A stretch of 64,000 nt of DNA from Earliella scabrosa (lineage: Eukaryota > Basidiomycota > Agaricomycetes > Polyporales > Polyporaceae): positions 124,001-188,000 of the forward strand of contig JABYQQ010000022.1 in assembly GCA_022605405.1 (NCBI GenBank), given 5' to 3'. Below are positions 1 to 64,000 of this stretch, one piece after another. How positions within the stretch are numbered: the first letter of the stretch is position 1; each line of letters starts with the position of its first letter. A program made the position numbers and the translations under genes. Under the pieces are notes generated by a model. That model saw only the letters and a list, made by a program, of their open reading frames with translations. It was not told the origin of the DNA and searched no databases.

Positions 1-761
1 ATTGTGGCTGGTCCGTAGCGCGTTCTCCATCCAAGTTGTGGCGGAGTACTGGTGCGCGCGCCGCCACCTCCCGGCGACCGCAATGGCGGCGCTACATATC
101 GGACCGGACATGCGAGATGATGTGGCCCATCTTGTTCGATGACGAGGAAGACAATAGGATGTGTATTCCTGGATGCGCCGCTCGGGATGTTTGGCATCTG
201 TCTCGACCCCATGTCATTTACCTGGCCGACGATGCCGGGCGTCCGGGACGCTTGACATCTCCGACCTGCTTCGGTCTCAGACTCACATTTCTCTGACAAA
301 GTTACATCCCTCGTAACCCCCAATTCGTCATCGGGTCTGCCAGTGGACCCTTTGGTGGCACCCAACGACTCGGAGTACTGGTCATTTCGATCATGGCACA
401 GCAATCATCCTCGGTATCCGGTACTACATTTCCCCACGGTTGACTGGTCGAGGTCTCAGAATCATAATGGCCCGTTGAAGATGCGTCCCAGATCTATCAT
501 AGCGCTAGATCTTGCACGTCCTATACGCTCAACGATGGGGAAGGAAGAGGACTTCGAGCGTACAGTGCAAGAGGAGTCGGAGAGTTTCTATTACGCTCGC
601 TGCTCAGGAGCTGGGTGTCGGCTTAACTTATTCTCGCTGCCCACTGAAGGGCCAGTCATCGCGGTCATGATACATTTCCGTTAGGTACAGCTACTATGGA
701 TACACATGGTACATCATCTTCGACTCGACGCTGATATACGACGTCTACACAAGTGGGCCAT
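1..761. other. left edge without a recognised gene
   Basis: Two plus-strand open frames (36-296 and 343-684) lie here, but neither shows a recognisable domain, a convincing splice pattern or a family motif. This stretch could be the tail of a gene starting left of the window or simply the 3' flank of the CsbD-like gene. I assign no function. Confidence 0.3.
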
Positions 762-1242
762 TTAAGACGAGCGGTTGAAGTCCTGCTGCATCTCGCCCTT
801 GTCGTGGCGGACGTTGCCTGCATCGCAAACGCCTTGTCAGCAAACTGCTGCTCCTGCCATCCATCCCCAGTACGTAAAGACATACCTTGAGCCTCCTGCT
901 GGCGGTCGCCAGTGACCGCGCCGAAGACAGCGTCCTTGCGGCCGCCGAGGCGGTCCTTGGTGCCCTCGACGTAGCCCTTCGCCTGTGCGGCGTTGTACTC
1001 GGCCTCGCCCTGGGCGTGCTCCTGCTTGCCGGACTGCGCCCAGTCCTGCGAGCCCGTGAGGTTGCCGACGGTCTCGACCGCGGAGCCCTTCATCGAGTGG
1101 AACTGGCCGGTGGTCTTGCTGCAGAACAGACAGACGGGTCAGCATCAGACAATCCGACAGACTGGGGACAACAGTGTGGAGGGATAGATCAGGGAAGGGA
1201 GGGGGAGACTCACTTTGGGCCGTTGTTGCTGTTGTAGGACAT
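762..1242 (-). CDS. CsbD-like domain protein (fungal stress-response type)
   Basis: Three exons on the minus strand: 1242-1214, 1118-886 and 817-762, giving 105 aa. The start reads MSYNSNNGP and the two introns keep frame (phases 2 and 1). The body carries the CsbD-like pattern: KGSAVETVGNLTGSQ, then HAQGEAEYNAAQAKGY and GRKDAVFGAVTGDRQQ, closing with GNVRHDKGEMQQDF. CsbD-like proteins are small, hydrophilic and abundant; in fungi some have been described as binding mismatched or cruciform DNA and many are stress- or growth-phase-induced, but the exact role is not settled. The same region was readable as one open frame only by running through the second intron, whose boundaries are CAAG/GTATGT and GATGCAG/GC. 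A decayed copy of the last exon sits at 14008. Confidence 0.85.
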
Positions 1243-1342
1243 GATGGATGTGTGTGGTGGTGGTGAGATTAAGTGTAGATAGGTAGTGAGTGGTATCGAG
1301 TGTGTTTGACTTGTGAGGACTTCTCGACGAGTCTGGGACCGC

Positions 1343-1348
1343 TCTTAT
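1343..1348 (-). promoter_or_regulatory. TATA-like box upstream of the CsbD-like gene
   Basis: The minus strand reads TATAAG about 100 bp upstream of the ATG at 1242, a normal distance for a TATA box plus a short leader in a highly expressed fungal gene. Assigned by position and sequence only. Confidence 0.4.
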
Positions 1349-1803
1349 ACTTCGAAGCGAGGCTCATGACGTAGTTGCTTGAGGTGGTGGGTATGAGGTC
1401 GACATGGCGCTCCCTGGAGTAGTTGCATCAGCGTAGTGGGTTCTTGTGGGCCTGGTGGGGTAGAGGAGGCGTAAGGTGTGCAAAATGAAATGCGCTGTAC
1501 GCACCACTCCCCGCGCGGTGCACGTGGGAAGACGACACCGAAACCGGTTGGCGGCAAGAGAGGGTTGCGCTGTCCATTCGAGAGGGTTCACGAATGCAAT
1601 GACGTCATAGCATAGGTCCGTAGCATGAAGACAAAGCAGGTCGAACGTAGTATACAGACTAACAGTAGATGTATGCGAGATACATGCCTATATCGCTGTA
1701 CAAGATACAAAGTCCATAGGGCTCATAACCTCATCTGCAGAAGTTGTAAGATGTATCAGTCGACTAGAGTGCGTCTCCCTAGCTGAGCACACTGACCATC
1801 CGA

Positions 1804-2799
1804 TCAGCGTCCTTGCTGCGGGTGCGGCGAAGGCGAGGGCGAACGATCATGCGAGTCGACGGAGGCTGGCGGCCTTCCATCCTCCAGCGTGGTGCTGCTT
1901 GGAACCTGCATCCTGGTGACCAGAGGAATGGTGTCGTTCGTGCCTCCCCGCCCGTTCGGCGCCGACCCTTCCCATCGCGCGCCTGCCGCCGCCGCAGCGC
2001 TGCTGCTCTGGACATCCTGATATCGGGGCAGCACATCCTTGTCGTCGTATTCGGGTAGGAACTCGTCGGGGTCGTCGGGATGAGCGATGTTGCCACGACG
2101 ACCGCCCTCGCCGATGTCTCCCGCACGCGTGCGCCGTCCGCGGCCTCTCCGGTGCTCACCGTGGAGGGCCATGGGAAGCATGTCGCAGATGACAGCCGCG
2201 GGTGGAGCCGGGACGGATGGGAGGCCGGTTGTGCGGGGCACGGCGCGTGGGCGGGGAGGAACGTCGGGCTGGGGTTCAGCGCGGAAGAAATGTCCAAGAG
2301 GACGGTTCTGGTGGCGAAGCTTTATGAGCCTGAATATTTGGCCAGAGCTTCAGCGTATAGTAGGTAGAGAAGTGAAGCAGCGCAGACGCACCTCCATGAC
2401 GTGAGAGCGATGATGAGAGCAATGGCGGCAACGATGAGGGCGCTCTCGACGGCGTTCTGCACCGATGGATAAGGCCCGTCTTGCTATCAGCCACAATTGT
2501 GAACTATAACGCACCTTGGTGAACTCCAAACCGCTGCTGCCATCGCCGCTCACAGGCGTTCCAGTCGGGGACGGAAAGAAGGGCGGGTCTGATGTACTTG
2601 ACGCGCTCGTTGTCGAAATCACCGCAGTGATCGACGCCGAACTTGATCCAGAGATTGCACTGCTGGTGGGTGTGGTTGTGGTCGCGGACCCAGTACGAGT
2701 GCTAGAGCTCCCGCCAGTCGTTGGGAGGTCCGTGAGTGAGTCCGAGAGTGAGTCCGAGGCCTGCCGAGGGGCGTGACGCTGGGCGGGTGCAATGGGCAT
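1804..2799 (-). CDS. Ser/Thr-rich single-pass membrane protein, unknown role
   Basis: Three exons on the minus strand: 2799-2515, 2456-2392 and 2329-1804, giving 291 aa from the ATG at 2799. The order is a low-complexity Ser/Thr/Pro stretch (about residues 12-80, likely O-mannosylated and outside the cell), one hydrophobic segment (SALIVAAIALIIALTSW, about residues 100-116) followed by basic residues LIKLRHQNR, and a polar cytoplasmic tail rich in D, E, R and S. This architecture is common for fungal wall-stress-sensor-like (Mid2/Wsc-type) or Skg6-type proteins, but no cysteine-rich WSC domain is visible. The frame stays open upstream to 2952 and no clear signal peptide is seen, so an upstream exon or start may be missing. 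Introns are GT-AG and phase-consistent. Confidence 0.55.
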
Positions 2800-3069
2800 C
2801 TTCGGGGGCACGTAGAAAGCTAACGCGCTGTGGGCGAGGAAAGGGTGGGGGTCATGAAGCACGAGTGGGGGCACGTCGTGCTGGACGACGAGCAGGTCTG
2901 GCTCAGGGTCAAGAGATCGGAGACGTCCTTGAGGCACCCTCGCTGCGCTCACCCAGCTGGGCAGTCACGCTGACCTCATTGCACAGTCACACTCGTGATC
3001 CTGTGACAGGTGTGTGACATGGAACTCTCGTGGCGCTTCCGTGCAGACGCCCACACTTGCTTTCCGACG

Positions 3070-3532
3070 ATGTGGCCAACGGCGGTCGTGCAGGGCGGAC
3101 GGTCAGCGTGGAAGGGTGCGTTTTCGTTGACCGGGGTGCTCTTGATATTATCTCATGCTTTGTGTGCTGCAGGGCCGTTCTTTGTCGCGTTCCCAAACCT
3201 CAAGCAGGCGTTGGAGAACAACATTGCGATTCAGACACAGGCGCGGTCATGCACCATTTTGCCAAACTTCATCGGGTGCGTCCATTAAGAGCCCTGGAAC
3301 GGTTCTCATATATGCTGAACGCTACTCCGCCAATGCTTGTATGCAGCCTTAGATTCTTGGTACACAACGGGAAGGACTACGTCCCCGTGACGGTGACGCA
3401 GGACATGGTGGGACACAAACTGGGAGAGTTTGCCATCACGAGGAAGAGGTTCACATACAAGTGCGTTCGGATTCTCTTCCTCGTATTCTCTGTTCTTACG
3501 TGTTTGCTACCAGGCAGACGAAGAACAAGTAG
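3070..3532 (+). CDS. rsm19: mitochondrial small-subunit ribosomal protein uS19m
   Basis: Four exons, 3070-3115, 3173-3275, 3347-3460 and 3514-3532, encode 93 aa. The spliced protein runs from [17 protein letters not shown] through [14 protein letters not shown] to [20 protein letters not shown] and [18 protein letters not shown]. These are the S19 hallmarks: the SxWKGPF start, the STILP motif and the NGK-x-V/P-x-x-V/[12 protein letters not shown] core that binds 16S-type rRNA. Length fits the family (about 90 aa). The protein would be imported into mitochondria and sit in the head of the small ribosomal subunit. The ATG at 3070 was chosen because it gives the compact N terminus usual for fungal mitochondrial S19; an upstream in-frame ATG exists at about 3019. 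All introns are 57-71 nt or shorter. Confidence 0.9.
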
Positions 3533-6093
3533 ACCATACTCTATATATGCGCGTGCCACGCACCGCTATGGTGTAATTATGCTATCGCAGCGATCTCTCT
3601 CTATTCATTCTGCTCTCTCCACCCCGAGGCATTTATCGCAACCTCCGTGCAATCCCACCTGGTTGTACACCGCTCGAGACTATTCTAAAGTGATGCAGAA
3701 AGACGACAAGATGAAGGAGCGGACACATGCATCCCGGTGCGTTCCTCGCTGTGTATCCCCTGTTCGTCTTTCCTCCAATTCCGCCATATGTCCTGGCCAA
3801 CGTGCCGAATGCCTCATTCCTGAAAACCCTCAAGCGGAAATCTGCCTGAGAACCTACCGTCTTGAGTTCATGAAAGCGTGACTCTAGGCGAGAGAAGGTG
3901 TGTCACGCATGCACAAAAAGTCCTAAGTGCTTCATCCCCCCGTACCTATCACATAGCCTATTTGCTGCAACACGCGCAGACGTCGTGGCCGTTCATGGCC
4001 GCGTGCTGCGAAGTGCCTCAGCGGGAGAAGCACGATCTGCCGTGGCAGACCAGCGACTACCTTGAAGACTCTTCTCCTCCCCCGAAGCATAGCTTTCTCC
4101 CACACGGTCTTGTCTTTTCAGGTTAGGTCTGGCGGTGAAGCGCTCTCGCCGTAGAGCTATATTTGAGCTGGTGAGTGCCAGCTCGTCTTCTCTCTTGCTC
4201 CGCGTTCATGGAAAGAGATCGGCACAGCGGTATAAAATCCACAGCGGCTTGGCGAGCGCGGCTTCTTGGGTTATGCGTGTCTCCCCAAACGTGCTCGTCA
4301 CCCGTTTCCTGCCAAGGGCAGGGAGAGACGGTATTGACCACGCGGCTTGCAGCAGATTCGGCTCTGTATGCGTCCTCGCCTGTCATACTCATGGCGGTCT
4401 CTCAAAGTCGGTGTCGCCTATGTGCTGCATACGCGGACGAGGACGTCACCGGCTAGAGCACGATGTTTCGCGCATGGTGTGACGACGATGGTCCTCTACC
4501 GGCGGTTCGTCGAGTGTGCCGTCAGCCGCACCTGCGGCTCGGGCAGAAACCCTTTGGCGATGCAGACCCGTTGAAATAGAAGATTGGTGGGTACGTAGCC
4601 TCGTGTTGCTGCGTTTGTTGGTTGCTCAGCACGTAAACATCCTGCCCTCTAGCATCTGCCCTTCCGGTGACGTCGATTGCACACGCTGTCGTACTGCTGT
4701 CGCCATCGGCTGTAGAGCTCGCATATTCCGAGCTGCCCGAATTGACAATCGGATGTCGAACTGCGGTTCGCGCTATCTTCAGCTCGACAGCATCACCCAC
4801 AGAACGTCAGGGCGGGGACAATCCTGACTACCTCCTAGTGAGACGCTAGGCTTGCGCGTTGGGCTGGCTTAGGCCCCGGCTTATAACGACGAATACTTTC
4901 GGACACACAGTGCATTTGGCGGAATTTGAGTTGGGCATTGCCCTTACGATGCCTGTGAGTGCATTCGATATTTGGACGAGTGGGCTGCCTGATAATCACG
5001 CTCTCTTTTGAGAAGGCATGAATTATTCTACTCGTGTATGTACTGACCCATGCTTGAAGGTGGTGTGGCAGGGCTGTCACTGACGCGCGTCCTTCCATCC
5101 ATATGCATCTGTTCCACAGGCTCGAGACATGCTGTCAATCGTGAGTCTTGACGTCGAAAAGATCGTTCGCTACCGCTAACAAATAACTCAACGCTTCGGT
5201 GCAGGAGCAGTCTCTCGCACGCCGTAGCCGATGGACGTCTTGTGATTATAGATCATTATACCCACTCACCTGTTGTCTTGTCTATCGTTTTTCGGCACGC
5301 AGCCTGGAGGAACTGATAGAAAACGCGACCATGATTGGGCCCGCCACTTCGATGGGGGCGCACCTTTTGTCGCCGCTTGATCGTGCTTGGCTGAGGGACG
5401 CTGCGTCGATCGCGGTGCCGTCTGGTGCCGTGCGGCGAGCGTGCAGGGTCCTGTACTACAGCCTGTAGGGTCTCCCACAGTACTAGTTCCACGTACAAAT
5501 GGAGAGGCGAATTGTCTGATGTTCCCGTTGAGAGACGCATAGCATGCACAGGACCCCGATTTGTCCATCAACATCTGACCTAGTGGATGTTGCCTGTGTT
5601 CCTTGCTGCCCGCCAGCCTGAGAACGACATTGGCAGGAGACGCGGACGGTTCACGCCACAAGCTGTAGTGCCGTACCTCCTGTACTCCAATACATATGCC
5701 GAGAACGATGCTGTTTCATGGAGAGAGGTTCAAGTTTGTCTCGAAATATCAGCAGGTGAACCGGATTGGTTGCCGTGACAATACTGGTCTTCGGCTAGAT
5801 CCGAGGTGGGATTGGTCACCCAATCCGGAAACGGGGGCCACAACCTCAAACAAAGCCAGCAATCTGTGCTCGCCTTCGACGACGACGACGACGAAGACGA
5901 CCACGACAGCGAGCCCGACGGCGACGACGACGCACGACCCCGACGAATCCCGTCTGTACTCGCCATCTCCGTCTCATCGCTTATTCCGCTCGAGCTTGCC
6001 CTGGCTGTCCTCGCCCCGCGTCTCTCCTCGTCCTGCGATCCTGAACTCTGATCCACCGCCATCCTCAGTTGATTCTGCGGACGAACTCTCGAC
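3533..6093. other. 2.5 kb without a recognised gene; 5' region of cla4
   Basis: Several short open frames occur but none shows a domain. One stretch at about 3571-3870 looks partly protein-like: a Ser/Arg-rich, mitochondrial-presequence-like start followed in another frame (ATG at about 3727) by a hydrophobic segment with [11 protein letters not shown] and VLANVPN, ending in LKRKSA and a stop at about 3846. Joining the two would need an intron that I cannot place confidently. The last 300 bp before 6094 should be the cla4 leader. Confidence 0.3.
5876..5935 (+). repeat. GAC/GAA-rich triplet tract in the cla4 leader
   Basis: An imperfect run of GAC with interspersed GAA and CAC triplets lies about 160-220 bp upstream of the cla4 ATG. 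It is low complexity and probably part of the 5' UTR or promoter. Confidence 0.5.
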
Positions 6094-9000
6094 ATGGCGC
6101 ACTACCAGGTCGGCCCCGCGTCCCTCACGCCCTCGCGTCCCGCACCCGCGGCGCCCATCCGACGCGGCAACGACGTCCAGAACGTGCTCGCTAGTTCCGG
6201 CTACGGCTCCTCCTTCTCCGTCGGCACATCTTCACCCTCTGGCTCATCTTACGCCTCCTCCTACTCTGGCATCGGCGGCTCCCCCAACCGCAACTCGGAC
6301 ATGTCCAGCAGCTCGCACATCGTTCGGAGTGGGCTCGTGGCGATCAAGGAGGACGGGATCGTCAGCTGGCTCTGGAGGCCGAAGTGGCTCGTCTTGAAGG
6401 AGCAGACGCTCTCAATACACAAGAACGAGGTGAGCACCCTTTTCCATACCCTCTTGCTGTTCGACTTGGAGGCGGCGGTCGGACGGTTAGCCTCCTACAC
6501 GGCGTTCCTGGCGCGGGTGAACAGTCTTGCGGCTATCGATGGCCCTGTCGCTGGGCCAGGGCTCCTCGAAGGCGGGGACTTGGGGAGAAATCCGCCACGC
6601 TGGCTACACCGTACTGGTGCCTGTCAATGCCGACACTCAATATTCCCCCCTCCCTCGCGTCCCGACACCCCCAGCCCTCCATGGTGTGCAGGTCCACAAT
6701 CCCCCTGCTATCCTTGGTGAACGGTATGGGGCCCCCAAGGACCGATGGCATGTACATGCCCCCATGTTTCAGAGGCGGGTAGGAGTGTGGCCGGGGTGTG
6801 CCTTGCGACGAGAGCGCGAGCAGCAGCGGGCTCGGCTTATCCCCATATCGTCTTCCAACTAGCGAGGCTGAAGGCGTCGCTTACCAATCTAGGGGGTGCA
6901 TGCCCCGCCTGTGTGCCGCCGCAACGCGATGATGTACACGGACTCCCGACGCTCATCATGAGGACAAGCCAGCGCGTTGTCGCAGCGTTCCACGATAGTC
7001 TGGCGACGCTGCGAGTCGTGCGGCTTTTCCCTATGCTTCTGTTCCACCCTACCATGTTTCTCAACAACACGTCCTGGAGACACTTGTGCTGACGTTTTCC
7101 GTAGACATCGCCACAATATCAGAGTCTAATCAACCTTTCCGACATCGCCAACATCGAGCGAACAGACCTCAAACCATATTGTCTGCTCCTCGAGACCAAA
7201 GATAAGCGGATATTCTTCTCGCTGAAGAGCGATGAGGAGCTTTACGGTTGGCAAGACGATATCTACTCAAGAAGCCCTCTCATGGGCGTCAGCAATCCGA
7301 CCAACTTTGTACACAAGGTTCATGTTGGCTTCGATCCCGTCTCGGGTGCTTTTACGGTACGTCGCATCGTGTCTGTTCACATCCCACTCCCAACACTGGA
7401 CACCAGGGTCTTCCGGATGCATGGAGCAAACTTCTCACAAAGTCTGCGATCACGCGAGAAGACTACGCCAAAGATCCCCAGGCCGTCCTCGATGTCCTCG
7501 AGTTCTACACCGACCACCAGAAGCGCGAGATGGAGGAGATGGGATACTCGACGCTCGGAGGTGCTCGTGGTACTGCTGGCTCCTATAGTTCGTCATCCAC
7601 CCTTTCCCCCTACGACACCACGAGCGCGCCGCGCTTCAATGCTGGCACCGGCCTCGGCGGTGCGGGCATCAACAAGCTGTCGCCCGGGGGCGACCGCCCT
7701 GCGATGAAACGACAGGACTCGGCGCCCGCTCACCTCAACGGCGACACCATCAACGGCACCCAAGCCGCCCTGGCTCGCGCCGCGGAGGTCGTCAACGGCT
7801 CGCACCTCCAACATGCGAACACCGTCTCCGCAGCGCAGTCGAATCCGGCCATACGCCCACCGATTCCCCCCATGGGCTCCCCGAGTTCGCTCCAGGCATC
7901 GCGACCAGCACCCCAACGCCCGCTGCTTTCTGCGAATCGGCCCGCGCCACCCGCACCGAATTTGCCAAAGCCACCAGTGCCGGACGACTCGCCATCATCG
8001 GCAGAGCTGCGTCTCCGTGCGAAGGCGCAGGGTCCTCCCACACTACAGACAACGAAGCCGCCAGGGCTCATGCAGCCCGAGCGCAAGGACTCGCTGGACA
8101 GGGCCGGTGCGTCGACACGGCCGAACCTTGTCCCTGCGAAGTCCGCGCCTGCAACCGGTCAGCCTGTGTCGCAGCCCGCACCCGGAGCGGCTGGCTCTAC
8201 GGTCGGTCCTCCTCCGGTCAAGCCTCTGCAGCCGGCCAAGAAGCCGCAGGGCCCGAAGGAGCCTCCAGCGTTGACTGTCACGGGCACTGGCGACGAGGAG
8301 CGCAGTGGAGGGGTTGCGGCGGCGGCAGCGGCACTGGAGAAACCGAAGGTAGAGAAGGAGAAGCGCATCAGCACGATGAACGAGGCGCAGATCATGGAGA
8401 AGCTTCGGAGCGTGGTGAGCGCGGACGACCCAAAGGCGCTGTATAGCAAGATCCGCAAGGTCGGCCAAGGGTGCGTAGCTTGCTTGCGCTGTGGACGCGG
8501 ACGGATGCTGACGGTCGCGGTGCAGTGCGTCCGGGCACGTGTACGTGGCGAAGGTGCACGCGACGGGGAAGAAGGTCGCGATCAAGGAGATGGACCTGTC
8601 GAACCAGCCGCGGAAGGAGCTGATCGTGAACGAGATCCTGGTCATGAAGGAGTCGCAGCACCCGAACATCGTCAACTTCCTCGACGCGTACCTCGTCAAG
8701 AGCAACGAGCTCTGGGTCGTCATGGAGTACATGGAGGGCGGTGCGCTCACTGACATCATCGAGAACAACACGCTCGAGGAGGACCAGATCTCGAGCATCT
8801 GCTTGGAGGTGCGTCGTTCGCGCTGGTCGAGTTGCTGCGCGCCGTGCTGACGATGCGGTGGGGTTCTGCAGACTTGCAAGGGTCTCCGGCACCTGCACGA
8901 CCAGTCCATCATCCACCGTGACATCAAGTCCGACAACGTTCTCCTGGATGCCCAGGGCCACGTCAAGATCAGTAAGTGCCTAACGCAACGCCCCCGCACG

Positions 9001-9497
9001 GACTCTATCTGACATGCTGTGCAGCCGACTTCGGTTTCTGCGCCAAGCTCACGGACCAAAAGTCGAAGCGCGCGACGATGGTGGGCACGCCGTACTGGAT
9101 GGCGCCCGAAGTCGTGAAGCAAAAGGAGTACGGCGCAAAGGTCGACATCTGGTCGCTCGGTATCATGGCTATCGAGATGATCGAGAACGAGCCACCGTAC
9201 CTCGACGAGGAGCCGCTCAAGGCGCTGTACCTGATCGCGACGAACGGGACGCCCACGCTGAAGAAACCGGATGCGCTCTCACGCGAGCTCAAGGGGTTCC
9301 TTAGCGTGTGTCTGTGCGTGGACGTCAAGAGCCGCGCTACTGCCGAAGAGCTTTTGGAGGTGAGTGCCACGCGTCCCGTCGAGACTAGTTGGCTCATGAT
9401 CTTTCTTCTCCCTTTGCAGCACGAGTTCCTGAAGAAGGCATGCGCACTATCTGGCCTCGCGCCCTTGCTTCGCTTCCGGAACAAGCAGGCTTCATGA
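6094..9497 (+). CDS. cla4: PAK-family Ser/Thr protein kinase, Cla4 type (PH-CRIB-kinase)
   Basis: Seven exons: 6094-6429, 7105-7356, 7407-8470, 8526-8808, 8872-8971, 9025-9359 and 9420-9497, encoding 815 aa. A PH domain (about residues 80-168, starting [20 protein letters not shown]) is followed by a CRIB motif ([17 protein letters not shown], about 174-190), a long Pro/Ala/Ser linker, and a C-terminal kinase domain from about residue 542. Kinase landmarks seen are the glycine loop [12 protein letters not shown], the catalytic loop [18 protein letters not shown], the activation segment GTPYWMAPE, and the STE20-type [16 protein letters not shown] plus CRIB identifies the Cla4 branch rather than Ste20. 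Cla4 binds Cdc42-GTP and phosphoinositides at the membrane and drives polarity, septation and morphogenesis. The first intron is 675 nt, more than ten times the others, and splits the PH domain. The gene lies near the pheromone/receptor locus. Confidence 0.95.
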
Positions 9498-10384
9498 GTT
9501 TCCTCCTTGCCTGACCCTGGTTGGTACCCTTTGGTGGTTGACGTCCACGCCCGGCTGGACGGACAGGTTGTGCTCGTTCCTTCCCGTCGATTTACCCTTG
9601 CCCCTCCACCGCCCGCACCCGCATATTCCCCCACCTCTACGTCTCCTCATGCACCTGTTCTCTCTCCTCACGATCTATCTATATCCCTACCCGCGTCGTC
9701 CTGCAGCCATACCACCCTCGATATGTCGCACCTCCCCCCTGTCCGAATCTGAATCTATTAGTTCTGCACGCTGCCCCGTGTCGGCCCCCCCGTCTCTCGC
9801 GTCGGCGCCCTCCGTATAGTATACTGCGCACTCTTCCTTCCGCCTCTCGTGCTTGTTGTCCCCCCATGAACTTCTCTTTTCTTATCTCTCGTTGTGTTGG
9901 AAGATGTCCGTCCCCCCTCCCCTTACTACTGTACACTACGACGACGATGACGACGACGGCTAGAGTGCATATATCGAGGTGTGCGAGGCTGTGTACTTAC
10001 ATGGTGGTACGCATACATGTATCATGGTGTGTACGCTGTCGAATGGAAGCGCGGTTTCTCTCGAATCTGAAATCCAAAAGGGTGCCATGAGGGTGCATAC
10101 GTAGATGCATAGGCGTTTCGCGGTCCTCGGGGCGACATGAAGTTGCGGGTCAGCGCGGGACCATTCAGTAACCGTAGGAACAGTAAGATAAGTAGCTAAG
10201 TCAGTCCAGGATTACACAACGATGAGCGTACATAATAACACGACTGAAGAAGACACCGATACATCCACAACGTCCGCGGGTGACAACATGATACAGGCTT
10301 GGTGTGCATACAGAGGGGGATTCAATTCCGACGAGAGTCCCAGGGGCGCGGGAACGCGACGATTGACGGGTGGGGCGGGGGGCA
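9498..10384. other. convergent intergenic region, 3' UTRs of cla4 and the CNOT11 homologue
   Basis: Pyrimidine-rich sequence with no supported gene between the cla4 stop at 9497 and the convergent CNOT11-like stop at 10385. It presumably carries the two 3' ends. Confidence 0.5.
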
Positions 10385-11838
10385 TCAGAACTTGCCCATA
10401 GCGAGGACGCGGTAGAGCGCGTTGGCCTCCTCGAAGCGCGAGTTGCGGAGCGTGAAGTGCGCCATCTCGGCCGAGTCCGCGTCCGAGGCGGGGTCGACGA
10501 TCCCGAGCTTGATAAGTGAGTTATAAAAACGGCAGAGCTGTTGGGGCGCAAGCACGGAAGGTGAGACACACGGACGAGAAGGATGGCGCGAAAGAACGGG
10601 AAAGGACGCACGTTCTGGACACCCTTTGCGAAGCGGTCGTCGCTGATGTTGCCCTCCCGCTCATCCTGCTCGGCGCGATCGAGCCACATGACGCATTCGT
10701 GGATGAACCACCCGAGAACCTCGGTACGCACAAGGTCAGCGATTGTAGTCATTCCACCCGTGGAGGCGTCCGTGATGGCGGTCGAGTCGCGTAGGAGACG
10801 GCCGATGAGGTCGAATGAAGGCAGCGTCGGCGGTAGACGCCTGAGTACATCGAGGTATGGTTCCGGGCCAGTCTCGACGTCACTCAGAAGCAAGGACGTG
10901 ACGAGCGGATGACCGAGGGCTGGGTTCGCTGCAAGGATGGAAGGCAGGTCCACGGATGAGATGACCGGTGGCGTGGTAAGCTTCGGGATCAAGGGGAGCA
11001 CGGACTGGTCTGCGTTCAATGTGAGGAAACGAACGAGCTCGATGATGCACTCACACGCTGCTCCGCAAGAGATAGAACACGCTCGCGCGCAGCGAGCAGG
11101 AGCGTGACCGCGCGCGAGTAGGCCTCCATTTCTTGATCGCGTTCAGCGGACACCTCGCCACTCCCCGATGAATCCGGAATCTTGGCAGCGGGATCGACAT
11201 GGTTCTGGCTGGGGACCTCTTCCTCGAGGGTCAGATTCGCGGCGCGAAGCTTGGGCGGCAGGGGTGATCTAGCCAGCGTGTTCGGTGAGAACGGACCGAT
11301 CTTGTGGTAGATGAGCGCAACATACTAGAATGTGATCATTGAAGGGACTTACATCACTGCCGTCACCCTTCAGGATCTTCCACAGCACCCAAACCAGCTG
11401 CTCGTTCTCGCTGACCCCGCCAGCGTTGGCGACCCGCACGGCGATCTCGCGCTCCCTCACAAAGGTGGCATACAGTACGGACTTGAACGGATTAATGGCG
11501 ATCGGGTGGGGCGCGTATAGTGAGTACAATATATAGGACACGAGTATGCGTTGGGTTAGCTGTAAACGGGGCGGGCGCTGTCAGATCCACGCTGTCCATA
11601 TCTGCATGGGAAGACTCACTTCTACAGGAGCATCAAGCATAGGCATCAGCACGTCAAGCGCGAGTTGGAAGCGTGAGAGTGGCGGGACGATCTGCACGAA
11701 GTTGTGTGCGGCGGTCGAGCACGGTGTGGTGAACGCCCCGGCGAGGAGATGGGCGACGGACGCGTGGGTCGGGTCGCCCATCTGGACGGTCTGCTTGGTC
11801 GCCAGAGGAGGCTGGTAGAAGGAGACAGTCTGCATCAT
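10385..11838 (-). CDS. CNOT11: CCR4-NOT complex subunit 11 homologue (DUF2363 protein)
   Basis: Five exons on the minus strand: 11838-11620, 11559-11353, 11300-11057, 11009-10612 and 10537-10385, giving 406 aa. The N-terminal half contains HPIAINPFKSVLYATFVRER and NEQLVWVLWKILKGDG, then IGPFSPNTLARSPLPPKL. The C-terminal half carries the DUF2363-like region LPSILAANPALGHPLVTSLL and FIHECVMWLDRAEQD, ending FEEANALYRVLAMGKF. This matches the layout of CNOT11, which docks on the N terminus of NOT1 in the CCR4-NOT mRNA deadenylase. The intron after exon 3 keeps frame only if the donor is GTGTGAGT, two bases before a competing GTGAGT. The start is uncertain: the frame stays open upstream to 12018, and I chose 11838 because residues before it look unlike the family. 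It shares a 200 bp divergent promoter with the gene at 12043. Confidence 0.8.
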
Positions 11839-12042
11839 GGCTGCAACATATAGGTCGTACAGAGCGGCGTCGTCGTCGTCGCCGACGATGATCGTGAGGT
11901 TACAAGGCAAGGTCAGGATAGCGCAGGCGCCCGCCCTCTCTGCCACTTTGGCGGGCGCTCCGCCACACAGGCCTTTGCTCCCTACCTTTATCGCCATCCC
12001 TTGTCTCGACGTTGCAATCGATCCGTCTGAAACATAACTGGC
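11839..12042. promoter_or_regulatory. bidirectional promoter between the CNOT11 homologue and the RGG protein
   Basis: Only about 204 bp separates the two divergent start codons, so both promoters and leaders must share it, unless the CNOT11 homologue starts further upstream. Confidence 0.45.
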
Positions 12043-12954
12043 ATGGCAGAAAGCAGTCAAACACCAGGCGCACCTAATCCGACACCAAGAGGGCGGGGAA
12101 GAGGGAAGTCGCGCGGGGGACTGGGCAAGTATCTGCGCGCGAGAGGACGAGGTCGCGGCCGCGGTCGTCCCGCTGAGTTTGGGAAGCGTCTCGTGCTTGA
12201 GGACGAAGAGGAGGTCGAGCTTGATGAGGAAGAGCAGAAGGAATTCGAGCGGAAATATGCGCGGAGGCAACTAGGCTCGAATGCGGATCGTTATGTTGAG
12301 CCCGAGCCCGAGCTAGGATCCGACGGTGAGTATGTTTGATCACACATATGCAGTACCCATGTTGAGGTGCTGATAGACCTGCCCGGTAGGCGAGGAAATC
12401 GTTGAGCCCGAGGTCGACCTCTCAGCGTTCCTCGAGCGACAGCGACTTTCCCCACAACCGTCCTCTGCACCACCACCCCCAGATGAGGATGATGATGTCG
12501 ACACGAGCCTCGCGCATATAGGCAGTCAACCCACAACCGGCTCACAGTCCAAGAAGGGCCGCGTCCAGCAGATCGAGTGGGACGCGGAGCTAGAGGAGAT
12601 GAGTCGCGAGAAGGCGGCGGCGGAAGCCACTCGAGGTGTGTATCAATCTGGAGAATCGTGGCATAGCGGATGTACGCGAACTCATACCATGTGTAGACTT
12701 GAAGGCACGGTTCCGCGCGCAGACAGCGCGGCAGCGGGGTCGCGGTACATCCCGACCGACGACAACTCCCGGGCGCAGTGCCAGACAGACTGGTGAGTAA
12801 CTCATGTTCGCTACTTCCCGCTTGCAGGCGTGCCAACGTTGAGGTTATAGAGCGGTCACTGGTGGAAGCGCCTCCGCTCCCAACTGAAACACCCCCAGCG
12901 ACGAAGAGCGAGAAGGAGAATATGCAGGAGTTCCTTGACGATCTGCTAGGATAG
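12043..12954 (+). CDS. small RGG-rich, acidic nuclear-type protein of unknown function
   Basis: Four exons, 12043-12325, 12390-12635, 12697-12792 and 12851-12954, encode 242 aa. The N terminus is rich in Arg-Gly repeats (RGRGKSRGG, RARGRGRGRGRP), followed by an acidic stretch (LEDEEEVELDEEEQKEFE), a Pro/Ser-rich middle, a short predicted helical part IEWDAELEEMSREKAAAEA then DLKARFRAQTARQRGRG, and a C-terminal tail ending EFLDDLLG. RGG boxes usually bind RNA or G-rich nucleic acid, so a nuclear RNA-related role is plausible but inferred. The last intron is best ended at 12850 (TTATAG), which restores a frame open to the TAG at 12952; the nearer acceptor at 12827 would end the protein after a few residues. 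I do not recognise the family. Confidence 0.65.
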
Positions 12955-14007
12955 TCTCAACGAGCCAAGTGTACCATCAGTGTCCCCACTCCTCCCGTGG
13001 AATCCTCAATCATTTCTCATGCCCGAGACTCATGTTCAAACAACGTCCACTAGCTAATGCAACACCGGTTGCTTTCAAGTCAGTGTGCTTCATCGCCACT
13101 GAAATGATGAGGTACGTGTTGCCAGCTGCGCTGTGAAGGCCACGGTCACTTTCAATATCTCAAGGTCTGTTTGTCCGTGCTTTCCCCGCGGTCGCGTGGC
13201 GTGCTCGAGAAGTACCACGGAGATGTGAGTTCAGTATGGATCGGGTCAAGGTCAGCTCGCATTCATATGTGTCCTACAGGTCATCTCTGCCCGACTTCAC
13301 GAAGAGGAATGTGCGTGGAACGTATTCCTCCCTCTTCCCGCCAGGTAAAGACTCTGGACTTTCTGGACAACATCGACCCGCAGACGCAGATTGGACGGTT
13401 GATGCATAGTGTGGTGGGCCACCGTGACAACAGTGGTAACAATTTGTTCTGCACGCTGCGATCTCTCAACTGAAGCCCGGTCTTCCCCTAGGTCCCCGTA
13501 TCCGTCGTTCTGGGATGATTAAGGAGCGCTTCGTCCATGACCCATTGAAACATCCATACTCGCGTCAATTGTCTCGACATCTCCCACCCACTTCGGACAT
13601 CAGAATACGCTACACTCGACGTCAAGGTACCATTGGACACGGACTCCCACCAGCACAACCAGACATGCTCTCCCATGCAACAAGGAGATGGGAGTCTGCA
13701 ACGGCCGTAGGTCGGAAATAAGTAGTCGGAACTGCCAAACATCCCGGATTCCCGCATGCAGGGACCAGGGTCAGAATCCTCAGCAGCATGTCCAAAACTT
13801 GCCCATCCTATTGTCTTCCTCGTCTTCGAACAGGATGAGCTACGACAAATTCGGACCCACGGCGCTATCGCGGTTATCGGAAGGAGGTTCGCCCCCACAG
13901 CTTGGATAGAACTGGCGAAAGCGGCACGGCAAGCCACAACATCGCGCTACGCGCTGACAGATGCTGAACGGCCTTGCTGACGATGACTTGTTGAGTCTGC
14001 GTTGCAG
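12955..14007. other. gene-poor stretch with possible F-box-family fragment
   Basis: No intact gene. At 13206-13345 a short exon, a GT-AG gap and the segment VISARLH occur in the same arrangement as the first intron of the F-box-like genes at 18181 and 21126 (DA, intron, V/I-V/I-SARLY). This hints at a decayed relative, but the match is too short to be sure. Other open frames, including one on the minus strand at 13488-13937, show no domain. Confidence 0.3.
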
Positions 14008-14062
14008 GCAACGTCCGTCGCGACAAGGTCGAGATGCAGCAAGATCTCAAACACTCGTCTAG
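14008..14062 (+). pseudogene. relic of the last exon of the CsbD-like gene
   Basis: Fifty-five bases match the final 56-base exon of the intact gene at 762-817, with about eight substitutions and one lost base at the stop. The acceptor end of the intron is recognisable too (TTGCTGAC at 13975 and GCGTTGCAG just before the exon). It would read GNVRRDKVEMQQDLKHSS. The upstream exons are not found nearby, so this is a fragment left from a duplicated copy. Confidence 0.65.
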
Positions 14063-15357
14063 ACTTCATAGAGCGCCGACTGTTGAAGAAGCTTAAGACG
14101 TTGTGTTCATAGCTGTATCTAACGGAATTGTATCATGACCATGACGACTGGATTTTGCCCATCATATGGGCGCGAGCCTCAGCTCGACTCTGATGGTGAG
14201 AGTGGCACAGTGGAGAACACTGGGAGCATGTCAGGAATGTATTGGACAGCCAGCTGCCGAGTAACGAGAGTGAGGTAACTTGGTGCGACGACGTCGACAC
14301 TCGAGACGACACTGAATAATTCCCCCTAACTTTTTAATATTGCCCTCGGTTAGTCCATCGCCGCTCCGTACCGTGGATCGTAGCCTAGAATTGCCTCAGT
14401 GATAAAGATACAGCCCTTCTACCCGTATGTAGACGTGTGCTCCGAGTCGCAAAGTCTAGAGCCTAGCGGAGGTAGGGGAGGGGGGGAAAGGAAGCCGGGA
14501 AACAACAATACAAGCTACAAAGTACAACAACAGCGTGGGAGGTGTGTGCGAGCGTACGTGAAAGAGTTGGAAACACATCAGAGTCCGAGTCCGTCTGGAG
14601 TCGCCTGCGTCTGAGGGGGGGGGGCTTGTCGACTATGGCTACAGCTGCTCGCCCCCGGGCCTTCCCATCGTCTCCGCTACCCATCCTCCCTCCCCAATCG
14701 GCTTCAGCGCCCGCCCGTGCGACGAGACGACTCTCGGAGAGTCGAGACCAGACAGTCAGGGAAGCTTTGAAGTGAAGTGCGAACCAGCGAACAGAGGGAA
14801 GGGGAATGGTAGGGAAGGACGGAGGGGGAACTTGAAGAGTGAAGGCCGCGGGGGCGAGGAAGGGGGAAGTGGATAATTTACAGCTTATGCGCATGGAGCA
14901 TAGTGTGTGCGTGGTGGGAGATGTGATGCTACAGGTCGATCGGAGCAGCCATTGGCAATCGTGAAGTCATGGGCGCGGAACTTGAAGAAGGAGCGTGCGC
15001 GTTGCGACGGAGTCGAACGTTGAGGGTGAGGGTAGCGCATCGCGGGGAACAAAAGTGCGAGCGCCGTGCATGGAAGAGGAGCCGGGTGAAGGGTGGGACA
15101 TGGCGGGCGGAGGATGCGGCGAGGAAATTGACGGGGAGGCGAGTAGAAGGAGGTTTCGCGGGGATGGAGGAGGTTGCGCGATTACGGGAAAGTCGCGGTA
15201 GGGTGATGGTGGTGGTACAGGTCGTAACGTATGTCTAACTCAGGCCAGGCTGAGTGCGCTGAAACATCACCGCATGAGTACCGAGCGACACGATAATGCT
15301 GAATGCGAACTCACCTCGATCGCGCGATTTCTGGCATGACGGGGTCGCGTCCGCGGC
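14063..15357. other. intergenic stretch with G-rich tracts
   Basis: No supported gene. Purine-rich sequence dominates 14460-15220, with a run of about ten G near 14612. It ends at the 3' side of the pheromone precursor gene at 15358. Confidence 0.4.
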
Positions 15358-15495
15358 TTAAGCGATGACGCACCCACTGTGACTGCTAGAGGTACTGAGT
15401 CGCTCATGGTCGGCGAAGATCTCGTCGAACTCCTGTGTCGAAGACGAAGTGTCCTCGACGGGAAGGGGGGCAGCGATGACGAAGAACGCGTCCAT
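15358..15495 (-). CDS. mating pheromone precursor 1 (CaaX box CVIA)
   Basis: A single-exon gene of 45 aa. It begins MDAFFVIAAP, as fungal lipopeptide pheromone precursors typically begin MDxF, continues with an acidic Ser/Thr-rich middle, and ends SSHSGCVIA. The cysteine four from the end would be farnesylated, VIA removed and the cysteine methylated. An ER dipeptide (ADHERLST) is the likely internal processing site, leaving a mature peptide of about ten residues, LSTSSSHSGC. It is the outermost member of the B mating locus, 8 kb from the nearest receptor. Assignment rests on start, length, CaaX and context; fungal pheromone precursors are otherwise very variable. Confidence 0.8.
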   Translation of the reverse strand: MDAFFVIAAPLPVEDTSSSTQEFDEIFADHERLSTSSSHSGCVIA

Positions 15496-18180
15496 TGCAA
15501 GCGTCGGGTGTGTGCGTGCGAGTGCGAGTGCTAGGAGCGTCGGCTTGAGCGTGTGGCTCAGGCGCAAAGTTGGGAGCTGTCGGGATGGTGAGTTCGCTGC
15601 CCCCCTCGGGAGAAGGGACCATGTCTTTTATGAGCGTCGCGAGCGACTGAGCTGTCCGGATACGATGCGTGCGCTGCCATCGCGGAGGGTGGGCAGGCAC
15701 GCACGATGACAACACTCACAATAGCCTGGGGCAGCATGTTCCCTGGGACATTGCATCCCGGCGCGCAGGCGGGACGCTCGGCAGGGGAGCAGTCAGGTCC
15801 CGTCGCGTTCTGTGAGCGGATATAGACCTACCGTCGTCACCTCCACCACCCTACGCCCAGAACTTGCAATTGTACGTCGGTGTTGGGGGATATCTGCCTA
15901 CCGACGGCGCAGCGACATTGTCCGCGCCACCACATATCGTCTGGATAGAAGTAAAATTGCGGTCAGCATCGATGCTCGTGCATTGCCTCTCCCGTCTCGG
16001 CAGGAGTTCGCGGACGGGCTCACCTGCGTGACCGCCTTCCTCATCTACCCAGCGACGCAAATACGTCCTACCATCCCACATAATTATGCGACCCGAACGC
16101 ATGCAGGGAGAAATGTGACACGCACTATTGTCTTGCAGCAGGCCAATGCCTGATCCGGAGACATGACGCACAGTCACGGTGAAATCGAGAGGCGCGTAGT
16201 GCGATACCAGATTGCCCAGATTGAATGCAGATTTGCAACGAGGCCCGCCCACACGCCCCCACCGTGTGCGCGATTGAATGTGCATGTCGTATAGTGCTCC
16301 CCGAAGCAGTAGATGCGAAGGTCATCGAGATGAAGCCGTGGATGCCGTCGAGTCAAGCGCCTCCGCAAGACAAAAAGACAGACGCCCGGAAGTTTCGTGG
16401 TGGAATGCTACTCCTCCCTAGTCTGGAAGGAGCTCGTCGACATTGCGTGAACGAGCATCCGCTTATTGTCAAAGACGAACGCGGATTTCGAAAACGTCTG
16501 CGCTATTCTTGAACTCGTGTCGGGCCGCTGAGGTGATATCGAGCTTGCAGAGGAGTGGGGCGGCGACTCGTCGGTAGCGCGGCTCGAGCTCCGGACGACC
16601 GTGACTCAATGGTCGAGCCTGGGTCGAGCGATCTGGTGTAGTCGTGCGCAAAAAAGATGTCGAGGGACTCATTGGTAAATCACGTCCATGCAAAGCAACC
16701 TAACAACTTGTATATAGTTAGCTAAGTCGGATGAGGATGCGCCTATGCGGACATTCTACTTACATCCTGTTGGAACATGATGAAGCGCATGCCCGACACA
16801 TCCTCATGCCCAGGCTCCATTACTTTGACCAAATGGCGTAACTTCCAGTGGTACCAGGTGGGCTTCAAGTCAGTTTTGAGACGTGTACTGACCACACACT
16901 TGATAATACTGTCGGACCCTTGATTCTCGGGGGCCGCTCCGTTCGGTGGTATCGTTCAACTTGAAACAACCCCATTGCAAGTTCATGTTAATACTCAAAG
17001 AGCGATAGCAGTGCAAGCCTTGAACCGGGCTTACATCATGACTCCTCTGTGAGTCTTGAGGGCAGAGTCCGCAATGCTCAACCTGGCACGGCTACCAGTT
17101 TGACTGTTCCACTGCGAGGTAATGCAGCTCGTCAGTCACATGCTCAGCCCTCACACAGTGCCAAACGATGAGCCCAGATGCTCACTCACACTTTCTTGTT
17201 GAGTCTGGCGTGGAGGAACGCAACGGCATACTCCTTAGTACTAGTTCCACAAGAGTATTGTAAGTAAGATCCTCCAATACTGGTATCATTGCGAGGCACA
17301 CCATTTCACTCACAGCATGGTCTCTGGCGTTTGGGTCGAGGTTGCATGTCACGTAATGCTATGGGCACTGACAGAGTCCTCACCGGAAGTTGGAACAACT
17401 TCAAACCTCTTCAAACTGGCCATGGAATTCGGCTGTTCGGCCGAAAGGTACGGCAAACGCCGCCACACATAGACGCGCGCCAGAGTCGGCGAGTTACGCT
17501 ACCTTGCTGCTTGCTTTCGAACCTCTATATGTGCCTGACTATCTGGAGGCCATGTCTATCGCTACGCCTTGTGCGTAATCTTACAATTGCGAAGCGCACA
17601 CGCTCTATGTTGTCCCAGTCGAGACGGCCGTGTCTCAGTAGGATACGCGCGACGGTCAGTCTCGACACCCACGGTCCACTTTCCTGTCTGTATATCTTAC
17701 TGATATTTCAGCGATCCAGGACACCAATATAACGCTCATGGTTTCCCCTTGACACGATTTGTCTATGCAGACAAGCGGGAGGGCTTACCGCCGGCGTGTC
17801 GCGTGTCATAGAATATCGGAACTCCTATCCACAGCCGACCTTCAAGTCCCATGGTAGATATACTCACCCTGTAGCTTGGATTCGCTAATTGAGATACACC
17901 ACACGCAGGATGGAGGGATCGACGCTACATCGGGAGCATGAACTTGAAACACTTCCGCAACTGACGTAACGGATCGAGACAAAGGCAATTGAGACGCTCA
18001 CGCCCGACTCGCGACGCTGCATGGTCTGCGGGGGACTCCTCATTTTGCTCTGAACGTCCATCCGTGAGCCACACATCCCACAAGATAACAGCATGGTAAG
18101 CACTAGGTTCTTCTTCGAGCATAGTCTATGCTCCAACTCACGTCCGTCCGTATAAGTCTGCATCCTCCACCTCAATGCAA
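15496..18180. other. 2.7 kb with decayed gene fragments, no intact gene
   Basis: The minus strand keeps short protein-like pieces in different frames. One at about 16695-16470 reads ELEPRYRRVAAPLLCKLDI and KNSADVFE, resembling the start of fungal F-box/LRR-type proteins. Others lie near 16370-16225 (LDDLRIYCFGEH) and 16150-16000 (WDGRTYLRRWVDEEGG). They lie in the right order for one dead minus-strand gene, but the frames are broken and I cannot build a transcript. The rest shows nothing recognisable. Confidence 0.3.
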
Positions 18181-19980
18181 ATGGCTCAAGGCCATCTTTT
18201 GTCAACCCAGCGTGCCCTCGGATGCCATGACATCCTGGCAACTATCTTCTCCGACGTCGCCACGCTCAAGAATGGCTGGGACGCCCCCTTCCGGAAGGGT
18301 GACCTGGTCAAGCTCGCGCTTGTTTGTCGCGGGTGGCGCGTGCACACCCTCCGCCTAGTGTGGAGAGATCTGGACTCTATACTTCCTCTATGGCGTCTCC
18401 TTGCGCCGAGCTCGCTCCCTGCTCCCACGGGCGGAGCACCAACAGACGAGTATTGCGATGCCGTGGGTGATCACACTCAACTGTCGGAATGTGATAACGA
18501 GCTGAATGTCCTGCAGATCGTATCTGCTCGCTTATACTTGAATGAAACCCATCTGTCCAAGTTTCTCTGGTACGCGGGGCACGTCCAAGAACTCCATGCG
18601 CGAAACTCAAAGGACGCCACGCTGTTCCGCGCAATTCTGGAGCTAAACGGTGGAGAGCCGCTATTCCCCTCCCTCCAAACGTTGTGGTGGTCGCCATCCA
18701 CCGTATCCGATTTGTCTCTTCTCCCTCTCTTCACCTCAACGCTTCAGAACGTCATTCTCAACTATCAGACAATGGTCGCGCCCGAGCCGGAAGTTCAGGA
18801 CTCGACACTCTGTTCGATCCTCTCCCATCTGCACGATACCTCCCCAACGCTCCAATATATCTGCATCGATGCCAATTTGGAGTCGGACCCGAGCCCCGAC
18901 CTCATGCGTCAACTTCCGGCATTCAGGCACTTGCAGCGTATCTACATCACCTTCGGCATTGGCTCGTCCTGCTTCTTCGACCTCGTCTCGAATGGTTACC
19001 TTGCGCGTGCCGAGGTCGGGTATCTCTATTGGGACGGCTCTTCAGCGGCCTCTATCCCTCCCATCACAGCCCATGCGTTGAAGATGCTCATAGTGACGGG
19101 GAACTGCGAGTGCCTTACTCGACTGTTCACTGTCCTGCGCGCCCCCAACTTGGAATACGCGCATCTGGAGACGAGTGACCGCCGTGCTGCCATAATGCCA
19201 GACTACCTCTCCTGCATCAACGCATTTGCTGCCGCCGTCCCGGGCGACGCGCTCGACTGGCTGCACATGGAGCTCGGGTTCCATGACGGACCACAGTCCG
19301 ACACCCCTGTCGATCTGGCCCTGCTCGTGGAGCCCCTGCTGCGTTTCCGCAAGCTCAGTTACTTCTACTTCGCTTCCAGCCTACTCGACCTGTACGCGGA
19401 CGACAACACCTTCGTGACCATCACGCGGGCATGGAAGGAGCTCGAGCAATTCGAAATCGCCGGCCTCCTCGACTGGAGCACCGACCATGAGCACAAGGAG
19501 ATCCCAACGGCGGTCGTGCTTCACTACTTCTGGCGCCACTGCCCGCGTCTCCGCGAGCTCGCGCTCCCCCATCTCGAGTTCCAAGAGATCCTGATGGACG
19601 TCGACGAGGAGCGGCCGTCCACCCATCCTCTCAAACACTTGCGTATCGACCATGACCGGTCCTCGCGGCGGGGCAAGATCAGGCTCCCCGAGGACATGCT
19701 GGAGGAGCACGCGCACTACGTTTCTACTCTGTTCCCGGCGTTGGACGCTAAGGGCTCAATGTTCGGGTCGGAGCGCCGCGGTCGTGGTTGGGGCGGGGTG
19801 CTCGTGCACTTGGAGGAAGCTGCGAACGGCCCGATGAAGCGTTTGTCGTTTGTGGAGAGCGATAGCGACGACAGCGGAAGCAGCGACGGCTATGGAAGTT
19901 ACTCCGATGAGGAGGATACTGAGGCTGGCGACTCTGACGACTCGGAGAACGAGGACGGGGACTCTTCAGACGAGGACTGA
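18181..19980 (+). CDS. F-box-like protein, paralogue A, inside the mating locus
   Basis: Two exons, 18181-18462 and 18517-19980, give 581 aa. Residues 1-70 resemble an F-box: CHDILATIFSDV, DLVKLALVCRGWRVHTLRLVWRDL, LPLWRLLAP. The remainder is a long Leu-rich, LRR-like region (for example LPLFTSTLQNVIL, FRHLQRIYI, LRELALPHLEF), ending in a strongly acidic Asp/Glu/Ser tail. F-box proteins recruit substrates to SCF ubiquitin ligases; many fungal families are expanded and uncharacterised. The 54-nt intron has no in-frame stop and is a multiple of three, so unspliced RNA would add 18 residues. I remove it because the paralogue at 21126 has a non-multiple-of-three intron at the same place, and both exons then match in length exactly (282 and 1464 nt). 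An in-frame ATG lies two codons upstream. Confidence 0.75.
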   Translation: MAQGHLLSTQRALGCHDILATIFSDVATLKNGWDAPFRKGDLVKLALVCRGWRVHTLRLVWRDLDSILPLWRLLAPSSLPAPTGGAPTDEYCDAVGDHTQLSECDNELNVLQIVSARLYLNETHLSKFLWYAGHVQELHARNSKDATLFRAILELNGGEPLFPSLQTLWWSPSTVSDLSLLPLFTSTLQNVILNYQTMVAPEPEVQDSTLCSILSHLHDTSPTLQYICIDANLESDPSPDLMRQLPAFRHLQRIYITFGIGSSCFFDLVSNGYLARAEVGYLYWDGSSAASIPPITAHALKMLIVTGNCECLTRLFTVLRAPNLEYAHLETSDRRAAIMPDYLSCINAFAAAVPGDALDWLHMELGFHDGPQSDTPVDLALLVEPLLRFRKLSYFYFASSLLDLYADDNTFVTITRAWKELEQFEIAGLLDWSTDHEHKEIPTAVVLHYFWRHCPRLRELALPHLEFQEILMDVDEERPSTHPLKHLRIDHDRSSRRGKIRLPEDMLEEHAHYVSTLFPALDAKGSMFGSERRGRGWGGVLVHLEEAANGPMKRLSFVESDSDDSGSSDGYGSYSDEEDTEAGDSDDSENEDGDSSDED

Positions 19981-21125
19981 TCTAGCCTAGAACATGCGTA
20001 CTCCATGTATACTACAGCGTTTGTTTTTGACGAGCATAGAAGGGAGTTGTTCGGAGCGGGCGACGGAAGCAGACTTGGCAACGGATCAATGGAAGTTCGG
20101 AGCGCCCGCCGCGAGGAGGTGACGCCTGTCAGTGTCCCTACGTCGTTCGCCTCCATGACATACATCCTCGCTGTCTACCACTAATGATACTTGTCGTTAC
20201 ATTGCTCTATCTCCTATGGCTGCTAATGTAAGACACACGAAAATAGGGATGACAGTCTTGGAGAGTTGCCAGTCGACATGGTGGGAAGCAGCGACGGAAG
20301 TTGACTATGTATTGCAACCGTACGTGCAACATTTCGCTGGCTGCACGATCCTTGTGTGGAGCAGCCTCAATTTTGCGCCATGAGGTGTGCTGGTCTCTCC
20401 TCACATTTACTCTCCAGGTTCGAGATCAGCAACATTGCGGCGATGTTCGAGAAATAGGCGTACGCCGTGGAGGGGCCTGACCGAAGACGATATTCGACGA
20501 TCCCACGAACTGGCCCTCGCCTTGGATATCCATACATTCTAGGACTACGGTGAGGTCGTGACGACGAGGGAATTGGTAGAGACTGAGCTTGGTCACTTGA
20601 ACGGCTCCCGTCCTGCGGTTGTCCGTGAGTCTGTCAACTGGGTCGTCTCATTCATCTCAAAATTCGTGATTAAGAGCGGAAGCAGGATAGGTGAGTCGAA
20701 TCGGCATCGAAGAAAAGTTGTGTCACATACTGAAGTTTCACATGGCTTACCCCCGTAGCAGGGAGTCGACGCGAGAGCAATTTTTGCTGTCGCTGCTGAG
20801 CCTACTGTTCCAAGGATAGGAAGATTGTCTCATGGGTACCTTGCGAGACCCACCAGTGCCATGCGAATGGGTTGCCGGGACGTTCTACAGATCAACTTCA
20901 AGCACGACAGCGTTTGAAGTCGTCCACATTAGAAACAAAGACAATCGTAGCGCTCATGCTTTCAGGGCCTCGATGAGATTGTTTCCTTACTTCTTCCTCT
21001 TCCCCAAAACGATTGTCCTCGCGAATGTCCCGGAGTTAATCGCACGGTGAGTAATCGCTATGCGCTGTCGCTTGGATTGCGCTCACTTTGCAAGTAGCCC
21101 CAATCTCACGTCCCGCTTCGAACAA
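19981..21125. other. intergenic between the two F-box-like genes
   Basis: No supported gene. Short open frames occur at 20558-20758 and 20832-21050 without recognisable motifs. The last part should hold the promoter of the second F-box-like gene. Confidence 0.4.
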
Positions 21126-22928
21126 ATGGCTCATTGCTATGTTGGCACTCGACGCGCCCTCGAGTGCTATGACATACTAGCCACTATCTTCTCAGAGAAC
21201 GTCTCCATTCCCTTCATCGGCACCACCACGCTCTTTCGGAACAGCGACCTCGTCAAGCTCGCACGTGTTTGTCGAGGGTGGTGCGCACACGCCCTTCGCC
21301 TTTTGTGGAGGGAATTGCCCTCCACTTATCCTCTGTGGCATCTCCTCGCTCCTCCAGGTTTGCCCTCTCCGACAGGGAGCGCGCCGACTGCAGAGTATTG
21401 CGACGCTGTAAGTGGATGGTGGAGGAGTGCATCCCATACCGCGAAGAGTTGACATGTCCCACAGGTCATATCCGCTAGACTGTACGCAGATGCGGAACGT
21501 CTCAGCAGCTTCCTGTGGTACTGCGGGCATGTCCGTACTTTGGAGACACGCCATTCGACCGACGCGGTCCTCGTTCACACCCTGCTGGAGGTGACCGGAG
21601 GACGGCCGCTATTTCCATCGCTCGCAACATTGCGCTGGGGACCATCTTCCACATCGGACCTATCCGTTCTTCCTCTCTTCACGCATACGTTGCGTAAAGT
21701 CAACGTCATCATCTATCACAAAACGTTTGAGCCCATCCCGGACGTCGACGAATCGGTTGTATGGTCCATAGTAGGCCGGTTGCAAGACTCCTCCCCCAAG
21801 CTCCAGGACCTCTTCATCTATGTGTCACTGCAGTCGCCTCCTAGCACTGCGCTGATGCGTCATCTCGCGTCGTTCTCCCATCTACAGCGTCTCCAGACCA
21901 CTATCAGCATCAGCTCATCCGCACTTCTGCGCCTCATGTCCAACGGCTGCCTCGTCCGGGCTGACACCCAGTCCGTCGTTTGGGATGGCCCGCCGTCTAA
22001 AGTCGCAAGCCACTCCATTCCCGCGCACGCATTAGAAGTGCTGAAAATTGCAGGCGACAGCACGAGTCTCGCAAAGCTCTTCACGGCGATCCACGCACCA
22101 AAGCTGAACTACGCATTCATCACCGCGTCCAACAGCGGTGCCGTCGCCGAGTCTCACTGCGTTTCCTACGTGGCCGCACTCGCTGCCGCCGTCCGTTGCG
22201 ATGTCTTCAATTCCCTCCATCTGGAGTGCAGCGGACTGCGTCCCACCACCCCTATGGACCTCGCCAACCTCGTCGAACCCCTCCTCCCCTTCCGCGAGCT
22301 CACATACTTTAACTATACGTCGGACCCGCCCGACGTCTTCGCGAATGACAGCACCTGTGGGACCATCACGCGCGCGTGGCCGAACCTCAAGCACTTCACG
22401 ATCAACATGTCCCTCTGGAGCGTCGCCGGCGAGCACCCGGAGATGCCAACGGCGACTGTACTCTACTCCTTTTGGCGCCACTGCCCGCGTTTGCGCCACC
22501 TCTCCCTTCCTCACCTCCAATTCCAGGACCAGTTGGTTGATGTCGACGAGTACAGGCCCTCCACCCATCCGCTCGAGCAGCTGCAGATCGACATCACGCA
22601 GAGCTGGTCGACTGGAAAGGCGAATCTCCCGGCTGGTGTCGTTGAAGAGCATGCGCGCTACGCCTCGGGTCTATTCCCTTGTCTGAACGTGAGATGGTCG
22701 CTGTGCGGAATGGAACGTCAGGGCAGGGGCTGGGGTGGAGTATTCAGTTATCTGTGCTCTCAGAAGGGCCTGCCACGCCGCGGCCTTGAAGCATTCGGTG
22801 GCGAGCGCTCGGATGGAGACCCCGACGACTCGGAAGACGATGTCGGGTTTGAAGTTGAACTTCGCGACGGGGACGGCAACGAGGACGATGAGGATTGGGA
22901 TGATGTCGATGACTGGGAGGACGCTTAG
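21126..22928 (+). CDS. F-box-like protein, paralogue B, inside the mating locus
   Basis: Two exons, 21126-21407 and 21465-22928, give 581 aa, exactly the length of paralogue A. The 57-nt intron (GTAAGT...CCCACAG) contains an in-frame stop, so it must be spliced. The N terminus again shows an F-box-like run: ECYDILATIFSENV, DLVKLARVCRGWCAHALRLLW, YPLWHLLAP. A Leu-rich middle follows (HLASFSHLQRLQTTISI, LRHLSLPHLQF) and the protein closes with an acidic tail of Asp, Glu and Trp. Head-to-tail arrangement and equal exon sizes point to a tandem duplication, although the proteins have clearly diverged. A substrate-adaptor role in ubiquitination is inferred; no link to mating is shown by the sequence itself. 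Confidence 0.75.
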
Positions 22929-23330
22929 ATGATCAAGTGCATCTCTTGGAGGACGAGTTCATTGACATTCGCACTGTAGCTCACAAACGGGTGCAAAAAC
23001 TAGGATGTATTCCAGTTCGTAATATAGGGACGGCTGGGACAGACAAGATGTAGAGTGTATATATGAGTGTAGATGGGAGACGTCGCATTTCATAGCTACA
23101 AGAATCAGCGAAGGAGACACCGGGACTAGGTGGGGGGCACATCTAGTGCGAATAAGGATACAGTGCAAGACGAGGCCAGGTGAGGCGGGGCGCAGTGAGC
23201 GGCGGAGGTATAGCTAGTGGTACAGCAACGTGAAACGAGAAGCGTGCAGCGTACGAGATCGTCGATGATGAGGAAGAGACTGTAAAGATGACAGGGTGAA
23301 CGAGCTGGAGGGAGATGAAGTGACAGCGTA

Positions 23331-23412
23331 TCAAAACGTTGTCGATTCAGTGTGGACCATGATCGAGATCGACCCGTCGGACGCCTTGCGAGCTGGCGGC
23401 GGCGGCGCAAGC
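23331..23412 (-). pseudogene. displaced former C-terminal codons of receptor 1
   Basis: Directly after the present stop the minus strand stays open in another frame, from MWPPPSSRLAP to a stop at 23331, ending SISIMVHTESTTF. With only one copy of the 43 bp repeat the receptor frame would run into this stretch, so it is probably the ancestral tail, now out of frame. Confidence 0.55.
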
Positions 23413-25121
23413 CTAGAGGAAGGCGGCGGCCACATGACGGGTGGGGAGAACGGCCGGTGATATGAGGGAACGACCGCTGACGGGTGGGGAGAACGGCCGG
23501 TGATATGAGGGAACGACCGCTGACGGGGGCGGACGGAGGGGCCCATCGGGCGTAGGCGGCGAGCTTGGGGGGCATTCGTCGCCAATGATGATGATCCCGT
23601 CCTCCGAGTCTGCGTAGTCGGTCGAGAAGTTGCTTTGCGTCGCTGGCGACTTCGCCTCGGTGTTGCCCTTCTCGAGGTCGAGGTTCCCGAAGCTGCCCGC
23701 GAGTGAGGGCGAAAGGGACTCAGGGCGCTTACGAGGAGCGTATGGCCCGGAGGAAGGCGGAGAGTAGGGAGGCAGAGCCTGGAAGTCCGGGGAGGAAGGT
23801 GAGGGCTTGCCATAATGGAAGCTGCGCACGTAAGACCACAACAAATCAGCACCCGTTGCAGACAAACTGGGTAGCTAGTACTCACTTCGTCCCGGAAAGT
23901 TGGCCGAACTGCTTCTTCTCGCTCGCGGGCTTGGGGCGAATGCCGAGCAAACCCATGACCGTCCAGAAGGCGGCCTTGTAGTGCTTCCGCGACTCCTCCG
24001 CGAAGCCGAACAGCGCGAAGAAGAGGAACGCTGCAAAGACGTACACCCACTGGCCCATCACGACTGAGATGAGGAACGGCCGCTGAGAACGCCAGAAGAT
24101 TGCAGGAATCATCTCGACGTGTGAGAAGTCGTAGTGCGTATCCTCCCAGGAGACCCATGGGGCCAGGATGACGCCGGCGGTATTGATGTAGATGCTGTAC
24201 GCGCCGATGGGAACCGTGCAGATCATCTCCGAAATGGAGAGAAGCATGAGACGGAAGTAACGACTGATAGTCATGCCGCTGCCATTGGAGTTGATAACTT
24301 CTCGGAACTGAATTCGATGTCTCCAGAAGCCGAGGAGCGTCAAGACTAGCGATGCGGTCAGCATTGTATACCAGAGTAACGCGTTGTCGCGGAGACTCAC
24401 ATGCGTAGACAAAAGAGACGCAGCCAATGAGGGGAGGCCACATGAACACGAGAGGATACGCAGGAGGTGTGTTGTAAATCTCGGGAACGCAGCCGACGCC
24501 TTCAAGAATGTTGAAGCGGTGACCCTGCACGACGTAGTCTAGATTGGCCGTGCGTTCAAGAAAGGCGGGTCACGAAAGATGGATACTCAATGAACTCACG
24601 CAATATCATGACGAGAACAGGGATTCCCACAGAGATAGCCAGGTCGATGATCATCGCACGGCGTTTCTACATGGTAGGAGGTGAGCACGATACGGCGTGC
24701 ACATCGTCGAACAAGGGGCGAACGCACCTCATCCCGTGTCACTGACACGGAGCGTACGGACGTGATTTTGTAGAGGCGTCTGTTGATACAGAGCGTCGAA
24801 GCGGGGATGCCAACTCCAGCACCGATGAGGAATTTCGTTGCTGTCGGTCATGCAAGACGTCAGCTCATCCAGCTTGCACAAGAACACTACACTGCTCAGA
24901 GACTCACATATATCACACCAAACAGGCGCAATGCTTAACGCGGTGTCTCTCCATACAATGGAGTTAACAAATTGGATCATGCAGGCGAACGAAGCCCAGA
25001 TCATGTAGACGCAAGTGCCAGCGTTCCAAGCTTGCAGATGCCATGGCAAGGGAACGAGTGCGATGATGAAGCCGAGGAAAGCGAAGACGGGAAGGAGGGG
25101 GTATGTAGGGTCGGCGTACAT
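23413..25121 (-). CDS. STE3.1: STE3-type pheromone receptor 1 (seven-TM GPCR)
   Basis: Six exons on the minus strand: 25121-24908, 24840-24728, 24666-24600, 24538-24401, 24345-23886 and 23821-23413, giving 466 aa. The start MYADPTYPLLPVFAF, LVPLPWHLQAWNAGTC and the loop motif VVQGHRFNILEGVGC are hallmarks of basidiomycete STE3 receptors. Further segments include TISRYFRLMLLSISEM and FFALFGFAEESRKHY before a cytoplasmic tail. The receptor would sit in the plasma membrane, bind a farnesylated pheromone and activate a heterotrimeric G protein. Intron positions match receptors 2 and 3 exactly (exon 2 is 113 nt, exon 3 67 nt, exon 4 138 nt). The last coding exon contains a 43 bp tandem duplication that shifts the frame and replaces the original C terminus. 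Confidence 0.9.
23435..23520 (-). repeat. two tandem copies of a 43 bp unit in receptor 1
   Basis: Copies at 23435-23477 and 23478-23520 appear identical, followed by the first bases of the unit again. Since 43 is not a multiple of three, the two copies are read in different frames: AVVPSYHRPFSPPV in the first and GRSLISPAVLPTRH in the second. Confidence 0.9.
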
Positions 25122-26138
25122 GACAGCGGCGTGTGCCAGCGAGCGCAGGTGCGAGAGTATGGAGGGGATGCCATCGTTTTCAGTCGAGCGTAGTGGTAGA
25201 AAGATGCGAACGGACAAAGAGCCTCGCGCATGGACAATGGGATTTCGGACGGTCACGTGATCGACGCCCAGCACGAGCGCCTAACTAAGTTACCGGAGGA
25301 ACAATTGTCGGTGAACGTTTGCGTGTCCACTTCTTGCACCGTCGTCCTATCGTTTCTCATGCAAATGCCGCTCTAGACTCCACATGCTCGAACGCACTGC
25401 TACAGCAACGACTGGAGTCGCTCACTAGGCAGACTCCGCTGTCGTCAACTATTGTCGACTCTCACTCGAGTCGACACAGACTCGAGAGAACGCACAGCGC
25501 AGGCCACACTCGAAGCCATCGGAAGGGTGACAACATGAAGTTGGCGGAATTTTGCACGCACTACGTTATGTGCCCGATCTCTCATTCCGAGTCTTCCGTC
25601 GCGCTTGCCAAACCCCTCCCAGCCTGACACCAAAATGGCGATGTGCGTTAAATACCTCCCCTGCTCGTCATTCCCAGTAACAATCCCGTCTTGAAGTTCT
25701 GTGTGGAAGTTTGGCGGTCGATGGCAGTAGGGCTATGGCATCTCGTTCCCAGACTCAAAGGAGGATGATTTGAAGGGAGACGATACAGATAAGTCACAGT
25801 GGAAACACATCATACTACAGTCGGCGCGGCATCAATAAATAGCTAGCGATACACCAATACACGTCCCGGAACAAAACCCATGGCTTCCCAGGCAAGCCGA
25901 CCAATCTACAGCCAGTCTACAACGCAGTCGCGAGTCCGGCGGACTGCCCGACGTCGACGACACCAAGCGAACATAAATACGGATAAGTTAGCCCAGTGCC
26001 GCCGCTGTCGAGAACAGATGCTGTGGAAGAGACGAGTCAGTACGTCGTCGTATAAACATGAGAGAGGAAGGAAGACTCGGAGAAGGGAGCACACGCACAT
26101 GTGAGGACAACGACGACCGAGGGCGGTCAAGCCTGGAT
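25122..26138. other. promoter region of receptor 1 and 3' flank of precursor 2
   Basis: No supported gene. An ACAAAG motif lies at 25214-25219, about 93 bp upstream of the receptor ATG. A small open frame at 25880-26104 (+), rich in Arg, shows no family signature. Confidence 0.4.
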
Positions 26139-26327
26139 TCAGGCGATGGTGCACCACGAGTAAGACCCGTTGCCGTTCATGTATTCTTCATTGACCGGCG
26201 GGTACGAGAATGATGGTGTGCGGGAGGACGATGAGGACGAGTCCTCGAACGGCGTAAAAGAGGCTGAGAGCGAGTGTGGATCCTCGAGCGAGGCGAGGGA
26301 TAGCGAGAGTGTGGCAAAGTCGTCCAT
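26139..26327 (-). CDS. mating pheromone precursor 2 (CaaX box CTIA)
   Basis: A single-exon gene of 62 aa starting MDDFATLSLSLASLEDP and ending NGSYSWCTIA. The CTIA box marks the cysteine for farnesylation. A PPVNEEYMNG stretch sits where the precursor would be cleaved and resembles the PVNED motif in precursors 3 and 4; a mature peptide of roughly EYMNGNGSYSWC or one residue shorter is likely. The gene lies 1 kb upstream of receptor 1 and on the same strand. The ATG at 26327 was chosen because MDDF is the usual start of the family. Confidence 0.85.
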   Translation of the reverse strand: MDDFATLSLSLASLEDPHSLSASFTPFEDSSSSSSRTPSFSYPPVNEEYMNGNGSYSWCTIA

Positions 26328-28014
26328 GACTACGAGCAAAGTACGCGATGAGCGAAGGAGCGTGATTGCGAAGTTCGAAGAACGGGTTGTTGCTTGAAGG
26401 CCATCCGGCCCCTACGACTTAAGATGGGGTCAAACTGTTAGCACTAGATGCATTGTGCAACCATAGAGACTGGAGGTCTGTGAGAAGGCCAAGGACGACC
26501 TTCCCACACATGCCTAAGCTGACACTCACATGAAACGAAATTTTCGTAAGAGTGAAGGCGGTTGTGTGTAACGGGAACGATTCTCGGCTTGGGCAGCTCA
26601 CGGAACCCAAAGTATTTATGCTGTGCCAAACACCGGGCCGGGACACACAACCTGCCATATCGGGTAAGCTCAGACCTTGTTTCATTTAGGCGCTTAACCC
26701 GGCCCGCTCGTCGCTGTCGAGCTCTCTCCCTTCAATCATGAGTACAGTACATTTGAGCTGTGCCATCGCCCCTCAGGAAACCCACTGTGGAGTACGGTAC
26801 ATCTTCAGGGATCCAAGAGGGGCAGGCTGGGGCAGGTGTATGATACAGACCAGGGCTGTCCTGCGGAGGTTCTGACCATGCGTCCGTACTATACGGCATT
26901 CCGCTTTTCCGACTCCGCTGAGCGAGTTTTGACATCATGTCTTGCTTTGTTCGACTGGTGGAGACGACAACCCCGCTTACTGAGCAGTCAACCGGCTTGA
27001 CGAGCATGTCTGATTGCCCTGAAATGCAACGTGGATCAGAAAGCAACGTCAAGCCAGAAGGGTACGTCATTTACGTGGTGTGTAAGGGAATTCTGCAGCC
27101 CGAGTCAAGGTCATCAATCTGCTAGGGCTAGTAAGTAAGTAGGCACTATCAATATCAAGTGGCAACAGGAGCTAGCACTGACTGAGGCACTTTTTCTTGT
27201 CGACGCGAGTTGTCTTCCTTTTGTGCCCGAGGATAAACGTGTCATTGAGAGAGCCTCAAGGCCCTAGCTCAAGCTTTTGCATATGTATGGGGTCCTCAAA
27301 CCGGTTGGAGGATAATCATTATCCCCGGGCAGGTTCAAGCTGCGACCCCGGGCCACAACTTTTGTTTTATGGAGTCTAGACTTGGGAGGCCAATCTAGCC
27401 AAATATGGCAATACCCTCCCGTCTTCTGTAGGAACGAGGCGTTATATCAGGGCATAACTCTCCAACGTTCGATCCACACGATTTCATGTTGCTCTTCGAA
27501 TCTTCAAAGCACCTCACTCTACTGTGAGTCATCCTCTTCACCATATCCTTCTCCAGGTGGTCGGTAGCCTCGTGTCCGAAGGCGCTTGTAATATTGCCTG
27601 TTATGGTAAACAATGGACTGAGTGGCACAATGGGTACACAGACGAGTGTGTATGCCGCCTCATGAATTCCTCTATTGAAGCCCATATGAGTGCATTTCGG
27701 TGCCCAAGGTTATGCCCAAGGCTATCGGCCACATTGTCTCCCGGTGCTTAGGCAGGAGTACTCTCACGAACTTCGAGTCGGGATGACCGACATGTCGCAT
27801 GTCGCCGCCCAGTACTCCTCCTCGCACGCCTAACCAGGACAATAAACTGGCCTCGGTGCTAAATGCCTTGCGAGGTAGCTCCTCATGCGACGGTCTCGCA
27901 AAGCTTCCTTCGAGTCTTGTCTTTCGACGCGCTGCTCATTGCATCATCATCCAGCACGGTCACCTTATCGCCGCACGCACCTTTCGCCTTCTCAAGAACT
28001 ACCTGCCATACGCC
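26328..28014. other. intergenic between precursors 2 and 3
   Basis: No supported gene. The two precursors are divergent, so this 1.7 kb should carry both promoters. Short open frames have no domains and codon use unlike the neighbours. Confidence 0.4.
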
Positions 28015-28143
28015 ATGGACGAGTTCGACGCATTCTCCATATCCATCTCCGTTCCATGGGATGAGCCGTACCCGGGAGATATATCGGTACCGGTGAACGA
28101 AGACGCTCCATCGAGGGCAGGCGTATACTGTGTGATCGCATGA
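28015..28143 (+). CDS. mating pheromone precursor 3 (CaaX box CVIA)
   Basis: A single-exon gene of 42 aa, the shortest in the locus. It begins MDEFDAFSISISVPW and ends RAGVYCVIA, so the cysteine would be farnesylated and VIA clipped. The motif PVNED directly precedes the predicted mature peptide APSRAGVYC. An in-frame upstream extension to 27799 exists but lacks family features; the MDEF start is preferred. It lies between receptors 1 and 2. Confidence 0.85.
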   Translation: MDEFDAFSISISVPWDEPYPGDISVPVNEDAPSRAGVYCVIA

Positions 28144-30657
28144 TCGCTCGGTGAGTCTTCCGCCCTGCTATCATTAACCTGGAGAAGATTACTGACCGGT
28201 CGCGATCCCTAACAGGAATCGTCTAACTTATTGTCGATATGTATTCGCCACTGGACATTTGGAAAACGGACCTGTTTCTAGACGTGAGTGTGGAGCCATT
28301 GCAGCGGCCTGGAGGCGATCCTCACTTACCTCGCTGCCTCCAGCTGTAGCTTCCTCTCAATGTACACGATACCCGGTCTTCAACCGACCGAAAGCCCGCT
28401 TGACGATAGTTGAGCGTTGTCAATAGTCTGTTCCACCTGTATCATATGGGGTATTCTGTAGTGAGTGAAGTCAATCTAATATGCATGTTTCCTGCTCACC
28501 GACGCATTCGGCCAACCCAGGACCCTTGTATCACCAGCCTTCATTCTTCCCTCTCCGCCTCCTCGTCTCCTGCGCCATCGCTGCCTCTCCCCATCCATGC
28601 GACTGCATGTTCCTCCGAATAGCTACCCGCACTTGTCGCGGCTCCTCACTCCTTGTCTCTAGACACATCGGTCTTGACGACCGGCGTCCGCACTTTCCGC
28701 TCCCTGCCTATCCATCGACTTCCGCGTTCCCGTAGCTCGCTCACTGGACTGAGCGATACCCGTTGTATCTTCTGTACCGCGTTGACACACGGCCAATTCA
28801 ATCATCGGTGCTTCACCGCGTTCTGAGCCTCTGCGACCCCCATAGGGTTTACTCGAGTGATGGTCATTGGTCATGAACACACGGATGGCTGGTGGTCGTC
28901 GTATATGGTGACCTGCAACGAGAGTTAAGCTGAACTAGCTCCAAAGGAGCCCGTCAATCCTGTCTGCTGAGCATCCTCTAGCAACAGTGCGCGATTGCGA
29001 GCCGATGACCCCTCATCGCTGGCGTACGCAGTCGGGTCCGGTAAGGAGGTGCTGCAGCGTGCCACGCTGAAGCATCCTCCGACCCGAATCCTGCTCAGCC
29101 ATTGCTCCTCAATTCCTCATGTCGTTGTCCCGTCGGAGTCGAGGCAACGAGGCCACCGCGCCTCAGGAGCCTGGGCCTCACGACGAGGCTGCGCCGCGCG
29201 CGCAGCCTCTCGGAAGTCCCATGCTCATGCGACGGGTACCTTGTGGGGCCGGTGACGATATCGAGGCGAAGGATGGGCAAGTGCCTCGGGGAACGTTGCC
29301 CGGTTGCTCCAACGTAAACGTTACGCTGGAGAACGGGTCCATCTCGTGTAGGGAGTCATGCCATAGCGACAGGGGTGGTGAACGGCGAAGGCGGCGCCTT
29401 GCCTTAGCCCGAGGTCCGCAGCGAAGCCTTGGAGGATCCGCTGGGATCTCGGAGACGGGACGGGCCGTCTTCAGCGCCTGCATGTTTGGATGCCGTCATT
29501 TCAAGGAGCTGAATTCATGTGGGACCAGACGTCAGATTGACAGAATTTGCGGAGCAGCGTGCTCAATGACGAGCGGTGACACCTGCAGGTCATGCAGGTG
29601 GGGACACAGACTCGCGCATGACAAGGCTTCCCGATGGTTAGCGAAGTCCATGAGTGCCAGTCGGTGTCCGCAACCATGTGCATGAATTGCTTCATACACA
29701 GCGTGCAGTGACAGTGACGTCAACGACAGAGAGGCCATGAAGATAACACGCGACTTTGAGCAGCTCACCGGATGACGGTATGAACAGGTATTGGTCAAAA
29801 CCAGTGCGATTGAGTGCACCGGTCGCTTGTCATCTGCTCAGTATGTCCACTCCACCTTGCCGCAGTCGGGGTCAGGTCGATGGGTTAGGGGAGTTGGCGC
29901 GGTTCTTGGAGGTGGTTGCAGCATTGCGACTAACCTGGTTAAGGTGGTTGGCTGGTTTGGAAGCTTGGAGGACATTGCGAGCTCGCAGGCAGGTACCGTT
30001 AAGCAGTAAGATGTTACAAGACTACGCAAGGAGCTGGAGAGCCGGTGGAGGGTCGCTTCGCAACAGAGAGGAGGTGGTTGTGGAGGGTGGCTGGCTGTGG
30101 CTGGGGAGGAAGACATGGGCGGGCGGCAAACCAGCGCCGCCGCGCTTAAGACGCGTTGTCACGACCGCGCTGGTCACGATCATCTGACCCGTGACGCTCT
30201 TGACCAAAACAGGCAATTTCGGCGACGGCTGAAAGACCGAAGTCCGCGAAATATTCCTGGACGTCCTCCATGATTAATGCATGATGTTCCAGTCGAGTAC
30301 ATACAGGCTAGTATATCTCGATGGTACTGAACGGGCACGCTACAATGCGCGGCTGTATCCGGAGGCTGCATCGCGCCGACGCAGTGCGTTCGATTGTTTG
30401 CAACGCTCCAAGTCAGCATGTGCACCAGCCATGCTCTGAGGTGTGGATTGCGACCAATTGAGAAGATGTATACGAGTGTGTAAGTTACATCGGAGCTAAC
30501 AATACATATTGACCGAGCGCGTCGTCGCGTCAAGCACAACGCTGCTCACAGCAAGTATAAACTAACGATACACAGGGAGCTACAGCCTACAGCGACAAGA
30601 CACGCAACCTCGCCTTGCTCCCTTATCTCAGAGCATCACGCCCCGCACGAGGCACGT
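28144..30657. other. 2.5 kb between precursor 3 and receptor 2, no recognised gene
   Basis: The longest open frame (29119-29685, +) is Arg/Gly/Ser-rich without a domain and is not convincing as a gene. No further pheromone precursor with a C-terminal CaaX box was found on either strand. Confidence 0.4.
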
Positions 30658-32544
30658 TCACGAGGTAACATGATGAAGATTGAACGGCGTCGGCGGCGCA
30701 GACGACTGCTCGACCTCAAGGGAGACGAACGACGGCACGCGCGCACCGTACGCAGCCTCGATGTCGGTAAACGACAGCGACACCGCCGACTGGTCCGACT
30801 CGTGGCTGAACATCGAGTCCGTCGGCGAGTGCGCCGGCTCGGTCGGCGACAGCGGCGAGATCGGCGACGAGGGCGTCGATTGCGAGCTCGAATGAGACTG
30901 GGAGTGCGACAGCGAGCGCGAGCGCGAGTGCGAGGGTGAGACTGAGGAGGGGAACGTGGGCGAGGCGGGGAACGGCGGGAGCGGAGGGATCGAGTCGGTG
31001 AGGGAGACCGAGACGGGCCCGTCGAATGTCCGGCGCCTGCTGAAGTGGTCGTAAATGGGCGTGGGCGAGCTGGGCGTAGACGAGCCAGCGGCGAGGGAAG
31101 GAGTACTCTCCAGCCCGCGGTAGGAGGTAAATGGCGTTTCCTTATCGATGGGCAGGGAAGAGATTGTGGAAGTGAAAGACGCTGACGGATTCATGCGGGG
31201 AGGCTTCGGGTAGTCGTAAGGCGGAAGGGGCTCTGAGGCCGGCGCGAAGTGAGGTTGCGAAGACATTTTCGCCGAGTCGCGCACGAAGACCGGCAGGCAT
31301 CTAGACGGAGTGTCAGAAACTGATTGGACGAGGTTGACAGACAAGACATACCCAATTGGCTGCATGCCGCCCTTCTCGGTCTTGGACTTGGGCTTGACGC
31401 CGAACTTGCCCATGACGAACCAGTACGCTTTGCGATAGTTACGACGAGCCTCGCTGGCCACGCCGAACCAGAGGAAGAAGATGATCGCACACGCAGGGGA
31501 CAGCCAGCGATTGAGCTCGTTGACGGTGACCGACTGCGGGTTCGCGCGCCATCTGATCGCTGGGATGTGCTGGACGCGTCCGAAGTCGAAGTGCGTATCA
31601 TCCCAGCTACGCCATGGTCCAAGGGGTTGCGTCGTGACGTTAAGATAGATGCCATAGGCTGAGATCGGGATGATCAGGAGCAGTGAGGACGTCGTGAGGG
31701 CCATGAGTCTGAAGTAGCGGCTGAGCGTGAGGGAGGACTTCTTCGATGAAAGGAATTCGTTAAATTGTGCTCTACGTCTGTTGAACTCGAGCAAGCAGAG
31801 CACTGGTGTGAGACCTATGTAAGCGCACGAGACTGACAACTGGACAAAGATCGACGTACAGCAGTATACGGAGGCGATCAACCCGAAAACCAGGGGCCAC
31901 CAATTGACGAGAAAGTACGTGAGGAGAGTGTTGTAGAGCGCTGGGAAGCAGCCTAGTTGTTCAAGAACATTGTAGCGGTGGCCCTGTACGACATAGGCTG
32001 AAAGACAGCGTCAGTAGAATAAGAACCTCGGGTGCTAACACACTTACACAATACAACGACTATTACAGGTATTACCAGGCATATGAGCGTATCGATCATA
32101 ACAATGCGCCGCTTCTGCGTAGGAGAGATGTGTGAGGGTCCTCATCGCGCAGAGGCCATTGCACCCACCTCCGCTCTCGTGATCATGACCGCTTGTACGC
32201 GAGCAATACTGTATAGTCTTTGGTTGATGCACATCGAGGCAGCAGGGATGCCAACAGATGCCGCGATAGTGAGGCGAGTGGCTTCAAGACATCAGACAGA
32301 GGACGAAGTGGAGAGAAAGCTTTCATGACTCACAAATCTCGCACCAAGCAGGGGCATGGTCGATGGCGTCCTTAGCCCAGACGACCGTGTTGACGAACTG
32401 ATTGAGACACGAGAGAGAAGCCCACATCATGTAGTAACATGTCGCAGAGTTCCAGGCCTCTATGTGCCATGGAAGGGGTATGAGGGCGAGGATAAAACCG
32501 AGAAAGGCAAAGATGGGGAATAGAGGATATGTGGGATCGACCAT
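30658..32544 (-). CDS. STE3.2: STE3-type pheromone receptor 2 (seven-TM GPCR)
   Basis: Six exons on the minus strand: 32544-32334, 32281-32169, 32114-32048, 31997-31860, 31814-31352 and 31300-30658, giving 544 aa, the longest of the four receptors. It starts MVDPTYPLFPIFAFLGF and shows LIPLPWHIEAWNSATCYYM, VVQGHRYNVLEQLGC, TLSRYFRLMALTTS and a seventh membrane segment around CAIIFFLWFGVASEA. About 215 C-terminal residues form a Ser/Pro-rich cytoplasmic tail with repeated SHSRS/SLSHSQS, a likely target of phosphorylation. Exons 2 to 4 have the same lengths as in receptors 1 and 3. Introns are all GT-AG and frame-consistent. Function as for receptor 1, with a different expected ligand. Confidence 0.9.
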
Positions 32545-33374
32545 GGCGACTTGGAAGAGAGAGACGGAAGGGGAGACAGAGAGGAAAGACGAGAGGATAG
32601 AGCCTTGACAGAGGAGCACTGAGGCGCCATATTCGCTATATCTTCGCAAGAGGTCTTTGTCTGGTGGCGCGCTGTCGAGGGAGAGATGTAGACGCAGCGA
32701 GTGAACAAAGGATCGATTGCGAGAGGGTGAGAGTTGTGAGACATTGACCTGACACTGACGGGCGCTTCCACTGTCTAGCCACGTGGGTGTTGCTTGCGTC
32801 TATTTGGCTCAGTTCACAGGCCCAAATATCACCAAACTCGAACTTCTCACCGACACTCACTGAGTCAGTACTCTCACTGCTCAGTGCACGTTTCGTATTG
32901 GCACTTTAATTTCGAGCCCAATCTCCAATGTGACGCACTCTCCGGACAACAAGCATCTTTGGCGTGGACCTAGTACGCGGTCTGGCAGGTCTCCCTAGAC
33001 CCGCCGGACCCTCAATAACACCGCATGCGGAGCGCGAATATGAGCGGCTCATGCGCTGGTACAAGCGTCATCATTCGGTGCACAATAGTAATATGGGATC
33101 TTGGCCACCAGAGAGTGCTGTGAACTCTTAAGTCGACCTGACTTTCCCCCACGCCCTCATGCTCTAACCATTGTTGTTCTGCAGTACCCATCGCACAAGT
33201 CTTCGCTCTTCGAGTCAACTTCCCTTGCCCATGTCCGGCCTATTCTGTCGCCATTAGTACAATAGCGATATTCATTTTCTCTTCAACCCTGTTGCATTCC
33301 GTCTCGTGCACACCACACATCTGTCGCAGCCACACTCGTTTCACCGTTATCCGGCGTCTCCAACGTCTGCCCCA
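32545..33374. other. divergent promoter region of receptor 2 and precursor 4
   Basis: The two start codons are 830 bp apart and point away from each other. An ACAAAG motif lies at 32705-32710, about 160 bp upstream of the receptor start. No gene is seen. Confidence 0.45.
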
Positions 33375-33572
33375 ATGGACGACTTCTTCACCTTCACCAT
33401 CACATCAGAGCCGTCAGAGCCTCACTCCGCTCTCGACACTGGGCTCTGCGCGTCACATCCACCCGACATTTCCTCCAGAGAGCGCACCGCCATGCTCGCG
33501 CACCTGTCATCCTCCACTCCTGTTAACGAGGATCGCAACGACGTCTACCAGGCGTATTGCATCATCGCCTAA
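33375..33572 (+). CDS. mating pheromone precursor 4 (CaaX box CIIA)
   Basis: A single-exon gene of 65 aa. It begins MDDFFTFTITSEPSEP and ends VYQAYCIIA. PVNED precedes the predicted mature peptide RNDVYQAYC, the same processing context as precursor 3. It lies between receptors 2 and 3, divergent from receptor 2. An upstream in-frame ATG at 33306 would add 23 residues and is disfavoured because MDDF is the family start. Confidence 0.85.
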   Translation: MDDFFTFTITSEPSEPHSALDTGLCASHPPDISSRERTAMLAHLSSSTPVNEDRNDVYQAYCIIA

Positions 33573-34633
33573 TAATGCCACCTGCGCCAGTCGTGCTCGT
33601 GAGTTCTCTCCGCACTTTCTTCGAGTCGCCTCTAACGCCAGGACCTCTAGCTACACTCTGGCACCTACGACGATCTCGTCGTGCTCCATGTCCATTTCCC
33701 TCGGTGCCTCGAAATCCTATTAATCCGGCCTGCTCCGCTTGGTGACTCCTGGCACGTTGCGCGATGAAGGAGACTGGCCACGCCCCGCCGTCCGTACTCG
33801 CCATGTCTATCATCTTCCTCTTCTCTCCCTCTCCTCGTCCCTCATTATCCCCCACTTCGACTACCCGGACTGTAGTCGCCCTTATTTATCCCGTCTCCAC
33901 GCTGTTCTCCTGCACACGCTCTTTGCCTCTTCTTCGTTGACCTTGTTCATATTGTCATATTTATTGCCGGCGCCGACGCAGACCGTTCTCGCTCGTAGTG
34001 TAGTAATCTTATACGTACTTATTGTAGCTTTAGCGTTCGGGATCGGTCATGTTTGGGTTGCTGTGCTTGTCGCTGTATCTGCTGGGTATACCAATGTATC
34101 ACTACTCTGCCTTTCTTGCCCTTTCAACTCGAACAGTGCGATCGCCTACGACTATGGATCGTGAGTCGCACCTATCATGCCGACGCACGTCACTAAGAAC
34201 TGCCCGCTGCCTCGACGCGGTGGGGTTGTGATGACAGTGCGTGATATGACTCGCAGACTACTCATCCTCAGGGTGCCCTACGACAACAAGACACGACGAC
34301 GTTTCACGTGATGAAACTTCGCGAACCCCCCGAGTGCTGCGTGCTAAGAAGTACTGCAGCGACCGGTGACGAACACACTCGAGCAAAGCTTATTGAGACC
34401 AGGAGTCAGGGACGATGTAATCGTCCGGCAACCAGCCGCACGACGACTGTAGCGATCCACACCAAGGTAGCGGACGCAATCGACAAGAATCGTTCTGCCA
34501 TTCAATGGATCGTAACTAGGGATACAACGAGGGTATGTCATGTCGAAGAAGATAAGATAGATGCTGGGGATTGTAAGCGGACGTATGCGTAGGTTATGGA
34601 CGACGAAAAGGCTACAGAACATGATTGTCGGGT
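33573..34633. other. intergenic between precursor 4 and receptor 3
   Basis: No supported gene. A hydrophobic open frame at 33739-34164 has no known motif and looks like T-rich 3' flanking sequence rather than a membrane protein. Confidence 0.35.
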
Positions 34634-36183
34634 CTAGTGGTGATGTGATGCAGAGCCAGGAGTAGAGGGAAGGCTGGCGAAAGACCCCCGGTCAGTCGTC
34701 GTCGAGCTTGAGGTGTAAGGCGTCACGGGAGTGGAGGGGGTGGATGGCGTGGTCGGCGCCTTCGAAAAGTCCACTTCAAAGGTGGGATTGGAGGGAAGGT
34801 CAAGGTCCCCGATCGAGTAGACGGACTTCTTGCCGTCGATGCCGTACAGCTGCGCTGCAGCAGGCGGCTTGGGGTAGGCGACGTAAGGCGGGAGGAACTC
34901 CTGACTGGGGAGACGTTGTGTAGGCAACGTTCTGGGCGGGATGACGTCAGATGTCTCGAAGAATTGCGTTGCCAACAAAATGAGGCTTACTGTTTTGAGC
35001 CCGCCAGACGCGAGGCGGTCCGCAGGCGGAGGAACGCGAAGCGGTCGGAGATGAACTGGAGCACCATCTTGTAGTGGCGCTGCGCCTCCTCGGCGAACCC
35101 GAAGAAGCCGAAGAACACGAATGCGCAGAGAGGGAGGATCCAGCGGCTCATCTCGAGGGGGATCAGGAGATTCAGATTTGCCCGCCAGATCACAGCGGGG
35201 TATTGCCCGACGCGAGAGAAGTTGTAGTGCGTGTCGTCCCACCCGAGCCAAGGGTGAAGGGCGCCGTCGATGGCGTTCGAGTAGAGCTGGTAGATGCCGA
35301 GTGGGGTCGTGAAGATGATCTCCGTGATGGAGAGGAGCATGAGGCGGTAGTAGCGACTGACGGTGAGGGCGCTGCCGGTCTGGATGAATTCGCGGAATTG
35401 CTTGTGACGCTTGACAAGAGAGATGAGAGAAAGTACTGAAGAAGGCGTCAATACGAGCGAGACGATGAGAGAGAAGAGTGCACGAACCGCAATACACAGA
35501 GGAGACTAGCCCGATGATGGTAGGCCACATGTACACTAGGAAGTACGTCGGAAGAGTGTTGTATATGGCTGGATAGCAGCCAAGGTTCTCAAAAATGTTG
35601 AAGCGGTGACCTTGCACAATATACGCTGGAGGACGAGCCATGAGGGTATGCGAAGGCAGGCACCTACAGGCCACTCACAGAACACCATACAGATAATGGG
35701 GAATAGGACGCATAGGAGCGAGTCCACGAGGATAACGCGACGTTTCTATCAAGAACATCGTCAGCAAGTGAAGAGAAGCGAGACAGCTCAAGCTCACCTG
35801 TGCGCGGGTAGTGAGAACGTTCGAAACTCGTGAGATGTTGTAGAGCCGGCGACTGATACACAGCGACGCCATCGGGATGCCGACGGACTGGCCAACGATG
35901 ATACGGGTAGCTGAGATAGAGCACGATGAGGACATGGTAGAAAAGTCTGAAGTCGACGTCACGTACAAATATCGCACCATATTGGAGCAACATTGAGAAC
36001 GTTGTTGTGCCAGACGATCGAGTTGACGAACTCATTGAGACATCCAAGCGCCGTCCAAATCATGTAGTAGCACGTCCCCGAGTTCCATGCTTGAAGGTGC
36101 CATGGGAGAGGAACAAGGACGAGAATAAAGCCAAGGAAGGAAACGATGGGGTATGCAGGCCAGGTAGGATCGGTGGACATCAT
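34634..36183 (-). CDS. STE3.3: STE3-type pheromone receptor 3 (seven-TM GPCR)
   Basis: Six exons on the minus strand: 36183-35967, 35910-35798, 35745-35679, 35625-35488, 35435-34991 and 34931-34634, giving 425 aa. Landmarks are MMSTDPTWPAYPIVSFLGF, LVPLPWHLQAWNSGTCYYM, IVQGHRFNIFENLGC, TVSRYYRLMLLSITEI and FFGFFGFAEEAQRHY. The tail carries LPSQEFLPPYVAYPKPP and ends in a Ser/Thr-rich run and HHH. For the last intron the acceptor at 34932 (CCCAG) gives a 59-nt intron and a continuous frame; another acceptor 27 bases on also keeps frame. A second ATG follows the first immediately. It is closest in layout to receptor 1. Confidence 0.88.
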
Positions 36184-36746
36184 GTTGGCGAGAACTTGAA
36201 GCGCGTCCGGGACGGATGGAGAGGGATGGGGCAAAGGGCGGGTAGTGTTAAGCCCAGAGACATCATGTTATGAGGTGGAATGGCGTTCATTCAGGTCGAA
36301 CAATGAGTCTTTCAGACAATGGAGACCAAGTCGATTGAGCAGGAAGCCGAGGCTGATCAGAGTCGCGTCAGCGCAACGCTGGCGCAACGCAGCGACAGCA
36401 CCCACCAGCGTAACGGCGCTTGCTGTGACTTCATTGTGACAGCTCATTGTGACATGTGACTGCGTCGGCCCGGTAAAGGCCGGTACCTCCGCCCAGACAT
36501 TTCAGTCGCGCTCGTCTACTCTACCGGCCACCAACGTGGACTTGGAACACCTGCCATCTGACCGACTATCTCATGCGTACCTCGCACAGCCGATTGTGCC
36601 ACGCTTCCAGAGTTTGGGTCTCAGCGGAAGAAACAAAAGCATCCCTTGCTTTCTTATACCTCTTCCTCTCCTCGGCCACATGTCATTGAAGACATTCCGC
36701 TCTCGAGTCCGTCCCCGCGCGTATCCATTGCAACCTGTCGCCATCC
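36184..36746. other. divergent promoter region of receptor 3 and precursor 5
   Basis: About 560 bp between divergent starts. A GCAAAGGG motif lies at 36231-36238 near the receptor and an ACAAAAGC motif at about 36632 near the precursor. No gene is seen. Confidence 0.4.
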
Positions 36747-36893
36747 ATGGACATCTTCGACGCCTTCCTTATAGCTCCTCCCATACCTGGGACCGATCCT
36801 TCGTCCGAAACATCGTCTCCCGACGCCGAAGTACCACTTGACTTCGAACACGGCCGCTCCGGCGGCCCGACCTTCTACTGTGTCATCGTATGA
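36747..36893 (+). CDS. mating pheromone precursor 5 (CaaX box CVIV)
   Basis: A single-exon gene of 48 aa. It reads MDIFDAFLIAPPIPG, then an acidic Ser/Pro middle, and ends SGGPTFYCVIV. The CaaX box ends in Val, unlike the Ala of the other five; Val is still compatible with farnesylation or could favour a different prenyltransferase preference. An EH dipeptide before GRSGG is the likely processing site, giving the mature peptide GRSGGPTFYC. The gene lies 560 bp from receptor 3 and divergent from it. Confidence 0.85.
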   Translation: MDIFDAFLIAPPIPGTDPSSETSSPDAEVPLDFEHGRSGGPTFYCVIV

Positions 36894-38541
36894 GCCCAAC
36901 GGCTGGCTCAACAGCAAGACTACCCGCTGTGTGTTGCGTGAGTGAAATGAAATCTGTCACTTCTGCAAGAGTAGCGCACTGACTCGAGACGTGTCATCGC
37001 AGAGGGTTGTATGTTTATTGCTAAAGTTATTGGGCTTCCGTTTGTGATTTGTATCATATCCTGAGGATGTGAGTATCGTCGTATTGATAGTGACCGCATC
37101 ATGCTGACTCGGCTTGCTAGGTCACCTCCTCTCTTGCATCCCCACGGTCCTTCTTGTGTCAGTGTCACGAACCTCAAACGTTCCTTCCCTGTATCGCCTG
37201 TATCATAGTCGCGCTAGACGTGTGAGTATCTTATGCTCGACACGCTATGCGTCCTGTACCTGACTTCAGTGTCTCTCAAGGTCACACAGCCGCTCTCTAT
37301 GTTGGTAATTTATCGGTCTTGCTGTCTTGTAGCCTCCTTGTCTTGAATGCATCACGCGATCTTCGAGTTGTTGCACGGGCGCGCATATGTTGTGACATTG
37401 CCTGTGCCTCGAGGTTGCAGTCTGAGTGCGGGATGTGGTTGTGATCATGTTCCGAGGATGCGGGTCGTTGCGCTGGCTCGTTGGAGATGTCGCCTTCATT
37501 GCATCGTCGGGGCTTCGGCGACCGGATTATTCGTTGACATTGCCGCACAAGATGCGTATTGATCCTTCCGACTTGCCTCCGACTGTCCAAACACGCTGGG
37601 GTGGTTTGTCGTGTCTGACCGTTGGGATCTTACTCCGAGTCGGCGTCGAGTGGTGGTCGTTGCAGTAGGCATAGCCTCATGCCGCAATGACCATGTAGCA
37701 TATCCGGCCATGACACACAGCAGAAGGGAGTGGAGTGAGAGCCCATGAGGGCGATGTTTGACAACTTCGGTCAGCTTCCAGGTGGTAGCGGGTGTCCGTT
37801 GTTGGTTTGGCAGACTTGAGGCAACAGTGCGGATGTGCGCGTGATGAAGAGACGAACGAGTGGATGATGGCCAAGGACGAACCAGCCGTCGTATATGCTG
37901 GTGCAGTTCTGATCGGAGTTTCGGTTCCGTAAGAAATGAGCTCACCAATTGCTCACCAACGTGACTGCCTGCAATCGCCTTTGATTGTGCCAACATCACA
38001 GCGCGCCTCGAAGGCTCTAAACGACAGGATCGAGGAGAATAGTGATACATTACGCAAGCGCACGAAGACAACCAAACGACAGCTAATGATACAACCGATC
38101 CACGACCAGTATAGAGACAATAGTTACGGATAAATACTACACTAAGAAGGGAGGCAGTATGCATTGACGCTGGTGGTCCAAGAACGGAGAGAAGGGAGGG
38201 AATGGGTGGGGTAGCGCAGAGAAGAAAGAGCGAGCACAAGGCGAGGGGGTAGGTGTAGAGAGGGCGACGATGGGATGTGTCGTCACGAAGAGGAGCGGGG
38301 CCAAGCGGTGCAGCCCAATGAATACCCAAGATGCCCATCAATACGAAGAAGGAGGGGTGAAGGAGAGATGACGGAAAGAGCGGGGACGAAACGAGCGGCG
38401 GATTGTGTGTACGAACGACAGGATGATACACTGGAAACACGGGAGGAATTAGTATGCTGCGACGACGCTCGAGAGATGAGGCACAGGCTTACGGGAGTTC
38501 ACCTCGTAAGGGGAGGATGATACGCCGATGCGCGTATGGTG
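36894..38541. other. intergenic between precursors 5 and 6
   Basis: No supported gene. The long minus-strand open frame 37496-38440 is low-complexity, lacks a domain and covers what should be the 3' flanks of two convergent precursor genes. Confidence 0.4.
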
Positions 38542-38739
38542 TTATGCGATGACGCAGTACGTCGCGGTGTACTGTGTTGGAGGACGGTCCGCGTTGACAG
38601 GGACACCGGAGGCTTCCGAGGGAGGTATGTCCGCGGGGGCGCAGAGCGCGGGGTGCAACGACTCGGATGCAAAGGAGTCGAAGAGAGCGGAGTCGGGCGT
38701 GCCCGACATCGAAAGGCTGATAGTGGCGAATTCGTCCAT
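38542..38739 (-). CDS. mating pheromone precursor 6 (CaaX box CVIA)
   Basis: A single-exon gene of 65 aa. It begins MDEFATISLSMSGTP and ends YTATYCVIA. PVNADRPP corresponds to the PVNED motif of precursors 3 and 4 with Ala for Glu; a mature peptide RPPTQYTATYC is likely. The MDEFATISLS start is close to MDDFATLSLS of precursor 2, suggesting common descent. It is the last precursor, 1 kb from receptor 4. Confidence 0.85.
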   Translation of the reverse strand: MDEFATISLSMSGTPDSALFDSFASESLHPALCAPADIPPSEASGVPVNADRPPTQYTATYCVIA

Positions 38740-39770
38740 GGGGATGGAGGTAGCGCGAGAGGTGATGTGTGCGGGGAGGTAGCGAGCGACGATAACGAGC
38801 GTTCAGCAGCTAATAGCTGGCGTTGAGCAGTCGAGCGAGCGAGCGAGTGCGATAGTGCGACGGGGATGTGCAGCTTGCGATCGAGAGGTAGCGGAGACGA
38901 GCACTAACCAGTGATCGACTTGACTGCCCCCCACATGCTATTGTTGCCAGCAGGAACAATCCACCAGCAAGCACCAGAGTGACGCGGCATGAGAAGGTTC
39001 GGAAAGTACAAGCGGGAACGACTGCGCCGCCTTTGTTTGCTATGCGGGTCCGACAATGAGTGGCGCGTGGCCGGTGGGTAAGGAAGGCCTCGACCTTCGA
39101 CGCTAGACGGACGCAGTGAGCCAAGCTCGGACCAGAGCAGAAACCGACGCCGGACGGAAACACGATGCAAGGGCAAATCTTCATGCACATGTTGTGCGCC
39201 ACTCGGTCGAAAGCACCTTGAGCACATTTTTGGGGGACGTCGTAACGGTGAAAGGGGGTGGAAAACAAACAAAGACAAACTTTCCTGTGCGTATTTGGCT
39301 CTGTTTGCATTTATGGCGCGCTTAGCTGAGCAGTCTGGCCCTGTGTCGGACAAGGCTCATGCACAACTCGTCAGAAAGTCTATGTATCAGATATCTCATG
39401 CGCTACTGACTCTGGGTGGACGACGGACACTGAGACGATGTACTATCGACGTAGTATCGTATTCGGTACACAGATATTTCCCTCAATGTATGTGCAACCA
39501 GCTACCAAGGGCCATGCATACAACGTATTCGCAAGTGTTTCGAGATTCATGATCACGCTATTTCTGTGGGCGTCGCAAAATTATCATTGCTTCTACCAGG
39601 AAGACCATCGTGACAGTAGAAAGGATACAGAAATGAAGTGCTAGCAGATGAGGTATATGAAAGTATGGCTACAGAGCATTGGGGGTGATCGTATCGTAGG
39701 GGCCGTGTAGAGCGATCATATCAGATCATGAGGGGACTAGGAGTCCGGTTGGGAAGCGGTGATAGCAGAG
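38740..39770. other. intergenic between precursor 6 and receptor 4
   Basis: No supported gene. The minus-strand frame 38810-39310 has no family features. The part next to 38740 should be the promoter of precursor 6. Confidence 0.4.
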
Positions 39771-41338
39771 TTAGATAGCGTGGGGTTCGTCGTTCATGCA
39801 CTCGTCAATGCGTGCCTCGGAAGAGGGGTCGATGTCGGTGGGGACGGCTTGCACAGAAGGCGCGGAGGAACGAGGGCGAGAAGGCGGCCGCGAGGCTGCA
39901 TAGTATGAAGGAAGGTCGTCGTCGCTGCCGTAAACGATGATGGGACCCCCGACGAGGACGCCATCCTCCTTCGAGTGCTCGTGGAGGTGCTTCTTGTCGA
40001 TGTGGTCGACTGGTGTCTCGAGGCTGCCGGGCGTGGTCGGGCTCAGCTCGCCACTGAAGGATATGTCGATGGTCGGTAGCGACGCGATGGACAGGTGCTG
40101 ATCGAGACCAAACGTCGATCTACAACAAACAGCGTCAGTAAGGATCACGAGGAATGCGGAGGATGCTATCGCGACATACCGAGGAGGTGGTGTAGGAAGG
40201 AACGCAGGGACGAACCCAACCGAGGAGATCTTCTGTAGCCCTTGCGACTTCGGCTTCTGCCTGAAGACGTTCCGCCAGACCCACCGCGCCCACGAACGAT
40301 ACTCGTTCGTCGCTTCCTGTCCGAACGCGAAGAAGGCGCAGAAGATGTACGCGGAGATGGGCGCGATCCACCAGCAGGCGTAGTAGAACGTGTAGATGAA
40401 CGGAGGGAGGAAACGGACTGCGAACGTGTCGATGCGGCTGAAGTTCCAGTGGACGTCGTCCCAGTTCGTCCAGGGACGCATGTTCCAGAGGACAGAGAAG
40501 CCGAGCGTCGCAGAGACGGCAGCTGCGCTCGAGAACATCTCGAAGAGCGCGAGCAGCATGAGACGCATGTAGCGGGAGGTGTTGAGCCCGGAGTTGGAGT
40601 TTTCGAGGTGCTTGGCAAAGGTGACCCGCCGGCGCACGAAGTGTGACAGAGCGAGAGCTAGAAAGACAGCGAGATGCATGGGTATGTGGGAGCGAAACGA
40701 TATTGAGAGACACGTACCCGCAAATATAAGGGCGACAAAGGACATTATGAGGGAAGGAACCCACATGAGGAAGATGGCGGGGATAGAGACGTAGACGGAC
40801 GGCCGACATCCAAACTGCTCGATGATGTCGAAGCGGTGTCCTTGAACGATGTAGTCTGGGAAGCATGAATATGGGGGAAGGGAACACAAGTAGGAAGAAC
40901 GACTCACGAAGACCCATCCAGATCATTGGAACAAGATAGCACAAAACACTTTCAAAGATCTGTCTCCGCCGCTTTTGCGCCAAGGTGGTGAGGGCCTGAC
41001 GGACGGAGGCGACTTGCTCGAGGTGAATGCACACACACATGCATGCAGCTGGGAGAGCGATGTTTGCACCAATAAGTATCTTGGTAGCTAGAGGAGGGTC
41101 AGCCTGGTTCGTGACTTAAACCAGCGAGCAGACACGTACTGATATCACACCAGACGATAGCAACCTTTGCAACGGTATGGCTCCAGATGATAGAATCAAC
41201 GGCGTATATGACATTGACGGCAAACAACCAGACGATCATGGCCAGGGTGGCGACGTTTCCAGCGCGCCAGTGCCATGGCGTAGGGATGAGGACGAGGATG
41301 GAGGCGAGGATGGAGGCGATGGGGAGTTCGTGGCGCAT
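39771..41338 (-). CDS. STE3.4: STE3-type pheromone receptor 4, divergent member
   Basis: Five exons on the minus strand: 41338-41140, 41087-40908, 40855-40718, 40657-40180 and 40119-39771, giving 447 aa. It starts MRHELPIASILASILVLIP and keeps PTPWHWRAGNVATL, IVQGHRFDIIEQFGC, NTSRYMRLMLLALFEM and a seventh segment before FGQEATNEYRSW. It differs from the other three: the N terminus lacks the DPTYP/DPTWP start, PLPWH is PTPWH, and exon 2 is 180 nt, exactly the sum of exons 2 and 3 (113 + 67) elsewhere, so one intron has been lost. The tail ends SEARIDECMNDEPHAI. This may be a receptor of a separate subfamily, possibly a non-mating-specific one; sequence alone cannot decide. Confidence 0.85.
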
Positions 41339-44300
41339 CCTGCCTTGCTCAGGAGCAGACGGGGAGTAACTGAAGCGTCCAGTCCAGTGTCCATGACTTA
41401 TGGCGGGTGGCAGGCGAGGGACAATGATTCGGCGGACAAAAGCTGTTTGAACGAGGAGGAGGGAAGAAAACAGGGCACAACAAGGGCACAATGGATCCTC
41501 TTGGGCGTTTCCAGATAGGTGCCCGTTCGGGCCGTCCGCACCGCCTACTCAACGCTGACGAGCGATGACGTGTCTCCAGTTCTCAACTTCTTGAAGTTCG
41601 CATCGGCCGAGTTGTCGACCTTCTGAAAATCCTTGACGGTGCGGTTCAAATTGCACATAGATGTTTCTTGACTGATGCATTATGGATTCAGGACTTCCCC
41701 AGAACATCCAATATTCATGCAGAAACTGTCTTGATGCAAGAACTTGCGCAAAATCGAGCAGATTGTCTTCGCCCCGGAGCCATGAAGGACAGTCTTGTAG
41801 GATGCCGCTGTATTCGGTCCACGTCTTGGTACATCGAGGGTTCTCAGCTCGCGGAGTGCAGGAATCAGAATTTCGCCCGTGGCTGTTCGTCACCCAGTGA
41901 CTTCTGTATGACCGGAATGTCCCAATCGGTTGTTGGACGATGATCTTGCACTCGTCCATCGTTTCCACCCTGCGATGCACGATAGTCTGTGAGTGGTTCC
42001 TGGGTGTCGCAAATGGCACATACCTTGAGGAATATTGACCGCGCTGTTCCACAGGCCGCATACGTGTATTTGGCGATCGAGCCAGGATATTTGTCAATCC
42101 TTCATGTCAGGCCGTTAGACCTTCATTCTACCTCTGATGATCGAACTCCACAGTCAGCCCCAGTGTCTCGCTGGCGTATTGTGCTCGGATGATGGTAGCA
42201 GCCTGACTTGTGCATGCGAATGCACCGCACGCTTGTCCGACAAAGTACGTGGCCATGAAGGCGATGCCCATAGCTCCTTGACTGATTTCTTAGCTTCTGC
42301 ACAATGAAAACGAAACCCCAGGGGGTGCCCCACAGATGATTGAATACGATGACCAGGTACTCCAAAGCCGAGCCTCGGCTGAGCACCGGTCCTCCTACTC
42401 AATCAGCCAATGCGCAACCCCTATGATCGTTGCTCGATCATGGACCAATCCTTTCGGGCCCGTTCGGACAAGGCTCACATTAACGGCGAGCAACGCAGCA
42501 CCATCACCGCCTCGATAGTGGTACGGCGTTGCTCCCCCGTCTTCGAGACCGCCCTGCCGACCGCACTGCCTCGGATGCAGGCTTGAGATGACATACGACC
42601 ACGCTTAGCGGGCGACCACAGCCTCCCAGGTCGACATTCAATCTGAAGTCCCCGGGAAGCTCGTCATCTCCGGGAACAACTAGGCACTGGGGATACCCCT
42701 AGCAAATCTTTGGCGGATCTACCCCCGAAACATCATGACGCGTACTTCCTGGCCTGCACGACACCGCCTTCCCAAAGTGCCAAGTTCCACATCTCGTTGA
42801 GGACAAGCCGTCAACAGTCGCTGCGAAAGACGGCCAATCACAGTGCAGTAGCCAGCCGCAGCGATGATCCAGCCCCAGTGAGTTCAAGCGCCCGTCCAGT
42901 GCCTCGATACCAGAGGATGCCTAACCAGCCGCCGACAGTGCCCCAGTACCAGCCAGTACCCCAGTGTGTACCCCAGAATGAGCTCCGCGAGCAACCCCCA
43001 AGCATTGGAACAGCCTCGAACGGACATTGCGAGCCGCCGACCACAGAACAGACTCTAACCACCGGCCAGCCACGGACGCGACGCGGACTCCGCGACCCAA
43101 CGGCCACTGGGGCAGCGCCGCGGAGTTTTTGGAAAGGATTAGGGTGCCATGCGTGACCTCACTGCCCCGAAACCAGCCAGAAATGCTCACCTTTGTCGAC
43201 TTACCGGCGGCGACTGGTTGGGAGCGGGCGGAGCGGGACCTTGCGCTACCGAGCAATGCGTTCCGTCGGGGTGCCGGGCGGTGGTTGGCATCCCTCCCCT
43301 CCCTGAAGGGGCCCGGCGGTGTTGCGCGAGAGTGTGGTGGACAGCGTCGAGATGAAGACCCGGGTGGTTGAGCAGGCTCGGAGGTCGTGGTTTGGATAGA
43401 GGAACGGACAGCGCCCGACGAAGTCTCTTATACCGAGCTTCCGACCAAACACGAACCATGGCGGGGCGGCCCCATTGTCTGCCAAACAAACTCTTTCTCG
43501 AGGCTTGAGGTCATTCCGGACAAAGAGGCGCGTTGCCAGAAACGCCGGACAATAGGGGAAGCGGCGGGACGCGTCGGGATGGACGCGCCTTTGTCGCGTT
43601 TGTCACCTGACCGATTGGTCGCAAGTTGGTCTCAACCATCGCGCAAAACGGCCTTCCTCCTCCTCAACGGCTCCTGACCTCTCGGCCCTCGTCTGAGCTC
43701 TCTGCAAGTGCTGGACAACACTGAACGCTCCTAAGGCGACAATGGCCATACGATATGAATCAACTTGAACGCACGATGGTTACGCTCATCCATCCATCCT
43801 CTCTATTAACGACGACGCCTCCAACGGGCCGTTCGCTCCTCAAAGGAAAGATCACCTCTCCCCCTCGGTCGTTATTCAGGAATCAAGGTAAACAAGCCGA
43901 TGCGAGTAACGGGAGGCTGCTGGTTATGGAAGTCAGGTGGGCGTGAGTCCTGGTTAGGTCTCCTGGGTCTATCCTACCGCTATGCAGAGCCTCATGGTGC
44001 GTTCAATTCCCCTTCGTCGGCCTGCGTACGTCTCATTTCGTCCCCACTCGTCTCGTAGCATCGCGATCTCGGGAGGACATCTGGAGCCGGGAAGACAGCG
44101 GCCACCGCCATCTACTCGTAGCGCCTCGAACTTCCATTTCTTCAATCCTGCCTTTCAGCGAGCCACGAGAGCGGGTACTGGTACGACGTCAAGCATGGCT
44201 TGTCCCACGCAACCCCCATCGGGACTGTGGGGTCGTGCCACATGGGGCATCAAGATGCAAGCGAGTCGTGCCTATGGATGACCGTAACATTTGCCCGAGG

Positions 44301-44660
44301 ACGACGTTTCACAGCATGGCGTACATCACAGAAGCATGAGTGACTCACCACTGCAGAACGTGCCAAAACATTGGAAATGGTCTTGCCGGTACGTGCGACA
44401 GCGTCCCTCTTTGATTCGCTCCCAGACCTACTTCACACAGGATTTGGTGAGGTAGCGAACCTTTCTCAGGCTTTGTCGCCGATATCCCTCTCATGCCCTT
44501 CCTCTGCAAACGCGCGTAACATCCAATTCAAGGTCTGCCGCGGCCTCATGGCGCACCACACACCCCTCCGAGTCTCGCACACTCAGGAACCAGTGAGTCA
44601 TCAGTGGTCCTCGTCTCTTCTGTATACATCCCCCTTGTCTGTCAAGTGAAGCCATCCAGT
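41339..44660. other. 3.3 kb spacer between the mating locus and the HET array
   Basis: An ACAAAA motif lies at 41436-41441, about 100 bp upstream of receptor 4. Open frames at 41549-42097 (-), 42710-43156 (+) and 43027-43371 (+) have no recognisable domains. A short CCAGTACC-type direct repeat occurs at about 42944-42972. A GTCTGCCAAACAAACTC stretch near 43478 resembles sequence at 50466 and 57680 that marks the repeating HET units. Confidence 0.35.
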
Positions 44661-45847
44661 TCTAATACGAGGATAGCCCATCCTCATCAACTGCCCCAAA
44701 CATGGCACCCGTCGTCACTGTGGGCCCCGAATTTGTCATTCATGACGATTTGCAACACAACACGACGGTTTCAGTAGTCGCGCCTGAGGCTACGTCAACC
44801 ACGTCCTCACGATAGCTTCAATACTTATGCCGTTCTCGTTGGCATCGGTGGCGTCTTGTTCGGTCGGGCCGTGGACGATCATGTTGTCCGACTACCTGCA
44901 AAACCCGCATGGTCAAATCTCCCGTATGCGACAGTCGTAATGGAGAAGCTGTAGTATGCGCTTCATGCGGTACCGCCGAACATCTTTCCAGGTTGGCTCC
45001 CAGCTCCTGCGACCCGCCGGTATGGGACGCTAGTCATCTTGCTGAGTGTGCGCTCTAGTCCCCGTCTACCACGAGTTCGACACATGCGTACCTCCGGGTC
45101 TAGACGCACACGTTGCAAGCATCTTGTAGGCTCCTGGTATGTCCCCTAGCCATTATGTCCTGTTCGCGATTCCTGAACTTCTCTACATAGAGTGTTCAAT
45201 GTGGAAATGGTCACGATACCACCCGATGAAATAAATACACCGATTACGAGCTCATTGCTCACGAACGCGCCCCGCTCCAACCCGCGTCGTGTGTAAGCCT
45301 CGCGCAAGAGCAGGACATGCATCAAGGGCGTTAGACACTGGCGCGCAAGGGGTGTGTGCACGCAATTTCATCCGCGCGCGCTCAGACCAAACAAGCATTA
45401 TCAGTAGCAGCCAAACGTCCGCAACCCGACGTGGCACGCTTGCGACCTAGTGTAACATGCCTTGGCCTAGAGCCATCGTACTGAGATAGGTCGCTCGCTA
45501 GTCTGCTCTCCGCAGGCGGTCGAGATCTCGGAACAGTTTCCGGGTCCCATGCTTCATGTTAGATGGCTCAGTGAAACTTGCGAAGGCGTCTGTGACACTG
45601 TCGTCCGCCAAACGCCAGTAACGTGGGTCTCTCCTTCTGTTTATTGGTCTGATTGGTCTAAGTAGTAGGCGGGGTTGGTCCTCGATGCCAGGAGGTCAGT
45701 TCGTGACTCCAAACATTGTTCTTCCATGTCGGGTAGCGCAGTCCCGCGCTGACCCCACTGTCCACACGGGCTCCGGGTCGTTACTTAGAGTTAGCAGGGC
45801 TGGTCTCGGTTCTTCATCTTCTCTTCGCTCTTCCACGTCCTCCCTCA
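44661..45847 (+). pseudogene. decayed sugar-transporter-like fragment, unit 1
   Basis: A conserved start (MAPVVTVGP at 44703) and a downstream segment around 44815 reading FNTYAVLVGIGGVLFG resemble the N terminus and first membrane segment of MFS sugar transporters. Stops and frame changes interrupt the reading. Homologous sequence recurs at 51092 and 58378, each upstream of a HET gene. The family assignment is tentative because only a short motif survives; that the three stretches are homologous to each other is much surer. Confidence 0.4.
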
Positions 45848-46029
45848 GTACGTGTGGGATGCCCCTACTCGTCGCGCGCTGTATGTTTGACTGGGATTTG
45901 ACAGGGACCATTCACCTTGAAAGGCAAAGCTCCGCTGACAGTACCCTGGTGTGTCTCATCGTTGCCCGTGAGTCGTCACCGGGAGACTGCGTCAGCATTT
46001 TTCGTTGACCTGTGACTCTGGTTCACTAG
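45848..46029 (+). other. two 5' UTR introns of HET gene 1
   Basis: GT-AG introns at 45848-45904 and 45968-46029 flank a 63-nt untranslated exon, and the second ends 13 bases before the ATG. The same pair is found upstream of the other two HET genes, which supports them as real introns. Confidence 0.6.
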
Positions 46030-46042
46030 CTTCCCCGTCGTC

Positions 46043-48177
46043 ATGTGGGTTCTCGAAGCCCCCACCCTGCTGTTACACTTCTTCACCTCCCCCGAGAAGG
46101 TCCCTGGTGGATACGCCATCCTATCGCACGTGTGGGAGGGCAACGAGCAAACATTTCAAGACGTCGAACAGCTGCGCCACTTCTCACTCGAGGAGCGCAG
46201 GGAGCGGGTCTCGCCCAAGATCAGGAACTTCTGCGACCTCGCAGACCGCGAGGGCTACTTGTGGGTGTGGATCGACACCTGTTGCATCGACAAGACGAGC
46301 AGTGCCGAGCTCTCGGAGGCGATCAACTCCATGTTCCGCTACTACACCCTCGCGCACGTGTGCTACGTTTACCTCAGCGACGTCCCTACTCCGCAAGATG
46401 CCCCCATGACCCATGGAAGTGGCGCAGCAAGTCATGACAAGAATGGAGCAAGGGAGGACGAAGCGAGTGGGGACGAGGACGAAGAAGGTGAGCACAAGGA
46501 TGAGGAAAGTGAGCACGAGGGCGAGGCTGGGTACCATTGGCGATCGACCACTGGCAAAGCATTCCGGAAGAGCCGATGGCACACAAGAGGATGGACGTTG
46601 CAGGAACTCATTGCCCCCCGCATGGTCTTCTTCCTGTCCGACTCTTGGAAGTACATAGGATCAAAAGCGGCGCTTGCACACCGCTTGTACGCAATCACTG
46701 GGATTCCCGCATCCATCCTCCGACTAGCGAGAAAGCCCCGGGACTTCTGCATCGCACAACGAATGTCCTGGGCAGCTCGTCGGGAGACCACACGACCCGA
46801 GGACGAGGCGTACTGCCTGCTAGGAATCTTTGACATCAACATGCCGACGCTCTATGGCGAAGGACGGAAGGCATTCCGACGCCTGCAGGAGGAGATCATG
46901 AAGCAGTCCTCTGACACTACTCTATTTGCCTGGGGTTACTCGTCTAACTTCATCCCGAGGACTGGTTTGGTGGATCTATCCACCTTGTTTGCGACTGATC
47001 CGGGGAATTTTCGCAAATCCTATGACATCTGCTACGCCCCTCGGGTGCGGGAGCAGCCTCGGACTACACTAGACCAGGTGAGTATTTTATTCCGCCGAGA
47101 ATAACAGAGCACTTGTCATTAATACAAGCGGTCCGTATCATATAGTCTGAAGGCGATTACCTCGTCACATTTAACATCACACCGCACGGTGTTCAGGCTC
47201 ATCTACCCATCGTCCGGATTCAAGGTCAGCCTTGTGCAGACTTAGGCTGGATTGACTCGAAAAGCCACAGCCGTTTACTCCTTCGTCTGGACGACTATAA
47301 CGAGCCCTACTTCAACTCTACACATCCCCGATACACCGTCGCTGCTCTTGACATCCGCGACCACACGTGTCTGCATCGTATGGTCGAAATTCCTCTAGAC
47401 GACATATCTTTCTGGCTACTCATAGATAGATGCCTAGGTCCGGAAGCTCCGCGATCGATACTCAACACAGACCTCTCTCCTCTCAACCTATCCCCGCCCT
47501 CACTCCCCTGGAAAGTCTACACACTTCATGCGGTGTGGCAAGATGTCTACCTTCGTGATGTCAGCCAAGTGCCTAGCCCAGTGGAGATGCCCATTCATAT
47601 TCCCATTAACCACACACGAATTCCGCCAATTCGTATCCCTGAGCATCTCATTGCCAACATAGCGGCCCAATTGGCTACTGAAGACACCGACGTCACCGCT
47701 CCGGAGGTCATGAACGGGTCACTTCCATGGGACGGCGACCCCCCAATGATCATCCAGCTATGTGCCACAGGCCAATCCCGGCTGGGTCTCGTCCTGGGGA
47801 GGTGCTCGAAGGTCATACAGTGGTCTGCTCAAGCGCCGCTGTCTCCCCATGGACAATGTCCAAGTTCTCTATGGGCCAATGCACAGGACTGGGAGGATGA
47901 TTCCAAGTATCATAGAAATACTGGGAGGGTGACGCTGGGTCATCAATGTCCGGACGATCACATCCTGACCTGGCCAGGTCTAGAGCGCCGTTTCGTTGTC
48001 AGAAGGAAATGGAACTCCCGGGGTACAATTACCTTCACCCTGGGCTTCGCCCTGTGCAGCGATACCGGAACCCTCACGCTTCGCTACCTCAAAGCAACTG
48101 TCCGCCCGGATCTTGACCCAGTCCACACTCGGGCCGTCGTTCAAGGCAAGCCTGCTGGGTATATCGGATACCGTTGA
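46043..48177 (+). CDS. HET-domain protein 1 (heterokaryon incompatibility type)
   Basis: Two exons, 46043-47077 and 47146-48177, give 688 aa. The N-terminal HET domain starts MWVLEAPTLLLHFF and carries GGYAILSHVWEG, WIDTCCIDKTSSAELSEA and RGWTLQELIAP, the three conserved blocks of the family, followed by CIAQRMSWAARRETTRPEDE and LLGIFDINMPTLYGEG. Between the second and third blocks sits an acidic, repetitive insertion of about 45 residues (EDEASGDEDEEGEHKDEE) absent from the other two copies. The second exon encodes a 344-residue C-terminal region of unknown fold shared by the three genes (PINHTRIPPIRIPEHLIA, GHQCPDDHILTWPG). HET proteins can trigger cell death on non-self recognition in ascomycetes; in mushrooms they are numerous and mostly of unknown role. 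Confidence 0.85.
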
Positions 48178-50460
48178 GTCTCGGCCAGTGCTACTCCCTT
48201 TCCCAGCCTCTCACCAAGGGCATAAACCATGATGTGTCTACCCCGTCCTCCTTCGCCACCACACTGCGTGCCTCGAGGAGGCCTCCGAGCCACGCATCCG
48301 CAGGTCTCGCCCTCACCTCAAGTCGCACGACGGGCACGTATCCATCTCTGCTCCATCGATGTAGGCTGATCACATCCTCCAGGCTTACGTCTCTTACATG
48401 TCCGAGTCATGAATGAATGAATGAATCTCCCGTTTATTGCCCGCGAGGGCCGAGCCCTATGGTAGGCAGTACATACTGTAATCTACTGGTAGCGTGGTTA
48501 GCTCTACAAGTGACGATGCGATCACTACATAGTATGTCCGAGTCATCGTACCTGCCTCCATCGCAAATCCCCTAAGCCCTTCGTATGATTGTACGTACAT
48601 ACGGTCTGAAGCGTAGTTCCTTCGTCCAGTTTTCAGACACGCTTCGTATGCACACGGCCGATCTTGTACGTACATATGTAGACACACACGCGATCAGTAT
48701 GTATCTACGCCTGAGCGGTGCCATTCGGGACGAACCCGTGCAACATCAACAACTGGGTCCCACCAGGACTATGGCGGTCGATCGCGTCACGCATTGCCAC
48801 CTCAATATAAGCGCGATCCGACTACAAGGTCACGGACGAACGATGGGATGCAGAAGTACGCTGCTCTAATGCCAAGCTCTAACCCAGAGTCGAGACGTTA
48901 GCAGCTATCTGGGCGTGTAGTCCTGTCACAGTTGCGCGGGACGCTGCACTGGAAACGGAGGTCAGCGATAGAACTCCGGAAGACAGGCGTATGCGACGTA
49001 CCCAGCGCACAGCGCGACACCCATCGATGAACTCGCTGATGGACTTAAAGATCCACTTCATCGTGCACGAACCCTGCCTCGACAGCGGGAAAACCTGGGT
49101 CGCGGTCGCGATGCCGTGGGCCACGAGACGTCGAAGACATGGGCCGCAACTCCAGAGTCCATGAGTTGCGAGAGCTCCACAACCGCGGCCGCGAACCACC
49201 GGAATGGGACCGCCTTAGCCGCTCCAAGCGTCCTGGAGGACCTTGGCGGGACACACGCCTCTCTGGAGGGAGGCCGCAGCCCAAGGCGTCTCGCTCGATC
49301 GTATTGCAGACCGGGAGGAAGAGCGAGCGTGCTGGCCGCTGCGGCGCGACTCAGAAATGAGACCGACCCGGTCGCGACACCCCTCCAAAGGACAGTGATA
49401 CGGAGACTTGCTGGCTCGTGAACGACTGGGCTATGCCTGATGGACGACAGTGTGGAGGGTGAGCTTGAAGCCTGAGTGAGTTGCGGCCGCACTGGGAGGG
49501 ATCATCCAAGTAGCCAGTCACGAAGGGTGGGTGGATGATCGATGAGGCGCAGAAGTCGCGGGTGGAGAATATGACAGACGGTCGTCGTACTCGTGTGTAT
49601 TGCGAAAGCGAGGATGAGGTGACTCTGGAGCGGAGGGTCATGACCGGTCCGACCTGGAGTGGCGTATGCTCGCGAACGAGGGGTATAGAGCGTCAACATA
49701 TCATGGATGTGTCTTGGTAGCCTGGTGGGAAGAGATGCGGTCCTTCTGGGGTAGATGACAACGGGCGTCTCTCCACGACTTCACGACATGCGTACATCTT
49801 CATGGAGGGACGAGTGCAGGGTAGTTGTGGTCAAACATCCGGTCAAAAAGGGTACGGTGCCTCTGTTAGTCGCTATCCTCGCGTGGACATTGTGTCATGG
49901 TTACCGGGGAGGAGAGAGCGGTGAGCGACATCGATGCGAAGTGCAGAGGAAGATTGGGCGGAGGGGGAGACGCCACACGACATTCGTCTTGCGCAGGTCC
50001 AACGCGTGGAGAGACGGAATGCTACGAGTGCTGCGCACGAGCGGAGGAGTGCCTGATCAAGTGCCCCAACCGCTCTGGAGAGGCCGGCTCGGGTATGTGC
50101 ACGGAAGCAGCGATGGCCAGACAGACCTCCATGGAGTCGCGTTCACAAGGATTGACGACGACACGTTGAACGTAGGAGGAAGCGGCTTGAGCGACACTGC
50201 TTCCGGAGAGCGTCGCCCTTGACACCGATAGAGGCCTTAGCGGTGGATCTATGCTTGACGAGCCCCGTGTCGGGTTCGAGTGTGGCGATCAAGTCATGGA
50301 GCTCGTGGAGACGGTAGCTTGAATGTCACAATCGCGACAGAGACGACTGAGATCGGTACCGTGATGGATAGCGTGCGACATTGTCTGTCGTCGTCGCTGA
50401 GAAGGTACAGGGACGAGATGAGAGCGGGCTACATACTGACGAGTGAGGAGCGTTCGGAGC
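48178..50460. other. spacer of HET unit 1, homologous to the spacer of unit 2
   Basis: No intact gene. About 2.3 kb whose sequence recurs after HET gene 2 (55090-57160), for example the stretch around 48880-49150 against 55670-55925 and 50287-50460 against 56970-57160. The minus strand keeps scraps of open frame in both copies but no continuous reading. Confidence 0.5.
48411..48426 (+). repeat. GAAT tetranucleotide microsatellite
   Basis: Four perfect GAAT units just downstream of HET gene 1. Confidence 0.7.
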
Positions 50461-52927
50461 GGTAGACAAACAAAGCCAAACTAATCGGCGATTCGGGCCG
50501 GCCTGGACCGAGCCAGCGTCACTGCAGTCGTTCGCGCGACAAGCAAGTTCTCGTCTGCTCTGCTCGCTGGGTGCACTAGTCTCAACGCCCTCATGCAAAT
50601 CAATACACTATGCTACGACCAAGTCCGAAACATAGCTCCACGGCCAAGGGAACGCGTTGGAGGGCTCGAGCAAGATGGCGGATGATGGGACTCGTGGAAG
50701 GTCAGACCTGTGTATCTGCCAGTAAGTACGTGCGACGGTGTCCCTCTTTGGCTCGCTTCATGAACTACTTCACGCTGAGTTTGCTGGGATGGGTAGCCGT
50801 AGCCCTCTGTTGAGATTGTTCCAGGGCAGCTCCTTCTGCTCATGTCTACTCGGCGAGGTCACTCCACCTGACAAACGGGTCAGTGCGCTGCCAATCCTCA
50901 GTCCTGCGCCGGTGTATCACGCTCGACTGTCGTTCGGTAGCCCGCATGGATCGGTGAGTCCTGTACACCATCAGTGTCCCTCGTGAGTCACCTCATTCCA
51001 ATTCATCCGCCGCGTTGGTTAGGTCAAGCAATCGGCGCATGGGCGCAACTTCTGTCCTAATCTGAGGCGACTGTAACTTCATCGACCACCGCGACATGGC
51101 AGCCGTTGTCACCGTGAAGCCCCGTGCACGAATGCTCCCAGGACAAGACGAAGGCGATCACGGTAGTCGTGTCCGCCTCTACGCCAACCAAATCCTCGGA
51201 CGGCGACTACGATAGCTGCTGGTCCTGCACGGTCCTCTTCGGCATCGGTGGTGTCTTGCCCGGCGGGGCTATACATGGCGATTGCAGCGACTTGGCGCGA
51301 CTACCCCCAAAGCCCGGCTGGTCACATGTCCTCCATTCGACTTGGGGCCTCGGGGCCTTATAATGGAGACACGTCGTCAATCGTAGTGTGCGCGTTACGC
51401 AACACCGCTCAACGTGCTCCCAGGAGCTTCTCAATGCCTGGCCTGTTCGCTCAACCGGTATACAACGCCGTTCTGCGGTCCAGTCCCCGCCTGCCACGAG
51501 GTTGTAAAACACCTGCGTATCTCCTGGGTGTGAACGCGTACGTTGCTCGCACTTTGTAGGCTACAGGTGTGTCTGCCAACTATTCTTTCCTGTTCGCGAT
51601 TACTGAACATCTCTGGTGCAGACTAGTACTCCATGTAGTGATGGTCGCGAGGCCACCCGATGATTCAATACATCGGTTTGCCGCTCATACAATCTCACTG
51701 CTCGCGACTGCGATCCGCTTCCAATCCGACTTGTGTGTGAGCGCCGTGCAAGAGCTCGCACTAGGACCGCGACGCTCTCCTGCCCCCGAGGCTCCCACAA
51801 GAGATGCAGCAAGGCCTCTAGACGCTGACGCGCAAAGGGATTGCGTGCGCAGCTCCGTCCGCGAGTCGTCAGATCGAACATTCACTCGAAGACTGCACTC
51901 GGCGAATGCTGCAGCAATACGGACGACGTTCGCGCCAAGCTGCATGCGCGCAGCAACTCAACCCCTTGTACACCGCTTGGAGTTGCCGCCATTGCTCTCA
52001 GGCAATAGGCTGCCTTCAACAACGCGTCCACCCTGGACCTACTTCAGGCCATATACCTATTGCTGGGCACGCTGATGATAGTGAGTCCTGCGTTATGCCC
52101 TGGACTGAGGTCATCGTACTGGAATATCGTCGCTCACTGTCTCGTTCTTCTCAGGTTCATGAGATTCTGTTGCCAGCGGTCTTAGCGCGCAATGTGCTCT
52201 CATGATTAGAGCAGTCATGCCGCCGTTGATCGGGCTATGTCTCTTCCATGGCCAGCAATTCGACCGCACGCAGGGCTTATCAGACGCTTCACAGGCCGTG
52301 TTTCAGCATCCGAGCACCTATTACTGGCACCATCGGCAGAATGCTACCGGTCGTCCACATGCCTGTCATCGTATGCGGCAACGCCACCTCGCGGAGCTTG
52401 TCACTCCTAGACCTATCACCATCAATCGTCGCTCAGCACGATGCAAGGGGGAGGGGCCGGAGCCCGCGGACACCGTTTCGCAACCGCCGTCTCGCCATCA
52501 CCGTAGTGAACTACGTTGGCAGAGAGCATGGACGACTCTATCGACCGGACTATCGCCGGCTTCCGAGGCCTGCAATCTCCTTGTTCACTGGTCTCTGCTA
52601 GACGGCATCGGTCCCAGTTGTATCATTTGCCAGAAGGAAGTCATTTTCTCTTCCGAGCTGAGTGTGTTCATCAAGCGCGGTCGTAGTACGTGCCGCACCT
52701 GTATCTTCTCTGGCAAGGTCACTATGCATTGGTATATCATAGCATCCGAATCCCGCCATTGGTTTTTCATTTCGGTGCTAAATTGGTGTCGAACTCGCTT
52801 TCCAGTCCACCTGACGGTGCATCCTTCTCGTGTCTCAGATCTCAGATCTCAGCCTCGTGCCTTCATCGCGTTATTAGGGCTCGTCTCTCTTCCTCATCCT
52901 GTATCCACCCTGCCACATCCTCCCTCA
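50461..52927 (+). pseudogene. decayed sugar-transporter-like fragment, unit 2, and spacer
   Basis: A start MAAVVTVKP at 51096 and a downstream segment TVLFGIGGVLPGG near 51230 align with unit 1; stops break it. A further conserved stretch around 51590-51650 matches 45170-45230 and 58806-58860. The rest, to the HET leader, is noncoding; a plus-strand frame open from 52202 into the HET gene is interpreted as fortuitous. Confidence 0.4.
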
Positions 52928-53109
52928 GTACGTGTGCGATGCTGCCTCTCGTCTCGCGCCGTCTATCTGACTTGGACTTCACAGGAACGTTCAACATCTG
53001 TGACGGTACTAGCTGTGCTGACGGTGCCCCCGAATCTCTTATTCTTGCCCGTGAGTTGTCACCAGAGGTTGAAGGCGCTTTACGTTGATTGCTGGCTGTT
53101 GTTCACTAG
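52928..53109 (+). other. two 5' UTR introns of HET gene 2
   Basis: GT-AG introns at 52928-52984 and 53051-53109, matching in position those of HET genes 1 and 3. The frame of the HET gene is open through this region up to 52202, but the conserved introns and the ATG shared by all copies argue for a start at 53123. Confidence 0.6.
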
Positions 53110-53122
53110 CTTCTGCGTCATC

Positions 53123-55089
53123 ATGTGGGTTATCGAGACCCCCACCTTGCTGTTACACGAGTTCACCTCCCCCGAGAGGGTTCCCGGTGGTTACGCCATT
53201 CTTTCGCACGTGTGGGAGCCTGAGGACAAGGAGTGGACATTCCAGAAGGTCAACCAACTGCGGGACAGATCACTCGAGAAGCGCAGGGAGCTAGTCTCGC
53301 TCAAGATTAGGAACTTTTGCGACCTCGCAGAGAGTGAGGGCTACAAGTGGGGCTGGATCGACACCTGTTGCATCGACAAGACGAGCAGTGCGGAGCTCTC
53401 GGAGGCGATCAACTCCATGTTCCAGTACTACAGCCTCGCGTACGTATGCTACGCTTACCTCCAGGATGTCCCCCTGCGCATGGGAGGCCCCTTCGAGGGG
53501 AATTTCCCGCACTTTTACGGCAGCCAATGGCACAAGAGAGGATGGACTTTGCAGGAACTGATCGCCCCACGCGTTGTCCTCTTCCTGTCCAATTCGTGGG
53601 AGTTCATTGGCACGAAGACAGAGCTTGCAGACCGCTTGGAACATATCACTGGGATCCCCGCATCCATTCTGCGACTAGAGAGCAAGCTCCAGGACTTCTG
53701 CATTGCCCAACGAATGTCCTGGGCTGCTCGTCGGAAGACCACACGACTCGAAGATGAGGCGTACTGCCTGCTAGGAATCTTTGACATCAATATGCCTACG
53801 CTCTATGGTGAAGGACGGAAGGCATTCCGGCGCCTGCAGGAGGAGATCATGAAGCAGTCCTCTGATACTACTCTATTTGCTTGGGGTCGGAGTTCCACAG
53901 TCACTCGGGAGACTGCGGCGCCCGCCCCTTTGTTTGCCACTGGTCCTAGTGATTTTCGCCACTCCCATCATATATATCATGCCCCTCGGGTGCTTGAACG
54001 ACGTCTGACTCAAACGGATAAGGTGAGTTCCTCATCTGATCTCGCCGGGAATCATACAGCACTCGTCATTGATAAAAGTGGTTTTAGTCAGGAGGAGAAT
54101 ATCTTATCAGCTTCAACATAACACCGCACGGTATCCAGGCTCATATACCCATCGTCCGGATTGATGGGCAGCCTTTTGCGGACTTAGGCTGGATGTATAG
54201 GCTTGACTCGAAACCCGACTGTCCTTTACTCCTCTGTCTTAACGATTATCACGAGCCCCACTTCAACTCTACACGTCCCCGATACACCGTTGCTTCCTTC
54301 GATCTCCACAGTAAATATCGTGGTATACGTATAGTCGCGGCTGCAAGTTTGGACGTCCACTCTTTCTGGCAACTCATCGATAAATGTCTAGATCCAGAAT
54401 GTGAACACATACCCAGCTCAGAGCTCTCTCCTGTCCACCTGGACCAGAACCTTGGACGGCTCGGGAAACCTGTCACGCTTCATGCGATGTGGAAAGACGT
54501 CTACCTTCATGATGTACTAAGCTCGGCGCCTAACCCCACGGAGAACATCTATATCCCCATAAACCACACATACCGTCCGCTGATACGTATCGCCGAGCAT
54601 CTGATTGCGAATGTAAAAGCCCAGATGTATCCTCATCATACCAGCCACACCTCCCTGAAGGTCGTCAACGGGTCATTGCCATGGACTGGCGATTCCCCAA
54701 TGTCGATCGAGCTATTGAATTGGTCGATATTCAGGTACAGTGAATTTGGCAGACGGCGCCGCTGCGGCTACGGTCACATACGCCTCGTCCTCGGGAGGTG
54801 CACGGAAGTCAACCCAGGTTCCTTATGGGCGAATATACGCCGTGAAGAATGGCATGCGCCAGAGGACGAGATCATCAAGGGTCTTGAGAAGTCGCAACCA
54901 GGTCATCAATGTCCGGGGGATCACATCCTGTCCTGGCCCGGTCTGAAGAGGAGTTTCGATGTCAAAACAGACGGGCACTCAGCGACGTTAACCCTGGACT
55001 TTGCCCTGTGCAATGGTACCACGCTCACGCTGCGTGGTCTCGAAGCGACGGAACGAAGCATACGGCACTGGCTGAAGGCCCTAGTCTAA
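53123..55089 (+). CDS. HET-domain protein 2 (heterokaryon incompatibility type)
   Basis: Two exons, 53123-54022 and 54088-55089, give 633 aa. The HET domain opens MWVIETPTLLLHEF and contains GGYAILSHVWEPEDK, WIDTCCIDKTSSAELSEA and RGWTLQELIAP, then CIAQRMSWAARRKTTRLEDE and INMPTLYGEGRKAF. Instead of the acidic insertion of HET gene 1 it has a short loop (LRMGGPFEGNFPHFYGSQW). The second exon begins SGGEYLISFNITPHG and shares the C-terminal region of its neighbours, with ILSWPGLKRSF near the end. It is the most complete copy with respect to family length. Start chosen by alignment with copies 1 and 3. No other domain (NACHT, ankyrin, TPR) is attached, so it is a HET protein with a family-specific tail. 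Confidence 0.85.
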
Positions 55090-57676
55090 AAGTTGTTCGG
55101 TCCATTTCGGTGACGACCGAGCGTTCTCCATAAAGCCCATCATGTGTTCACCCTCTCCTCCTGCCGCGTCGCATGCCTCGATGACTTGAAGTAAGGCCTT
55201 CAGACCCCAAACCACGTATTCTCAACTCACCTCCCCACTACAGGTCGCACGATAAAGAGGACTATCCACGCACTCCATGCTCACGTCTCTCGGCAAACAT
55301 CTTCGTTCAAGTCCTTCGTGGAATTGCACGTACGGTCTGTACTCTGTACTATCGCTTCTTCGACCCCGTATTTAGATACGCTCCGTATGGCCACTGAAAT
55401 TGACATCCGACACGATCGATCTTGTATGTACACATGTACGCGCTCCCTCAGTCCGTACTATTATGTATGCTGCATCCGAGACGAACCCGCGCGACATCGT
55501 CGACGACACTGAAACGCCGCAACTACATAAACCAGTCGATCGCGAGCCATGCGTTGACACCTACAATCAACTCGAACGTACATGCCACACAACTGACGAT
55601 GAGGCCGATGAGGCCGATGCGGCCGCAAGGTTACGAACGAACACAGGGACGCAGACATCCTGCCGCGATGCGAAGAGTCGACACGAATCTGGGCGCGCGA
55701 TCCAGTCACAATTACGCGCAATGCTGCACTGCGAGCCCAAGTCAGCGAGAGAACTCTCGACGACAGGCGTGTACAACGTCCCTGGGGGCAACGCGACACC
55801 CATCCAAGGACTCGCTGAGGGACTTGGCAGTCCATCGTCGCACGAACACCGCCTCGATAGCGGGGAAATCCGAGTCGCGGTAACGACGCTATGGACCTCG
55901 AAACGTCACGGACATGGGCCGCAGACCTAATGGACGTCGTCGAGGCACATTCCCGCGCTTGACACAACTGGCCGAATTCCAAGGCGTTCCGCGGAGTCGT
56001 GTTTCAGTCCTAGCCCTGGAGGCGAGACGGGCGTGCTGAATGCTGCAGCACGAACCAGAAAGAGTCCGACCGACTCCATCGCGACGCTCCTCCGGAACGG
56101 AATGGTAACACGGAGTCTGACTGGCTCGTGAACGTGACGGGGTGGTCTGCGGGGGTGGAGCGAGAGCTCAAGGCTCGGTCCAGCTATGACCGCGCAGGAA
56201 TCTTGGTTAGGAGTGAGCGTGGATATGGGGCGCAAGTCGCGTGTGAAGGATATGAATGAGGGTTGTCGCACTCGCATGTGTTGACGAGATCGACTGACAT
56301 GCGGTGACGTCGAGCAGGAGCAGAGGCTCCGGACGCCTTGGTAAGGAGCGCCGACGAGTGGTATGGGCATCACGAACGGCGATGTCTCGGTGATGGCCTG
56401 ACGGGAAGGGATGGGCTCCTTGTGGACAACGACGGGTATTGATCCCCGAGCTGCGTACGCGCAAATGGTGATAGAGGGGCGAGCACAGGACGAATGTCGC
56501 GATACAACCGGCGAACAGGAGGCGGGCTGCCTTCGTCGGTCGCCATCCTAACTGAGACAAGCAGAAGACATGGGTCTTCCGAGAGACAGATGCGAGCGAC
56601 ATAGATGCGATGCTGTCGCAAGTAAAGCACTTGGAGGAGGGGAAGGCGCGTCGCATTCGTTGCGCACAGACCCGGCGCATGGGGGACGGGCTGCTACGAG
56701 GGCCGGCGTGCGGGCGGAGAAGGGCCTGTCCACGCGCCCCAGCCACCCACTGTCCAAGGTCAGATAGGTGTACGGGAGCAGCGACGACTTTACAGACCTC
56801 GATGGAGCCGCCGCGCGTTCTCAAGGACTGGCAAGGACGATCTGGAAGTAGGACGAGGAAAGCGGCTTGAGTAGCACTACGTCTGATGGGCGTCGCCTTT
56901 GACACCGATTGAGTCGGCATAGCGCAGTCCCTCTACCCTGGACGGGCCAAGTGTTCGAGTGGGACGATCGACTCATGGAGCTTGTGGAGACGGCGACTGG
57001 AATGTCACAACCTCCACGCGGCGATGACCGAGACCGGTATGGATGGATGGATAGCGAATTGAGCAGCCTTTATGTTCCATCGTGGGTGAGGTTACAGGGA
57101 CGGGATGAGGGGAAGGACAGCGCGACAGATACTGATCACCGACGAACGGTTCGACGATGAACGTGAGGGGGTGATGATGGCTGAGGCGCGGCTGTGTTTG
57201 AAGAAGGGGAGCCGGACCAGGCGATAGAATATGTGTGCCTGCGATGGAACGTCGGGCTCATAGTGTAGTACTTCTACCTGAGTGGGCCAGTTGTAATGTT
57301 CGCGCTTGCGGAAGACCATCGAACATAACTGGGAACAGCTGTGCGACGGGCCGACGGCATCAACAGGATGTATTGTAGAGTAACGGCGGGATTCTCCTGA
57401 CACTAGTGAAGCCCAAAGCTGCAGAATTAATCCATGGCAAGTTAATCAGCATGATATGAAGTACTCACCTTTGACCGTTATGTGTCAAACCGTCAATCCA
57501 GAAGTGTATCCTCCCTAGAGCCCGAGATCCTCCTAGCTATCGGCGGACCGGTCGATGTGAGTCGTCCTAAGCGTGGTCGTCACCTGAAAGAGGTTCTCGT
57601 GGCAAAAAGAGGACAAACCGTGTGCGGTCGTCGAGGAGGCAGAAGACCAGACAGGTCCGAGGTCGGGCTGGTGAAG
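55090..57676. other. spacer of HET unit 2, homologous to the spacer of unit 1
   Basis: No intact gene. Duplicated sequence as described for 48178-50460, plus an extra segment of about 500 bp (57160-57660) that has no evident counterpart in unit 1. Confidence 0.5.
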
Positions 57677-60078
57677 CGGTAGACAAACAATGCCAAACTC
57701 ATCCGGCGGACGGTCCGACGGAGTCCGAGCCAGCGTCAGTGATCGCTCTCCGCTCGGGACCCTCAGGCCTCAGGTTCTCAACTGGTTGGCAAGCAACTCC
57801 CTTGTCGTTTGTTCTGCTCACTGCTTGCACTAGTACTGGTCTCAACGCACTCACGCACATTACTCAATGTGATGTGGTCAAGCCGGAATCATAGCGACTC
57901 AGCAGCGAAGGCGAGGTGATGGACTCGGAGGGCTCGAGCAAGGCGGCGAATTATGCTTATGGAAGCTCAGACCTCACTCAGCTAGTACGTGCGACGGCGT
58001 CCCTCTTCAGTCTTTGGTTCACCTCACGACACTCTTTGTGCAGACGCTAGTAGCAAGATCCCTATATGGAGGTTCAACGGTTCATATTTGACGGTTGGAG
58101 AGGGAGCGCGACTGTGTTGTTGAACGACAGCGCACCAATCCTCAACCGACCATGCGGAACGGCGCATTGCACACTTCATTATTGTGTCTGTACCCCCAAC
58201 CGGCCTTTGCTGCATTACCGTAGCTCTCACTTGGGAATCGGTGAGTGTCGGCCACTAGTGACTCTCGTCTGGGCTCCTCTATCCATCCAACTTGTACGTT
58301 AGGCCAAGCCAGTGGTGCTTCGAACTAGTGGGCTGGAGCTGAGTTCGAAACGAGCATGTCTTCATTCACCACTGCGACATGGCCGCTGTCACCGCGGAAC
58401 CCCGTGGATGACTGTTCGCGGGACAACGAAGGCGGTCAGGTATCCGCCGCTACGCCAACCAGTTCCTCAAACGGCCACTATGTCAGGTATAATCTGCTGC
58501 TTCTGCTTGGTTCTCGTCAATATTGGCGGGGCCCTTTCCGGTTCGGCCCCTCGCAGCGCTGGTGTGCGACTACTTACAGAGCCCGCCTGGTCAAACCTCC
58601 CGCATCCGGCTTGGGGTCCCGTTATGGTCAAGCCCTAGTGCGCGCTTCAGACAGCTCTGCTCAACGTCCTTCCAAGCTGCCATTCGGTCTCCGGTTTGTG
58701 CACTCAGCCGGTGTACGACGCTGGTCTCCACCTACCACGAGTTCGTAGAGCACAAGCGTCGCAAGCATGTCGTAGGCTACAGGTATGTCCGTCAGCTATC
58801 TTGACCTGTGCGAGATTCCTGAACTTCTCCGGTGCAGAGTGCTTCATGTCGAGATTGTCGTGAGACCACCACCCATGATATATATCTCGATTCCTCGTTC
58901 ATACACTCTCGCTGCTCGCGAGCGCCCCGCCCTAGTCCGACTCGTGTATGAGCGCAAGAGTTTGTACGACGCACCGCGACACTATCCCGATTCGAAGGCC
59001 GCACAAGAGATGCATCGCCAGGGGCATGCGCGTCCAACTCTGTCCGCCCATAGTCAGACCCAAACAAGCGCTTTCATTGGAGGAGCGGATACACTGGCAA
59101 GTGCTGCTCTCGACGGAGACTGCAACAAAACTGACTCTCAGCAGGGATTCCACGTCAAGCCGCAAGCGCACTTTCAATTATTGCTAGGTCATTCGGGTCG
59201 GAGGAGTTTAGTATCAGACAGCCACTCGCATTCGATACTCCACCTTCTACCGACTGATGCCAGCTACAGACCTCGATCGCGCTGTCCAACGTGGCAGACT
59301 GTAGCTTGGAATAACGGATGCAGGTGAGTTCTGCCTCGGACTGGGATCATCATACCGAGACGGTATCGCTCACTGCATGCTTTCATTGGCAAGGACAGTC
59401 ACGCCCGCCCTTGACATCGCCACGAGTCCCCCGACTGCGTACCAGCTTGTTCAGCTCTCGCGCCGGCGGAGCCTGAGAGAAGGTCCGCCATGGTGAATAC
59501 CCTAACCTAGATGCTCGTGAGGCTCACTCATTGTCTAGTCGCAGATGACCCGACCATGCTGAGGACCCGTGACCCGTCCCTCCGACATTTGCTTCATCCT
59601 CACTGTACCTGACAGTCGAGCACTACGGCTGAATCTAAATATTATGTATTACCGAGTCCGTGGGGACACTCGCATCCCGGGCTCCATCGTTCGACCGCAC
59701 ATTCGACCGCACGCGGGGCTATCAGACGCTCTACATGCCGTATGCCCCATCGGCAGAAGGCCGCCGGTCGTTCACAACGACTCCATAGGACTGGGAGGCT
59801 CGATTCAGAAGGGTCAGTCAAACTCGTAAAGACGGACTGTCTGTCGCCAGCTTCGCAGGTGAGCAACGTGGGTCTCTCCTGGGTGATTCTATCCATCCGG
59901 CTCGTACCATTGCATTCTTTTATCATGTCGCCAGTATTGAAGCACCGCCCTAACGCTGGCCAGTCCGCCCGGGGTCGCGCCCGGGGCGGTGCACCCTCCT
60001 TTTGTCTCAGCCTCGTGCCCTTTGGGCGTTATTATCTCTGTTCTTCATCCTGTCTCCACCCTTCCCCGTCCTCCCTCC
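57677..60078 (+). pseudogene. decayed sugar-transporter-like fragment, unit 3, and spacer
   Basis: Starts with the unit-boundary sequence GGTAGACAAACAATGCC, which also occurs at 50463. MAAVTAEPRG at 58379 and LVLVNIGGALSGS near 58510 correspond to the start and membrane-segment remnants of units 1 and 2; stops and frame changes are frequent. No functional gene is supported. Confidence 0.4.
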
Positions 60079-60259
60079 GTATGTGTGGGATGCCCCCACT
60101 TTCCAGCTATATATCTGACTTGAATTCCATAGGGACATCGAACATTTACTTTGGAGGTGCACTGACAGCACTTACCCCGGTGTGTCATCTCGTTGCCACG
60201 CGTGAGTTGTCACCAAAATGCAGTAGCCCGTTCGTTGATCTCCGGCTCTCGTTCACTAG
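60079..60259 (+). other. two 5' UTR introns of HET gene 3
   Basis: GT-AG introns at 60079-60132 and 60202-60259, corresponding to those of the other two copies; the second again ends in TTCACTAG a few bases before the ATG. Confidence 0.6.
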
Positions 60260-60269
60260 CTTCCGCCTC

Positions 60270-62116
60270 ATGTGGGTTCTAGAGACCGCCACTTTGAAGC
60301 TGCACTTCTTCCCCTCGCCCGAGAAAGTTCCTGGTGGATACGCCATTCTCTCGCACACGTGGGACGCCAAGGAGCAGTCGTTCCAACAGCTTCAGCAGAT
60401 CAATCGCCGCTTCATCTTGGACAAGGTACGCAGGAAGTTAGTCTCTCCCAAGATCAGGAACTTCTGCGACCTCGCAAGGCGCGAGGGCTACAAGTGGGGG
60501 TGGGTCGACACCTGTTGCATCGACAAGACAAGCAGCGCGGAGCTCTCGGAAGCAATCAACTCCATGTTCCGCTATTACACCCTTTCGCACGTATGCTACG
60601 CCTACCTCTCGGACGTTCCCCTGCAAGGCCGCCTCAATGGGACGGCTGTTCGTCTGTCTCCCTTTGCGAGCAGTCGATGGCACACGAGAGGATGGACATT
60701 GCAGGAGCTCATTGCCCCCCGCGTCGTCTTCTTCCTCTCCAAAAGCTGGGAGTTTATGGGATCCAAAGCGGAGCTTGCAGAACTTCTGCACGAGACTACC
60801 AGGATCCCCGCATCCATCCTCCGGCTGGAGATCATGAAGCATTCCTCCGACACTACCCTGTTTGCGTGGGGTGACTGGTTGGGCATCCCGGGTGATGATC
60901 CTGTGGAGCCATCCTCGTTGTTCGCAAGTGGTCCTGGTGATTTTTGCCAATCATATAACATATACCACACTCCGCGGGTGCACGAGCAACCTTTGATAAA
61001 CCTGGACAATGTGAGTATCTGTCTAATTCGGCGAGTAACATGCAACAGTCGTCACTGATGCAAGTTGTCTTTGCATAGTCAAGAGGTAATGAGTATCTTA
61101 TTACCTTTGACATCACACCGTATGGTGTCCAGGCTCATATACCTGTCATCAACATTCAGGGGCACCCGTGCGCAGACTTGGGCTGGACTTATGGGCGGCC
61201 CAACTCGAAGAACCACGGGCGTCTACTCCTTAGTCTCAAGGACGACCCCCAGTCCAGCTCTACACGTTCCCGATACACCATCTTTGCTTTCGCGAATATC
61301 ACCTCGTACAATATGCTTCTGAGTCCGTGCCGTATGGTCAAGGTTGCTCTAGACGACAAAGTTTTCTGGAAGCTCATCGATATATGCAAAGATCCAGAAT
61401 CTCCGTCAATAAGGACTACAGACCTCACTCCGCCTCTCTACTTATACCCGTACCCATTCGGGGGAGTCTACACAATCCATGCCATGTGGCAAGAAGTCTA
61501 CCTCCGTGATATCAGCCAACTTGCGCCTAGCCTCAGGGAGGAGATGCCCATGTATATCCCCATTAACCACACACGCCTTCCGCCAATTCGTATCCCTGAG
61601 CATCTGATCGCGAGGGTCAAAGCCCGGCTGGCTCATGACAATACCAATCCGTCCTGCATGAAGGTTATCAACGGGTCACCACCATGGACCGGCGATTACC
61701 CAATGTCGATCGAGCTACTGAATTGGACATTCAAACCATGGCGTTCAGACTTGCATTCCGGCTATGGACATATACGCCTCGTCCTCGGGAGGTGCACGTC
61801 AGTCACAAAGCTGACGTCCGAAGTACCGCCGGCTGAAAGAAAAGGCCCAGTTTCACTATGGGTCTACATAGCCTCTGGCCAGTGGTACGCGCCGGAGGAC
61901 CACATCGTCAGGGAGCTTGAGGTGATGAGACCTGGACATCAATGCCCGGATGATCACATCCTGTCCTGGCCGGGTATGAAGAAGAGTTTCGAGGTTTTAA
62001 CACCCAGATATACAGCGACATTAACCCTGGTCTTTACCCTGCGCAACAGTCCCACGCTGACACTCAAAAAGACTTCGGTAACCCTCACCGAGCGCCACCG
62101 AAGCCGCTGGATGTAG
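60270..62116 (+). CDS. HET-domain protein 3, internally deleted
   Basis: Two exons, 60270-61010 and 61079-62116, give 592 aa. The three HET blocks are intact (GGYAILSHTWDAKEQ, WVDTCCIDKTSSAELSEA, RGWTLQELIAP). After IPASILRLE the reading jumps straight to IMKHSSDTTLFAWG: relative to HET gene 2 exactly 165 nt (53681-53845 there) are missing, which removes 55 residues including the CIAQRMSW and YCLLGIFDINMPTLYGEG motifs, in frame. The second exon is complete (SRGNEYLITFDITPYG to RHRSRWM). The product may be altered or inactive, yet both exons stay open, so it is not an obvious pseudogene. The start is set by the conserved MWVLETA. Confidence 0.8.
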
Positions 62117-62618
62117 TCGTAGTATTAGCAAACTCTAATAGATTGACAAATGCCTCCCACCTGGAATGCACGGCGGTCCATCGGTTCTGGGCGCCCATAC
62201 TAGTCGACACTCAACCCTGAGGCGGGAGCATCGCCGTTGAGTGGCAAGGCCAGGCGGAAGGGCCGCCAAGGCGTATGCAAAGAAAGCTAGCCTGAGATGG
62301 GGGGATGGAGTCCGATTCAGCGTCGATGCATCCGATGACCCGTGTGTCTTGAAGCTTGCCCCTCTCTAGGCATCTTAGTACGCAACGTCTTCGCAGACTC
62401 GGATCCCGGAGCTTCTGTGACAAGGCGCAGGCTCAGGCCGCATGAAGTAGAACGGAACATGCTCTATCCATTGATATAATGCATGACAGGTATCCTTCAC
62501 ATGGCCGGCTACGGACCTCTCCGATCGACGACGTTGCCATCCCTGGACAGACGATTAGGTGGACCTAAGGCGGCGCCGATAGAATGTCCTTCAAGCTTGA
62601 ACCCGTCAACGTTCGATC
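62117..62618. other. convergent intergenic region
   Basis: Between the stops of HET gene 3 and the flavin oxidoreductase. No duplicated HET-unit spacer follows here, so the array ends at HET gene 3. Confidence 0.5.

Positions 62619-64000
<1,382 letters not shown>

Follow-up and report, generated by a model that had tools for sequence, protein, structure and literature searches.

Gene content and extent of the locus

Earliella scabrosa is a tropical bracket fungus of the Polyporaceae, and no paper on its mating genes was recognisable among those that a literature search listed; the mating loci of the Polyporales are reportedly treated by James et al. in Mycologia in 2013. Here we describe the genes in a window of 64,000 nucleotides (the whole stretch of DNA analysed), which lies on contig C22 of the assembly. 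The features are as follows (precursor entries in the array give the predicted mature end and the CaaX box):

3030..3878, plus strand: ribosomal S19-type gene (RSM19-like), exon-level ORF; PF00203 E 3e-15
7248..9494, plus strand: PAK-type kinase gene (CLA4/STE20-like); PF00786 E 6e-8, PF00069 E 2e-27
15358..15495, minus strand: P15358, precursor of the dispersed GCVIA class, a 45-aa MDxF..CVIA ORF; PF08015 E 0.007, below cut-off
18175..19980, plus strand: F-box-like ORF between P15358 and R1; PF12937 E 6e-4, below cut-off
21540..22928, plus strand: ORF with a 178-nt repeat (73%) in common with the ORF at 18175; no Pfam match
23413..25121, minus strand: R1, STE3 receptor, spliced model of 6 exons, 466 aa; PF02076 E 5e-112
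26139..26327, minus strand: P26139, precursor, ..NGSYSWC, CTIA; PF08015 E 2.8e-8
28015..28143, plus strand: P28015, precursor, ..PVNEDAPSRAGVYC, CVIA; PF08015 E 0.14, below cut-off
30658..32544, minus strand: R2, STE3 receptor, 5 exons (tail taken as one), 557 aa; PF02076 E 2e-106
33375..33572, plus strand: P33375, precursor, ..PVNEDRNDVYQAYC, CIIA; PF08015 E 0.045, below cut-off
34634..36180, minus strand: R3, STE3 receptor, 6 exons, 424 aa; PF02076 E 2e-111
36747..36893, plus strand: P36747, precursor, ..EHGRSGGPTFYC, CVIV; PF08015 E 4e-6
38542..38739, minus strand: P38542, precursor, ..NADRPPTQYTATYC, CVIA; PF08015 E 1.3e-7
39771..41338, minus strand: R4, STE3 receptor of the second (MRHELP) class, 4 exons in the model; PF02076 E 2e-89

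The clustering of STE3 genes with CaaX precursors, found by PF02076 and PF08015 matches and an ORF scan of the window, is that of Agaricomycete pheromone/receptor (P/R) loci, and we consider it very probable that the P/R (B, MATB) locus of a single haploid E. scabrosa nucleus occupies the interval from 23.4 to 41.3 kb and that P15358, lying next to it, is a member of a dispersed family. With its four receptors and five pheromone genes, this is an ordinary locus of the usual Agaricomycete kind.

The first-pass annotation had proposed a complete B mating-type locus of 26 kb in which four receptor genes on one strand alternate with six precursor genes. The B-locus assignment holds by gene content and by the PAK and S19 neighbours; all four receptor genes do lie on the minus strand (PF02076 search of the species' own genome), and six MDxF...CxI[A/V] genes were recovered between 15358 and 41338. 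A fixed motif and length rule gave six genes in the window and none in each of 100 dinucleotide shuffles used as control; the same rule gave none in 140 kb of C22 outside the window and none in 40 kb of contig C20. The order of the genes (P15358, the F-box-like ORF, its part-paralog, R1, P26139, P28015, R2, P33375, R3, P36747, P38542, R4) is, however, not strictly alternating, and a specificity array of six precursors is not sustained because P15358 falls in the GCVIA class of dispersed genes; this also reduces the locus proper to 23.4-41.3 kb. Nor is a complete complement in the window sustained as stated: the PF02076 search found at least three further STE3 genes in the genome, two of them on the same contig, and the GCVIA class occupies ten further places.

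Flanking genes and the A locus

The p21-Rho-binding and kinase domains of the PAK gene lie in successive ORFs that we took as one gene. This gene and the S19 gene, both to the left of the array, are two of the five flank genes named for MATB in Trichaptum, and none of the other three (DML1, RIC1 and SNF2) turned up in the set of ORFs scanned. As far as the available text on Trichaptum goes (PMC8970355), its MATB is a region of 30.3 kb that resembles the locus described here in having four STE3 receptors clustered with CaaX precursors, and PAK and RSM19 as neighbours, with two precursors there as against five here; its specificity receptors show trans-species polymorphism, the threshold of divergence for specificity genes being an identity below about 86%. 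Because the PAK gene CLA4 is unlinked to the P/R locus in Flammulina, we regard this flank as supportive rather than universal.

The HD (A) genes lie beside MIP on contig C3, approximately 26-30 kb from one contig end, and the P/R genes on C22. Only one Mating_N (HD1) match in the genome passed the cut-off, and C3 carries it alongside MIP and a homeodomain gene; this points to a haploid assembly in which HD and P/R genes lie on different contigs. Since the telomere motif was found at one place only in the contig search (on C8), C3 and C22 could be neighbours, and linkage between A and B could therefore exist. A Homeobox_KN match on C36 was considered as the A locus and rejected, there being no MIP there and the Mating_N/MIP/homeodomain group lying on C3. 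PF12737 had no matches anywhere, controls included, and is hence uninformative.

Receptor structure

The 292 positions of PF02076 are covered almost fully (profile 1-292 in R1-R3 and 2-292 in R4, the R4 match being computed from its first 311 aa only), and the R3 model is identical letter for letter to a deposited E. scabrosa protein of 424 aa. The assignment of seven helices relies on these Pfam matches because a crude hydropathy scan did not yield seven segments in every receptor (seven in R1, six in R2, four in R3 and nine in R4). The intron positions that the annotation had taken to be common to all receptors are so in R1-R3, which have four positions and phases in common (exon lengths 211-214/113/67/138); R4 departs from this by lacking the second intron, its exon of 180 equalling 113+67. 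R1 has, in its final exon, a perfect tandem duplication of 43 bp (23435-23520), which shifts the frame and alters the end of the tail.

Receptor phylogeny and the candidate specificity genes

The tree was built from 73 chosen rows, comprising six receptors of E. scabrosa (R7 being represented by its deposited protein) and named Polyporales and reference receptors, drawn from 360 proteins that were the best 120 of 816, of 379 and of 894 matches for queries other than R1 and R2. R2 and R3 joined receptors of Coprinopsis, Schizophyllum and Pleurotus in a group of 26 rows (88/91, not starred), and R4 joined second-class receptors of Coprinopsis and Pleurotus in one of 20 (98/95). Two of the three extra STE3 genes belong to a non-mating clade, which includes R6 and unites all seven Trametes/Cubamyces/Lenzites rows used (100/99). 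Within this tree, a single clade of R1-R3 was rejected by the AU test.

Trans-specific polymorphism, which had been suggested as a check of the locus, was approached through deposited relatives, and split lineages, which such polymorphism would produce, appeared for R3 and R4. In Dichomitus squalens the R4-class rows separated into two lineages with support (one clade rejected by the AU test, p 7.7e-5), and the same held for the R3-class rows from a pair of T. versicolor assemblies (p 9.5e-63), the AU groups having been chosen after the tree was seen. These lineages may be alleles, and they could also be paralogs, as the source strains are mostly unnamed and the sample consists of the matches listed. 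The R2 clade was nearly species-tree-like, and R1 took a weakly supported position adjoining the non-mating clade (80/79, flagged as a long branch); among the matches listed in the 360 proteins, its eight best-scoring relatives were only 50-56% identical.

That R3 and R4 are the only specificity genes, R1 and/or R2 being non-mating receptors inside the cluster like STE3.1 and STE3.3 of Trichaptum, is a serious alternative, although we lean slightly against it. The long branch of R1 beside the non-mating clade speaks in its favour, as does the single lineage in which the R2 clade holds T. punicea, T. versicolor and Lenzites together (100/93), and there is a precedent in Trichaptum, where two of the four clustered receptors were judged specificity genes and the other two non-mating according to the text available (PMC8970355). 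Against this, all four introns of R3 are present in R1 and R2, which is not the case for R6; R1 is nearer to R2 and R3 (52-54% identity) than to R6 (46%), R1 and R2 each adjoin aromatic-Cys precursors, and Ganoderma adspersum has two R2-clade receptors at different places in the tree, as polymorphism would give. We favour a reading in which R2 probably, and R1 possibly, act in specificity beside R3 and R4.

It is improbable, in our opinion, that the P/R genes are intact and have no mating-type role, as in the bipolar species Phanerochaete chrysosporium and Agaricus bisporus. Gene content by itself does not discriminate here, bipolar P. chrysosporium keeping three clustered receptors (PMC4101180, available part); moreover E. 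scabrosa is known from a single haplotype and the tail of R1 carries the frame-shifting duplication. The array is, however, compact, as opposed to the scattered, undifferentiated P/R genes that the accessible text gives for A. bisporus (PMC8305134), and the relatives of R3 and R4 show lineages split within species or genus, be they alleles or paralogs. In Pleurotus eryngii the B3 locus also unites four receptors, one of them called receptor-like, with four precursors, one fewer than here, and its function was analysed by transformation according to the part of the report at hand (PMC4136793).

Two classes of precursor genes

Three of the six precursors pass the PF08015 cut-off (P26139, P36747 and P38542), and two of the three below it (P28015 and P33375, the third being P15358) belong to the array. 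P33375 is divergent from R2 with 831 bp between them and P36747 from R3 with 567 bp; P36747 had no further match elsewhere in the genome search.

P15358, whose predicted mature end is ..SSSSHSGC, is of a different kind. It belongs to a family found at eleven places (four on C1, one each on C5 and C4, two on C20 and three on C22), nine of them from the genome search and two more in the C1 group; seven of them, those on C1 and C22, were read. Glycine precedes the CaaX cysteine in all seven genes read, four of which end in HSGC; the five aligned members end in GCVIA and two more in GCVIV and GCIIA. P15358 is 59, 44, 33 and 57% identical to the C1 genes in the alignment and, in the genome search, 58% to the query from C1. 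The copies lie away from receptors and their predicted mature peptides are similar and rich in G/S, so that the family would comprise pheromone-like peptides resembling the presumed non-mating ones of other mushrooms, and P15358 is probably not a specificity gene. That it is a true sixth mating pheromone, with the locus extending over 26 kb as first drawn, is highly improbable: it does share the contig with the array, at 7.9 kb from R1, its nearest receptor, and has MDxF, the charged pair, CVIA and, after the stop, a consensus 5' splice site, but its alignment partners are the dispersed C1 genes rather than the five of the array, its class includes two members beyond the PAK gene, and the F-box-like ORF and its part-paralog stand between it and R1.

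A similar division into two classes is seen in Pycnoporus cinnabarinus (Polyporales), for which the available text reports seven precursors of 39-65 aa, three of them distinct and B-type and four alike, the latter resembling presumed non-mating ones (PMC4101180). Pheromone-like peptides are known in A. bisporus, C. cinerea and L. bicolor, and their consensus tail in the last two is ..AYC in the part of the report available (PMC8305134), in contrast to the ..GC found here.

A consensus splice site downstream of the stop

In each of the five array precursors a consensus 5' splice site follows shortly after the stop codon, as would fit transcribed genes. Among the precursor genes of both classes, 11 of the 12 that were readable (out of 16, with four further dispersed matches uncounted, and the 12 being paralogs and thus not fully independent) carry such a site no more than about 55 bases from the CaaX codons, compared with 10% in the control (187 of 1908 stops, being ends of any ATG-ORF of 38-120 codons rather than of known genes, with the genes' own stops removed). 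The 3' splice pattern was first seen by eye and then tested with our own donor list. In two precursor genes to the left of the window the predicted intron would split the stop codon; for one such stop, splicing would join CIIA-TG to A at C22:122626.

An intron in this position, at the stop or directly downstream of it, might be a general and old feature of mushroom lipopeptide pheromone genes, those of mating type included, with some 'CaaX plus tryptophan' precursors being the same thing and with split stops, as in the two genes above, by which a CaaX end would be encoded by spliced transcripts alone and splicing would thus control pheromone output, a proposal that we regard as rather doubtful. 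If it were true, the CaaX-W codon of Flammulina FvPP1 (GenBank HQ630597) would sit in TGGTGAGT or TGGTAAGT. Because a TG followed by the donor GTGAGT or GTAAGT would be read as Trp-stop, some published precursors of this type, such as FvPP1, might be a genomic misreading. A 2016 paper is said to contain a statement on transcripts that suggests an unspliced TGG at this codon.

The pheromone-response box of Ustilago is ACAAAGGGA, which had no match in the window (0.25 expected).

Proposed functioning of the locus and implications

The small precursors would be cut at the charged pair and farnesylated at the CaaX cysteine, and would leave the cell as lipopeptides of approximately 8-11 residues in which the cysteine is preceded by an aromatic residue. 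R3 and R4 at least, with R2 probably and R1 possibly, would not respond to the peptides of their own haplotype and would answer those of others, turning on the B pathway of nuclear migration and clamp fusion. Paired by position only, the likely units would be R1 with P26139/P28015, R2 with P33375, R3 with P36747 and R4 with P38542.

Pheromone genes are often missed by annotation pipelines, and about half of those discussed in a paper on Rhizopogon were found by pattern matching only, according to its available text (PMC5473757). The two-class rule (aromatic-Cys in the array as opposed to Gly-Cys in the dispersed family) provides a simple filter for such genes, and the splice site behind the stop a second one. 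One P/R haplotype of E. scabrosa is now available with gene models that offer precise targets for strain typing, and its likely specificity genes can be told apart from the look-alike P15358.

A pheromone/receptor mating locus in Earliella scabrosa

Earliella scabrosa belongs to the Polyporaceae (Polyporales), and the window is C22:124001-188000 (C, contig) of its 51.67-Mb assembly of 48 contigs. It contains four STE3 receptor genes (R1 to R4), all on the minus strand, with six short MDxF...CaaX pheromone precursor genes around them, named here P plus their start in the window. These numbers, already proposed in the first-pass annotation, were borne out, the precursor motif occurring six times in the window and not once in 100 dinucleotide shuffles; moreover, the R3 model is identical to a deposited protein of the species (424 aa). 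The plus-strand order is S19 ribosomal gene, PAK kinase gene, P15358, an F-box-like ORF (weak domain match), a neighbouring ORF that is its part-paralog, R1, P26139, P28015, R2, P33375, R3, P36747, P38542, R4 and three HET-domain genes. The locus is a real P/R mating locus of a known kind; in the literature listings for the species we recognised no paper on its mating genes.

Features within and outside the window
Window 23413-25121, minus: R1
Window 30658-32544, minus: R2
Window 34634-36180, minus: R3
Window 39771-41338, minus: R4
Window 46043-61055, plus: three genes with a HET (heterokaryon incompatibility) domain, lying to the right of the mating locus
C22:239174-240229, plus: R5, receptor-like gene, very divergent, closest to the R4 class; distance to the mating locus about 75 kb
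C22, 294 kb: R6, STE3 receptor, in the non-mating clade of the tree
C20:113665-114778, minus: R7, non-mating-type STE3; model with one in-frame stop, deposited protein of 288 aa
C1:1411417-1416083, all minus: tandem group of four pheromone-like genes, from an ORF scan and alignment with P15358
C3:25857-30061: HD (A) locus, with MIP (plus), a homeodomain gene (minus) and a Mating_N/HD1 gene (plus)

The HD gene order is that of three polypores in the available text of PMC4101180, in which HD1 is the gene farther from mip and has the same orientation as mip. Only one HD1 gene in the assembly exceeded the cut-off, which argues for a haploid assembly, and because the HD genes lie only about 26-30 kb from a contig end, the A and B loci may be linked.

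Divergence of the receptors

Pairwise identity among R1, R2 and R3 is 51-54%, and all three have four introns in common. R4 is 35-39% identical to these three; their second intron is absent from R4 and from the models of R6 and R7 (180-base exon). Two receptors form divergent pairs with precursors, R2 with P33375 (831 bp apart) and R3 with P36747 (567 bp). The last exon of R1 carries a perfect 43-bp tandem duplication (window 23435-23520, with the array of repeats reaching 23527) by which the cytoplasmic tail changes frame; it is either a strain mutation or an assembly error.

In a tree of 73 rows, the nine-member clade of R4 (100/100) otherwise comprises Fomes, Pilatotrama, Coriolopsis, three Trametes and two D. 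squalens proteins. A third D. squalens protein lies in another group (100/99), its partners there being Ganoderma, T. punicea and T. cingulata; a single clade of all three D. squalens rows, a group chosen after the tree was seen, was rejected (AU P = 7.7e-5). Similarly, the group of R3 (100/100) contains T. versicolor FP-101664, T. gibbosa, Cubamyces, Daedaleopsis and Epithele, the R3-class protein from a second T. versicolor assembly is paired with that of T. cubensis (100/100), and the two T. versicolor proteins as one group, likewise picked post hoc, were rejected (AU P = 9.5e-63). The seven Trametes/Cubamyces/Lenzites rows used for the non-mating clade form one group (100/99), and both R6 and R7 (as the deposited C20 receptor) lie within that clade. 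The split lineages of R3 and R4 look as old alleles held in common by several species would, trans-specific polymorphism being the check proposed in the first-pass annotation. They may instead be paralogs, since the relatives compared are deposited proteins rather than complete gene sets of known strains, and the groups for the AU tests were picked with the tree in view.

R2 looks single-lineage except for two Ganoderma adspersum copies, and R1, a long branch, is placed next to the non-mating clade (80/79), a position that the program marked as unsure. R1 is nevertheless 52-54% identical to R2 and R3, with which it has introns in common, versus 46% to R6; it is 50-56% identical to its eight best-scoring relatives among the matches listed (360 proteins, from searches not aimed at R1). 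In Trichaptum, as many as half of the receptors in the cluster can lack a mating role (available part of PMC8970355), so R1 and R2 may be either mating or non-mating receptors, R1 being the more doubtful of the two. R5 is a long branch attached to the R4 class and has 36-38% identity to its eight best-scoring relatives among the matches listed (360 proteins). ORF scans around R5-R7 (204 kb of C22 and 40 kb of C20) gave no MDxF-CaaX genes beyond those named here.

Two classes of pheromone precursors

In all five precursors between R1 and R4 (the array precursors) the CaaX cysteine is preceded by an aromatic residue (WC or YC), and four of the five have a PVNE or PVNA motif. P15358 ends in SSSSHSGCVIA and aligns with the four tandem C1 genes, on whose contig the STE3 search of the genome found no match. 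Searching the genome with one C1 gene gave nine places at E < 0.005: three on C22, two each on C1 and C20, and a single one on each of C5 and C4. Those on C22 are P15358 and two genes that lie on the far side of the PAK gene, just outside the left edge of the window. With two further C1 genes from the ORF scan this dispersed class has eleven places, and the seven read in sequence (all but those on C5, C4 and C20) carry Gly before the CaaX Cys (GC class). Array gene P38542 found itself and one weak match (E = 0.27), and P36747 itself alone. A search of the genome with the Pfam pheromone family (E up to 10) recovered two C1 genes and, of the six genes in the window, four.

The dispersed class resembles a set in Pycnoporus cinnabarinus (Polyporales), where four of seven precursors are mutually alike and presumed non-mating (PMC4101180, available text), and such pheromone-like peptides are described as G-rich and without mating-type specificity in Agaricus, Coprinopsis and Laccaria (PMC8305134, in the part available). 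Because of its GC-class likeness and these parallels, P15358 is probably outside the specificity array, and its placement with the other five in the first-pass annotation was a misfiling.

Splice-like sites behind the CaaX codons

Inspection by eye of the bases behind each CaaX codon revealed a 5' splice-like site near every precursor stop. Using a fixed list of seven donors and the first 61 bases, we found a donor in 11 of 12 readable precursor genes (array 5/5, GC class 6/7) versus 187 of 1908 control stops (9.8%). The binomial P is about 9e-11 if the genes, which are paralogs, are treated as independent. The next stretch of equal length gave 0/12 (controls 11%) and the one after it 2/12 (controls 13%); none of the four receptor stops had a donor. 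Donor, branch-like motif and acceptor together occurred in 10 of 12 genes versus 4.3% of controls.

In the GC-class genes at C22:122626 and 123451, TG and then the donor GTGCGT come directly after the CaaX codons, so that an intron would, as a possible reading, split the stop codon; the branch-plus-acceptor rule found no full intron at 122626. Both genes (GCVIA class) lie within C22:122400-123900, left of the window. CxI[A/V]-TG-GTRNGT has three matches in the genome and none in the reversed control (about 0.3 expected by chance at equal base frequencies): these two and C2:622489-622508 (minus), possibly another split-stop precursor. Flammulina FvPP1 is reported to end in CaaX-Trp, as a stop codon split by an intron with the donor GTGAGT would read; against this for FvPP1, a 2016 paper states that the tryptophan is supported by transcript data. 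As 3' UTR introns are already on record in Agaricus, for three expressed pheromone-like genes (PMC8305134, same part), the putative splice sites seen here extend a known detail, in this species to the array genes too.
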